Assembly: GCA_964019135.1 (NCBI GenBank)
Contig: OZ025256.1
Span: forward strand, 39,652,035 to 39,716,034
DNA: 64,000 nt
Reading direction: 5' to 3'
Source: Arenicola marina
Lineage: Eukaryota > Annelida > Polychaeta > Arenicolidae
Numbering within the stretch: position 1 is the first letter of the stretch; each line of letters begins with the position of its first letter. A program made the position numbers and the translations under genes. The notes beneath the pieces are model-generated. The model did not search any database. It worked only from the letters and a program-made list of their open reading frames with translations, and was not told where the DNA came from. This document shows, piece by piece, positions 1 to 64,000 of the stretch.

Positions 1-1
1 G

Positions 2-149
2 GTCATTATACCCGGCAATTCCCTACACAAAAGATACGTACAATCTAAGGCTACGAAAAATGCCACAATTGGTAATTTAGTTAATCAGTTAATAAAAGAA
101 TTAAATAGCATTGGCGATATGTTACACTATTACACAAGCAGACTGACTG
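2..149 (+). CDS. Possible internal or terminal exon, cut by window edge
   Basis: The frame starting at base 2 is open for 58 codons. At codon 50 it meets a good splice donor, CTG|GTAAGA, with GT at 150-151, and the stop follows at 176-178. The translated part begins VIIPGNSLHK and ends DMLHYYTSRLTG, an ordinary mixed composition without repeats. If the donor is used, the exon ends after the first base of a codon. I do not recognise the protein and no domain is evident. The open length is short enough to arise by chance, so only the combination of composition and donor supports it. The upstream part lies outside the window. Confidence 0.27.
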
Positions 150-306
150 GTAAGATTTCTCTTTTTTTAAATAAATGAATCCTACAACTCTTATTTATAT
201 ATATTCAAAGTTTTTACGTATTCGTCGGAGCGTTTCTGTTTAAAGCAATATACTTACATGCGCCATCTTAGAATTTTTACATTTTAGAATCAAGACTTAT
301 AGTATC

Positions 307-498
307 TCAAACTTTATGATGCATATGTGTTATATCTCTTTGAGCCGCGTATATGGCGCGAGCCGCGGTCAAAATCACACACAAAATAGCGAACTGCGAA
401 CAGGCGCGCAGGAATATAAAGCCGGCCACCAACTTCTGCGCCGTTGACCAAAATGTTTCACTCCGGATAGCCCGCAGGCTTTCAGGATTTAAATTCAT
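307..498 (-). CDS. Possible last exon with one membrane segment
   Basis: The minus-strand frame of 63 codons encodes MNLNPESLRAIRSETF followed by a hydrophobic stretch, LVAGFIFLRACSQFAILCVI, at about residues 23-42. It ends with a short polar tail, DITHMHHKV. Its GC content is visibly higher than the AT-rich flanks. The ATG sits right after an in-frame stop. An AG at the end of GAAAG (before the seventh codon) or the later GCGCAG could serve as acceptor for the exon at 648-764. If both belong together, the product would be a single-pass membrane protein of roughly 80-95 residues. I cannot name it. The plus strand is also open here, so chance is possible. Confidence 0.3.
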   Translation of the reverse strand: MNLNPESLRAIRSETFWSTAQKLVAGFIFLRACSQFAILCVILTAARAIYAAQRDITHMHHKV

Positions 499-647
499 GA
501 CAGAATGTACTTATTTGACATGGAGAAGAGGTTGGCAATACAAAATATTACGGAATATATTGCTTTAAATGTTATCAATCATGAATCATTGTCTATCTGT
601 ACACGCGATAGATAATAAGGTTACTTACTCGTTAATGTAGTACTTAC

Positions 648-764
648 CTCTCTGTGTTTGTTTTTGGCTGGATCACCGACCAGGGCTTGCGCCATCTTGC
701 GAGTGTAGTCCTCTGTCTTGGTGGAGAGTGATATGAGCGTAGATCTGTGTTGAGGGTTGGTCAT
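648..764 (-). CDS. Possible first coding exon of a small minus-strand gene
   Basis: On the minus strand an ATG at 764-762 follows an in-frame stop. It opens a 39-codon frame (begins MTNPQHRSTL, ends DPAKNKHRE) that ends exactly at a perfect donor, GAG|GTAAGT (GT at 647-646). The composition is polar and protein-like. The natural partner is the stretch at 310-498, which encodes a hydrophobic segment, but the phase of its best acceptor does not match cleanly. Either a small exon is missing, the acceptor lies inside the second stretch (a phase-0 GCGCAG site exists there), or the pairing is wrong. No family is recognised. Confidence 0.35.
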
Positions 765-2555
765 AACGGGAATTGAGTGCACGATTACCAACCGTTAGCC
801 CCGTTTAGTAATCGTTGTTGTCACTTAGCATTTAAGACCCCCAGCATAGGCCTCCGGTATCAATAAACATACAGGCAAGGCCAAGTCATCGAAATCATTG
901 TTTCTGAACCATTCGGACTTCATTTTATATTCCGGAGAACTATTCTGTGTCACTTCTCGGTTTATTTTTGTTCTTGGTTATGTTATATTTAGAGACTGTA
1001 GAGAGCACGCCAGAAAGGACGTTAATTCACACTGACATGAAACACATTTTTATGGAAAATGAAAATGTCCTTATGTAACTTCATGGCAAGTGATAGTTTG
1101 ATCAGGGTTTGCTTTCTAATAATAGTTGAGCTGATATTCGATACATAAAAAAACGAAAACAATGTATTATTGCGGCGAAAAATGTCAGTCCGGTTCATTA
1201 TCATAGTGACGTATGTTGACTACCAATGTAGAGCTTGGTACATCCGTGTTGCTAATACTAGGCCACTGGGATTGATAATTTTGAGCTTCACATATCCTAC
1301 AACATCTGATACGTCAGACAAACTTGTTATTTGTGTTATGTCTTTTCATAGTGACTTTCTGGTTAGGGGGATTAATGCTAGTTTAGAAGGATTAAGCCTA
1401 TTTAAGGATCATGTTTGTTGGCAAAATTAACATTTGCCAAATGTATTAACTGGCATTTGGCTTGATTCATATTGACGGTATTACATTTCACATGTAACTA
1501 AGCCATATATACAAATATACCTGGTGGACAAGTCGAATGCAACACATAATAGATTGTTAAGGATAAACTTCAGTGCACTTGATTAATAAACGACACCTTA
1601 AAATGCTCGGCCTGTCGCCAGCACTGTATCTAGCGGGGCAGAGGTAAGCAAGAGCAGGAGGGGGCGGGGGTGAGGGGGGAGGGGAAGCTATTAGAAACAC
1701 AATCATATATCTATATAACAAAGCTTCACGCAAACTCCAGTAGTTTAGGCGTCGGTGGTGATGTCAATGCGCCAGAAGGTAAGAGCCATTGACGCATTCA
1801 CGGCAAGCAGCCTTTCATCCTTGGTTCGGCCGTAAGTACGTCTTCCGGCAATGCTGTGAGCATTAGTGCACGACCCACTGACGATGCCACTTAACAAACT
1901 GCGACTTCAAAGCAGCAAAGCACGGTTTGCCCGGGCACCTGCAAACCTCATTTTTCTTAGCCTGATGTTATACTTTGGTTGCATCGCCAGTGTCGTTATG
2001 TGCTTGTAAAAAACACATGTGAAACTGGTTTCTAGTTTTTACGTTTTGGAGGCGTGGAGTCAGTCAGCAAGCTGATACTGCGTGCAGTCAGGGAGAAAAT
2101 TGCCCCCCACCCCACGCAGCACCCACATCTAAGTGACGTGGTTATGATTTTTGTGCAAGAACTGCTCACCTATTAAAGGAAAACCCATTGTAGAATGCGT
2201 GGGGGTGGGGGGGGGGGAGTGTTACTCCACTGACTCCGTATATATGAAGCGACAGGTACGCAGATCTTGTGATGGGCCCCCCACCCAGCACTCGCAGCGA
2301 CGAAATCCGCGCCAGAATTAGTCTTTCAACTCGTGTGCTCGTGTATGAAAAAAAAGAGACCACACTTGTGTAACACGTAAAACAAGTGAGGTGGACAGGA
2401 CAGGGGCTGACGTGCCCCATGTGTCTGTCGTAGGTGGCACCCTACGAGCACATGGAGCAGCGAGGGTCTTAATAACATTCTTCTTTTACACAAAGGGGAT
2501 AACCGCGCAGGGGCGGGGAGGGGGGTGGGGAGGCATTTCCGCATCTCACACCGGA
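765..2555. other. Low-copy DNA, no supported gene
   Basis: The first half is AT-rich with short scattered open frames on both strands and no domain. From about 1640 it becomes G-rich, with runs such as those at 1657-1685 and 2202-2218. Nothing here is supported as a gene or named repeat. Confidence 0.5.
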
Positions 2556-3040
2556 TAGCACTCTGCCAGCAGAGGGCGCTCGTTCCTCACATCACCCCTG
2601 CCCCACGTCACCGACCACCTCGCGGTTGACCTCAACGGTCCTGGGGTCACGAATGATTTTAGAGGGTGTTTCAATTGAATATTGAATTTTCGATGCAGGA
2701 TTTGAAAAATATAGACATTCCGTTCTCGATTGATCACAATGGAAGCGTTAGGTGAAATATTATTTCATTATAACACGGGGTCAAAGTTCAAAACGCTTCA
2801 CGCCTTTGACCTCGACCGCACTGGAAAATATAGTTCGAAAGTGACATGGCTTCAAATTAATCAAACACAAATGCATTCGTCAGGTATGGTACCAGTGGCA
2901 CAGTAAATGCTAAACAGTGGTGTATTTGATGCCAAACTGCGAATTTATCTACGATTAGATTGATCTCAATTTTCGCGTATGAAGGATAATTCTGATGGTT
3001 AAATTTGGCGTAAGCGTAACGCCCTCTGCCGGGAGATCGG
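2556..3040 (+). mobile_element. Family A inverted-repeat element, copy 1
   Basis: A non-coding stretch of about 480 bp that recurs at 31982-32432 with roughly 85% identity by eye. Its left end carries CTCTGCCAGCAGAGGGCG and its right end (3021-3035, reverse-complemented) CTCCCGGCAGAGGGCG, so the ends are inverted copies of each other. No reading frame is shared between the two copies, which makes this a non-autonomous DNA element. The limits of this copy are approximate. The second copy has a clear target-site duplication that defines the ends. Confidence 0.6.
2566..2580 (+). promoter_or_regulatory. CTCF-like core motif in family A end
   Basis: CCAGCAGAGGGCGCT fits the published bilaterian CTCF core consensus CCASYAGRKGGCRSY at every position. 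It sits in the terminal repeat of the family A element. The other copy has the matching CCAGCAGAGGGCACT at 31989-32003. Binding is an inference from the motif alone. Confidence 0.4.
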
Positions 3041-3828
3041 CCAGATACCTGAGACCAATCTTCCGGCAAATGTCGCAAAACAGGTAGTCTCCGCCGTGTC
3101 CCCCCACTACGTGGAGCGAATGTGTAATTCGGTCACACTAACTCACTATTTAACGACGTTGGGGGCATTTCTTTGGTAGATCGGTATATCCCTGCGGTAA
3201 CCCGATACGCACATTACGCATCGGTATACCTCCCGACACTACTTTCACCCGGTATCGGTGCGCGCGCATCCATTCGGTATGCCTATGTTCCATGTTCTAA
3301 ACAGCGCGGGGCATTAGGAAGAAGATGACGATAGCTGACTGAAAGGTGAAGAGAGTAGGTTGGTTCCAGTGCCCTAACGTGCACCGGATGTGAACGGTGT
3401 GTGCATTTCATTGGCATGTACCTATCAGCACACCCGGAAGTTCCCTATGACGTGTTGCGGGTCCCGGGCGGGATACCGAACCTGGGACAAAGACATGCGC
3501 CCATCGATGCCAGCGAACTATTTAATTCCCACGGGGTATGTGTTGCGAGCATATCCACTGGATAATCAATCGTAATGTAGAAATAGTAGCACAATCTAAA
3601 ATAATGGTGTCAAATATTGATAGATAAAGGATAATTATTATTCATCGATAATTAATGGTTATGTTTACTTCTGGATCAGAAAGAAACTGCTCTTGCTCAC
3701 TGCGAACTATACTCTATTTCTCGTCTCCAATAGTTTGCGTCCTTGACCAATCCGCCAGGTTCACCTCGTAATATCTACCGTACCGTATGGCAGTCGATCG
3801 CTGTTGACCCCTCACGGTTCGCACCACA
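3041..3828. other. Low-copy DNA, no supported gene
   Basis: Mixed-composition sequence with no frame that looks coding and no repeat shared with the rest of the window that I could find. Confidence 0.4.
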
Positions 3829-3941
3829 GTGGTCGATTTCACGAACTCAGTTTAGCCGGATACGGAGCTTAGTCGGCTAAAATTACCATGAAAATGACTA
3901 AACCCTGTAGCCGGCTAAACTATGTTCGTGAAATAGGCCAC
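3829..3941. mobile_element. Short foldback (MITE-like) element
   Basis: The two ends are inverted copies about 31 bp long. The left arm runs from GTGGTCGATTTCACGAAC to AGTTTAGCCGG and the right arm is its reverse complement with about five mismatches, leaving a loop of some 50 bp. The loop itself holds further TTTAGYCGGCTAAA-like half-palindromes. It is too short to code and could be a degenerate inverted-repeat transposon. No target duplication is clear. Confidence 0.5.
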
Positions 3942-4049
3942 AAGTGTCCGACAACAGAGCGTACACATCGGTTACCCTTTTAAGGGGAGTGGGGGGGGGG
4001 GGCATTCCGTTCCTTCGGGAATGGGCTTTTCATTTCACCGTGAGCTGGT

Positions 4050-4240
4050 AATGAGGAAAATAATGAACTGGAAATGGGGTATTAGCCGACCGACGTGATC
4101 AAGGATTTTCATTAATCATGAACTGGGAATTTTAATATTAAATAACAGTGAATTGGGAAATGGCCAATTTATATCATGTATCCGGCTCTTCCATTGTATA
4201 CGGAGACTTCTCCTTTTAATTCATCGTGACATAGGAATAA
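4050..4240 (+). repeat. Dispersed repeat family B, copy 1
   Basis: This stretch matches the reverse complement of 17262-17440. Shared blocks include GAACTGGGAATTTTAATATT followed by AAATAAC, the TGGGGYATTA block and a terminal CTTCTCCTTTTAATTCATC. Both copies have a run of G or C just outside one end. It is non-coding and probably a small DNA element. Confidence 0.55.
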
Positions 4241-6957
4241 AGAAATGTATTCTTCTTGACTTGGGAATACGACTCCCCCTTGACGCCCCCCCCCCTTCTT
4301 GACCACATCAGGAAGGCTGAAGCGTGAGTGATATGGCAGGCCAAAACCTTCATTGTTAACAAGTCGAATTAAATTAGGTAATATTTTAACATACACGCTA
4401 TCATTCGGAGCCCAATCAAGCAGGAAAAAAAGAATTTCAGTTATTGGGGTGATATGAATTAGCGTTCGTGCTGTCTCGCGTAAGTTATATGTATCATAAC
4501 GATATGATACATGAGATGTGTCACGTTAATTCGCTGTAGCATAAATAACATCGTTTCGGAAGCAAAGGCGATCATCTAAAAAAAACACATTAGGAGTAAA
4601 ATGCCCTGATGGACATTCTGGTGAAATGAACACTGATATGCTATGAGGATGAGATTACCTTCGATGTATTCAACAACATCGCTAGAAAGAAAGATTGCAC
4701 GTGTGATTCGTGACCAGATATCATTGGACAACACTCTATTTTAGGTTTTGAGTTTTCGTCTCGATTTATTAGATATTTCTGTAAGTAGTCTCGCAAAGCT
4801 ATATGCCATTGCATGCGGTCACAAACTGGTCTTACAGAAGTTAATAAGGCTGTTCGTTTTCGGCGAGGGATGATTTTGATTATGCTACTCAGTAATATTT
4901 GTTAATAACCTTCCACGCCGTTGCTACATTAAGCTCCACAATTAACACCATTGCGCTGCAGTGCGCTGCACTGCGCATGCGCTAGCTCTCGCACATGTAG
5001 ATATATCGATTATTATGTTTATATAATGCAGTGAAGAAGACCTTTCCAGTAAGTCTTCAGTAACACTTCCCAGCTTAAAGAGTATCTAGAAATATTGTCT
5101 AATCATAGGTTTAGAACGAAGTCATTACAATTGTGATATATACGTAAGGATACGTAGGGATGACGAGAACCCGTATGTTTTACAAAATAGAACCGTCAAT
5201 ACATCGTAACGTGTCATCGTCCACCATTCACTGGCGGCTGTCCTTATGGCTGTGGAATCCTCTCTCTATTAGCCGTACAGGGCTATACAGTTCTCGTGAT
5301 CGGGCCGCGAGGCTTCAGTTTTGGTCCCAAACAAACACACGTGCTCCATGTTGAAGCATAGGCAGCTAGCTATAAGTTAATTTCTTTCCAGGTTTATTCT
5401 CAAAGATTATACTATACGTTCAAATATTTCGAGACGATGAACCACAGAACTTTTGGAATATGCAAGGAAAAATCCGTCTGCTAAACACTCGAAAGCTAAA
5501 AATAGCGTTCTAAATTTAGCTGTGCATCCGGGCTTTCACAAGTTCCCCGGACATTGAGTTACGTCACAGAATCCCACTCGCCTCCGCGGTAACAAAGATG
5601 GCGAGAGCAAGTGGTCGACTTAACCACTCCGCTGTCCAAATGTACAGTGCATGGAGTACGAACACACTGATGCGTCAATAAACGACCTGGTACACGTAAA
5701 ACGAGACCATTTGGATGTTTTCGTATAGCTTTTTTGAGTTCCTTCGTTCTTTGTAGTTTTTCTGTTTGAAGCGCTGCGTCAACGTTCTCACTGGGGAGAA
5801 TCCGTGTGACGTCATATTGCCTCGTTTTCGTAGGAAGTGCAAAAAAACGCCAGTTTTCTCAGCCGTGTTATCCCGTCGTAACAAATATTCGTCATTGTGG
5901 TGGCGCAAAAGAATGAACAATATGTCGTTTGTTTGTCCCCAATATTCACCGGAAGCCTTGGCGAACGAGACTTTATAGCCCTATTACGCTGGGATGTAGT
6001 GTTACGCGTTATTTCTTCGCTGAAGCATGATTCCGGCGTTAGCCAGCAACGCGTGCTTAGTTCGCTCGTCGTTTGCGGTGATTACTGCTAATCAAGTAAA
6101 TGAATAATTATTGGTGTTTTAGGTCGCTGTTGTGCGTTTGGTGCTGGTAGTTTCAGCATGACGGTTAATTTCGGCCACGAAACACCACAGAAGAATCAAA
6201 TGGATTTGGATGAAGCATGCCCCAAATGTAGACCACAAGTGATGCCAGGGGTCGAACCCACTACCTGTTGATATGCAGCTTATTCTACTTCCAAAACGGC
6301 AAAGGGGGACTTTCCCTTGGTCCAACGCCGCAGCAATATGTCTCGTCATGAACTCCTTTAGAGGGAAACTGTCTTCGCGTAATTCGAGTATGTAACTCCA
6401 CCAGACCCATGCTAGGGAGTGTACGCTTGAGATAAATGTATGTTATTGTTCTTTCGGCGTGGCAAAACCTATGTTGAACGAAATTGTTCAACCCTCGTTG
6501 TGTAAGCTATGTATGAACGTGTAGGTAATGTCGTTATCATCGTGAACATGCCATGGTTCCGTTATGATTACCAAATTCATAATGCAATCATCATCCGTAC
6601 TCTGTGTGTTTGTAGGGTAGACTCCGCTGCAGTAACTCCACCAGACCCATGCTAGTGTTTCCGAAGGGGCGGGGGGGGTGGGGGGGGGGGGGGCTCCGTC
6701 CGAATAACTACGGTTGTTGGGTGGGATTTGCACACGAATGCCGGTTTCTGAGGGATTTCATTGAGACGTCTTACGTAGTCCTGACTGTTGTGTTGACCTA
6801 GACCGATTCGTTGGATCAAGCGTTGATCCAGGAGATTTCTCGGGGGTCCGGATCTCCTCGCTTACCCACCTTCCAAAATCCTGGATCATCGCCTGGGGTT
6901 TAAGCTATATACTTGAGCAAACATGAATCGTGTTCCCACCGCGCTGACTGGTGGGAC
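4241..6957. other. Low-copy DNA with small local repeats
   Basis: There is no supported gene across about 2.7 kb. A 24-bp sequence beginning GTAACTCCACCAGACCC occurs at 6392-6415 and again at 6632-6655, exactly 240 bp apart. A G-rich tract sits at 6668-6693. Short open frames occur on both strands without recognisable domains. A possible promoter is listed separately. Confidence 0.4.
5559..5681 (+). promoter_or_regulatory. Possible promoter with CRE and YY1-like start site
   Basis: A CRE-like TTACGTCA (5559-5566) lies about 30 bp before AAGATGGCG (5595-5603), the YY1-type element that in animals often overlaps transcription and translation starts. The ATG inside it opens a 27-codon frame beginning MARASGRLNH and ending at 5681. 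No splice donor was identified with confidence. This is a motif-based guess. Confidence 0.22.
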
Positions 6958-9900
6958 GGCTGGGGTGTTGGTGTAAGGGCTGGGGTGTTGGGGTGAGGGC
7001 CAGGGTGTTGGTCTGAGGGCTGGGGTGTTGGGGTGAGGGCTGGGGTGTTGGCGTGAGGGCTGGGGTGTTTGTGTGAGGGCTGGGGTGTTGGTATGAGGGC
7101 TGTTGTGTTGGCGTGAGGGCTGGGGTGTTGGCGTGAGGGCTAGGGTGTTGGTATGAGGGCTGGGGTGTTGGTGTGAAGGTTGGGGTGTTGATATGAGGGC
7201 TGGGGTGTTGGTGTGAGGGCTGGGGTATTGGTGTGAGGGCTGGAGTGTTGGTGTGAAGGCTAAAGGGTTGGTATGAGATCTGGGGTGTTGGCGTGAGGGC
7301 TGGGGTGTTGTCGTGAGGGCTAGGGTGTTGGTATGAGGGCTGGGGTGTTGGTGTGAGGGCTGGGGTGTTGGTGTGAGGGCTGGGGTGTTGGGGTGAGGGC
7401 CAGGGTGTTGGTCTGAGGGCTGGGGTGTTGGGGTGAGGGCTGGGGTGTTGGCGTGAGGGCTGGGGTGTTTCTGTGAGGGCTGGGGGGGGGGGGGGTGGGG
7501 TTGTGTGAGGGCTGGTGTGTTGGCGTGAGGGCTGGGGTGTTGGTGTGAGGGCTGGGGTGCTGGTGCGAGGGCTGGAGTGTTGGTGTGAGGGCTGGAGTGT
7601 TGGTATGAGGGCTGGGGTGTTGGCGTGAGGGCTGGGGTGTTGGCGTGAGGGCTAGGGTGTTGGTATGAGGGCTGGGGTGTTGGTGTGAGGGCTGGGGTGT
7701 TGGTGTGAGAGCTGGAGTGTTGGTGGGAGGGCCAGGGTGTTGGTATGAAGGCTGGGGTGTTGGCGTGAGGGCCGGGGTGTTGGCGTGAGGGCTGGGGTGT
7801 TGGTATGAGGGCTGGGGTGTTGGTGTTAGGGCTGGGGTGTTGGTGTGAGGGCTGGAGTGTTGGTGTGAGGGCTGGGGTGTTGGTATGAGGGCTGCGGTGT
7901 TGGCGTGAGGGCTGGGGTGTTGGCATGAGGGCTAGGGTGTTGGTATGAGGGCTGGGGTGTTGGTGTGATGGTTGAGGTGTTGATATGAGGGCTGGGGTGT
8001 TGGTGTGAGGGCTGGGGTGTTGGTATGAGGGCTGGGGTGTTGGTATGAGGGTTGGGGTGTGGGTATGAGGGCTGGAGTGTTGGCGTGAGGGCTGGGGTCT
8101 TGGTATGAGGGCTGGGGTGTTGGTGTGAGGGCTGGGGTGTTGGTGTGAGGGTTGGGGTGTTGGTGTGAGGGCTGGGGTGTTTGTGTGAGGGCTGGGGTGT
8201 TTGTGTGAGGGCTGGTGTGTTGGCGTGAGGGCTGGGGTGTTGGGGTGAGGACCAGGGTGTTGGTCTGAGGGATGGGGTGTTGGGGTGAGGGCTGGGGTGT
8301 TGGCGTGAGGGCTGGGGTGTTTGTGAGAGGGCTGGGGGGGTTTGTGTGAGGGCGGGTGTGTTGGCGTGAGGGCTGGGGTGTTGGTGTGAGGGCTGGGGTG
8401 TTGGTGTGAGGGCTGGAGTGTTGGTGTAAGGGCTGGGGTGTTGGTATGAGAGCTGTTGTGTTGGCGTGAGGGCTGGGGTGTTGGCGTGAGGGCTAGGGTG
8501 TTGGTATGAGGGCTGGGGTGTTGGTGTGAGGGCTGGGGTGTTGGTGTGAGGGGTGGAGTGTTGGTGTGAGGGCTGGAGTGTTGGTAAGAGGGCTGGGGTG
8601 TTGGTATGAGGGCTGGGGTGTTGGTGTGAGGGTTGAGGTGTTGATATGAGGGCTGGGGTGTTGGTGTGAGGGCTGGGGTGTTGGTATGAGGGCTGGAGTG
8701 TTGGTATGAGGGTTGGGGTGTTGGTATGAGGGCTGGAGTGTTGGCGTGAGGGCTGGTGTCTTGGTATGAGGGCTGGGGTGTTGGTGTGAGGGCTGGGGTG
8801 TTGGTGTGAGGGCTGGGGTGTTGGTGTGAGGGCTGAGGTGTTGGCGTGAGGGCTGGAGTGTTGGTATGAGGGCTGGGGTGTTGGTATGAGGGCTGGGGTG
8901 TTGGTGTGAGGGTTGAGGTGTTGATATGAGGGCTGGGGTGTTGGTGTGAGGGCTGGGGTGTTGGTATGAGGGCTGGGGTGTTGGTATGAGGGTTGGGGTG
9001 TTGGTATGAGGGCTGGAGTGTTGGCGTGAGGGCTGGGGTCTTGGTATGAGGGCTGGGGTGTTGGTGTGAGGGCTGGGGTGTTGGTGTGAGGGCTGGGGTG
9101 TTGGTGTGAGGGCTGGGGTGTTGGTGTGAGGGCTGGGGTGTTGGTGTGAGGGCGGGGGTGTTGGTGTGAGGGCTGGGGTGTTGGTGTGAGGGTTGGGGTG
9201 TTGGTGTGAGGGCTGGGGTGTTGGTATGAGGGCTGGGGTGTTGGTATGAGGGTTGGGGTGTTGGTATGAGGGCTGGAGTGTTGGCGTGAGGGCTGGGGTC
9301 TTGGTATGAGGGCTGGGGTGTTGGTGTGAGGGCTGGGGTGTTGGTGTGAGGGCTGGGGTGTTGGTGTGAGGGCTGGGGTGTTGGTATGAGTGCTGGGGTG
9401 TTGGTATGAGGGCTGGGGTGTTGGTGTGAGGGCTGGGGGGCTGATGCGAGGGCTTAGGTGTTGGAGTGAGGGTTGTGGTGTTAGTCTGAGGGCTGGGGTG
9501 TTGATGTGAGGACTGGGGTGTCGGTTTGAGGGTTGTTGTGTTGGTGTGAGGGCTGGGGTGTTGGTGTGACGGCTTGTTGGTCTGAGGGCTGGAGTGTTGG
9601 TGTGAGGGTTGGGTGTTGGTGTGAGGGCTGGGGGGTTGGTGTGAGGGCTGGGGTGTTGGGGTGAGAGCTGGGCTGTTGATGTGAGGCCTGGGGTGTTGGT
9701 CTGAGGGCTGTGGTGTTGGTGTGACGGGTGGGGTGTTGGGGTGCCGGATGGGGTGTTGGTGTAGGGGCGGGGGTGTTGGTCTTAGGGCTGGGGTGTTGGT
9801 CTGAGGGCTGGAGTGTTGGTCTGAGGGCTGGGGTGTTGGCGTGAGGGCTGGGGTTTTGGTCTGAGGGCTGGTGTGTTGGTCTGAGGGCTGGTGTGTTGGC

Positions 9901-12900
9901 GTGGGGGCTGGGGTGTTGGTCTGAGGGCTGGGGTGTTGGTGTGCCGGCTGGGGTATTGGCGTGAGGGCTGGGGTTTTGGTCTGAGGGCTGGGGTTTTGGC
10001 GTGAGGGCTGGGGTGTTGGTGTGAGGGCTGGGGTGTTGGTGTGAGGGCTGGGGTGTTGATGTGAGGACTGGGGTGTTGGTATGAGGGCTGGGGTGTTGGT
10101 GTTAGGGCTGGGGTGTTGGTGTGCGGGCTGGAGTGTTGGTGTGAGGGCTGGGGTGTTGGTATGAGGGCTGCGGTGCTGGCGTGAGGGCTGGGGTGTTGGT
10201 GTGAGGGCTGGAGTGTTGGTATGAGGGCTGGGGTGTTGGTATGAGGGCTGGGGTGTTGGTGTGAGGGTTGAGGTGTTGATATGAGGGCTGGGGTGTTGGT
10301 GTGAGGGCTGGGGTGTTGGTATGAGGGCTGGGGTGTTGGTATGAGGGTTGGGGTGTTGGTATGAGGGCTGGTGTGTTGGCGTGAGGGCTGGTGTCTTGGT
10401 ATGAGGGCTGGGGTGTTGGTGTGAGGGCTGGGGTGTTGGTGTGAGGGCTGGGGTGTTGGTGTGAGGGCTGGGGTGTTGGTATGAGGGTTGGGGTGTGGGT
10501 ATCAGGGCTGGAGTGTTGGCGTGAGGGCTGGGGTCTTGGTATGAGGGCTGGGGTGTTGGTGTGAGGGCTGGGGTGTTGGTGTGAGGGTTGGGGTGTTTGT
10601 GTGAGGGCTGGGGTGTTTGTGTGAGGGCTGGTGTGTTGGTGTGAGGGCTGGGGTGTTGGGGTGAGGGCCAGGGTGTTGGTCGGAGGGATGGGGTGTTGGG
10701 GTGAGGGCTGGGGTGTTGGCGTGAGGGCTGGGGTGTTTGTGAGAGGGCTGGGGGGGTTTGTGTGAGGGCTGGTGTGTTGGCGTGAGGGCTGGGGTGTTGG
10801 TGTGAGGGCTGGGGTGTTGGTGTGAGGGCTGGAGTGTTGGTGTAAGGGCTGGGGTGTTGGTATGAGAGCTGTTGTGTTGGCGTGAGGGCTGGGGTGTTGG
10901 CGTGAGGGCTAGGGTGTTGGTATGAGGGCTAGGGTGTTGGTGTGAGGGCTGGGGTGTTGGTGTGAGGGCTGGAGTGTTGGTGTGAGGGCTGGAGTGTTGG
11001 TATGAGGGCTGGGGTGTTGGTATGAGGGCTGGGGTGTTGGTGTGAGGGTTGAGGTGTTGATATGAGGGCTGGGGTGTTGGTGTGAGGGCTGGGGTGTTGG
11101 TATGAGGGCTGGGGTGTTGGTATGAGGGTTGGGGTGTTGGTATGAGGGCTGGAGTGTTGGCGTGAGGGCTGGGGTCTTGGTATGAGGGCTGGGGTGTTGG
11201 TGTGAGGGCTGGGGTGTTGGTGTGAGGGTTGGGGTGTTGGTGTGAGGCCTGGGGTGTTGGTGTGAGGGCTGGGGTGTTGGTATGAGTGCTGGGGTGTTGG
11301 TATGAGGGCTGGGGTGTTGGTGTGAGGGCTGGGGGCTGATGCGAGGGCTTAGGTGTTGGAGTGAGGGTTGTGTTGTTAGTCTGAGGGCTGGGGTGTTGAT
11401 GTGAGGACTGGGGTGTCGGTTTGAGGGTTGTTGTGTTGGTGTGAGGGCTGGGGTGTTGGTGTGAGGGCTGGAGTGTTGGTCTGAGAGTTGTGGTGTTGTT
11501 GTGAGGGCTGGGGTGTTGGTGTGAGGGCTGGGGTGTTGGTGTGAGGGCTGGGGTGTTGGTGTGAGGGCTGGAGTGTTGGTCTGAGAGTTGTGGTGTTGTT
11601 GTGAGGGCTGGGGTGTTGGTGTGAGGGTTGGGTGTTGGTGTGAGGGCTGGGGGGTTGGTGTGAGGGCTGGGGTGTTGGGGTGAGGGCTGGGCTGTTGATG
11701 TGAGGCCTGGGGTGTTGGTCTGAGGGCTGTGGTGTTGGTGTGACGGGTGGGGTGTTGGGGTGCCGGATGGGGTGTTGGTGTAGGGGCGGGGGTGTTGGTC
11801 TTAGGGCTGGGGTGTTGGTCTGAGGGCTGGAGTGTTGGTCTGAGAGCTGGGGTTTTGGTCTGAGGGCTGGGGTTTTGGCGTGAGGGCTGGGGTGTTGGTA
11901 TGAGGGCTGGGGTGTTGGCGTGAGGGCTGGGGTTTTGGTCTGAGGGCTGGGGTTTTGGCGTGAGGGCTGGGGTGTTGGTGTGAGGGCTGGGGTTTTGGCG
12001 TGAGGGCTGCGGTGTTGGTGTGAGGGCTGGGGTGTTGATGTGAGGACTGGGGTGTTGGTGTGAGGGCTGGGGTGTTGGGGTGCCGGCTGGGGTATTGGCG
12101 TGAGGGCTGGGGTGTTGGTGTGAGGGCTGGGGTTTTGGCGTGAGGGCTGCGGTGTTGGTGTGAGGGCTGGGGTGTTGGTGTGAGGGCTGGGGTGTTGATG
12201 TGAGGACTGGGGTGTTGGTGTGAGGGCTGGGGTGTTGGGGTGCCGGCTGGGGTGTTGGTGTGAGGGCTGGGGTTTTGGCGTGAGGGCTGGGGTGTTGGTG
12301 TGAGGGCTGGGGTTTTGTCGTGAGGGCTGCGGTGTTGGTGTGAGGGCTGGGGTGTTGGTGTGAGGGCTGGGGTGTTGGGGTGCCGGCTGGGGTGTTGGTG
12401 TGAGGGCTGGGGTTTTGGCGTGAGGGCTGGGGTGTTGGTGTGAGGGCTGGGGTGTTGATGTGAGGACTGGGGTGTTGGTGTGAGGGCTGGGGTGTTGGTG
12501 TGAGGGCTGGGGTGTTGATGTGAGGACTGGGGTGTTGGTGTGAGGGCTGGGGTGTTGGTGTGAGGGCTGGGGTGTTGATGTGAGGACTGGGGTGTTGATG
12601 TGAGGACTGGGGTGTTGGTGTGAGGGCTGGGGTGTTGGTGTGAGGGCTGTGGTGTTGATGTGAGGGCTGGGGTGTTGATGTGAGGACTGGGGTGTTGGTG
12701 TGAGGACTGGGGTGTTGGTGTGAGGGCTGGGGTGTTGGTGTGAGGGCTGGGGTGTTGATGTGAGGACTGGGGTGTTGGTGTGAGGGCTGGGGTGTTGGTG
12801 TGAGGGCTAGGGTGTTGGTGTGAGGACTGGGGTGTTGGTGTGAGGACTGGGGTGTTGATGTGAGGACTGGGGTGTTGGTGTGAGGACTGGGGTGTTGGTG

Positions 12901-12936
12901 TGAGGGCTGGGGTGTTGGTGTGAGGGCTGGGGTGTT
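6958..12936. repeat. Giant 20-bp minisatellite, about 300 copies
   Basis: The monomer is GGCTGGGGTGTTGGTGTGAG with common variants (GTATGAG, GCGTGAG, GATGTGAGGACTGG). The array is nearly uninterrupted for about 6 kb. Blocks of distinct variants recur at larger scale. The GGTTGAGGTGTTGATATGAG variant lies near 7970, 8631, 8911, 10266 and 11047. The CTGATGCGAGGGCTTAGGTG block at about 9441 recurs at about 11336. The right end (12421-12600) settles into 60-bp trimers. The G-rich strand pairs GGG-CT-GGGG in every unit. Long minus-strand open frames rich in Pro, His and Thr exist only because the repeat lacks stops on that strand. Confidence 0.97.
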
Positions 12937-13124
12937 ACTGTTAGACATGTTCAGAATCATGCAGATCTAATTACTTGTTCCTTTTTTTGCCGACATCTTC
13001 TGATCGTAAATAAATTAAGCACCATTTTAGTTGTCTTTGCGTGTCGAGGTGTAAACTGATTAAATTGATCCATGTTGCGCACTAACCATTTCTTTTGTTT
13101 CCCCGGGGGGACAATATGATGTGA

Positions 13125-13313
13125 TTAGGCCGCAGGCGCCAGTACAGCAGCATAGTGCGCCTGCGCAGAATCTTCGGCAAACAGCGTCGTTCAACCGCCT
13201 ATTACGTGTATAAGTGGTTCGAAGATGACTATAAAAGGATCGCAGCGATAAGGCTCATCAAACTGGTGTCTTTAATCAAAGGCGACAGAAAGTCGATTCC
13301 AGTACCAACATAA
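13125..13313 (+). pseudogene. Coding-like 62-codon stretch, possible transposase HTH remnant
   Basis: After a pyrimidine-rich tract and an AG (GTGATTAG), the plus frame is open to a stop at 13311. It encodes a basic, helical-looking peptide containing SSIVRLRRIFGKQRR and YYVYKWFEDDYKR. This order of an IVRLRR helix, FGKQR and a VYKWFED helix recalls helix-turn-helix domains found in many animal transposon-derived proteins, but I cannot place it in a family with confidence. There is no ATG at its start and no downstream partner. It is best read as a decayed fragment. Confidence 0.28.
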
Positions 13314-13509
13314 TTGGGTTGCCTGTGATGTTATTATTCGTTTGAGCTCGCTGGCCATGGCATAGTCCAAGGTGCTGAGAAATATAGCGCATACGATGCT
13401 TTCAATCAATGGTTTTAAGGTATGCATGCATGCTTAAAAAAACAAACAAAAAAACAAACAAAAACTAGAGTCAACAAAGAATTCCACCTGGAGCGTTATT
13501 CCCTTATAT

Positions 13510-14604
13510 TATTACTCTCAAATATGTCCCGGGTTATTAGTGTTTAAAAGTCTCATTTCGCCAGTTAAAAGCTGTGCCGAGTAATTTTCCATATGTGTAC
13601 AAGGAATTACTTAGGTTGTGGTTGGACAACTGTCTCTGTGATGAAAATGTAACGAACGATATAATTTCCTCATCTGCTCAAATATTATGGAATAACGATT
13701 TATTTTTATACAAAGGTATGCCACTGTATATAAGGCGTTGGATAAAATGTGGCATCATATTTGTTAGTGACATTGTTAATGAATCTGGATCAACTGACTA
13801 CGTTAACTTATTTCAGAAGGTAACCGACTGTCCGCTAACTCATTTCGAGTTAAATGTCGTGAGGGGAGGATTGCGGTCTATTGAAGGAAAGTCAATTTTA
13901 ATGTCAAGGGATAGCTCAATTGTTTTTGCAAATAAGATGTTGAATACTACATCGACAAAGTATATTCGTACTCGTCTTAAGAGAAAGCTTTGCTACATAT
14001 ACATGTCCAACTCAAAGTTCCTTTAGAGTATGAACAAAACCCACTCAGACAAATTGGGAAGCTTGCCTCTTTGGTGTTTAAAGAAACGCAGTTGATTTCG
14101 CTGCAATGGAAAATACTCCATTACCTGTATCCCACTAATACTCTGCTACAAAGATGAAAAATGTCTCAGTCAAATCTATGTAACGCATGCAATGAGCCAG
14201 ACACCACCAAACATTATTTTTATAAATGCAACTTGGTTAAAGATTTATGGGATGATGTAAAACACAATATAAAAACAAAGCTGTTTGGTGAGACAATTAT
14301 ATCGGAGAAAGAAATTATGTTAGGTTTTCATGACCGGTCAGTTTTCCTTAATACTTCAGACTTTATTTACTGCAATAGACTTATCTTGGTGGTAAAAAAA
14401 TGTATCTGTAAATTTAAATTCGATAATCGAGAACCTTTAAGGTGTATTTTTGCTACTGAAATATAACTACGTGAACAAATGCACTTGATTTTATGTATTA
14501 TCAATTTTTGTGTCTATATCTGTTTATATGGTAATGTAACTTCGTTTTGCCTTTTCCTTTTGTGGAAATAAAATTTATAAAAAAAAAAAAAAAAAAAAAA
14601 AAAA
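13510..14604 (+). mobile_element. 5'-truncated LINE, L1/Tx1-like 3' end
   Basis: The segment encodes the C-terminal region of a LINE polyprotein and ends with AATAAA (14567-14572) and a poly(A) tail (14579-14604). The first open part (13574-14026) contains ILWNNDLFLYKGMPLYIRRW and HFELNVVRGGLRSI, the pattern seen after the reverse transcriptase in L1/Tx1 elements. The second (14161-14466) has the zinc-knuckle-like CNACNEPDTTKHYFYKC. One frame change near 14026 and one TGA at 14155-14157 separate them, so the copy is dead. The left end is approximate. The endonuclease and catalytic RT parts are absent, as in typical 5' truncation. No target duplication was recognised. Confidence 0.8.
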
Positions 14605-14628
14605 TACACATGCTGTTTCTAGTAGTGA

Positions 14629-14927
14629 CAGGGGCGGATGCCAAACTTGCGACGGGTTGGGGGGGGGGGGGGGTCCAAACTTGCGATCAGGGGGTGTGGC
14701 TCCGAACAAAATTGCGACCAGGAATTTATGACCAATTTTATGACGACCGCCGGGGGGGGGGGTCCACCCACCCCAGATAGCGTTCTACCTCAAAAATGGA
14801 GGTGGGGGGTGGGGAGGTCTACGCATCAGATGGCCTGAATTTTGCATTGAAAAACGGCCTTCTGTCTCAAAGAGGGGAGGGGGGGGGGGTCCGGGCCCCC
14901 TAGACCTCCCCGCTGGATCCGTCCTTG
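14629..14927. mobile_element. Inverted-repeat MITE next to the LINE tail
   Basis: The left end CAGGGGCGGAT and the right end GGATCCGTCCTTG are inverted copies of CARGGRCGGATCC. The interior is dominated by G-runs and GGGTCC motifs and has no coding content. Elements with this kind of end are common in marine invertebrate genomes, which is family knowledge rather than something shown here. The flanks AGTAGTGA and AGTGGTAT are only partly alike, so the target duplication is uncertain. Confidence 0.55.
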
Positions 14928-17261
14928 AGTGGTATGACAGGGAGCCTTACGAAAGTATACTGAACAAACTTATAAACGCAACACTTAGTAATTTCAAATA
15001 TTTCTGATATAATTCAGAATATATATAATATATTCGTTTATCAATCCGCAACACATGTCACATGCGGAAGTGTCCCCCCATGCGCAGCTATCCCCCTTAA
15101 AGGAATAGTTTAGTCCGGTTTTTGGGCCAGCAAGGCGTAGCATGTTACATATAGATCAACATGCAAACTATCAGTCTAAAATGTATGTTGCTACCGGCTC
15201 CAGCAATAAGTATTAGTATTTGGCACTGAAACCTTCACATTAACCGCTTCCCGCTCGACTGTGAGTTCGGCATGCTGAGCAGAGCGCAAGCCAATCAGCG
15301 CGCTGCGTAAAAAACGCGTCATAGGTTCCAGGCGGCCACACAGCCTGCCCTGTCTCAGCCTTATCATGAACGCAACGTAGCCGCGGTGAACGCGGGTCAA
15401 ACGTGAAAGAATAATAAATTAAAAGGCAAAACCAACTGCTGGTTCAGGAAATCACTCCCGTATGCAACAAAATGACTTTCCACTCAATGGCGAGCAAATA
15501 CATTGTCTCAAGCGAGAGATGCCTTGACAGAGATGTATGGACACTCGGCCTCTTTTCGATACACGACAGCAGTACATGTAGAAGACATGTGTGACTTATA
15601 CCTAAAACTGCAGGCCTGTCGGAAACAGTTGTTTCCCGCTACATAAAACAGTATTCAAAGTATACTGAATTGAAGGAATAGTGATTACCATTTAACAGAA
15701 TTGTAATATTTGTTGTGAGTGCAATGGTAAATCTGACACTGCTTGAAAATGACCGTAAGGTGGAAATTGTGTCCAATGTAACAGTTTTGTGTGTAAAATT
15801 GATTAAGGATGCAATAATAATTAATTAATAATGTAAATTAAAATTTAAAACACTTTATAGAATATGTAATATTATGGAATATTTCAATTTTGTATTCACT
15901 TCATCCAAAACTTATTTTTGTAGTGAGTAGACTTTTTTTTTGTCAAGGCACTGATTTTCCCAAATGAAAGTATTTCATAATTTTTTGCAAAAGAAATATT
16001 TAAAAAAAACATGAAACTTATATTACGCTTGAAGTAAATCTTATATTCACCCATACTGTGATGGTGTCCAAAGGAAGCAGTTATTTGTTTTATAAAAATC
16101 ACAACAAATCAAACTGATGGCTACATTTTCATGGGCATTATATCAAAAGAACCTTGCACAGTTTATTCGAATTCTGATAAGCATAAGGATATATTTGGAG
16201 TATTTATCAAGCAAGTCACTGCTGAGTCCAATTGATTATGTGAAGGATATCAAGATCAAGCAAGCCCTATCCAAGTGACAATAACTGCCATCCAGCAATT
16301 AGAATTTGCACAGTAAAATTAATGGCTTTTAATTCAATTAGCCAAAAGAACACTACATTGTATATGATCAACATTGAATAAACCTTGCGCATTGTTTCAG
16401 TGATCTGGGTCAGTCTCACCAACCAGTCGATGAATAATTACACTGGTTACAATATCCTTATTAAACAAATCAATGGCTTGTGTATGTATATATGTGATAC
16501 AGTTAAACCATAACAAAATGAATCTGGACCTGGCATCTTATGTAACCTATATATAGTTATATTTACCCCCCTCAGGTCAGGTCTCATTCTGCCAAACAAG
16601 GTAACTGCATCTGGCAATCCATGTGCAATCAAAAAAGGTTTATCAAACTATCATTATTAACCTTAGCTATACAATAGGGTCAGTATATCCCACGTTATAG
16701 AGAATAACCCATCCAGGGTTTTGTATTTCCCCCCACAATATGTGTCAACAGGTCAAGGATATGTAATTAAATACTATACAGTATCTCTTGCGTAATTCTG
16801 CTCATGCAGCAATTTTTTAATACAATCATCATACTCCAATCTATGAAGCTTCTAAGATGCTAAAAATGTCGTCACACTATTCATCATGACATATCAACCC
16901 TAAAATAACCAAAAAGGTGCATTTAACATGCCTTGTTAATCATGGCAAATTATCTATTTGCTCTGATGTAAAAATGACTGTAAAGAAAAAAAAAAGTCTA
17001 CTGATTTTCACAGGAAGGTCATTGAGTTCATTGTGTGACTCAACAACAGAAGTTTCATTAATGTTTGGTATTTCTTCAAGCTCCTGAAGGAGCTGAAATG
17101 TAGAAAAAGACATATTTCAATACTTATTCACATATTGTAATTTGCTGAAATGAAAACTAAACACAGTTTTTTTTAAAATTATGGCTATGAAGGATTCCAC
17201 AGATGTGTTTTTTTAGCCGGGTAACAGTTCTCAGTACCGGTAGATCTATGGGGGGGGGGGG
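14928..17261. other. Mostly AT-rich low-copy DNA
   Basis: From 15100 to 15420 there is a more GC-balanced patch beginning TTAAAGGAATAGTTTAGTCC that includes a CCAATCA box. This could be a small element or a regulatory patch. The rest to 17260 is AT-rich with only short open frames lacking domains. No gene is supported. Confidence 0.4.
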
Positions 17262-17440
17262 GGGAGGGAGGTCATGATGAATTAAAAGGAGAATTGGCTA
17301 TTTCTGAATATTCAGTTATTTAATATTAAAATTCCCAGTTCACAATTACTGAACATAATTGATGACAGCAGTCGGTTAATGCCCCATTCTCCATTGAAAA
17401 GAATTATTTCCCTCATTTCCAATTTAAAAAATATGTCCGG
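17262..17440 (-). repeat. Dispersed repeat family B, copy 2
   Basis: Reverse-oriented copy of 4050-4240. It shares the AATATTAAAATTCCCAGTTC block and the GATGAATTAAAAGGAGAA end, beside a G-run at 17251-17265. Confidence 0.55.
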
Positions 17441-17859
17441 TCGATGAGGATTGAAATAAGCTTATATTGAATTTATTAGATCTAATATATAAACATATAA
17501 GCATGATAAGTTTGTAACTTAGCTTACTTGATATATCATAGACTTGCGCTGACACTACCACACTTATATTATTATAAGTTGAGACAGGGGGGCCTGCTAA
17601 GCTTATCAAACTGTCAAAAGGGCCCAATTTAGCATTAGCCTTGGCTTAGGTGCTTGACCCTGGCCTTGGTGGTTTGTCAACAAACCTGTGAACGGACCGT
17701 ATCAAACCGCTGTGGGCCTACTAACCTTCCCCTCTTCGTGATCTCGCGTTCTCTTCCGATGCAAGGAGCTTTTTTCTTGTTTCCTTCACTGACTTGTGTT
17801 GAAATATATCCGCAGTGAGTTTGTGAACAGGTCTCAGGTAGGCCTACAACTCTGGGGCG

Positions 17860-17985
17860 ATGCGGCTCCATGACGAGAAAACGTTCTTCAGAATGGAGGT
17901 GACAAAGCCCGTGTTAGTGGGCAGGTGGGGTGAACAAGATTCAATTTTGCCAGCCACAAACGAATCCTTGGCGCATTATCCCATG
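17860..17985 (+). CDS. Possible first coding exon, plus strand
   Basis: The ATG at 17860 is the first Met after an in-frame TAG. Forty-two codons follow, from MRLHDEKTFFRMEV through VLVGRWGEQDSILP to SLAHYPM. The stretch ends at a good donor, CCCATG|GTAAGC, in phase 0. The composition is strongly protein-like. A pyrimidine-rich tract with CAG (17770-17813) and a further AG|GT lie upstream, so a 5' non-coding exon is possible. I do not recognise the protein. Coding-like stretches near 18101-18200 and at 18574-18705 could be later exons, but phases and order are unproven. Confidence 0.42.
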
Positions 17986-18573
17986 GTAAGCGGAAGAAAG
18001 AACAATCTGGGCTTGATTCCTTTACTCGGACACAACCAGGAGCACAACACGTCGGCATTTTAAGGCCAGATGTGCTTGTATGTTTTGAGTGTTGAACGAA
18101 TGGCTGACCTGGGCGCTCAAAACATTCTAAGCACCAATGACGCGGGATCCAAGGTCAAGGTCGATTTCTCACTCGATCCTTGGAAACCAACTTTCGCGCC
18201 AAATTTTTGTTTGCACAACAAAACCTTCGTAACTTTTTACTTTATTTTTTTTTGATATTCAATTTTGATCATTTCAATAGATATTTTACTTGTCTTGCAT
18301 ATGCTAAAAAGAAAAGGACAATCCAACGCACAAATCCTCGGACTATATTCCTTTAAGCAAAATACATGATATTGAGGCCCTCTCCGCTCAATGTGTTCGT
18401 ACGGCGCCATTATGATAGATACAGCTCCGCATGGGGGACAATCCCGCATACCATACGGGCCCTTTCACCAACAGATGTGCAACTAGTGACCACAACAATT
18501 TCAGCACAGGGAGGGTCATGTAGCAGAAATTCTCCAGTCAATATCCTGTGTGTTTATCTTTATCGTCTCACAG

Positions 18574-18810
18574 TGCAGTGCATCCCCATTGGCATGGACC
18601 TACCAGGCTGTCAATGGTGGGCTGTGGCATGTCACCCCTCTCGTCCCCGAGGTCTACCAGGACTGTGTGGACGTTACAGGCACACATGGTGCGCTGGCCT
18701 ACCTTTAAGATCCAGAACACCCAAAGATGCTCTATGGTGATAGGTATGACGAATATGCAGGTCACTGGGGAACTTTTGATAGCTTCCCGGTTCATTGGCG
18801 GATTTCAGAC
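18574..18810 (+). pseudogene. Coding-like stretch after a strong acceptor
   Basis: A long pyrimidine tract ends in CAG at 18571-18573. The following frame reads CSASPLAWTYQAVNGGLWHV and on to VPEVYQDCVDVTGTHGALAY, 44 codons, then one TAA (18706-18708). The same frame continues as DPEHPKMLYGDRYDEYAGHW up to an inverted-repeat element. An acceptor-like CCTACCTTTAAG overlaps the TAA, so two exons rather than a broken one remain possible. The composition looks genuinely coding. No family is recognised. The minus strand is also open here with a less protein-like product. Confidence 0.33.
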
Positions 18811-19765
18811 TTAATATCGTCAGCGAATGTCGTCACGGCACCTACTGTCGTCAAGCCCAAAACTATCGCGTTTTTGTAATATTCACACCCGGTTGGCGCT
18901 TCCGGTTCCTGAATTTTGCATATTTTAATTAATCATGGACACTGATGAATATTCAGTAGGTCGCCGCAGGCAGGTTTAAGCCAACTTCTCTCCACCGGAA
19001 ACTGTGAGTGACAGTGTGTAAACTGGCCACTTCGACGGAATCTTCACTCTGTCCGGAATTATCTGACCAGCAACAGGAGAACCGAAAGGGAAAGTGATAC
19101 AGACAGTGAAGCTGAAGGTGCCAACAAGGTTAATGTGCTTTTAGAGACTATGGCAGGGGCAATGCGGAGACTGACAAAGCGAGCCAGCCAGGCGGGCAGC
19201 GAAGTTGGTTGTGAATCACAGCAACAAAGTAGCGAGAGCTGGGCCTGGGCTGGAGCCAGGACTGGCTTGCAAGCGACACTTCATTGCCTCCCTTCTTCAA
19301 ATAAGTTGTTTTTCGACTTTTCGACCCTCAATCAAAATTGCATAAAGCAGGTTACCCAGCTGACTTTGTTAGTAGTATGCATTGGCTTAGTCAACAACAT
19401 TCACGATGTGACATCGCTCTACATGCAGTCACAGTAGGGCAAGGGGTGTGGGGGGGGGGGGCACCGTAGTAAATCAGTGTAGCGGTGTGGTGATGTGCCG
19501 TCATACTTTTGTTTATCAGCGACATATTAATATGTGCATAATTTAGGCTGGTTTTATTCAGGAAAGAAGGGGTGAATGCCAGTTTTTGAACACAATATAG
19601 GCCTGTAAAAAAGATTAAACCAATGTTTATTTAGCAACTTTATTTATCAACTAAAATGTTATCTTATCGTAATTCTCCCAAATTATATGAATCAATTAAT
19701 TTAATAATAATCTTGAGAACAATTTAAATTAAATCTGTAGGGGTGTGAAAGGGGCGTCCAGTGTC

Positions 19766-19895
19766 CAGTCTCAATTTTTCAAAATTCGCAATGTCAAATG
19801 TCGATTTTTCAAAATTCACACTGTCAAATGTCGATTTTTTACAATTCGCAGTGTCAAATGTCGATTTTTCAAAATTTGCACTGTCAAATGTCCAA
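19766..19895. repeat. 30-bp tandem repeat, about 4 copies
   Basis: Units begin TGTCGATTTTTCAAAATTC and recur at exactly 30 bp (19771, 19801, 19831, 19861). Degenerate relatives containing TGTCG continue to about 20030. It lies inside the 1.9-kb inverted-repeat element. Confidence 0.85.
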
Positions 19896-20637
19896 AGCGT
19901 CGCTTTTTTCAGTGTCGTTTTTTTCTAAAATGCCACTATCCGTGTGGATGTGTTCTTTTTTCAAATCCGCGATGTCGGAATGTGAGGGTCAATGTCGAAT
20001 GTCGATTTTTCAAATATGCCTGTGTCGCATGTCTCCATTCACCCCTTCCAGACCCTTGGCTATATATGCAGCAACGAGTGAATCTGAAAACGGACAAAAA
20101 CAAAAACGGCGGGAGGGGGGGGGGGGGAATTCAGTTTCTATGAAGTAACAGGCACAATTTCAACGGACAGTAAGGTCTTTCCATGGATCTGCTGCTCGCC
20201 GATACCTTGACTGTATCACCTGCCTTCACTTTCAAGTGACGTATCTTAATTTCATCTTAAAAATCATTTTGTTTGTAAAGTTTTTTTTCATCGACAAAAA
20301 CGTTTTTTTGGCACCTGAATTTTCCAGATAAGAAAACGTTCTTTAAACCGCAGAAAAACGTTTTGAAATACGGGTCTAAAAGTATTACACCTCTGTTTAC
20401 GTTTTAACGTATTGATATGGTAATAAAAACGTAATGATTTATTATAACCAAATAAGAACCAAAAACAATTCTAAAAAGGTTCGAAAAACGTGTTAGATTG
20501 CAAATTTCCGAAAACAACGCGCCGAAACGTTTACGTTTACTGTTTCCGCCCGCATGCAGCTATCTGTTTGAATATTCATAAAAAACTGCGTAATCACCGA
20601 ACCGGAAGCGCCAACCGGGCGTGAATTACAAAAACGA

Positions 20638-20716
20638 AAAAATATCGTCACGTCACCAAATATCGTCACTTTACCGAATATCGTCCCGTCACTAAATATC
20701 GTCACCGAATTTCGTG
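20638..20716. repeat. 18-bp ATATCGTCAC repeats in element end
   Basis: Four units of the type AATATCGTCACGTCACCA (18 bp) form the outer part of the right end of the 1.9-kb element. Similar GTCGTCA motifs lie at the left end. Confidence 0.7.
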
Positions 20717-20741
20717 ACGTCACAGTATATCGCCACCGACC

Positions 20742-20970
20742 ATGCAGAGTGATTCGAGCTCCCCATTGACATCAAACCGGACCGAGGCCACTGGGGTCGG
20801 CGGTTCCTTTGTAGTGGTGCACTTTGCAGTGGTCGTCCCCAGTCGGTAGCTGTCAGGCAGTGACCTGCTACAGTGGATTGAAGATGCGCGCTCTGTTATC
20901 GCCCAAACCACTGGCTTGGTTGGCCATGTTTACCGTACCGTAGAATTTGGCCTAGAGGACATGTATTGTG
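20742..20970 (+). pseudogene. Coding-like stretch with one internal stop
   Basis: An ATG at 20742 opens 35 codons (MQSDSSSPLTSNRTEATGVG and on), then a TAG at 20847-20849. In the same frame 40 further codons follow that look coding: SGSDLLQWIEDARSVIAQTT then HVYRTVEFGLEDMYCG. A GTAG|CTG acceptor at the stop is an alternative explanation. On the minus strand the same DNA reads PVASVRFDVNGELE, which resembles a WD40 repeat, and in another frame GDDHCKVHHYKG, also WD-like. Which strand was the gene cannot be settled by eye. It looks like a fragment of a decayed or multi-exon gene. Confidence 0.28.
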
Positions 20971-21175
20971 GGAGGGGGGGGGGGGGGGGTAGGGCCGCCC
21001 ACAGGAGATGTCAGAGGTTAGGGGGGATAGGTCATTTAGGTAGGACTAAAGGTAATCGGGGGCGGGGGGGGATGCGTTAATAATATCTGACTGCGAGTGA
21101 AGGGTTTAAAGGGAGAGATGGGGCTGTAGGGTGGGGGGGGGGAGGGGGGGGGGTCAGACATCTGGCATTCACTTT

Positions 21176-21534
21176 GGTGGACTGCCGGTCTGTCACCCGG
21201 CCCCATTTAGACAGACTGACGGTCTGTCACCCGGCCCCATTTAGACAGACTGACGGTCTGTCACCCGGCCCCATTTAGACAGACTGCCAGTCTGTCACCC
21301 GGCCCCATTTATACAGACTGCCGGTCTGTCACCCGGCCCCATTTAGACAGACTGCCGGTCTGTCACCCGGCCCCATTTAGACAGACTGACGGTCTGTCAC
21401 CCGGCCCCATTTAGACAGACTGACGGTCTGTCACCCGGCCCCATTTAGACAGACTGACGGTCTGTCACCCGGCCCCATTTAGACAGACTGACGGTCTGTC
21501 ACCCGGCCCCATTTAGACAGAGTGACAGACAGGT
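21176..21534. repeat. 34-bp minisatellite, about 10.5 copies
   Basis: Units contain CGGTCTGTCACCCGGCCCCA followed by TTTAGACAGACTGA and repeat every 34 bp with very few differences (TGACGG or TGCCGG). Each unit holds the short dyad CAGAC-N5-GTCTG, so single strands can fold into a hairpin per unit. High homogeneity points to recent expansion. Confidence 0.95.
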
Positions 21535-22422
21535 CTCTCACCTGCTGTAATAGAAAGGCAAATACATAAAAAATACCAAAACATATGCATGGCGTCGCTG
21601 AATGCATGTCTGAGTGGTCCTGATATGATAGATAAATCTGACAAGAAGCCCTCGGATTTCGTATGTCAAGATATATCAAGGCCCTTCTCACCAACTTAAG
21701 CAATCGGCGAGTACTGAACAGTCCTGCCATTGGTACGTTTCAGACGAACGGTGCATGCCATTTCCACCCAATGGACTAACCAAACCACATGTTCCAAGCT
21801 GCGAATATTGCGCCCTCTCTTTATACGCTGGTCGGCCGTTAAGTGAAATCAATCACCCGAGACTCCAGCCCCCCACATAATCCTAGATTGCCATAAACCA
21901 CAGAGAGTGTCAGAAACGTCGTCTCTAGGTGTCCACAGCGACGGCAGAGATACACGGGTGCTGTACATTGCTGGGACGACTGGAAGGTATCTTACAGATG
22001 TCATGGGGCTACTGCGGCCAGTGCAAATCATGCAAATGGCTGTCGTTATTAGCGTCAGTATGGGAGTATCCTCTACATTATGATCCACAGGAAGAAGGTA
22101 ATTACGTCACTGATTAATGCCCTGATTAAATCAAAATCGGTCTGATTGCATTATCAATTACGGGATGATATGCAGACGGCATTGGTGCGAGTGTGCGATG
22201 GGTTTATCGCCCTCTTCCTGGCCGAGACATGCGGCTAGGATAGGAGCTAATCCGTCTAGCACGATAAGCTGTCTAATATGCATTTCCTCGAAAAAACCTT
22301 AGTCAAACTTTGCTTTCGCAAATGCCCAGTCGCAGAGCGCGGGATGGGTTTATCCCGGACCTGGTGTCACAATGGGTCACAAAGGACCAAGTAAGTGCGA
22401 GAAGAAAACTATTAAGCGTTCA
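21535..22422. other. Low-copy DNA, no supported gene
   Basis: Mixed sequence with short open frames on both strands and no recognisable domain or repeat. Confidence 0.4.
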
Positions 22423-22427
22423 GTTCC

Positions 22428-22665
22428 CTGGGCTCGCGCTAGGACATTTTTTTCATTAGCCAATTTGGCTAATTCCGTGGAAAAACATTAGCCAATATTT
22501 GTTCGAGGATTTTCTGGTTCCACTTGTTGAAAAAAACATTAATAAAAATGTGTTTGTAGTTGAAATTTTATGTTCGCCATTTTGGCGAGTGTCCAGGAAG
22601 TTCTTATCGTCAAATCCCGAATTTTCTCGCCAAATGGCTATTGGCGAATGCTAACGCGAGCCCAG
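22428..22665. mobile_element. 238-bp MITE with 15-bp ends and GTTCC duplication
   Basis: The ends are CTGGGCTCGCGCTAG and CTAACGCGAGCCCAG, inverted with one mismatch. They are flanked by GTTCC at 22423-22427 and 22666-22670. The interior has further internal dyads (TTAGCCAATTTGGCTAA and a CGCCAAATGGCTATTGGCG block) and no coding content. The sharp ends and intact duplication show a plain cut-and-paste insertion. The superfamily is not determined. Confidence 0.85.
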
Positions 22666-23171
22666 GTTCCCAGAGGGTAATTCAGCGCTTTATTAGGTTA
22701 TTAATGGCTGAATATGCATTTCCCGACCAGTAAAGACATTTTCTCGCTGAAATATTTTATATGAACACGACATGACCTAGCTAAGGTGATTGCAACGTTA
22801 TTTCCACATTGTCCTATTTTTCGGGAGGAAGAGTTAAAAGTGAAAAAGTTTTGATGACATATATTAGTCCGCTTCGAATATTGCGTCAAGTGGACGTATA
22901 ATATTAAAACAACAATTAAATATTCTCATTAAATCTCATTCATAACGTTATGTTATCGACTTTTGTGAGAAAAGAATAATATGACAAGAAGCGTTTTTGT
23001 CAGTGAGACACATTCATTCGACAATTTACAAAAATGTGGACACGAGAACAATTTGCATCACAATTAAATCACTTTTGCCTTTGCGAACTAACGGTATCTT
23101 GTCGTGTGAGGAACCCTGGAGGCCTGTCACAAGATCTAATACCACACATAGACATCCACCACACCAGACAG

Positions 23172-24287
23172 TCAGTTACAATATGACGCACCGTAGCTAA
23201 TTTGATAAATTATACTCATTACCAATAATCCCAATGACGTGGTGGGACTATTGGCAAACCTTGCGGTACTGCTGCAGGAAGCCGCACGGCACGTGGCTCT
23301 GGACTGATCGGATTTGGAGCAATTGACGTCAGCATCATCCAATTCCGAGAAGTAATATCCGGCAATATCCCGGGGCTCCGCACACTGAGACCCTGGAAAC
23401 GCGATATTGTTGCCATGGTAACGTAAGAGTACCAGCGCGCAGTCGCATCTTAGCGGGTTTCCGGACAGATCGACGTAACTGAGAGTCCAAATCCAGAGGG
23501 ATATGCAAGGATTAATGGCGACTAGGCCGTTGTGGTCCAGCTTAAGCGTGCTTAAGCCTTGCCAATTGGTCACCCCAGGTTCGTTGTCAACCACGGCCGG
23601 CTCCAAGCCGCAAAAAGCCCGGTCGTCTATCAATAAAGGCGAGGCATTATCGCCCAGATCGAGGTACACCAAGGGAATGTCATAAAAGGCATAGGGCGGG
23701 ATGCGCTTTATACGGTTTTCTCGCAATATCAACTTGCGAAGGCCCAAGATTCGTCGAAAGGTCACTGATGGAATGTTTTCAAAGTCGTTGCCAGTTAAAT
23801 CCAACTCGAATAGCTTCGGTAGTCCGGCGAATGCGTCCGGCGCCAGCGTCTTTAGCTGGTTGTAGCGAAGTCTTAGATATGTCAATTGACGCATTGGAGC
23901 GAACATGCCCAACGGAATGGACGTCTGCGGATTGTGCGATAAATCCAAGGTATGCACCATTGATAATCCATAGAAGGCAGCGAGGTCGATATCCCTTATG
24001 TTATTCCTGCTGAGGTTTAACACGTGGACTCTAACACCGAGGAAGCTTTTTGCTGTTAGCGACCGGAGGAAATTCTCCGACAGGTCGAGTTCTTCCCACG
24101 ATTCTTTGAAAGTCAGGAAGTATGGGAGCCGGCCAAGACGCTGGTGGGCGCAGTAGATGAGGCTGTTGCCCTGGCAGTGGCAGGGCAGGATGACCGGACA
24201 GACCTCGGCCGTATCGATCAGACCGCCGTGGAGCAGAGAAATCAGATGTATCGCCGTCAGCACCCAGAAGTAATTGTTAACGTCCAT
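23172..24287 (-). CDS. Secreted or GPI-anchored leucine-rich-repeat protein
   Basis: This 371-residue protein is read in one exon. A hydrophobic signal peptide spans about residues 6-24. It is followed by an LRRNT cap (Cys 30, 36, 38, 46) and about eight to nine LRRs of the LxxLxLxxNxL type from residue 63, for example VHTLDLSHNP at 112 and LTYLRLRYNQLKTL at 135. An LRRCT cap follows (NPLRCDC at 277-283, then Cys 302 and 323). The C terminus is hydrophobic (about 351-365, SLGLLVMSIIYQI), short for a membrane span with no basic tail, so a GPI anchor or single span is likely. Sequons lie near 91, 214 and 322. Such proteins act outside the cell in adhesion or recognition; the ligand is unknown. 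The ATG has A at -3 and G at +4. An AG (GAAGCAG) 5 bp before the ATG could mark an upstream non-coding exon. Confidence 0.9.
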   Translation of the reverse strand: MDVNNYFWVLTAIHLISLLHGGLIDTAEVCPVILPCHCQGNSLIYCAHQRLGRLPYFLTFKESWEELDLSENFLRSLTAKSFLGVRVHVLNLSRNNIRDIDLAAFYGLSMVHTLDLSHNPQTSIPLGMFAPMRQLTYLRLRYNQLKTLAPDAFAGLPKLFELDLTGNDFENIPSVTFRRILGLRKLILRENRIKRIPPYAFYDIPLVYLDLGDNASPLLIDDRAFCGLEPAVVDNEPGVTNWQGLSTLKLDHNGLVAINPCISLWIWTLSYVDLSGNPLRCDCALVLLRYHGNNIAFPGSQCAEPRDIAGYYFSELDDADVNCSKSDQSRATCRAASCSSTARFANSPTTSLGLLVMSIIYQISYGASYCN

Positions 24288-24308
24288 CTTAGCTGCTTCG
24301 GTCGTCGT

Positions 24309-24868
24309 CTCAAGCCTCTGCCACGTGTTGTGACGTCACAAACCTCTGCCACGTGTTGTGACGTCACAAGCCTCTGCCACGTGTTGTGACGTCACAAGCC
24401 TCTGCCACGTAATTTTACGTCGCAAGCGTTTGCCACGCGTCGCTACGGCACAGGCCTCTGCCACGCGTTGTTACGTCACAAGCCTCTGCCACGTGTTGTG
24501 ACGTCACAAGCCTCTGCCACGTAATTTTACGTCGCAAGCGTTTGCCACGCGTCGCTACGGCACAGGCCTCTGCCACGCGTTGTTACGTCACAAGCCTCTG
24601 CCACGTGTTGTGACGTCACAAGCCTCTGCCACGTAATTTTACGTCGCAAGCGTTTGCCACGCGTCGCTACGGCACAGGCCTCTGCCACGTGTCGTTACGT
24701 CACAAGCCTTAGCCGTGTGTTGTTACGTCACAGGCCCCAGTGACGTGTTGTTACGTCACAATCCTCTGACACGCGTTGTTACGTGACAATCCTCTGACAC
24801 GCGTTGTTACGTCACAATCCTCTGACACGCGTTGTTACGTCACAAGCCTCTACCACACGTTGTTGCGG
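24309..24868. repeat. 28-bp array with E-box and CRE sites upstream of LRR gene
   Basis: Units start CCTCTGCCACGTG and continue TTGTGACGTCACAAG, repeating every 28 bp. Full CACGTG occurs about six times. Full TGACGTCA palindromes sit at 24331, 24359, 24387, 24499 and 24611, with TTACGTCA in most other units. A four-unit 112-bp higher-order repeat is evident from the TAATTTTACGTCG variant at 24409, 24521 and 24633. The array begins about 20 bp behind the LRR start codon, where promoter or 5' UTR is expected. CACGTG is the bHLH core and TGACGTCA the CREB/ATF core. Use as enhancer is an inference. Confidence 0.9.
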
Positions 24869-25200
24869 TAGATGTCCCGCGTGAGGTCATAGGCTCAGCC
24901 ACGTTTCGCCACGTCTAACCACGTCTCCACACGTAGCCTGCTCCTGGTCCACGCCTGCGCTGGTTCACCCACGTCTCAAGCCAAGCGTGCTCACGCCATA
25001 AGTCACGTGTGCTCACGCCCAAAACCACGTGTGTTCACGTCTCAAATCACGTGTTTTTACGTCTCAAACCACGTCAATCCACGTGTGTCCACGTCATAAG
25101 TCACGTATGTTCACGCCACGAACCACGTGTGTTTACGTCTCAAACCACGCCTCGAACCACCTGTGCTCACACCGTAAGTCACGTGTGGTCAGGTCTTCAG
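24869..25200. repeat. 22-bp degenerate array rich in CACGTG
   Basis: After a transition, units of the type CACGTGTGTTCACGTCTCAA repeat at about 22 bp from roughly 24985 to 25195, with CACGTG in six or more units and ACGTC in most. The sequence is clearly related to the 28-bp array (same CCACGTG and ACGTC elements with changed spacing), so both probably descend from one ancestor. Confidence 0.75.
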
Positions 25201-27470
25201 CATGACCTTGCCTCCTCACGTCTCACCACGTTTGCCCACGCCACCGCGCTCTCACCCCTCCTCACCTTGAGTCCGCCCTCACGCAACGACGCTCAAGGTA
25301 GTCACCTCTCTCTTCCATTATCGATCCAGCGTTTGACGCATGAAGAGGCATAAAGAAAAGCCACAGAGCGAGAGGGATAAAGACAGGGACAGAGAGAGTG
25401 AGAAACAAAAAAGAAGCAAAGTAACTAAAAAAAAAATATGTAAAGACGACAATTGCTGAACAAAAAAATCTCCCAGCAACAAATGTTAAGCCAAGTCACG
25501 TTTCGGGCAGCGAACTCGCCTTGTCGCCTCTCGCCTTGTTGCCATCGGGCCGCGCTGTTTTGTCAAATTCACAGACCTGCCAGCGTCGGGTAATTCCTCT
25601 TGAGTATCTCATAGCCAATTAGCCGCAATGGGTGTGGATGGCACATGGCGCACACCCTGGCGGTGTGATCCGTCTCGATCTATCACCGACTGAAGTGAGG
25701 CGAGAAGGACGTGAAGAGGCAGGGCCCCTCAGGCCCATGGGAGGGAAAACTGCCGCTGATATTTATTGCAGCGTGGCTGCCACAACGCCGGTGAGCTTTC
25801 TTGTATTCCTCACGTTCTGCCTCAGATCTGTGCTTTTTTGCTTTGCTAAGATGATGAATCACCCGATTGTTTCTTGTTGCATCTGCCGGATGTTTCGCCG
25901 TGGCGTAGACAGGCTATGCTGTGGTGGCGTGCCCGGCGGTGGTGGTGGTGGTGGTTCCACGGCACCGGTAGATATCGAGGGCCCAGTGAATGCGCTGTGT
26001 GCGAGCTATGCAGCCAAAAGGAAACGGAGATGCGATATTTCCGGCTTTGATGAATCACTTTGTTTTATGGGAGATGTCGCGATAATCCCGGGTTGACATC
26101 CGGGTGAGTCGGGACACGTGACAATGCACCGGCGCGGGGACCAACGCGGGCTGCCGGCACTGAACCCGCGGTAAACCATCTCCCACGTGTTCGTGATGCA
26201 ACGCACTTGTCGTGACAACGCAAACCACTTTCCACCACTCGCCTGATTCCAATAAATCCCGAGCGCCTCCCAATCCATCTATCCCTCCCCTCCCTCCCTC
26301 CCTCCCCCTCCCTCCCCTGCCAGACTCAACGGGGAGGCGCATTCATTTGCCCCCTGAGGAAGTCGGCGCGGGCACAAAAGTGAAACGACTTCCGTCTATC
26401 TATCTATCTGACCGCCGCGGGGCAGCACTGCAGGCGTCTACAGCGCCATCACGGTCTAAAGCCTGCGCGCCAACGTAAACCAAGCGGCGGCATCGTGGCA
26501 GCAAGCCGAAGCAATTGGCGGAGGCAGCGATACGATCTCCACTGTTCTTCTTCTTCTGCCGCGGGTTTTTATTTTACAGGCGGCTCCGGCCCCTGTAGCT
26601 GTATCGATGGATGGATGGTGAGCTGAGCTGAGCGGAGCTAGGGGGGCGCCGGAGGAGGACTTTAAAGCCACGGGCCACATTTGACGTCTTAGGCACCGCT
26701 ACAGCGAGGCTATTCACTGGGGACGGCGATAAAATCTCTACTGCTGCTCCTCCCCCACTGCTGGACAATATCCCCCCCCCCTCTAGCAGCAAGCCTCCCT
26801 CGCCCTGTAACCCCCTCCTCCCGTAGCAGCCAGCAGACCCTGGAAGGCCTGATAGCGCGCCCGCCCGCCCGCCCGCCGTTACCCCCGGGCCCTGCCCCCC
26901 CCCCCCACCATCTCTTCCCCTATCCCTTTCACCCGCGGCCAACAACCCACCCCCTTAAACTCCCACCCACGTCGCTCCCCTTTGCCCTGGCGCCCTTACT
27001 CTGCTGCCCGCACAATTGCGATGGTGGGTCACGTTAATTCGATCAAGGCCCGGTTTGGAAGATCTGCTAATAGCCCAATAAGTTTAGTATAATTATCCAA
27101 GGGCATCGCTGCGTGTCTGTGACTGCAGAACGCGAGTCTCCCCTCGCCCCCTGACCCCCCCCCCCCCCCCCTGTACCACCACCGCACCCCGTACTCCCAC
27201 CGCGAGAGCTCTCTGAAGCTGCAGCCGGAACCGGGGGGGATGTGTGGAGCGGGATGGGACGGGGGGAGCGATGGGGGTTGGGTGGGGGTGGAGCCGGAGG
27301 GGGCGTGGAGCTATAGGGGATGGTGAAGCAATGGGGCGTGGGGGTGGAATAGGAGGGGGACCGGGAGCAGAATTTACTGACCATGGTCGCTTGTTATTTC
27401 ATCAGCGACGAGGCCGCCTGCTGTAGAACAAGCTGGAGTCCGCACAGGCTGGAGCTGGTGATGGAGGGGC
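25201..27470. other. GC-rich, CpG-bearing DNA behind the LRR gene
   Basis: Composition rises sharply from about 25500 to 27400, with many CpGs, CCCT repeats (26285-26318), TCTA repeats (26396-26409) and C-runs (26895-26908, 27157-27172). Several open frames on both strands exist, but their products are low-complexity (Pro, Gly, Arg) and overlap, as expected from GC-rich non-coding DNA. It may be a CpG-island-like regulatory region for the LRR gene or another gene. No exon is supported. Confidence 0.4.
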
Positions 27471-27655
27471 TGTGTGGGTAGAGGGCAGGGTGGGGCGCGG
27501 GGGGTGGGCTGTGTAGGTAAAGGGCAGGGCGGGGGTGGGGGTGGGGGGTCTGTGTGGGTAGAGGGCAGGGTGGGGCGCGGGGGGTGGGCTGTGTAGGTAA
27601 AGGGCAGGGCGGGGGTGGGGGTGGGGGGTCTGTGTGGGTAGAGGGCAGGGTGCGG
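27471..27655. repeat. 80-bp repeat, about 2.3 copies
   Basis: TGTGTGGGTAGAGGGCAGGG recurs at 27471, 27551 and 27631. The units are G-rich and nearly identical. Confidence 0.9.
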
Positions 27656-27782
27656 GGGGGGACTTGGGGGGATATTGGGCGGTGGGGCGATCCACTTGGC
27701 CCACCCCTGGTCGGGGTGGACGATTGCCAATACGTACACTGATCAGGCTTCATGTCGCCCCGCAAAGTACATCTGGGCCAGC

Positions 27783-29344
27783 ACCACAGATACTTACACC
27801 AATACCACAGTGACCTACACCACACCACAGTGACCTACACCACACCACAGTGACCTACACCAATACCACAGTGACCTACACCACACCACAGTGACCTACA
27901 CCAATACCACAGTAGTCTACACCAATACCACAGTGACCTACACCAATACCACAGTGACCCACACCACACCACAGTGACCTACACCACACCACAGTGACCT
28001 GCACCAATACCACAGTAGTCTACACCAATACCACAGTGACCTACACCAATACCACAGTGACCTACACCACACCACAGTGACCTACACCAATACCACAGTG
28101 ACCTACACCACACCACAGTGACCTACACCAATACCACAGTAGTCTACACCAATACTACAGTGACCTACACCACACCACAGTGACCTACACCACACCACAG
28201 TGACCTGCACCAATACCACAGTAGTCTACACCAATACCACAGTGACCTACACCACACCACAGTGATCTACACCACACCACAGTGACCTACACCAATACCA
28301 CAGTAGTCTACACCAATACCACAGTGACCTACACCAATACCACAGTGACCTACACCACACCACAGTGATCTACACCACACCACAGTGACCTACACCACAC
28401 CACAGTGATCTACACCACACCACAGTGACCTACACCAATACCACAGTGACCTGCACCAATACCACAGTAGTCTACACCAATACCACAGTGACCTACACCA
28501 ATACCACAGTGACCTACACCACACCACAGTGACCTACACCAATACCACAGTAGTCTACACCAATACCACAGTGACCTACACCAATACCACAGTGACCTAC
28601 ACCACACCACAGTGACCTACACTAATACCACAGTGACCTACACCACACCACAGTGACCTACACCAATACCACAGTGACCTACACCACACCACAGTGACCT
28701 ACACCAATACCACAGTAGTCTACACCAATACCACAGTGACCTACACCAATACCACAGTGACCTACACCACACCACAGTGACCTACACCACACCACAGTGA
28801 CCTGCACCAATACCACAGTAGTCTACACCAATACCACAGTGACCTACACCAATACCACAGTGACCTACACCACACCACAGTGACCTACACCAATACCACA
28901 GTGACCTACACCACACCACAGTGACCTACACCAATACCACAGTAGTCTACACCAATACCACAGTGACCTACACCAATACCACAGTGGTCTACACAAATAA
29001 CACAGTGGTCTACACCAATACCACAGTTGTCTACACCAATACCACAGTGGTCTACACCAATACCACAGCGGTCTACACCAATATCACAGCGGTCTACACC
29101 AATAACACAGTGGTCTACACCAATACCACAGCGGTCAACACCAATACCACAGCGGTCTACACCAATACCACAGTGGTCTACACCAATACCACAGCGGTCT
29201 ACACCAATATCACAGCGGTCTACACCAATAACACAGTGGTCTACACCAATACCACAGCGGTCAACACCAATACCACAGCGGTCTACACCAATACCACAGT
29301 GGTCTACACCAATACCACAGTGGTCTACACCAATATCACCATTG
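27783..29344. repeat. Minisatellite of mixed 20- and 21-bp units, about 75 copies
   Basis: Two monomer types alternate irregularly: GACCTACACCACACCACAGT (20 bp) and the 21-bp form GACCTACACCAATACCACAG plus T. From about 28980 only 21-bp units remain, with GTGGTCTAC or GCGGTCTAC starts. This leaves a 156-codon open frame of YTNTTVV heptads that is a by-product of the 21-bp period. Most units carry TGACCT, the complement of the AGGTCA half-site. The array abuts the 38-bp array at its right end. Confidence 0.95.
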
Positions 29345-30700
29345 TTCCAGTAAGTCTTTGCCTATGTCACTGTGGTCCAATGTTCCAGTAAGTCGCTACC
29401 AATGCCACTGTTGTTCAATGCCCCAGTAAGTCGCTACCAATGCCACTGTGGTCCATCATCCCAGTAAGTCGCTACCAATGCCACTGTGGTCCATCATCCC
29501 ATAAGTCGCTACCAATGCCACTATGGTCTAATGTCCCAGTAAGTCGCTACAAATGCCACTGTGGTCTAATGCCCCAGTTAGTCGCTACCACTGCCACCGT
29601 GGTCCAATTCCCCAGTAAGTCGCTACCACTGCCACTGTGGTCCAATGCCCCAGAAGTCACTACCACTGCCACTGTGGTCCAATGCCCCAGTAAGTCGCTA
29701 CCATCTCTGTGTTCCAGTGCCCCAGCAAGTCGCTACCAATATCACTGCGGTCCAATGTCCCAATAAGTCGCTACCAAGGCCACTGTGTTCCAATGCCCCA
29801 CTAAGTCGCTACCAAGGCCACCGTGGTCCAATGCCCCAGTAAGTCGCTACCAATGTCACTGCGGTCCAGTGCCCTGGTACGTTGCTGCCAATGTCACTTG
29901 GGTCCAATGCCCCAGTAAGTCGCTACCAAGGCCACCGTGGTCCAGTGCCCCAGTACGTCGCTACCAATGTCACTGGGGTCCAATGCCCCAGTAAGTCGCT
30001 ACCAAGGCCACTGTGGTCCAGTGCCCCAGTAAGTCGCTACCAAGGCCACTGTGGTCCAATGCCCCAGTAAGTCGCTACCAATGTCACTGTGGTCCAATGC
30101 CCCAGTAAGTCGCTACCAAGGCCACTGTGGTCCAGTGCCCCAGTAAGTCGCTACCAATGCCACTATGGTCCAATGCCCCAGTAAGTCGCTACCAATGCCA
30201 CTGTGTTCCAATGCCCCAGTAAGTCGCTACCAAGGCCACTGTGGTCCAGTGCCCCAGTAAGTCGTTACCAAGGCCACCGTGGTCCAATGCCCCAGTAAGT
30301 CGTTACCAAGGACACTGTCGTCCAATGCCCCAGTAAGTCGCTACCAATGCCACTGTGTTCTAATGCCCCAGTAAGTTGCTACCAATGCCACTGCGGTCCA
30401 ATGCCCCAGGAGGTCGCTACCAATATCACTGCGGTCCAATGTCCCAATAAGTCGCTACCAATGCCACTGCGGTCCAATGCCCCAGTAAGTTGCTACCAAT
30501 GCCACTGCGGTCCAATGCCCCAGTAAGTTGCTACCAATGCCACTGCGGTCCAATGCCCCAGTAAGTCGCTACCAATGCCACTGCGGTCCAATGCCCCAGT
30601 AAGTCGCTACCAAGGCCACTGTGATCCAATGCCCCAGTAAGTCGCTACCAATGTCACTGTAGTCCAATATCCCAGTAAGTCGCTACCAATGTCACTGCCC
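29345..30700. repeat. 38-bp minisatellite, about 35 copies
   Basis: Units read CCAGTAAGTCGCTACCAATG followed by CCACTGTGGTCCAATGCC, 38 bp. Nearly every unit contains A|GTAAGT, which matches six bases of the intronic side of the splice-donor consensus. Variants include AAGGCCAC and AATGTCAC. The CACTGTGGTCC part resembles CACAGTGGTCTAC in the neighbouring array, suggesting one was derived from the other at the junction. Confidence 0.95.
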
Positions 30701-30815
30701 AGGCGGTTTAATTCAACCGACTTTGTAGTTTATCGACCGGCGGTGAGTGATCCCTCCAGATTAGTCCACCTCACAAAAGGGATTAAAGATTAATCCGCTG
30801 CTTAATGCGGCTCAC
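30701..30815. other. Short unique spacer
   Basis: About 115 bp between the 38-bp array and block C. No feature was recognised. Confidence 0.4.
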
Positions 30816-31302
30816 CGTGAGTCGGGCCAGATTGAAATGTACACGGATCCCCGGCGGCCACCTTCCGAGTACCGACGCCGGCGCCTCGGGCCCATGGCAA
30901 CCACAGTGGGCCTCCACCGATCCGCCACCCTCCCACCCGCTTCCCGCCTCGGGCTCGCAATCGCCTTGTGGCCATAAAGGCAAGGATTACTGACATTGTA
31001 CCGAATTAGCGGGATGTTGTGAGGCAATCTCAAGGGGACCACGACGCACAAATCACTGCTCAATTAGTTGCTCTGCAATGGCCCCCGCCGGCCACGTGCT
31101 TTCACCTGAAGCAGTCTCCCCACAGAGGTCGCGTCAATGGCTTCTTATCACATTACCAAACTTCAGTCACCAGCCCTGGTATCAATTTGCTCGATGGTCT
31201 GTTCATCGGAATGGAGCGAACTGCCATCAGGACGACGGAATGGCCATCCGCCTTGTTTTCGAATGTCGCGGCAGTTCATGGTGCGGCTCCGTGATATAAA
31301 TG

Positions 31303-31561
31303 GGGCCGCCCCGATAGCTCAGTGGGCTAGAGCGATCGCCTCGAGTGCTCTGGCCACCTGAAAGCTTAACGGCACGTGGATCGATGGTTCGGGCCCCGCT
31401 GTGGCCATGTCTGTGTGGTCGAGGATAAAGATCCCATGTCCTTCTTCGCAAAGAGTAGGGGGTTACCCCCGGGGACATGGCTCAACTCTCCGTTCCTTCC
31501 GCCATTGACACACTATGACCAAACGTGGTTAAAGCAACCTGAATATACAACCAACCAACCC
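31303..31561 (+). mobile_element. tRNA-derived SINE-1, full length
   Basis: The SINE is flanked by TGATATAAATG on both sides (31292-31302 and 31562-31572). The head has an A box, TAGCTCAGTGGG (31315-31326), and a B box, GGTTCGGGCCC (31386-31396), with an insertion between them. The body carries GGGGACATGGCTC, and the 3' end is an AACCAACCAACC tail. Intact flanking repeats and close resemblance to the copy at 59076-59331 suggest a fairly recent family. The head is tRNA-like but not a working tRNA gene, since the arms do not close. Confidence 0.92.
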
Positions 31562-31696
31562 TGATATAAATGCAGGACTTCGGAGGCGTAACTATTGGTG
31601 GGCGCAAAAATTTATTTGGATAATGCTTATCTGTATTGCGAGATGTCCCAAAAGCGATCTGCAGTGCCATGTGGTATCAGTCTTCTATTCCAAGCG

Positions 31697-31873
31697 GGAC
31701 CGCCGTGTCCGAGTGGTAGAACACTCGACAGCAGATCAATAGATCCCTGATTCTAAACCAGATCTTGGCGATTTAATCTGGGGCACCTGCCATCCAAATC
31801 ATATTTTGTTTCGCGGAGGCTCCTTGGTCTAATTTAGCCATCCTGTGCACAGACCGGGCCTCAAACAACAATT
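31697..31873 (+). mobile_element. tRNA-headed SINE-2-like segment in block C
   Basis: GTGTCCGAGTGGTAGAACAC resembles the A box of Ser/Leu-type tRNAs and TGATTCTAAACC a decayed B box. The segment continues to ACCGGGCCTCAAACAACAAT. The same segment is present at about 39449-39617 and 54603-54776, so it was part of block C before it multiplied. Confidence 0.55.
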
Positions 31874-31981
31874 TTTTTTTTCAGTTCCGAGCGCCTTTAC
31901 ACATGTGATATTCATTGGCTCATTTACTTCTATAGTTCCACAGTTCAATAACGAACACAACATGGCTTTGGGGGAGTCTCC

Positions 31982-32432
31982 CACTCTGCCAGCAGAGGGC
32001 ACTTGTTCCTCACATCACCTATGCCCCACCTCACGGTTGACCCCAACGATCTCGGGCTCACGAATGGTTTTAGAGTTGTTTTTTTATATTAAATATGGAA
32101 TTTTCGATGCAGAATTTGAAAAATATAGACATTCCGTTGTCGAATGATCACAATGGAAGAGTTAAGCTCACGGGATCAAAGTTCAAAACGCTTCACGTTT
32201 TTGACCTCGACCGCACTCGCAAATATAGTTCGAGAGTAACATGGCTTCAAATTATTCAAACTCAAATGCATTCGTCAATGCTAAACAGTGGTGTATTTGA
32301 TACCAGACTGCGAATCAATCTTAGATTAGATTCATTTCAATTTTCGCGTATGAAGGATCATTCTAGTGGTTAAATTTGACATGGGGCAGAGGGACTATGG
32401 CGCAAGCGTAACGCCCTCTGGCCGAGAGATCG
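31982..32432 (+). mobile_element. Family A inverted-repeat element, copy 2
   Basis: The element is flanked by GGAGTCTCCC at 31972-31981 and 32433-32442. Block C copies 2 and 3 show the uninterrupted site (near 39728 and 54898), confirming insertion. The left end has CTCTGCCAGCAGAGGGC and the right end the inverted GCCCTCTGGCCGAGAG. At 451 bp with no coding potential it is non-autonomous. The two copies differ by scattered substitutions, suggesting an old family. Confidence 0.85.
31989..32003 (+). promoter_or_regulatory. CTCF-like core motif, second copy
   Basis: CCAGCAGAGGGCACT also fits the CTCF core consensus throughout. It lies in the left end of family A copy 2, the same position as in copy 1. 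Confidence 0.4.
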
Positions 32433-32989
32433 GGAGTCTCCCTATCTTAGCTCGCAAGGAGTCGGGGGTTACCTCGAGGACATGGCTCCACTCTCCCTGC
32501 CTTCTCTCGTTGACGCGATATGACCAAAAGCGGTTAAAGCGCCCTGAATATACAACCAACCAACAACCATCTCGCCATCTCAGTTAGTAAGCAGGATGAG
32601 CGGCAGACACAAGGGTTGTGGATACCAACCCTGGCACCTGCATCTTGGGCAACTCATTTCATTGTCCTCCGAGATTTCTTGGTTTAATGTGGCGTTCATG
32701 TGTCAAATATCGGACCAAGCACACCAATATCTCATCATGGAGCCTCCTAGTACACACAAGTCGTCTAAAACTCCATCAAGATGAATTCATGTTATTTTTC
32801 AATGTCCGTTGTATGAGTTTAAACAAACATATATAGATGTGAACTACCGATCGACGAACACGGCTACCCTTAAATTGTATATATCCTGCTAATCCGTAAT
32901 CTTTATGTTTTACCCGTTATGTACTATGAGCGTAATGGCTTTCTACACGAAATACACTTACTACTATATGTATAATCATTCATATCTGG

Positions 32990-33970
32990 GAATAATATAG
33001 TTAATCTTGCCTTGTTTTATTATGTGGATGAATGTTCTGGTTTCTAAATGTTGGCATAGCTTCATTCTCCGTCAGGGGAAATAAAACCCCCCTTGGTAAG
33101 GGCAAAGACGAGAGCTGTGGTCTTTGGGTGGTGCGAGGTGGGCGGGTGGGGGGCGGGGGTGGGTGGGGGGGCGCTGTCTGATGAGGGAGGGAGGCGAAGT
33201 GGATGATATATTGATGTACCGGGGCGGTGATGTTCCTCCTGCCAGGTCGCTTCCTCTGCCCCTCGGTGGGCTGCATAGCGCCGTCTCGCGGATTGTTATT
33301 CACAAGGCCACCGGAGACGCCCCCTGGCGGCGTTGACCATTACCAGGCAAGGTGAAAGGCCGAGCAGGTCGAGGCTGTTCCACACACCAACAAGGGCATA
33401 GCGCCACAAATATGGGGTAAAGGCTTTGACTCTGTTATGGGTTTTCGCCCCTCCCAGGCATAAAATTTCTTGACGACTCCCATTAATCAAGTCTCGCGAC
33501 TTAGGCTATGATTGGTCCTAGGGGGCGTGGTGCTGACAATGCTGAAGGCCTGAATGTCTGTTGGACTGGGTGGTGAGGAGAGGGAAGGGGGTAGGGGGGG
33601 GGGGGTGATAATCGTGCAGGGACGCGTTTTTAAGCCCAATTTATATCCGTGGTCAAAAATGAGAGCGCCCCGCTAGCGATTTAGAGTCTCCATTATGGAC
33701 AGAGCGTCGGATATTAAGCTGTAGAGCCATGTTGAAAATATTAAAGTTTTTTACAGAATTTTTTTCACTGACAAACATAATGAAGCCTACCGCTATGTAG
33801 AATAGTTTCAACTGAAAAGTGTATTTACGTCCTTGTAAAAAAAGAGAGGAAATATATACGTAATAATTAAGAAGACATTTTGTTAAATGCTCTATTTTGG
33901 CGATATTATGAATGCGGAAATGTGTGGCTTTATTGTGTATTGCGTCATAACAGTTATCTAGGACCTGCAT
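32990..33970 (+). repeat. Block E, copy 1
   Basis: It starts at TTAATCTTGCCTTG and matches 55270-56271 over nearly 1 kb, with about 95% identity in the right two thirds (for example GTGATAATCGTGCAGGGACG and the following 120 bp). It includes G-runs at 33592-33605, and the interior has no convincing coding frame. The high similarity marks this as the youngest long duplication in the window. Confidence 0.85.
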
Positions 33971-34440
33971 CCGGGGCCAGTTTCATCTCATCTCATTTCA
34001 TTATCCTCGGAGATGTCTTGGCTTAATGTGGCGTTCATGTGTAAAATAAAGGGCCAACCACTTCTTGGGCACACAAGTCGTCTAAAAGGCAGGCACTAAC
34101 GTTTCGTTTGCCACGTCTCCTCATCAAGATAACTTTCATGTTATTTCTCGATGCCCGTTGTATGACGAATTAAGACATTCATATATAGATGTGAACTACA
34201 GATCGAAGAACTCCTCGCAAATGTTCGCTAAATAGATTAAGTCCCACAATAAGCAAGACATACTGAATTGATCAATTTATTTATGTAAGGCAGAAAGTTT
34301 GCATCAAGCGAACGGCGAAACTTAAATTTTATAGGTCCTGTTACACCGAAATATTATATGGGCCTGATGGCTTCCTATATGAAATAAACTTACTTCTATA
34401 TATATATATGTATATCTGGGAATACTATAATTAATCTTGC
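33971..34440 (+). repeat. Block C fragment (3' part)
   Basis: From TTTCATCTCATCTCATTTCA through GGCTTAATGTGGCGTTCATG to GATGTGAACTACAGATCGAA, this repeats the 3' part of block C found at 32650-32860, 39945-40190 and 55070-55240. The left portions of C are missing here. Confidence 0.75.
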
Positions 34441-37400
34441 CTTGCTTTATTATATTGATGAATTTATAATATTCCTCAGGAAGGAGTTCAACACGGTTCA
34501 GCTCATATTTTGCACATAAAGTAAGCAAAATGTAGGGGATGCGTCCCCAGTCCTGAGCGTTATCCTAGAGCTTAATGTGTGTCATGGGTATGAATCCAGT
34601 AAACTAGTCAAATGTTTCGGACCTTATGCTAAATCAATTCATTTTCATTGGAGCAGAATCGAACCAGACAGGCACGCAACATTCTCCAGCGTACAGCCAT
34701 TTCGGTCCCCGGGTTAAAATTAATCCAATACAAGGCCGTAACTTGTGGTGTGTTTTTACATCAACCATTACATATGTCCTCATCTAAGGTATGTGGTCTG
34801 GTCTGGGTCGACCGTCGCATTACGGCTTTTCTATAAATAATGTCGAGATATATTCGATCATTATTTATACAAAAAAACAAAACAATGGCGGCGTCTTCCG
34901 TTTTATGAATAATATTAACGTAGTGTCTGTATATATGTTGGGTTGATGAAAAAACAAACAATTTATCTGTATCGGGTCGTTTCCCTTTTCTCTTGCCGAG
35001 GGCAATAGCGACAGATAGGTCGGAGTGATTCCAGAAGGACGAACCGACAGAGGTAAGGCAGCATCGCTCTGGTCGCGACCCCTGGTGGCAGCAGCTGGTA
35101 AGTGTGTTTTTGACATACGGGCAGTGCGCCGGGCAGGGCAGGAGCTCTAATGACACTGCTGGGTCGATCGCGGGCCAGACGACAAAGGAATTTTTGTATC
35201 CGTGCTTGCTTGGTCGTACAAACGGCGGATTGGGCAGAAAGAGGGTTCACAATAATTAGATCCCCCCCGCCCCACTTCCGGCCCTGCTGAATAAAATTAC
35301 GTTTCCCTCCGATCCATCCGTCAGATGTTGTACCCCCCCCCCACTCCCATGCTTCCTTTCACGCTAGGCGTTGCGTAAGCGTGCATAATATTCCTCAGGA
35401 AGCCGGGGTCCAACACTGTTCAACTCATAAATTGCACATAAAACTAAACTATAAAACAAAAGGTAGGGGTGAGCCCCCAGGAGCGCCACTTTACCTCCTC
35501 CCCCTCCCTTCACGTCATGGGGGTCACCTATGCGTTGCCATGCAACCTCCATGGATAACGACATGGTCTATATATAGTGACAACCATCCGGCCATAGATC
35601 CCGTTAAACCCACAATGACGTTCACAATGCTGTTGATTAATATCGCACCCATCAAAAATTAATTACACCCATTGTAAAGTGTGCACCATATCGTTCTACT
35701 AACACATCGGAGATAGGTAAAAAATCGATTATGTTATTCCAATTAAACTTGATGTGTATGAACCGCATAAACTAGTCAACTGGTTCAGACTCTATACTTA
35801 GTCACCACATTTTGATGCAAAATGTGGTGACTAAGTCAAGGAACGTAACATTTTCCAGCGAAGAGCTGTTTCGGTCAACGGCTTTAATTAATCCAATACA
35901 CAGCTGTGATTTGCGCCGTGTTTTTACATCAAACATTACATTTGTTCTGATCCATCGAATGTCGTCCGGTCTGACTCGGCCGGGGCATTACGGCTGCTCT
36001 GCAAATAACGAAACATATCCGATCATTATTTTTTTTTAAAGAATGAATTGACAATAATAACGACGGCGGCTTCCGTTGGCTGCCGTCAATATGAATGATA
36101 TTGGTGTAGTGCCTGTAGATTTCTCTCATACAAGAACTGATTTTTTTCATGCCAGCAATAAACGCAACATGCTTTCATGCCGGTGTTCGTCCAAATCAAC
36201 GTCGCTCTTACCGGACAGACAAATATCAATACTTTCCTACGATATGGCAGAAATGACCTATGACGGCTTAAAAGCTTTCCATTAACGAAATGCCATCCCA
36301 GTTATCTCGTAGAGGATTTGCCTGACCGCATTAATGTCTGAACAACGGTAGACATGCCCAGTACAGATCGTATCTTTTTCGAAATCAATCTGTTTTCTGG
36401 CGAAACGTAGGCCATTCCCATGGTGACTGTGTGGCAGTGGAAGCATTATGGACGCAACACTGAGACAAATAGAAAGGAACTAATTGGAAGATGAAAGATT
36501 GCTTTGTTCCCTGTCCCGTACGCAACCGTCGTTTGTAGTGTTGTTTTATTCACGTTCCTGGGACCGGCAGCTAACACGATCATTTCACCCCAATTAATTA
36601 ATTTAACGTTTTATCAAAGCTATACATAAACACGCCTTTTCGTCTTTGCCTGCTCTCGTAATATGCATAGTGATATGGTGAAGGTTACATTGCGTTGGAG
36701 CCGGATGAAATATTCCTTTGTTTCCTTCCCCGCGAGTAATCATTTGCAGTGCTGTTTTGTTCACTTTATACCTGGGACCGGCAACTAACATGATCAATAA
36801 TTAATTTAACGTTTTATCAAAGATATGCATTTTCGTCTTTGCCTGCTCCGGTAATATGTATCGTGATATGGTGAAGATTGCATTGCAGCATTGGATCAGG
36901 ACATTTGTTGGAAGTCGCCTTGAGATTGGGAGAACAATATAATGCTCCTCACTCCTTGCAAAATGGGAGAAAGAGAAATAGAGAGACATGGAAAGGCAAA
37001 ATGGGGACATGTTTTAGTCTTCATCATCATTTATTCAAGGGCAGGAGGTTGCTCCCTGGAAAACCACTCTATGATTGTTGGTTCATCCAGTGGCAAGTTT
37101 GTGAATGCGCAAATAATTTATTATCTCATAAATGTATAGAGTCACCCCTGTCATTGTGAAACAAATCTAGAAACGTAATCTGCATGTAACGCTATTCTAT
37201 TAATTCTGAAATCTCGTCTAGATCGTCTTCTTGGTAATACCGCATTTATCTCGGGAAATCCCAGGCAGTCCGACTTCCATGTCTATCTGTGGCTGTGGCT
37301 TTCTTTATCTTGCTCTCTATCACCCAGTTTGGCCAGACCGCAATGTCTGCGCAAAGATGTTTTCGATGTTTGCACCCCGAAGACCTAATGCTACACAGAT

Positions 37401-39235
37401 ACCAAGTCTATGGCACTGAACGAAAATCCACACGAGCGGCCACCTAGAGCTGTGGTATCCAATCGTCGTCAAAGATGATAAAAAAACTGGAGACTCAATT
37501 GGCAAAATATTGATTGGCATCACTCAGCACGGGCTGTGGCGCGGCGGCGTGGTGCGGTGCGGGCGGCCACGGTCCCTCCCTGAGATCTGATATACGGCGC
37601 AATGCTATTTGCTGCCACCTCTAAAGGGTGGCCACGCCGCGCCGATTCTCCCACCTTCCCTCCCCCCTCCCTCCCTATCCCCGCCCTAACCCTAACGCGA
37701 CCGCCGACATTTGATTTGAGCGGCCATACCGCGGGGGAGATAGCCGCGGTTTGCCCCTCATCTCTATGCGACTTACTAATGAGAAGTACTAGTTTTTCAT
37801 GAAACCCCACCCCTCTTCAACAAAGACGCGTCCCTCAATATTGACTGGTTTTAATCATCCGCAGATAAATGGCACACTTCTCGTGCGTCGACTGGCACTG
37901 CACTCACGCATCCGTCCCACTAGCTGCAAACAATATATTGAAGCACACCCTGGTATGTTGCACAAGTCGAAGGAATTTATCGAATAACACGGCGGCTTTC
38001 TTCTGGTGATGATTCCGCGTCATTGCGCGGTGGCAACACTGCCATTGTGGTAATTGAATCACTTGCATGTCATGGTCCCCAATATAGAATGAAGCGTTAA
38101 ATAACGCTACGATATCCCTGTAGACCAGTGTTCCGCAGACCAAATGTGGCCGGGGAAGGCAGCTATCTACATGGGAAATTTCTATAGCTGGAAAGCCGCC
38201 CCGCCCATTCCGGCAAGAAAAAATATATAAGAATCAATTTCGCCTGGATTAAAACCGTTTTTATTTAAATGGCCGTCATGCCTATCAAAAACAGACGTTC
38301 TGGTGAAGTGGTAGTGCGGTCCCCAATGCGACGTCGGCTGATTGCTAGCGATACGGTAGGAATCATTTGGTTGCCAAGACGACGCTGCACGCCGAGGTAA
38401 ATGAGAGGCGTAAAATGAAAGGCGATACCTGCCACAGTGAGACTCGTGAATCAAGTAAATAAAAAAGAATCAATGTTTTATCTGCAGGCGATTTATCTTG
38501 AGGATCTCATGGAATATTTCACATCTTAAGGTTTACTATTCGATTCAAGTGTAGACGGAGACAACGTTAATGCTGAGGACATCAGTAAGTCAATGAATTG
38601 TACGGAAAGAGAAACTATTCATGCTTGACCCATTGCCACTTACATGAAGTGCCCACAAGGCATTTTGTGCATTGGGAGTAGTTTGAGGGAAGGAAAAACA
38701 AAAGCAATGCTGAGGCCCTTTCCATCTGAGGAAAGTGACGCTAAAATCGAAAAAAAACTGGTAAAGGCGAATGCCATTTGAGTGAAGTGATGCCGACGGA
38801 TTTCATGACCCATGAAGATCGGATTATGTGACCTATTTCATGATTCAAGAAGTGTGGATGATCTTTTAGGACTGAATTATGCAACCAAAAAAATTAGACT
38901 TTGAGACTGGTTAACTGCTCCCATGCGCTACAGGTGTTGCATGATATAGCTGATTAACTACCAATACATGATGCTTTATATATCGGATTTAAGTAGCTAT
39001 AAAGATTGCATTACACGGCTGATTTAATTACAAATACATGTTGCTTTACAAACTTGGTTAGACGTCCAATATATGTTGCATGGCGTAGTAGTAGTAATTT
39101 CAATTTTAGAAGTACAGATGAATTTGTTACGTGAGATTTAAAGTCAGATTGTAATTCTATAACATGCTCGATGCCACATTGTAATAAACGGCGAGGTTTA
39201 CAGTGTTTCTTACGGCGTGGCTTACTCTTGGCTAT
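34441..39235 (+). repeat. Block D, copy 1 (about 4.8 kb)
   Basis: This is a long non-coding block recognised by ordered landmarks shared with copies 2-5: GCAGGGCAGGAGCTCTAATG (35133), GATGTGTATGAACCGCATAA (35750), GCTTTAATTAATCCAATACA (35880), a GC-rich patch GGGCGGCCACGGTCCCTCCC (37561), ATAACACGGCGGCTTTCTTC (37984), and AACGTTAATGCTGAGGACAT (38564). It also contains an internal diverged duplication: 34470-34880 and 35390-36100 are versions of the same sequence. No frame is conserved as a plausible protein. The type of element is unknown. It passes into block C at its right end. Confidence 0.8.
35796..35836. other. Perfect 19-bp hairpin private to D copy 1
   Basis: ACTTAGTCACCACATTTTG and its exact reverse complement are separated by ATG. 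The other D copies have the left arm but continue with AAAATTGAACCAGAGAGG instead of the right arm. The right arm was therefore copied from the left one by template switching. Confidence 0.85.
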
Positions 39236-40185
39236 AAATGTAGGGCCAGATTGAAATGTACACGGTTCCTACAGCCGATGGCAACCACAGTGGGCCTTCA
39301 ATTTTATGTGGCGGCTCCGTGATATAAATAGAGGAAAAAAGATTCAGTGGACAATTATTTAATAATAATTTATTTGGACAATGTATATCTGTATTGCGAG
39401 ATGTCCCAAAAGTGGTCTGCAGTGCACAGTGCCATGTGGTATCAGTCCTGGCTGAGTGGTAGAACACTCGACAGCATATCAATAGGTCCCTGATTCCAAA
39501 CCCGGTCTTAGCGATCTAATCTAGGGCACCTGCCATCCAAACCATACTTTGTCTCGCGGAGGCTCCTTGATCTAGTTTAGCCATCCTGTGCACAAACCGG
39601 GCCTCAAACAACAATCGGTTCATTTTTTCCGTTCCGAGCCCCTTCACCCGTGGGTGTGGCATTCACTGGTTCCATTAGGTCCATAGCTTCATAGTTCAAT
39701 AGTTATTACGAACACAACATTTATCAGGGGGGCGTCTCCCTATCTTAGTTCGCAAAGAGTAGCGGGTTACCTTGGGGACATGGCCTTCCTCTCCTTCCCT
39801 TCTCCGCATATGACCAGAAGTGGTTAACGCGTCCTGAATATACAATCAACCATCAACTATCTCCCTATCTCAGTTAGTAAGCAGGTTGAGCTGCAGACGC
39901 AAGGGTTGTGGATGCGAACCCTGGCACCTGCATCGGGGAAAGTTTCATCTCACCTCATTTCATTGTCCTGGGAGCTCTCTTGGCTTTGTGTGGCGTTCAT
40001 GTGTACAATAACGGGCCAAGCACACCAGTATTTCCGTATTGAGCCTTCTTGTGCACGCAAGTCGTCTCAAACGCAGACACTCACGTTTCATTTGCTACGC
40101 CTCTCCATCAAGATGAATTTCACGTTATTTTTCGATGCCCATTGTATGACCAATTAAGACATTCATTTATAGATGTGAACTACCG
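39236..40185 (+). repeat. Block C, copy 2
   Basis: Opens with GGGCCAGATTGAAATGTACA and runs through the SINE-2-like segment (about 39449-39617), an uninterrupted site for family A (39728), a SINE-1 3' part (39745-39860) and the GGCGTTCATGTGTACAATAA tail. It has no SINE-1 insertion at GTGATATAAATAG. It lies between D copies 1 and 2. Confidence 0.8.
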
Positions 40186-43100
40186 ATTGAAGAACTCCCC
40201 ACAACTCCTACAGATACAGAAAGAGGGTTCACAATAATTTGATAGCGCCCCCATCCCCGGATTCCCCTCGCCCCCCACCTGCTGCAGTAAATTGAGCTTG
40301 CTCCGGTCGTCAGATGGTGTACCCCTCCCCCCCCCCCCTCTTGGCCCTTCTTCCCCTTCACACGCCCCCTTTCACTGTAAGCATCGCGGTAACGTGCATA
40401 ATATTCCTCAGGAAGGACTTCAAAACGGTTCACCTCATAGATTGCACATAAAGTAAGCAAAATGTAGGGGATGCGTCCCCAGTCCTGAGCGTTACCCTAG
40501 AGCTTAATGTGTGTCATGGGTATGAACCCAGTAAACTAGTCAACTGTTTCAGACCTTATGCTGAATCAACTCATTTTCATTGGAGCAGAATCGAACCAGA
40601 CAGGCACGCAACATTCTCCAGCGTACAGCCATTTCAGTCCATGGGTTTAAAATTAATCCAATACAAGGCTGTAACTTGCGGTGTTTTTACATCAACTATT
40701 ACATATGTCCTCATCCATGGTATGTCGTATGTTCTGGCTTGGCCGTCGCATTACGGCTGTTCTGCAAAGAACGTCGAGATATATTCGATGATTATTCATA
40801 CATAAAAAAATGACGGTGTCTTCCGTTTTATGAATGATATTAACGTAGTGTCTGTATATATATGGAGTTGTTTGAAAAAATATTATTGATCTGTATCGCG
40901 GCGTTTCCCTTTTCTCTTGCCGAGGGCAATAGCGACAGATAAAGGTCGGAGTGATTCCAGAAGGACCAACCGACGTAAGTAACGCAGCGTCGCTCTGGCC
41001 GCAACCCCTGGTGGCAGTAGCTGATAAGTGTGTTTTAGACATACGGGCAGTGCGCCGGGCAGGGCAGGAGCTCTAATGACACAGCTGGGGTCGATCCATG
41101 CTTGGTCTTACAAACGGCGGATTGGGCAGAAAGACGGTTAACAATAATTAGATCCCCCCCCCTCCTCTCACACACACACTCCCTATCCGGCCCTGCTGAA
41201 TAAAATTGCAGCTCCCTCCGGTGGTCGTCCGATACTGTACCCCCCTCCCCCTTCCTTCCCCATCCCACGCTTCCTCTCACACTAGGCGTCGCGTAAGCGT
41301 GCACAATATTCCTCAGGAAGTTTGGGGCCAACACTGTTCAACTCATAAATTGCACATAAAACTAAACAAAGATAAAGGTGAGCCCCTAAGAGCGCCATTT
41401 TACAACCCGCCCCCCCCCCTCACCCTCCTTCCACGTCATGGGGGTTGCCTATGCGTTGCCATGCTGCCTCCATGGATAACGACATGGTCTGTGTATGGTG
41501 ACAACCATCCAGCCTCAGATCCCGTAAAACCCACAATAACGTTCACAATGCTGTTGATTAAATACGTACCCGATCAAAAATTAATTATGCCCATTGTAAA
41601 ATGTGCCTCACATCGTTCTATTAATACGTCGGAGAAAAAATAAAATCATTTCCGCTTTTTTCTATAAAAGTTGATGTGTATGAACCGCATAAACTAGTCA
41701 ACAACTGGTTCCGACCGTATACTTAGTCACCTCATTTTGATGCAAAATTGAACCAGAGAGGAATGTAACATTTGCCAGCGTAGAGCTGTTTCGGTCAATG
41801 GCTTTAATTAATCCAATACACAGCTGTGATTTGTGGCGTGATTACATATGTCCTCACCCAAGGTATGGCGTCTGGTCTGGCTCGGCCGTCGCATAACGGC
41901 TGTTCTGCAAATACCTTCGAGACATACCAAAAAAAGAGAGAAGTAATTGGCACTAATAGCAACCACGGGTTCCGTTGGCTTCCATCAATAGGAATGATAT
42001 TGGTGAAGTGTCTGTAGATTTCTCTCAGAAAAGAACTGCTTTCAAGCCGGTGTCCATCCAAGTAATCGTCGTTCTTACCGGACAGAACAACATCAATACT
42101 TTTCGAAGATATGGCAGAAATGGCCTATGACAGCTTAAAGGCTTTCCACTAAAGAAATGCCATCGGAGTAGAGGATTTTCCTGATCGTATCAAAGTCTGA
42201 ACAAGGCAGATTTGCTCAGTACATTGCCCAGATATTTCTAGAACTCCCATGCTGACTGTGTCACTGGAAACACTATGAAAGCGGAACTAAGACAAATAGA
42301 AAGGGACTAAATGGAAAATGAAAGATAGTTTTGTTTCCTTGTCCGTGCGTATCCATTTGCAGTGCTGTTTTGGTTCACATTCCTGGGACCGGCGGCTAAG
42401 ACGATCAATAATTAATTTAACGTTTTATCAAACGCCTTTTCGTCTTCATCCCGGGGAATTCCAGATATTAATCTAACCTCCAAGTCTATCTGTGGCTGTT
42501 GTTTTCTTCATCTTTTCGTCTTCATCTCGGGAAATTCCATGTATTAATCTGACCTCCAAGTCTATCTGTGGCTGTTGTTTTCTTCGTCTTGCTCTCCATC
42601 ACCCAGTTTGGCCAGAGCGCTGTGTCTGCGTTAAGATGTTTTCGATGTATACGGTCCGAAGAGCTAATGCCACACAGATACCAAGTCTATGGCCCTTAAA
42701 GAAAATCCACACCAGTGGTCACCAAGAATTGCGGTATCCACTCGTCGTCAAAAATGATGCAAAACTGGAGATTCAATTGGTAGTTGGGGCCCCGGGAAAT
42801 ATTGATTGGCATCACTCAGCACGGGCTGCGGCGCCGCGGCGCGGTGCGGTGCGGGCGGCCACGGTCCCTCCCTGAGATCTGATATACGGCGCAATGCCAT
42901 TTGCTTCACCTCTAAGGGTGGCCACGCCGCGCCGATTCTCCCACCTTCCCACCCCCTCCCTCCGACTCCCGCCCTGCCCCTCCCCGACACCGCGGCGGCC
43001 GGCAATTTTCCAGTTGATTTGAGCGGACATAACGCGGAGGAGATAGCTGCGGTTTGCCCCTCATCTCTATGTGACTTAGTAATGAGAAGTGCTAGTTTTC

Positions 43101-43560
43101 CATGACACCCCCCCACCACCCCCACCCCTCAACAAAGGCGCGTCCCTCAATATTGACTGGATTTAATCATCCGGAGATAAATGGCACAATTCTCGTGCGT
43201 CGACTGGCACTGCACTCACGCATCCGCCCCGCTGGCTGCAAACAATATATTGAAGCACACACCCTGCAGCTGTTGGCAAAGCGCTGGAGTTCGGACTCTT
43301 TTACTTGGTAAGTCGAGGGATTTTATCGAATAACACGGCAGCTTTCTTCTGGTTATCATTCCGCGTCATTGCGCGGCGGCAAACACCGCCATCGTGGGAA
43401 TTGAATCACTTGCATGCCATGGCCTACAATATAGGAATGAAGTGTTACATAACGCTACGATATCGTTGTTGACCCGTGTTCTTCCGACCAAATGTGGCCT
43501 GGGAAGGCAGCAATTTACATGTGAACGGGTCCTTCAACATTGCCGCCACGTTAGCTAGAA
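40186..43560 (+). repeat. Block D, copy 2
   Basis: The same landmarks as copy 1 occur at a shift of about 5.93 kb in the left half (GCAGGGCAGGAGCTCTAATG at 41061, GATGTGTATGAACC at 41673) and about 5.3 kb at the GC-rich patch (42854), because of internal deletions. Its left part includes an extra copy of the CAGAAAGAGGGTTCACAATA block (40208), which recurs at about 41128. The right part fades after 43560 into low-copy DNA. Confidence 0.8.
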
Positions 43561-44255
43561 CACCCCCCCCCCCACCCCGCCCGCACCTCCCCGCAAGCAA
43601 AAACGATAACAACTATTTTCAACGTTCCGCTGGTTTTTTACACATTTTACCCAGCCAGTGCCTACGATCAGACAAGTTTATCACGGGGTTCTACTACCTA
43701 ACGGTAGGTGTTGGTGACTAACATGACTTGCGAGGTGCTCTTCGCTGACCATTCTTTGTCTACGGCCTTGAGAGTTATCTTTACATCTCTGCTTCCGCGC
43801 CACTACTTATGCCATGTATCTCCCCACTGGGGCTCAGTCCTATTAACAATGTTCAGCCATGCGCTTCCTCCTTACCTGGTTTAGCTCAGTGGAAAGTGCC
43901 ACCACCCACACAGCGTGGTTGTGGTCATTTTATGCGACAGATTACAGGCAACAAGGAGATGGTTTCAGTACATTTGGCTTCATTAACATTATCACCCTCC
44001 TATACAGGGTTTATCACGATGCAGCCACAGGATAACCAGAGCGGCCGCAGTCCACCGCGTCAGTTATCACCAATGTAGATAGAACACAGAGCACATAATA
44101 AGCATGGTCGCAACCCTTGTCAAGAGTCATAGGTCCATTAAACCTGACTACACTTGTCAGTTGATATCTACCTTAACCATCCCTGACCAATCACCACGAA
44201 GTCGTCTCCATCCAAATGGTTTCCTTCACTTTGCTTCACGCCTAACCCACGTCAA
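43561..44255. other. Low-copy DNA before the 60-bp array
   Basis: C-run at 43563-43574, then mixed sequence. TTTCAGTACATTTGGCTTC at 43963-43981 resembles CCTCAGTACATTTGGCCT of the neighbouring array, and may be an outlying or ancestral unit. No gene is supported. Confidence 0.4.
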
Positions 44256-47163
44256 CATTCCGGGCAGGGTCACCACGTTGTGGCCTCAGTCCATTTGGCC
44301 TGTATACCATTGTTCTATTCCGGGCAGGGTCACCACGCTGTAACCTCAGTACATTTGGCCTGTATACCATTGTTCTATTCCGGGCAGGGTCACCACGCTG
44401 TGGCCTCAGTACATTTGGCCTTGATACCATTGTTCTATTCCGGGCAGGGTCACCACGCTGTGGCCTAAGTACATTTGGCCTGTATACCATTGTTCTATTC
44501 CGGGCAGGGTCACCACGCTGTGGCCTCAGCCCATTTGGCCTGTATACCATTGTTCTATTCCGGGCAGGGTCACCACGCTGTGGCCTCAGTACATTTGGCC
44601 TGTATACCATTGTTCTATTCCGGGCAGGGTCACCACGCTGTGGCCTCAGTACATTTGGCCTTTATACCATTGTCTTATTCCGGGCAGGGTCACCACGCTG
44701 TGGCCTCAGTCCATTTGGCCTGTATACCATTGTTCTATTCCGGGCAGGGTCACCACGCTGTGGCCTCGGTACATTTGGCCTTTATACCATTGTCCTATTC
44801 CGGGCAGGGTCACCACGCTGTGGCCTCAGCCCATTTGGCCTGTATACCATTGTTCTATTCCGGGCAGGGTCACCACGCTGTGGCCTCAGCCCATTTGACC
44901 TGTATACCATTGTCTTATTCCGGACAGGGTCACCACGCTGTGGCCTCAGCCCATTTGGCCTTGATACCATTGTTCTATTCCGGGCAGGGTCACCACGCTG
45001 TGGCCTCAGCCCATTTGGCCTGTATACCATTGTCATATTCCGGGCAGGGTCACCACGCTGTGGCCTCAGTACATTTGGCCTGTATACCATTGTTCTATTC
45101 CGGGCAGGGTCACCACGCTGTGGCCTCAGTACATTTGGCCTGTATACCATTGTTCTATTCCGGGCAGGGTCACCACGCTGTGGCTTCAGTCCATTTGGCC
45201 TTTATACCATTGTTCTATTCCGGGTAGGGTCACCATGCTGTGGCCTCAGTACATTTGGCCTTGCTACCATTGTTCTATTCCGGGCAGGGTCACTACGCTG
45301 TGACCTCAGTCCATTTGGCCTTGATACCATTGTTTTATTCCGGGCTGGGTCACCACTCTGTGGCTTCAGTCCACATGGCCTTGATACCATCGTTCTCTAC
45401 GGGCAGGGTCACCCCGCTGTGGCCTCAGTTCATATGGCCTTGATACCATTGTCTTATTCCGGGCAGGGTCACCACGCTGTGGCCTCAGTCCATTTGGCCT
45501 TGATACCATTGTTCTATTCCGGGCAGAGTCACTACGCTGTGACCTCAGTACATTTGGCCTGTATACCATTGTTCTATTCCGGGCAGGGTCACCACGCTGT
45601 GGCCTCAGTACATTTGGCCTTGATACCATTGTTCTATTCCGGGCAGGGTCACCACGCTGTGGCCTCAGTACATTTGGCCTGTATACCATTGTTCTATTCC
45701 GGGCAGGGTCACCACGCTGTGGCCTCAGCCCATTTGGCCTGTATACCATTGTTCTATTCCGGGCAGGGTCACCACGCTGTGGCCTCAGTACATTTGGCCT
45801 GTATACCATTGTTCTATTCCGGGCAGGGTCACCACGCTGTGGCCTCAGTACATTTGGCCTTTATACCATTGTCTTATTCCGGGCAGGGTCACCACGCTGT
45901 GGCCTCAGTCCATTTGGCCTGTATACCATTGTTCTATTCCGGGCAGGGTCACCACGCTGTGGCCTCGGTACATTTGGCCTTTATACCATTGTCCTATTCC
46001 GGGCAGGGTCACCACGCTGTGGCCTCAGCCCATTTGGCCTGTATACCATTGTTCTATTCCGGGCAGGGTCACCACGCTGTGGCCTCAGCCCATTTGGCCT
46101 GTATACCATTGTCTTATTCCGGACAGGGTCACCACGCTGTGGCCTCAGCCCATTTGGCCTTGATACCATTGTTCTATTCCGGGCAGGGTCACCACGCTGT
46201 GGCCTCAGCCCATTTGGCCTGTATACCATTGTCTTATTCCGGGCAGGGTCACCACGCTGTGGCCTCAGTACATTTGGCCTGTATACCATTGTTCTATTCC
46301 GGGCAGGGTCACCACGCTGTGGCCTCAGCCCATTTGGCCTGTATACCATTGTCTTATTCCGGGCAGGGTCACCACGCTGTGGCCTCAGTACATTTGGCCT
46401 GTATACCATTGTTCTATTCCGGGCAGGGTCACCACGCTGTGGCTTCAGTCCATTTGGCCTTTATACCATTGTTCTATTCCGGGTAGGGTCACCACGCTGT
46501 GGCCTCAGTACATTTGGCCTTGCTACCATTGTTCTATTCCGGGCAGGGTCACTACGCTGTGACCTCAGTCCATTTGGCCTTGATACCATTGTTTTATTCC
46601 GGGCTGGGTCACCACTCTGTGGCTTCAGTCCACATGGCCTTGATACCATCGTTCTCTACGGGCAGGGTCACCCCGCTGTGGCCTCAGTTCATATGGCCTT
46701 GATACCATTGTCTTATTCCGGGCAGGGTCACCACGCTGTGGCCTCAGTCCATTTGGCCTTGATACCATTGTTCTATTCCGGGCAGGGTCACTACGCTGTG
46801 ACCTCAGTCCATTTGGCCTTGATACCATTGTTTTATTCCGGGCTGGGTCACCACTCTGTGGCTTCAGTCCACATGGCCTTGATACCATCGTTCTATTGCG
46901 GGCAGGGTCACCCCGCTGTGGCCTCAGTTCATATGGCCTTGCTACCATTGTTCTAATCCGGGCAGGGTCACCCCGCTGTGGCCTCAGTTCATATGGCCTT
47001 GATACCATTGTCTTATTCCGGGCAGGGTCACCACGCTGTGGCCTCAGTCCATTTGGCCTTGATACCATTGCTTTATTCCTGGCAGGGTCACCACGCTGTG
47101 GCCTCAGTCCATTTGGGCTGTATACCATTGTTCTATTCCCGACAGCTTCACCACGCTGTGGAC
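44256..47163. repeat. 60-bp minisatellite, about 48 copies
   Basis: Units read ATTCCGGGCAGGGTCACCAC, then GCTGTGGCCTCAGTACATTT, then GGCCTGTATACCATTGTTCT. A long-range repeat of 1259 bp is visible: the monomer series from about 45240 is repeated from 46499, including the odd 59-bp unit with TTCTCTACGGGC. Because 60 is a multiple of three and the unit lacks stops, 20-residue periodic frames are open on both strands, broken only by 59-bp units. These frames are not evidence of a gene. Confidence 0.96.
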
Positions 47164-47291
47164 CCATATGGTCTTTCTACCATTGCTTGACAGGTCTGTC
47201 ACCATTGTTGGACATTCGTTGACATGCTGTTTCTGCCGCGTAAATATGACCTTACTTTTATCCATTTATTTCCTATTGCCCCGGTGTCTAG
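47164..47291. other. Short spacer after the 60-bp array
   Basis: It contains one decayed unit-like piece (GGTCTGTCACCATTG) and then unique sequence. Confidence 0.4.
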
Positions 47292-47960
47292 TTCACCACT
47301 GCTAGGCCAGTCATTACAGGCAACAGGCTTTTCCTGATCCCGCATACTCGCTTTCGTATTTATCGCCCAGGTAGGCGTCATGGACCCCCGGCAGCATCAT
47401 GCAAGCGCAAGAGAGCAACCAAGCAGACAACACCTGCCCCGAAGCCACCTCGCAAGGAAAAAACATCCAGCTCGGGCCTCACGACAGCGTTGACAACCGA
47501 ATTAATGTCACAGACTGCGCAACAGTCGCCCCCACCTAATCAATCAGCTGCCTCCCCTGACACAACTGGGAGCGAAATGCTTGCGAAAGCCGTTGAGCTG
47601 ACGGGACATGTGCACTCATGCATCAAGGAGGTCTCTGAGCTTGTCTCAGTCACCTTAGCTGCAGCTGAACGCCCACGCGACGAAAACCCGCAGCCTGCAC
47701 TGCTAACTCCGTCTCATGATGTCAGAGACTCCCGACCGGCGTCGCGATTTAGACCAGACGCAACAGGACTTGATCGCCAACAACATTCAAGACTGTGCAG
47801 GAGGCCCAGCACCCGTGGCCAACATCGATACCCTGCAGAGTAAGCCTCGACCAGTCGTTGCTGTCGGAGCTTCCATCGGACACAACCTGCCGCTCCGAAC
47901 CAAGCAAACGATATGGACCCATAATTACATAAGTATTTTGTGGGAAGGATGCCTACATGC
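47292..47960 (+). mobile_element. Fossil retroelement fragment, gag-like part only
   Basis: A coding-like remnant with a basic Lys/Pro-rich region and, toward its end, a segment of the kind found in gag-like first proteins of DIRS-type and related tyrosine-recombinase retroelements (RTKQTIWTHNYISI). Only this part is present. No reverse transcriptase, recombinase or terminal repeats were seen. It is broken, with at least one interruption. The family call is tentative because it rests on remembered resemblance. It lies between the 60-bp array and D copy 3. Confidence 0.35.
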
Positions 47961-47994
47961 CATATGCTGTTACATGTACAAATCGATTGCTTGA

Positions 47995-50395
47995 CTTTTT
48001 GAGCTGATGAAAAAAGAACACTTTATCTGTATCGCGTCGCTTCTCATTTCTCGTGCCGATGGCAATAACGGCAGATAAATGTCGGAGTGACTCCAGAACG
48101 GAAACGAATCAGGTTAGCCCCCTGTTTGCGGCAGCTGGTAAATGTGTGTTTGACATACGGGCACTGCGCCAGGCAGGGCAGGAGTTCTAATGACACAGCT
48201 GGGGTCGATCGCGTGCCAGACGAAAAGGGGATTTTTGTTATCGATGCTTGCTTGCAACGGCGGATTGGGCAGAAAGCGGGTTCACAATAATTAGGCCTCT
48301 CCCCCCTTACACACATACACCTCTTGTTGGCCCCTGCTGAATAAAATTGCGATTCCCACCGGTCTATCCGTCAAATGTTGTACACCCCCCCCCCCCACAC
48401 CCTCCTTCCCTCTCCCACGCTTCCTGTCAAGATAGGCGTCGGATAAGCGTGCATACTATTCTCCAGGAAGGCGAGGTCCAACACGGCTCAGCTCATAAAT
48501 TGCACCTAAAACTAAACGAAGGGTAGGGGTGAGCCACCCCCATCCCCAGGAGCGCCACTTTAGCTCCGCCCCCCCACCATCTTCCACGTCATGGTGGTCA
48601 CCTATGCGTTGCCATGCAGCTTACATGGATGACGACATGGTCTGTATATGGTGAAAACCATCCAACCGTAGATTCCGTAAAACCCATAGTAACGTTTTTG
48701 TACATTTCTCTCGGACAAGAACTAATTTTTTTGCATGCTAACAATAAATTCAACATGCTTTCAAGCCGGTCTGCGTCCAATTCATCGTCGCTATTACGGA
48801 ATAAAAAAACATCAATACTTTGCGAGGATATGGCAGAAATGGCCTATGACAGCTTAAAAGCTTTCCATTAAAGAAATGCCATCGGAGTTATCTCGTAGAG
48901 GATTTTCCTGACCGTATCACGGTCTGAACAACGGTAGATTTGCTCAGTACATGGCCCATGTCTTTGTACAATTCTCAGTCTGTTATCTGGGAAGAAGTAG
49001 GCGGTTCCCATGGTAACGAGGCGGCAGTGGAAGCATTATGAAAGCAACACTGAGACAAATAGAAAGAGACTAATTGGAAAATGAGAGATTGCTTTGTTCC
49101 GTTTTCCGTGCGCACCTGTCGTGTGCATTGTTGCTTTATTCACGTTCCTGGGACCGGCAGCTAAGACGTTCAATAATTAATTTAACTTTTTATCAAAGCT
49201 ATGAATAGACATGCATTTTCGTCTTTGCCCTCTCCAGTAATATGTATCGTGATATGGTGAAGGTTACATTGCAGCATTGGATCAGGGCATTTGTTTGCAG
49301 CCGCCTTGAGATTGTGTGAACCATATAATATTTAGCCCACTCCTATTCAAAATGAGAGAAAGAGAAATAGAGAGACAGGGAGAGGCAGAATAGAGGCGTA
49401 CCTTTCGCTTGAGCATCATTTATTCAAGGGACAGGAGGTTGCTCCCTGAATGACAACTCTGTGATGGTTGGTTCCTCCAGTGCCCAGTTTGTGAATGTGC
49501 AAGTAAATTATTATCTCGTAACGCCATGGAGTCATCCCTGTCATTGTAAGAACGTCATTGTCATTGTAACGCTATTCTATTAATTGTGAAATCTCCTCTA
49601 GATCGTCTTCTTAGTAATAGCGCTTTCATCCCGGGAATTCCCAGGAAGTCCGACCTCCATGTCTATCTGTGGCTGTGGTTTTCTTTGCCTCTCTCTCCTG
49701 CGCCCAGTTTGGCCAGACCGCAATGTCTGCGTTAAGATGTTTTCGATGTTTGCACCCCGAAGACCTAATGCTACACAGATACCAAGTCTATGGCACTGAA
49801 GGAAAATCCACACGAGCGGCCACCTAGACCTGTGGTATCCAATCTCATGGAACTATTCACATCTTAAGGTATACTATCCGATTCAAGCGAAGACGGAAAG
49901 AACGTTAATGCCGAGGACATCAGAATGTCAATGAATTGTAGGGAAAGAGAAATTATCACATGCTTAGCCCATGGCCAATTAAGTGAATCCCTACGGAGGC
50001 ATATTGTTCATGGGGAGTAGTTTGAGGGAAGGAAAAACAAAAGTAATGCTGAGGCCATTTCGATCTGAGGAAAGTGCCCCTATAATGGAGACAAAGAAAC
50101 AAGTTAATGCCATTTGAGTGAAGTGATGCTTACGGATTTAATGACCCATGAAGATCGGATTATGTGACTCGTTTCAAGATTCAAGAAGGTTGGATGATCT
50201 TTAAAGAGTGAATTTTGCGACTGAAAGAATGATCTATTGAGGTTGGATAACTGGCATCATGAGATACAATGTTACATGATATAGTTGATTAACTACCAAT
50301 AAATGATGCATTACGTATCTGATTTAAGTAGCAATAAAGGTTGCATTACATGGCTGATTTAATTACAAATGCATGTTGCTTTTAACACTTCGTTA
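47995..50395 (+). repeat. Block D, copy 3 (short form)
   Basis: Starts at GAGCTGATGAAAAAAGAACA and shows GCAGGGCAGGAGTTCTAATG (48174), the CTTCCACGTCATGG region (48585), the GACCTCCATGTCTATCTGTG region (49650) and AACGTTAATGCCGAGGACAT (49902). The middle segment with GATGTGTATGAACC and the GC-rich patch are missing, giving about 2.4 kb. It passes at about 50395 into block T. Confidence 0.78.
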
Positions 50396-51499
50396 GACGC
50401 TCAATAAATGTGGCACAGTATAGTACCTGATGATTTATTTGGCACAAATGGCAATTTGCCTGATATAACAAACATCTGTACGGTATGCTTGGTGAACTTT
50501 TCGAAATGCCCGTCCTGGCATACAGCACGTGACATACAGTTAGCTTGCTCAATGCTAAATGTAATTTGTTTAATAATATATATAATTTGTCCAATACTAT
50601 AGGTAATTTGTTGCATACCGACATCGTGTATGCAATGCTAAATGTAATGTGGGATATGCTGATTTTGTTATCAGCGATGAATGTGCTTTGTTTATGCTGA
50701 ATATCGTTTGCTCAAATACAACGCGCATGTTGTTCCACAATTGCTGCATTACTTCCATTATTTTATAATTATAAATGTAATTTTGTCATCTTAATTATCA
50801 TGTGTTTAAAACTAAATGGAATTTGTTGAACAACGATTCCTTGCAGCGATTCTACGCAGCAGATTAGTATGAACCACATCCTCATCCCTTCGCCTATATA
50901 GATCGCACCGCATTGCTGCCTTCCCCCTTTTAATAAAATGAGTTGATATATTGGATAATGTTTGTCCGTTGTTATCGTCTGAATTAACAGGTCCTTAGGA
51001 TAGAAGAGTAGCCTATCTACCGTCATCTGGTCGCCTGGTTGCCTGGGTGTGACTGTGCTGTACCACATACATCAGGGGTAGATCCAGTAATTTGGTTGGA
51101 AACGGGGGTTAGGGGGTGGGGGGGGCGGGGGGGCTGGAGTGATCTGACCTGACTGAGACCAGAAGATGCCGCACTCAATTTGTGTGTGTGTGGGGGGGGG
51201 GGGGGGGGCGGGGGGCGCCACAAATAAATGGAGAGGGAGAGGGGGGTATTTGTGTATCGCAAAAATCGAAGACAGATCTAAAATTTGGAAAGGGGGTGGG
51301 GGGCGGAGACGAAGTGATCTCTCCTAAAAACTCTGACTGAAACCGGAGGAGGTCGCGCTCAAGGTGTGTGTATGTGTATGGGGGGGGGGGGGGTACAATT
51401 CAATGGAGAGCGGCAGAGGGAGAGGGGCACTAACAGGTTCCAGACTCTCTCGAGCCCCTCTTGCGACCAGTTCGTGATACCATATACGGTCAAATCAAT
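50396..51499 (+). repeat. Block T, copy 1
   Basis: AT-rich sequence with TTTAATAATATATATAATTT, then TTGTTATCGTCTGAA (50968) and a G-rich stretch around CAGTAATTTGG. It aligns with 56660-57270 in the same order. G-runs occur at 51190-51208 and 51380-51392. It lies between D copies 3 and 4, as its partner lies before D copy 5. No coding content. Confidence 0.7.
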
Positions 51500-54365
51500 T
51501 GTCTGCAATATTGAGTGGATGAAAAAAAAATCTATCACGTCGCTTCCCTTTTATCTTGCCGAGTGCAATGGCTGACGATAAATTTCGGAGTGACCCCAGG
51601 AGGGAACCGACGCTTGCCGCGACCCCTGTGTTATTTTGACACACGGGCCCTTGCGCTGGGCAGGGCCGGAGCTCTAATGACACAGCTGGGGTCGATCGCG
51701 TGCCAGACGAAAAGAGGATGTTTTGATCGATGCTTGTTTGGTCTTACAACGGCGGATTGGGCAGAAAGAGGGTTCCCAATAATTAGATGCACCTCCCCCC
51801 CCCACCTGCTCACACACCCACCCCTTGTCCGCCCCTGCTGAATAAAATTGCGTTTCCCTCAGATCGTCAGATGTTGTACACCGCTCCCCACTCCTTCCCC
51901 CTTCTACGCTTGCTGTCAAGCTAGGCGTCGCGTAAGCATGCATAAAATTCCTCAAGAAGCCGGGTACCAACACTGTTCAACCCATAAATTTCCCATAAGA
52001 CTAAACAAAAGTTAGAGGTGAGCCCCCAGGGGCACCACTTCAACCCCCCACCCTCCTCCACGTCATTGGGGTCACTTATGCCTTGCCATGCGGCCTCCGT
52101 GGATGACGACATGGTCTGTATATGGTGACAACTATCAAGCCGTATATCCCGTGAAACCAACCATGGCATTTAAGGCGTTGTTGATTAAATTCGCACTCGA
52201 TCAAAAACTAGTTATGCCATTGTAAACTGAGCATCATATCGTTCTATTAACACCTCAGAAAAACACCTGTTCGTTCAATTAAACTTGATGTGTATGAACC
52301 GCATAAACTAGTCTACTGGTTCAGACTTTATGATGCAAAATCACCACATCTTGATGCAAAATCGAACCAGGGAGGATTGTAACATTTTCCAGCGTATAGC
52401 TGTTTCGGTCAACGGCTTTAATTAATCCAATACACAGCTGTGATTCGTGGCGTCATTTTATATCAACCATTACATATGTGCTCATCCATGGTGTGTCGTC
52501 TGACCTGGCTCGGCCGTCGCATTACGGCTGTTCTGCAAATAGCTTCGAGATATATCCGATCATAATTTCTAAAAAAAGAATAAATTGACAATAATAACGG
52601 TGGCGGCTCCCGTTGGCTGCAAACGCTATTCAATTAATTCTGAAATCGCTTCTACATCGTCTGCTTGGTAATAGCTCATTGATCGCGGGAAATCCCAGGT
52701 AAGCTGACCTCCATGTCTGTCTGTGGCTGTTGTTTTCTTCGCCTTGCTCTCCATCGCCCCGTTTGGCCAGACCGCAGTGTCTGCGTTAGGATGTTTTCGA
52801 TGTATGCGGCCCGAAGAGTCAATGTTATACAGATACTATAAGTCAATGGCACTCAAAGCAAACCCACACGAGCGGTCACCTAGAGCTGTGGTATCAAATC
52901 GTCGTCAAAAATGATAAAAAACTGGAGATTCAATTGGCAGTTCGGGCCCCGGGAAATATTGATTGGCATCACTCAGCACGGGCTGCGGCGCCGCGGCTCG
53001 GTGCGTCCGGGCGGCCACGGTCCCTCCCTGAGATCTGATATAAGGCGCAATGCTATTTGCTGCCACCTCTAAAGGGTGGCCACGCCGCGCCGATTCTCCC
53101 ACCTTCCCTCTCCCCTCCCCCCTCCCCCTATCCCCGCCCTACCCCTCCCTGACACCGCGACGGCCTAAAAATTGTCCAGCTGATTTGAGCGGACATAACG
53201 CGGAGGAGATTGCCCTCATCTCTCTGCGACTTAGTAATGAGAAGTACTAGTTTCCCATGACCTCCCCCCACCTCCAAACACGGACGCGTCCCTCAATATT
53301 TACTGGATTTAATCATCCAAAGATAAATGGCACACTTTTCGTGCGTCGACTGGAACTGCACTCACGCATCCGCCCCACTGGCTGCAAAGCAATATATGGA
53401 AGCACATCCTGCAGGCAGCTGCAGGCAAAGCGCGGGAGTTCGGGCTCTTTTATATGGTATGTTACAAAAGTCGAGAGAACCTATCGAATAACACGACGGC
53501 TTTCTTCTGGGTCTGCTTTCGGGTCATTGCATGGCGGCAAACACTGCCATCGTGCTAACTGAATCACTTACAGGCCATGGTCTCCAATATAGGAATAAAG
53601 CGTTTCATAACGCTAAGATATCCCTGTAGGCCCGTGTTCCTTCGACCACATGTGGCCAGGAAGGCATCAATCTACATGTGAAATGGTCGTCCGACATTGC
53701 CGTCACATTACCTAGATCACCCTCGAGCCTCCCCCTCCCCCCCCCCCCCCGCAAGCACAAATATATGACATTCAATTTCGTCTGGATGAAAACGGATTTG
53801 CGCGAAAGCGTTTTCATTTAAATGACCGTCAAGCCCATTGAAAGGTGCAGTGATGGTGTGGAAACCAAAGCAACATAGACGGATCTCATGAAACAAATGT
53901 ACATCTCAAGGTTTTCAAATCGCTTGAAGTGAAGACGGACACACCGATAATGCTGATGACATCAGTATTTCAATGAATAGTAGGGACAGAGATGATCTTT
54001 TAGGATTGAATTATGCAACTAAAAATATGACACATTGAGACTGGTTAACAGCTACCATGAGCTACAAGTATTGCATGATATAGCTGATTAACTTCCAAGA
54101 AATGATGCTTTATATATCCGATTTAAGTAGCGATAAAGATTGCATTACATGGCTGATTTAATCACAAATACATGTTGCTGGTTAGACGTCCAATATATGT
54201 TGCATGGCGTAGTGGCTAGAAAGTCGAGTTTCGAAGTACAGGTGAATATGTCACGTGAGATTTAAATTGATATATATAATATATATATAACATGCACGAT
54301 GCCACACGGTAATAAACGGCGTGGTTTAAAGTGTTTCTTGTGGCGTGGCTTACTCTTAGCTATAA
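51500..54365 (+). repeat. Block D, copy 4
   Basis: Landmarks: GGATGAAAAAAAAATC (51517), GGGCCGGAGCTCTAATGACA (51664), GATGTGTATGAACCGCATAA (52287), GCTTTAATTAATCCAATACA (52415), GC-rich patch (53012), AATAACACGACGGC (53488), and a decayed GATAATGCTGATGACATCAG (53946). It passes directly into block C at 54366 exactly as D copy 1 does at 39236, which supports a common D-C unit. Confidence 0.8.
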
Positions 54366-55269
54366 GTGTAGGGCCAGATTGAAATGTACACGGTTCCTAC
54401 AGTCCATGGCAACCACAGTGGGCCTTCAATTTTATGGTGCTGCTCCGTGATATAAATGCAAGATAAAGATTTCGGAGGAGTAATTTTTAAATTTTTAGTG
54501 GGCTAAAAAATGTATTTGGACAATGCTTATCTGTATTGCGAGATGTCCCAATAGTGGTCTGCAGTGCCATGTGGTATCAGTCTTCTATTCCAAAGAGGAT
54601 CGCCCTGGCTGAGTGGTGGAACACTCGACAGCAGATCAATAGGGTCCCTGATTCCAAACCCGGTCTTAGCGATTTAATCTACGGCACCTGCCATCCAAAT
54701 TATACTTTGTCTCGCGGAGGTTCCTTGGTATAATTTAGCCATCCTGTGCACAAACCGGGCCTCAAACAACAATCAGTCCATTTCTCCGTTCCGAGCCCCT
54801 TCACCCGTGGGTCTGGCATTCATTGGTTGCATTAGGTCCATAGTTTCATAGTTCAATAGTTATTACTATTAGTTATTAACACAACTTTTCTCATGGGGGA
54901 GTCATCCTATCTCAGTTCGCATAGAGTAGCGGGTTTCCTTGGGGACATGGCTCTCCTCTCCTTGTCCTGAAGATACAACCAACCAACAACCATCTCCCCA
55001 TCGCAGTAACAAGATGAGCTGCAAACACAACGGTTGTGGATACCAACACTGGTACCTGCATCTCTGGCAAGTTTCATCCCAACCCATGTCATTGTCCTCG
55101 GAGATGTCTTGATTTAATGTGACCTTCTTATGTGTAAAATAACGGGCCAAGCACACCAATAGTTCATTATTATGCCTAGTTTCTTGTGCACTTAAGTCGT
55201 CTTAAATGCCAGCACTAACGTTTCCTTTGCTACGCATCCCCATCTGCAATCGTTCATATCTGGGAATAC
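54366..55269 (+). repeat. Block C, copy 3
   Basis: Opens with GGGCCAGATTGAAATGTACA, has an uninterrupted GTGATATAAATGCAAG site for SINE-1, the SINE-2-like segment (54603-54776), an empty family A site (54898) and a SINE-1 3' part. It then continues through the CATCTGCAATCGTTCATATC junction into block E. Confidence 0.8.
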
Positions 55270-56271
55270 TATAATTAATATAATTTTATAACTACAATAC
55301 ATGTACTATACTATAATTAATCTTGCCTTGCTTTAGTATATTGATGAATGATAATGGTTTCTAAACGTTGGCATAGCGTCATTCTCCGCCAGGGAGAAGA
55401 AAAACCCCTTTAGCAAAGGCAAAAACGAGAACGGTGGTCTTTGGGTGGTGCGTGGTCTTTGGGCTGTGCGTGGTGGGCAGGTGGGGCTGGCTGATGAGGG
55501 AGGGAGGCGAAGTGGATAATATATTGATGTACCGGGGCGGTGATGTTCCTCCTGCCAGGTCGCTTCCTCTGCCCCTCGGTGGGCTGCATAGCGCCGTCTC
55601 ACGGATTGTTATTCACAAGGCCACCGGAGACGCCCCCTGGTGGCTCTGACCATTACCAGGCAAGGTGAAAGGCCGAGCAGGTCGAGGCTATTCCCCACAC
55701 CAGCAAGCGCATTTGTTCCACAAATATGGGGTAAAGGCTTTGACTCTATTATGGGTTTTCGCCCCTCCCAGACATAAAATTTCTTGACGACTCCCATTAA
55801 TCAAGTCTCGCGACTTAGGCTATGATTGGTCCTGGGGGGCGTGGTGCTGACAATGCTGAAGGCCTGAATGTCTATTGGACTGGGTGGTGAGGAGAGGGAA
55901 GGGGGTAGGGGGGGGGGGGGGTGATAATCGTGCAGGGACGCGTTTTTAAGCCCAATTTATATCCGTGGTCAAAAATGAAAGCGCCCCGCTAGCGATTTAG
56001 AGTCTCCATTATGGACAGAGCGTCGGATATTAGGCTGTAGAGCCATGTTGATTATATTAAAGTTGGCGAATTTGTTTCACTAAGAAACATCATTAGGCCT
56101 ACTTCTATGTAGAATAGTTTCAACGGAAATGGTTTATTTACGTCCCGGTAAAACAAGAGGAAAGATATGTGCAATAATTAAGAAGACATTTTGTTAAATG
56201 TTCTATTTTGGCGATATTATGAATGCGGAAATGTGTGGCTTTATTGTGTATTATGTCATAATAGTTATCAA
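55270..56271 (+). repeat. Block E, copy 2
   Basis: Near-identical to copy 1 at 32990-33970. It carries GACGCCCCCTGGTGGCTCTG (55630-55649); its reverse complement CCACCAGGGGGC matches the conserved centre of the CTCF motif. The corresponding site in copy 1 reads CCGCCAGGGGGC. An inverted relative of its GCGACTTAGGCTATGATTGG region (55811-55830) lies at about 56463-56500. Confidence 0.85.
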
Positions 56272-56468
56272 CCCCGAGAACCCATATGCCACCGTAGAGC
56301 CTTACGGCTCGTGGATCGGTGGTTCGAGCCCCACTGTGGTCATGTCTGTGTGATAGCTGGATAAATATACTCTGTTTCTTCGCAACAAGTAAGGGGTTAC
56401 CCCCGGAGACATGGCTTCGGGATAGGAACAAAAGTGATTAAAGCGTCCTGAATATGATACCAACCAAC
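56272..56468 (+). mobile_element. SINE-1, 5'-truncated
   Basis: It begins inside the head (near the B box GGTTCGAGCCCC, 56322-56333) and runs through GGGGTTACCCCCGGAGACATG to a CCAACCAACC tail. Block E copy 1 lacks it at the matching place, so it arrived after E was duplicated or was lost there. Confidence 0.8.
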
Positions 56469-57269
56469 CTAGGACCAATCATAGCCTAGGCCGCGGGAAT
56501 TATTAATGGGAGCCTAGAAATATTTTTTCTTGGAAAAAACGAAAACTCATAACAGACTTTACTCACTTACTGTTGCATAGGCCGTGTCGGCGTGGGGACC
56601 CACTATATTCATACAAATATGTATAATGCTTCATCTCCCAGTTAAGACATGGTAGCATATATGGCAATTTGTTCGACATAGTAAAAAAGAATGTGTGTGA
56701 TATGCATGAGAAATTATTCGAAACCTACCGGTCAGTATCTACAGTACGTGAGAGTAGTTTTTTTGCAGTCACAATTGAAGCTTGGCGCCCAAATACAATT
56801 TGCTCCATACGGAATATGATTCGTTCAATAATGTATATAATTTGTCCAAGAGTACTACTGTCGCTCATATACGTCCCACATTGTTGCAGCCAAATAGGTG
56901 AGATATTGGATGATATTTGTCCCTTGTTATCGTCTGAACCAACATGACCTCCTTAAGACATAGAAATGACCTGCCTACCGTCATCTGGTCGTATAGTTGA
57001 CTGGCTGCGACTGGACTAGGTATATCGCATATATCGGGACAGATCCAGTAACTTGGAAGAAGGGGGGAGAGGGAGGGGGGGGGGCTGAAGTGATCTCTCC
57101 TCACAAATGACACTGAGACCGCAAGAGATCGCACTCGAGGTGTGGGGGGCGGGGTGGGGGGGGGGAGTCAGAAGCAAATGGAGGGGAGGGGGATCGTCAC
57201 AAATAAATGGAGATGAGAGGAGGGACACTGACGAGTTGCCGACTCCCTCTATATCCCCTTTGCATCAGT
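56469..57269 (+). repeat. Inverted E fragment and block T, copy 2
   Basis: The first 120 bp are an inverted, diverged relative of the middle of block E. From about 56660 the sequence follows block T (CAATAATGTATATAATTTGT, TTGTTATCGTCTGAAC at 56927) and leads into D copy 5 as T copy 1 leads into D copy 4. Confidence 0.65.
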
Positions 57270-60200
57270 CCGCACATACCAGATATATTGTCTGCCATAA
57301 TGAGTTGATGAAAAAAAAAATTATCAGAACAACTTAGAGGAAGATAAATGTCGGAGTGACTCCAGGCAACTGACAGAGGTAAGGAAGCGTCGCTCTGGCA
57401 GCGACCCCTGGCGGCAGCAGCTGGTAAGTATGTGTTTGACATACGGGCACTGCGCCGGGCATGGCGTGAGCTCTAATAACACAGCTGGGGTCGATGGCAT
57501 GCTGGACGAAAGAGGGATTTTGTTTCGATGCTTGCTTGGTCTTACCACAACGGATTGGGTAGAAAGAGGGTTCACAATCATTAGGCGCCCCCCTCGTCCT
57601 CCTTACACACACACCGCCTGTTCGCCCCTGCTGAATAAAATTGCGTTTCCCTCCGGTCGTCAGATGCTACACCCCCCCCCTCCCCCTTCCCCTTCCCACG
57701 CTTACTGGCAAGCTAGGCGTCGCGTAAGCGTGCATAGTGTTCCTCAGGAAGGCGGGGTCTAACGGTGTTCAACTCATAAATCAAGCATGAAACTAAACAA
57801 AAGGTATGGGGTGCGCCCCCAAAAGCGCCACTGTACAACCCGCCCCCCTCACCCTCCCTCCACGCCATAGGGGTCACCTATGCGTTGCCATGCAGCCTAC
57901 AGGGATAACGATATGGTCAGTATATGGTGACATCCATCCAGCCGTAGATCCCGTTATACCCACAATGGCGTTCACAATGATGCTGTTTAAGTTCGCACAC
58001 GATCAAAAATTAATTATTGTGCCCATTGTAAAGTGTGCCTCACATCGTTCTATTAACACACCGGAGAAAGGGAAAACATCGTTTCTGTTTGTTTCGATTA
58101 AACTTGATGTGTATGAACCGCATAAACTAGTCAACTGGTTCAGACCGTATATTTAGTCACCTCATTTTGATGCCAAATTGAACCAGAGAGGAATGTAACA
58201 TTTGCCAGCGTAGAGCTGTTTCGGTCAATGGCTTTAATTAATCCAATACACAGCTGTGATTTGTGGCGTGATTACATATGTCCTCACCTAGGGTATATCG
58301 TCTGGTCTGGCTCGCCCGTCGCATAACGGCTGTTCTGCCAATAACTTCGAGACATATCCAATCATTATTTATAAAAAAAGAAGTAATTGAAATCAGTAAA
58401 GACGCGGGTTCCGCTGGCTGCCATCGATATGAATGATATTGGTAGAGTGTCTGTAAATTTCTCGCAGACAAGAACTGATTTTTTTCATGCCAGCAATAAA
58501 TGCCACATGCTTTCAAGCCGGTGTCCGTCCTAATCAACGTCGCTCTTACTGGCCAAGAAGACATAAATATTTTCCGTGGATATGACAGAAATGGCCTATG
58601 ACAGCCTAAAAGCTTACCATTAAGCAAATGCTATCGGAGTTATCTCGTAGGGGATTTGCCTGACCGTATCACTGTCTGGACAACCGTAGATCTGCTGAGT
58701 ACGTTGCCGATATATTTATAAAACTCATCCTGCTTTCTGGCGAAAACTAGGCAGTTCCCATGGTGACTGTGTGTCAGTGAAAACACTATCAAAGCCGCGC
58801 TGAGACAAATAGAAAGGGACTAATTGGAAAAGAAAAGAGTTCCTTGTTTCCGTGCTTATTCATTTGCAACGCTGTTTTATTCACGTTCCTGGGACCGGCA
58901 GTTAACACGATCAATAATTAAGTTAGGGTTTCATCAAAGCTATGCATAGACATGCACTTTCGTCTTTGATTGCCCTAGTAATATGTATCGTGATAGGGTG
59001 AAGCTTACATTGCAGCATTGCATCAAAATATTTGTTGGTTGTCGGTCCCTCGGTCACTCCTTGTCAGGTGGGAGATTGGTTGGTTGTATATTCAGGACAC
59101 TTTAACCACTTTTGGTCATATCGCGTCAATGGGAGAAGGAAGGGAGAGTGGAGTCATGTTCCCGGGGATAACCCCATACTCTTAATGAAGAAAGACATCG
59201 TTATCCTGCGACCACACATACATGGCCACAGTGGTGCTCGAATCACCGATCTACGTGCCGTTAGGCTCTCAGGTGACCAGAGTACTCAATGCGAGCGCTC
59301 TAACGCACTGAGCTATCGAGGCGTCCCCGCCAGATGGGAGAAAGTGAAATACAGAAACAGAGAAAGACGGAATGGGGACATATTTTACTCTTCATCTTAA
59401 TTTATTCAAGGGCAGGAGGTTGCTGCCTGGAAGACAACTCTGTAATTGTTGGTTCATCCAGTGGCCAGTTTGTGATTGCGAAAGTAAATTATTATCTCAT
59501 AAAGCCATGGAGTCACCCCTGTCATTAGTAAAACAAATCTACAAACTTAATTTGCATGTGACGCTATTCCATTAATTCTGAGATCCTCTTCTTGGCAACA
59601 GCGCGTTCAACCGGGGACTCCCAGGTAGTTTGACCTCCATGTCTATCTGTAGCGGTCGTTCTCTTTGCCTGGCTTCCCATGCAGTTTGGCCAGACCGCTA
59701 TGTTTTCGATGTTTACGGTACGAAGAGCTAATGCTACACAGATAACAAGTCTGTGGTCCCTAAAAAGAAGTCCACACGAGCGGTCACCTAGAGCTGTGGT
59801 ATCCAATCGTCGTCAAAAATGATGAAAAACTGGAGATTCAGTTGGTAGTTGGGGCCCCGGGAAATATTGATTGGCATCACTCAGCACGGGCTGCGGCGCC
59901 GCGGTGCGGTGCGGTGCGGGCGGCCACGGTCCCTCCCTGAGATCTGATATACGGCGCAATGCTATTTGCTGCCACCTCTAAGGGTGGCCACGCCGCGCCG
60001 ATTCTCCCACCTTCCCACCCCCTTCCCCTTATCCCAGGCCTACCCCTCTCGACACCGAGACGGCCAGCAATGTTCCAGTTGATTTGAGCTGACATAACGT
60101 GGAGGAGATAGCCCCGGTTTGCCCCTTGTCACCATGCAACTCAGTAATGTACTATGCGACTAAGTACTAGTTTACCATGACACACCCCCCCCCCCCGCCC

Positions 60201-60949
60201 CCCAACATGTTACACAAGTCGAGGGAACTTATCGAATAACACGGCGGCTTTCTTCTGGTGCTGATGTCGCGTCATTGTCATGGTCCCTAATATAGAAATG
60301 AAGCGTTACATAACGCTACGATATCCTGTAGACGGGTGTTTCTCCGACCAAATGTGACCAGGGAAGGCAGTTATCTACATGGAAAAAAATGATTGTCCGA
60401 CATTGCCGCACTTTAGCTAGAACGCCACCTCCCCCGCCCCTCCGGGCAAGCAAAAAATGCGTGACAATCAATTTCGTCTGGATGAAAACGGATTTGCGCG
60501 AAAACATTTTCATTTAAATGGCCGACCAGCCCATTGAAAGACAGACGTCTGGTGCAGTCAGTCAGTAACGTGCAACGTCGGCTGATTGCTAACGATACGG
60601 TAAGAACCATTTGGTTGCCAACACAACGCTGGACGCCGAGAGACTTCCTCAGTGAGACTCTTGAATCAAGTAAAGAAGAGAATCAGTGTTTTAACTGCAG
60701 GCGATTTATCTTGAGGATCTCATGGATGAATCCACATATCAAGCTTTGTTTTTTCAGGATCGGATATAGATATGCTGAAAAGGTTGGGAGGAGGGGGGGG
60801 GGCGGTTTCGAGTAATGGCCTAGCGTTTTGGCTTTCATATGTTAAATAAATTATACCAGTTTCATATGGTATGAATTGCGGCCATGTCGGACCCCGCTTG
60901 AGCCGCCCCTGTATTCGATTTAAGTGAAGACGGAGACAACGTTAATGCT
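57270..60949 (+). repeat. Block D, copy 5
   Basis: Landmarks: GTTGATGAAAAAAAAAATTA (57304), the GGCGTGAGCTCTAATAACAC region (57463), GATGTGTATGAACCGCATAA (58106), GCTTTAATTAATCCAATACA (58232), GC-rich patch GGGCGGCCACGGTCCCTCCC (59919), ATAACACGGCGGCTTTCTTC (60235), and AACGTTAATGCTGAGGACAT (60938). The copy is interrupted by SINE-1 at 59076-59331 and ends by running into the 20-bp array that grew from its last landmark. Confidence 0.82.
59076..59331 (-). mobile_element. SINE-1, full length, inside D copy 5
   Basis: Reverse-oriented copy of 31303-31561 with A box (reverse of CTGAGCTATCG at 59309-59319), B box and TTGGTTGGTTG tail complement. The flanks AGGTGGGAGA (59066-59075) and AGATGGGAGA (59332-59341) are the target duplication with one change. 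D copies 1 and 3 have the uninterrupted site, near 36961 and 49352, with AATGGGAGAAAGAGAAA or a close form. Confidence 0.93.
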
Positions 60950-62699
60950 GAGGACATTACTATGTCAATAAGGACATCACTATGTCCATGACGACATCAC
61001 TATGTCAATGAGAACATCACTGTGTTAGTGAGGACACCACTATGTCAATGAGAACATCACTGGGTCAATGAGGACATCACTATGCAATGAGGACATCACT
61101 ATGCCAATGAGGACATCACTATGTCAATGAGGAAATCACTGTGTCAATGAGGACATCACTGTATCAATGAGGACACCACTGTGTCAATGAGGACATCACT
61201 GCGTCAATGAGGAAATCACTGTGTTAATGAGGACATCACTGTGTCAATGAGAACATCACTGTGTCAATGAGGACATCACTGTGTCAATGAGGACATCACT
61301 GTGTCAATGAGGACATCACTGTGTCAATGGGGACATTATTGGGTCAATGAGGACATCACTGTGTCAGTGAGGACATCACTATTTTAATGAGGATATCACT
61401 GTGTCAATGAGGACATCACTGTGTCAATGATGACCTCACTGTATCAATGAGGACATCACTGTGTCAATGAGGACATCACTATGTCAATAGATATCACTAT
61501 GTCAATGAGGACATCACTGTATTAATGAGGACATCACTGTGTCAATGATGACATCCCTGTGTCAATGAGGACATGACTGTGTCAATGATGACATCACTGT
61601 GTCAATGAGTGCATCACTGTATCAATGAGGACATCACTGTGTCAATGAGAACTTTACTGTGTCAATGAGGACATCATTGTGTCAATGAGGACATCACTAC
61701 ATCAATGAGGACATCACTACATCAATGAGGACATCACTGTGTCAATGAGGACATCACTGGGTCAATGAGGACATCACTGTGTCAATGAGGACATCACTGT
61801 GTCAATGGGGACATCCCTTAGTCAATGAGGACATCACTGTGTCAATAAGGACATTATTGTGTCAATGAGGACATTACTGTGTCAATGAGGACATCACTGT
61901 GTCAATGAGGACATCACTGTGTCAATGGAGACATCACTGTGTCAATGAGGACATCACTGTGTCAGTGAGGACATCACTATGTCAATGAGGACATCACTGT
62001 GTCAACGAGGACATTTTTGTGTCAATGAGGACATTACTGTGTCAATGAGGACATCACTGTGTCAATGAGGACATTACTATGTCAATGGAGACATCACTGT
62101 ATCAATGAGGACATCACTGTGTCAATGAGGACATCACTGTGTCAATGATGACATTATTGTGTCAATGAGGGCATCACTGTGTCAATGAGGACATCACTGT
62201 GTCAATGAGGACATCACTGTGTCAGTGAGGACATCACTATGTCAATGAGGACATCACTATGTCAATAGACATCACTGTGTCAATGATGACATTATTGTGT
62301 CAATGAGGGCATTACTGTGTCAATGAGGACATCACTGTGTCAATGAGGACATCACTGTGTCAGTGAGGACATCACTATGTCAATGAGGACATCACTATGT
62401 CAATAGACATCACTATGTCGATGAGAACATCACTGTGTCAATGAGGACATCACTCTGTCAATGAGGACATCACTGTGTCAATGATGACCTCACTGTATCA
62501 ATGAGAACATCACTGTGTCAACGAGGACATCATTATGTCAATAGATATCACTATGTCAATGAGGACATCACTGTATCAATGAGGACATCACTGTGTCAAT
62601 GAAGACATCACTGTGTCAATGAGGACATCACTATGTCTATGAGGACATCACTGTGTCAATGAGGACATCCCTGTGTCAATGATGACATCACTCTTTGAA
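60950..62699. repeat. 20-bp minisatellite, about 87 copies
   Basis: The unit is GTGTCAATGAGGACATCACT with frequent single changes (TATGTCAAT, GTATCAAT, ATTATTG). Three places have a short unit reading GTCAATAGA(C/T)ATCAC. The array starts within the D-block motif AATGCTGAGGACATTACTAT and its units are recognisable as expansions of that motif. Confidence 0.96.
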
Positions 62700-62977
62700 T
62701 GATGGGACTCATTTATTTGACATATGGGGCAATTTGTTGCATTTAAACAATAATTTGTGCGGTAGGCTTGGCGAATTATTCGATTTGTTTGGCGTAGTAC
62801 CACTGTAGGCCGAATGCTTAACAATGTTGCCGCAGTGAAGAAAAATAAGCTGTTGCACTTCTATTCGAACATTTGATATTTTATCACAGTGAGTAAGATG
62901 TCGGCAATTTTTTTAAACAACCATGCATTTCACTTTTCACACCGTGCCAGCGTTACGCATTAGTTTGTGAAGTCGCA
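62700..62977. other. D/T-like tail and unique spacer
   Basis: The first 100 bp resemble the start of block T (GATTTATTTGGCACAAATGG at 50430 compared with CATTTATTTGACATATGGGG here). The rest is unique, with no gene. Confidence 0.5.
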
Positions 62978-64000
62978 AGCCTGACCCGGTTATTCATCAG
63001 ACCCTCCCATACCGCGACACAAGCCTGACCCGGTTATTCGTCAGACTCTCCCATACCGCGACACAAGCCTGACCCGGTTATTCGTCAGACTCTGCCATAC
63101 CGCGACTCAAGCCTAACCAGGTTATTCATCAGACTGCCCCATGCCGCGACTCAAGCCTGACCCGGTTATTCATCAGACTCTCCCATACCGCGACACAAGC
63201 CTGACCCGGTTATTCGTCAGACTGCCCCATACCGCGGCTCAAGTCTGACCCGCTTATTTGTCAGACTGCCCCATACCGCGACTCAAGCCTGACCCGGTTA
63301 TTCATCAGACTTTCCCATACCGCGACTCAAGCCTGACCCGGTTATTCGTCAGACTCTTCCATACCGCGACTCAAGCCTGACCCGGTTATTCGTCAGACTG
63401 CCCCATACCGCCGCACAAGCCTGACCCGGTTATTCGTCAGACTCTTCCATACCGCGACACAAGCCTGACGCGGTTATTCGTCAGACTCTTCCATACCGCG
63501 ACACAAGCCTGACGCGGTTATTCGTCAGACTGCCCCATACCGCCGCACAAGCCTGACCCGGTTATTCGTCAGACTCTTCCATACCGCGACACAAGCCTGA
63601 CGCGGTTATTCGTCAGACTCTTCCATGCCGCGACACAAACCTGATCGGGTTATTCATCAGACTCTCCCATACCGCGACTCACGCCTGACCCGATTATTCG
63701 TCAGACTGCCCCATACCGCGACACAAGCCTGACCCGGTTATTCGTCAGACTGCCCCATACCGCGACTCAAGCCTGACCCGGTTATTCATCAGACTCCCAT
63801 ACCGCGACACAAGCCTGACCCGGTTATTCATCAGACTCTCCCATACCGCGACACAAGCCTGACCCGGTTATTCATCAGACTGCCCCATACCGCGACACAA
63901 GCCTGACCCGGTTATTCACCAGACTCTCCCATACCGCGGCACAAGCCTGACCCGGTTATTCATCAGACTCTCCCATACCGCTAATCAAGCCTGACCCGGT
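62978..64000. repeat. 44-bp minisatellite, continues past the window
   Basis: Units read GCCTGACCCGGTTATTCGTC then AGACTCTCCCATACCGCGAC then ACAA, 44 bp, about 23 copies. Variants (CATCAG, CTGCCCC, CTCTTCC, GACGCGG) are scattered, with a two-unit pattern repeated around 63420-63600. The array is still running at the last base. Confidence 0.96.

Follow-up and report, generated by a model that had tools for sequence, protein, structure and literature searches.

Does the 30-kb cluster of long noncoding blocks in this 64,000-nucleotide stretch of Arenicola marina DNA (hereafter the window) descend from one composite unit by tandem duplication or from independent insertions, and does it carry anything that selection has kept? 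Self-comparison of the interval from 30.8 to 60.9 kb resolved five direct copies (U1–U5) of one composite unit with the block order E-D-C-T, and a sixth copy (U6) lies inverted just past the window edge, at window-equivalent 64.6–69.0 kb (Table 1). The single orientation of the original prediction therefore holds inside the window and fails beyond its edge. The complete unit measures ~7.5 kb and the copies are roughly 80% identical; inter-copy matches of at least 200 bp showed 68–93% identity and reached about 2,200 bp, far beyond chance. D blocks start on one strand near 34938, 40865, 47999, 51511, and 57301, at spacings of about 5.9, 7.1, 3.5, and 5.8 kb; the earlier reading of five same-strand D blocks, spaced by 5.9, 3.5, and 5.8 kb, was reproduced. 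The second interval is long because an unrelated insertion occupies it. The block that begins at the junctions of the earlier reading (30816, 39236, and 54366), here called E, occurs three times, with 30821–30850 identical to 39240–39269 and 54368–54397, and its part at 33167–33958 in U1 is 92.7% identical to 55480–56269 in U5. When 264 kb were searched with profiles for more distant copies, only the known copies and partial internal duplicates were recovered.

Table 1 Copies, blocks, cores, and insertions of the array (window coordinates)
Feature	Position	Strand	Remarks
E block of U1	30816..34220	+	homologous to 39236–40204 and 54366–56269; later SINE inside
SINE in U1 E block	31302..31558	+	flanked by direct repeat TGATATAAATG; post-duplication insertion
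Extra internal copy of D sub-block, U1	34466..34935	+	also in U2 at 40401–40860
D block of U1	34938..36690	+	from self-comparison
28-bp core	U1 35749..35776	+	same at 41671, 52285, 58104; inverted at 67776
22-bp core	U1 35886..35907	+	same at 41806, 52420, 58236; inverted at 67650
C block of U1	36705..38180	+	from copy-to-copy homology
32-bp core	U1 37505..37536	+	same at 42797, 52954, 59862; inverted at 66237
35-bp core	U1 37626..37660	+	same at 42916, 53074, 59982; inverted at 66156
T block of U1	38504..39080	+	single-copy 20-bp segment at about 38574–38593
U2	39236..43604	+	E 39236–40204, D 40865–42447, C 42514 to about 43604; without T
Unrelated dispersed insertion	43605..47930	+	~4.3 kb, not part of unit; own 60-bp minisatellite at 44257–47161
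U3	47999..50415	+	front D, back D, early C, T; middle D and C core deleted, all four invariant cores gone
U4	50868..54179	+	pre-D 50868–51246, D without back part 51511–52629, C 52623–53684, part of T
U5	54366..60948	+	E 54366–56269, pre-D 56892–57192, D 57301–59037, C 59334–60382, T to 60948
SINE in U5	about 59038–59333		inserted inverted, between D and C
20-bp minisatellite	60949..62692	+	about 88 copies, 1.7 kb; ends cluster, expanded from T block of U5

The D and C blocks were searched against the whole genome (867 Mb), and for each of them all seven matches fell at this locus, with all six first-look candidates scored. Among the best 40 of 2,373 candidates for E and the best 40 of 222 for T, off-locus matches were short SINE-like pieces only, and dispersal behaviour was limited to such pieces inside the unit; these searches pass over very common words. 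Many dispersed D copies with target duplications of their own, named in advance as the mark of a mobile element, were sought genome-wide and not found. As far as the searches reach, the cluster is an old single-locus tandem duplication and not a cluster of mobile elements; the fixed block order, the shared junctions, and the confinement of D and C to this locus bear out the original view that a composite unit was duplicated in tandem. Later insertions interrupt the array. The target of the SINE in U1 is uninterrupted in U5, and also in U2 with one end base changed, and related copies of this SINE lie elsewhere in the 264 kb. No clear target duplication was found for the 4.3-kb insertion.

The closest relative of a copy switched between blocks, with p < 0.05 in five of six tests. 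Trees of the separate blocks had been expected to match under tandem growth; the partner instead differed from block to block, which points to later conversion or unequal exchange and is not an argument against tandem growth.

Within this mosaic, four stretches of 35, 32, 28, and 22 bp were letter-perfect in five of the six copies (U1, U2, U4, U5, and U6), and U3 has lost all four. These runs come from an alignment of 1,310 columns, and they exceed what column shuffling produced: in 5,000 shuffles the longest invariant run averaged 15.9 columns and never passed 32, figures to be read with the facts that the cores were chosen after viewing the alignment and that column shuffling leaves gene conversion unmodelled. 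Genome-wide pattern searches allowing up to three mismatches found the 35-, 32-, and 28-bp cores exactly five times each, one per copy, with no match to the corresponding reversed-pattern controls; a 25-bp version of the fourth core gave five matches, one of them with a mismatch. None of the four cores was matched outside the array copies in these searches. Within the fourth core, a 15-bp segment stays invariant in the two more divergent internal copies as well. By eye, CCAAT-, E-box-, and TATA-like letters are seen close to the cores. A CTCF-like site was considered as the conserved core and rejected, as no CTCF-like match falls in any core. A CTCF consensus, with up to two mismatches, had nine sites in the array against 2.68 expected from the shuffled consensus (p 0.027), but the remainder of the 264 kb likewise had more than expected, 28 against 12.73; a shorter consensus gave six matches against 4.31 expected in the window.

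These observations are consistent with the following course of events. A single noncoding E-D-C-T unit of ~7.5 kb at one genomic site was duplicated in tandem until six or more copies stood there, the last of them inverted; unequal exchange would account for this, as would an event tied to replication. Substitutions, deletions, and insertions then wore the copies down, while they apparently exchanged sequence in patches. The 22–35 bp cores would be putative DNA sites bound by protein, most likely the reason for their identity; each intact copy may thus act in cis-regulation, as a promoter, an enhancer, or a boundary-like module, while the core-less U3 would be inactive. The favoured reading, in which duplicated regulatory DNA has decayed but kept its cores, could, judged from sequence comparison, equally hold or fail.

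A purely neutral history, in which local tandem duplication left no function and the cores owe their likeness to gene conversion or to mutation being rare at these tracts, is a serious possibility. The mosaic relations, which indicate conversion or exchange, speak for it. When all copies of each block were included, only two of five blocks reached p < 0.05, and scoring gap columns as variable brought front D (p 0.0002) and also early C (p 0.014) under that limit; the clustering of conserved columns is therefore not peculiar to the cores, and some of it lies outside them, as a neutral history would allow. Whether these other blocks pass thus varies with how gaps and copies are counted. However, the identical tracts are only 22–35 bp long, have variable flanks, and are common to five copies including the inverted one, so that conversion would need to have struck at these few short tracts in every one of them. 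Selection, in place of homogenising conversion, may have kept the cores alike, and they may have a regulatory role; both are inferences.

It is improbable that the units form an array of noncoding RNA genes, transcribed and with promoter or exon pieces as cores. A lack of protein coding signal and the promoter-like letters noted near the cores would suit such genes, but Rfam returned no match at the gathering threshold in the whole window or at E up to 1 in 30700–60950, and folding of the GC-rich core of U2 did not surpass that of shuffled sequences (z 0.82 and −0.53 for the two strands). A tRNA search of the window (bacterial settings) found none. Tandem gene families commonly decay into unreadable copies, which we counted in favour of an array of decayed protein genes with exons no longer readable; this explanation is nevertheless very improbable. 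Across 206 aligned open stretches, mismatches favoured the third codon position no more than chance allows; in the best case nine of 12 mismatches fell there, which by our own estimate is about what so large a set yields at random. Pfam gave one weak match (PAD_M, E 0.0068) among 89 array ORFs (88 of at least 80 aa and one more) and nothing convincing there or in ten single ORFs, seven of them from the array, and D and C had no match outside the locus in DNA-level searches. The original statement that nothing here codes for a recognisable protein thus stands. Some ORFs in the flanks had weak Pfam matches; none of the ten ORFs tried was among those matched. Independent insertions of a mobile element are, as far as the genome searches reach, the least credible explanation, with hardly any probability left, since the recurrence of blocks and the genome-wide SINE-like pieces in E are outweighed by D and C matches confined to one locus, by fixed order and shared junctions, and by true SINE insertions that do show dispersal, one with a clear target duplication.

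Should the cores prove functional, the array would offer a ready-made test of which bases in a noncoding unit matter: one of its six copies is core-less, and divergence reaches about 20% over much of the sequence outside the cores.

Whatever the function of the unit, this locus shows how a minisatellite was born. The 20-bp piece that is expanded at the end of U5 is single-copy at the same place in four other copies, and its starting state and period are therefore directly readable; in U1, two TGA triplets stand 20 bp apart, which matches the period of the array. Of eight minisatellite consensus units compared with the unit (E up to 0.5), that of the 20-bp U5 array was the sole one to match. 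No clear homology to the remainder of the T block was found beyond this minisatellite.

Among known systems, the array agrees with local tandem segmental duplication, in that multiple large copies follow a fixed order at a single locus and, within the reach of the searches, are not dispersed. It shares with that class a small number of kb-sized direct copies in one place, partial copies, mosaic relations, and one inverted member, and differs in having no gene in the unit and four short invariant cores within about 20% divergence. The earlier label of macrosatellite is not established for six copies that are about 80% identical, interrupted by the 4.3-kb insertion and minisatellites, and in one case inverted. 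Human macrosatellites such as DXZ4 are likewise mostly noncoding kb-sized tandem units at one locus; DXZ4, however, has 12–100 uninterrupted units, at least 99% identical among 18 sequenced from one clone (PMC3081327). A limited literature search found no paper on a macrosatellite in an annelid genome and no title describing this locus. Mouse Dxz4, the counterpart of primate DXZ4, offers a further comparison: PMC3491370 describes a tandem repeat that is noncoding and spans about 35 kb, with differing units and a minisatellite nearby, features shared here, and conservation between mammals limited to a short CTCF-binding motif. Conservation at the annelid locus is among copies of one genome rather than between species, and its cores are not CTCF-like. 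By this analogy, we suggest very tentatively, and with more doubt than belief, a single-site invertebrate array of tandem noncoding control modules organised like mouse Dxz4, in which selection would keep four putative protein-binding cores per unit, the rest would decay, recombine, and spawn minisatellites, and U3 would be a natural core-less knockout. The U5 minisatellite resembles cases of minisatellite birth in yeast in that a short single-copy segment turned into a tandem array. The yeast cases are often flanked by direct repeats of 5–10 bp (Haber and Louis 1998, as cited in PMC4232551), compared with 3 bp here, and in Arenicola it is paralogous copies within one genome that reveal the unexpanded state.

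The window was placed at C9:39652035-39716034 (C9 is contig OZ025256.1) of the 867-Mb assembly (762 contigs), and the window with 100 kb on either side (264 kb) was compared with itself after tandem repeats had been masked. On the mitochondrial contig of this assembly, translated with the invertebrate code, nad3, nad2 and cox1 follow one another (nad3 and nad2 identified by eye), a gene order that would fit an annelid. The original prediction, a cluster of blocks recurring on one strand, was confirmed overall: five direct copies of a composite unit (U1 to U5, left to right; block order E-D-C-T, C being the part that follows D and T the unit's end) were found within 30.8-60.9 kb, and the self-comparison revealed a sixth copy (U6) in the opposite orientation. 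The D start positions give D-to-D spacings of approximately 5.9, 7.1, 3.5 and 5.8 kb, in agreement with the predicted 5.9, 3.5 and 5.8 kb, and the interval between the second and third copies is long because of a separate insertion of ~4.3 kb. Where U1 and U2 have an extra D sub-block, U4, U5 and U6 carry a different piece before D. In a genome search that skips very common words and whose match counts are lower bounds, 7/7 matches of the D query and 7/7 of the C query fell at the array locus, all six first-look candidates having been scored for each. The E and T queries gave local matches and, among the candidates scored (40 of 2,373 and 40 of 222), matched elsewhere via short SINE-like pieces alone. 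Copies of a fixed unit at a single locus support the proposed tandem growth of one composite unit; the macrosatellite label was not established.

Features of the array and its surroundings, in window numbering extended into the flanking DNA
Feature	Position	Strand	Detail
E block starts	30816, 39236, 54366		
D block starts (approximate)	34938, 40865, 47999, 51511, 57301		
U1			most complete of the copies
U2			without T, where an insertion now sits
U3			without E, the middle of D and much of C
U4			without E and the back of D
U5			almost complete
U6	64.6-69.0 kb		opposite orientation
Extra internal D sub-block copy	U1 34466-34935; U2 40401-40860		
SINE in U1	31302-31558		flanked on either side by TGATATAAATG
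Second copy of this SINE	~59038-59333	inverted	between D and C of U5
Separate insertion, ~4.3 kb	43605-47930		between U2 and U3
Open frame in this insertion	47292-47840		183 aa
Genome-common SINE-like pieces	~39743-39852, ~54603-54784 and a few others		
Minisatellite, 1.74 kb	60949-62692		unit TGAGGACATCACTGTGTCAA, 87.7 copies
Minisatellite, 44-bp unit	62976-64000, continuing to ~64121		spans gap between U5 and inverted U6
Minisatellites, 21- and 38-bp units	27783-30697		adjacent to each other, immediately upstream of U1
Minisatellite, 6 kb	6949-12936		300 copies of a 20-bp, G-rich unit; strands very strongly asymmetric (GC skew ~0.8)
Minisatellite, 54-bp unit	-59216 to -57865		25 copies
Array, 7.7 kb	81972-89687		89-bp unit, 86.7 copies, 96% matches; past inverted U6
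Repeated piece	2559-3040 and 31982-32433		75.5% identical; CTCF-like CCAGCAGAGGGC opens both copies
LRR protein gene	23175-24332	minus	Pfam

Pairwise distances between copies, for which the extra internal sub-blocks in U1 and U2 were set aside, ranged from 0.08 to 0.21, and the nearest pair switched from block to block. In front D it was U1-U2 (0.115), in the sub-block after front D U2-U5 (0.109), in back D U5-U6 (0.143), in early C U1-U3 (0.083), in the C core U2-U4 (0.084) and in late C once more U1-U2 (0.105). Therefore, as judged by pairwise distances, the expectation of matching trees across blocks fails. Six tests of whether base-sharing differs between blocks, picked post hoc with the distances already known, gave p = 1.7e-5, 0.044, 5.8e-11, 0.040, 1.0 and 3.5e-4. 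Conversion or unequal exchange after duplication is the simplest cause of the switching, to which partial duplications in a complex order may have contributed. The target of the SINE in U1 is unbroken in U5 and also in U2, there with one end base altered. Parts of the 4.3-kb insertion were found again at C9:21.12-21.18 Mb and on contig C12, with short pieces on C4, C5 and C20, and the 60-bp array of this dispersed repeat had 48.5, 15.3 and 10.9 copies at the three places examined. A search for a target duplication around the insertion found none that was clear, and its open frame has no convincing Pfam match.

The left edge of the 1.74-kb minisatellite falls within the T block of U5, and every match to its unit outside the array (264 kb, E up to 0.5) is a single copy at the corresponding point of the T block in U1, U3, U4 or U6. 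Over the 34-37 bp preceding the minisatellite, identity to these four copies is 85-95%. In U1 and U4 a TGA opens the segment and the next TGA lies 20 bp further, which is the array period; the first triplet is CGA in U3, as is the second in U6. This spacing fits slippage at a 3-bp repeat without proving it, and at the right-hand edge of the minisatellite no match to the remaining T was found. The birth of a minisatellite made visible by comparing sister copies is a feature of the locus that deserves attention. As for neighbouring minisatellites, a consensus search found no source for the 44-bp one. By eye, ACCACAGTG-like letters are common to the 21- and 38-bp minisatellites and the E block, an origin from E being unsupported by consensus search, and the 54-bp unit is like a tRNA-like SINE head, perhaps making it another minisatellite born from a repeat.

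Further upstream of the LRR gene, Pfam identified Ninjurin-like, rhodopsin-type GPCR and two DHHC proteins. Among three long downstream ORFs, two matched reverse transcriptase and one had no match. The 81 shorter ORFs drawn from the array flanks, including the left part of the window, gave one weak Pfam match each to Glyco_transf_7C, THAP, Ricin_B_lectin and zf-RVT, and a GalNAc-transferase-like gene may lie close to the array. The array itself had been said to encode no recognizable protein, and this holds: across 206 aligned open stretches there was no third-position mismatch excess between copies beyond chance by our own estimate, a weak Pfam match (PAD_M, E 0.0068) occurred in 1 of its 89 ORFs, and Rfam gave 0 matches.

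Invariant cores are the second feature worth attention. Among the 1,310 columns with a base in all of U1, U2, U4, U5 and U6, 872 are invariant, and the longest invariant runs are 35, 32, 28 and 22, followed by 15. In 5,000 column shuffles, a null that contains no conversion and was applied to cores selected post hoc, the longest run averaged 15.9 with a maximum of 32, 35 was never reached, and the second-longest run always stayed below 32. All four cores occur exactly five times apiece in the 264 kb (four direct, one inverted), and U3 lacks every core because of two deletions. Whole-genome pattern searches that tolerated 3 or fewer mismatches found five perfect occurrences of each of the 35-, 32- and 28-bp cores, one per copy, and none outside the five copies; their reversed control patterns gave 0 matches. 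A 25-bp version of the fourth core has five genome occurrences, that in U6 with 1 mismatch, and a 15-bp part of this core stays invariant when the two internal copies, which diverge more, are added. The flanks, counted as invariant over ungapped columns in 40 positions either side, are variable around the 35-bp (12/22 and 16/39), 28-bp (13/28 and 25/40) and 22-bp (30/40 and 17/26) cores; the right flank of the 32-bp core has 16/22, its left being an uninformative block edge.

From its sequence, the array is most likely duplicated cis-regulatory DNA, in which each unit would bear short putative protein-binding sites and the remainder would be spacer. By eye we identified in the cores what we take to be an inverted CCAAT box (TGATTGG), a CAGCTG E-box and a AATTAATCC stretch. 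Pure neutrality plus conversion is a serious rival account of the array. Several points speak against a special status of the cores: their choice was post hoc, the shuffle ignores conversion, scoring gaps as variable lets front D (p 0.0002) pass too, as it does early C (p 0.014), and only 2/5 blocks pass at p under 0.05 when all copies of each block are used. Under the preferred regulatory reading, the identity of the cores as CTCF sites is unsupported, since CTCF-like sites exceed the shuffled consensus in the array and likewise elsewhere in the 264 kb, and the consensus search placed 0 within cores. CTCF was tested by consensus because the array resembles mouse Dxz4.
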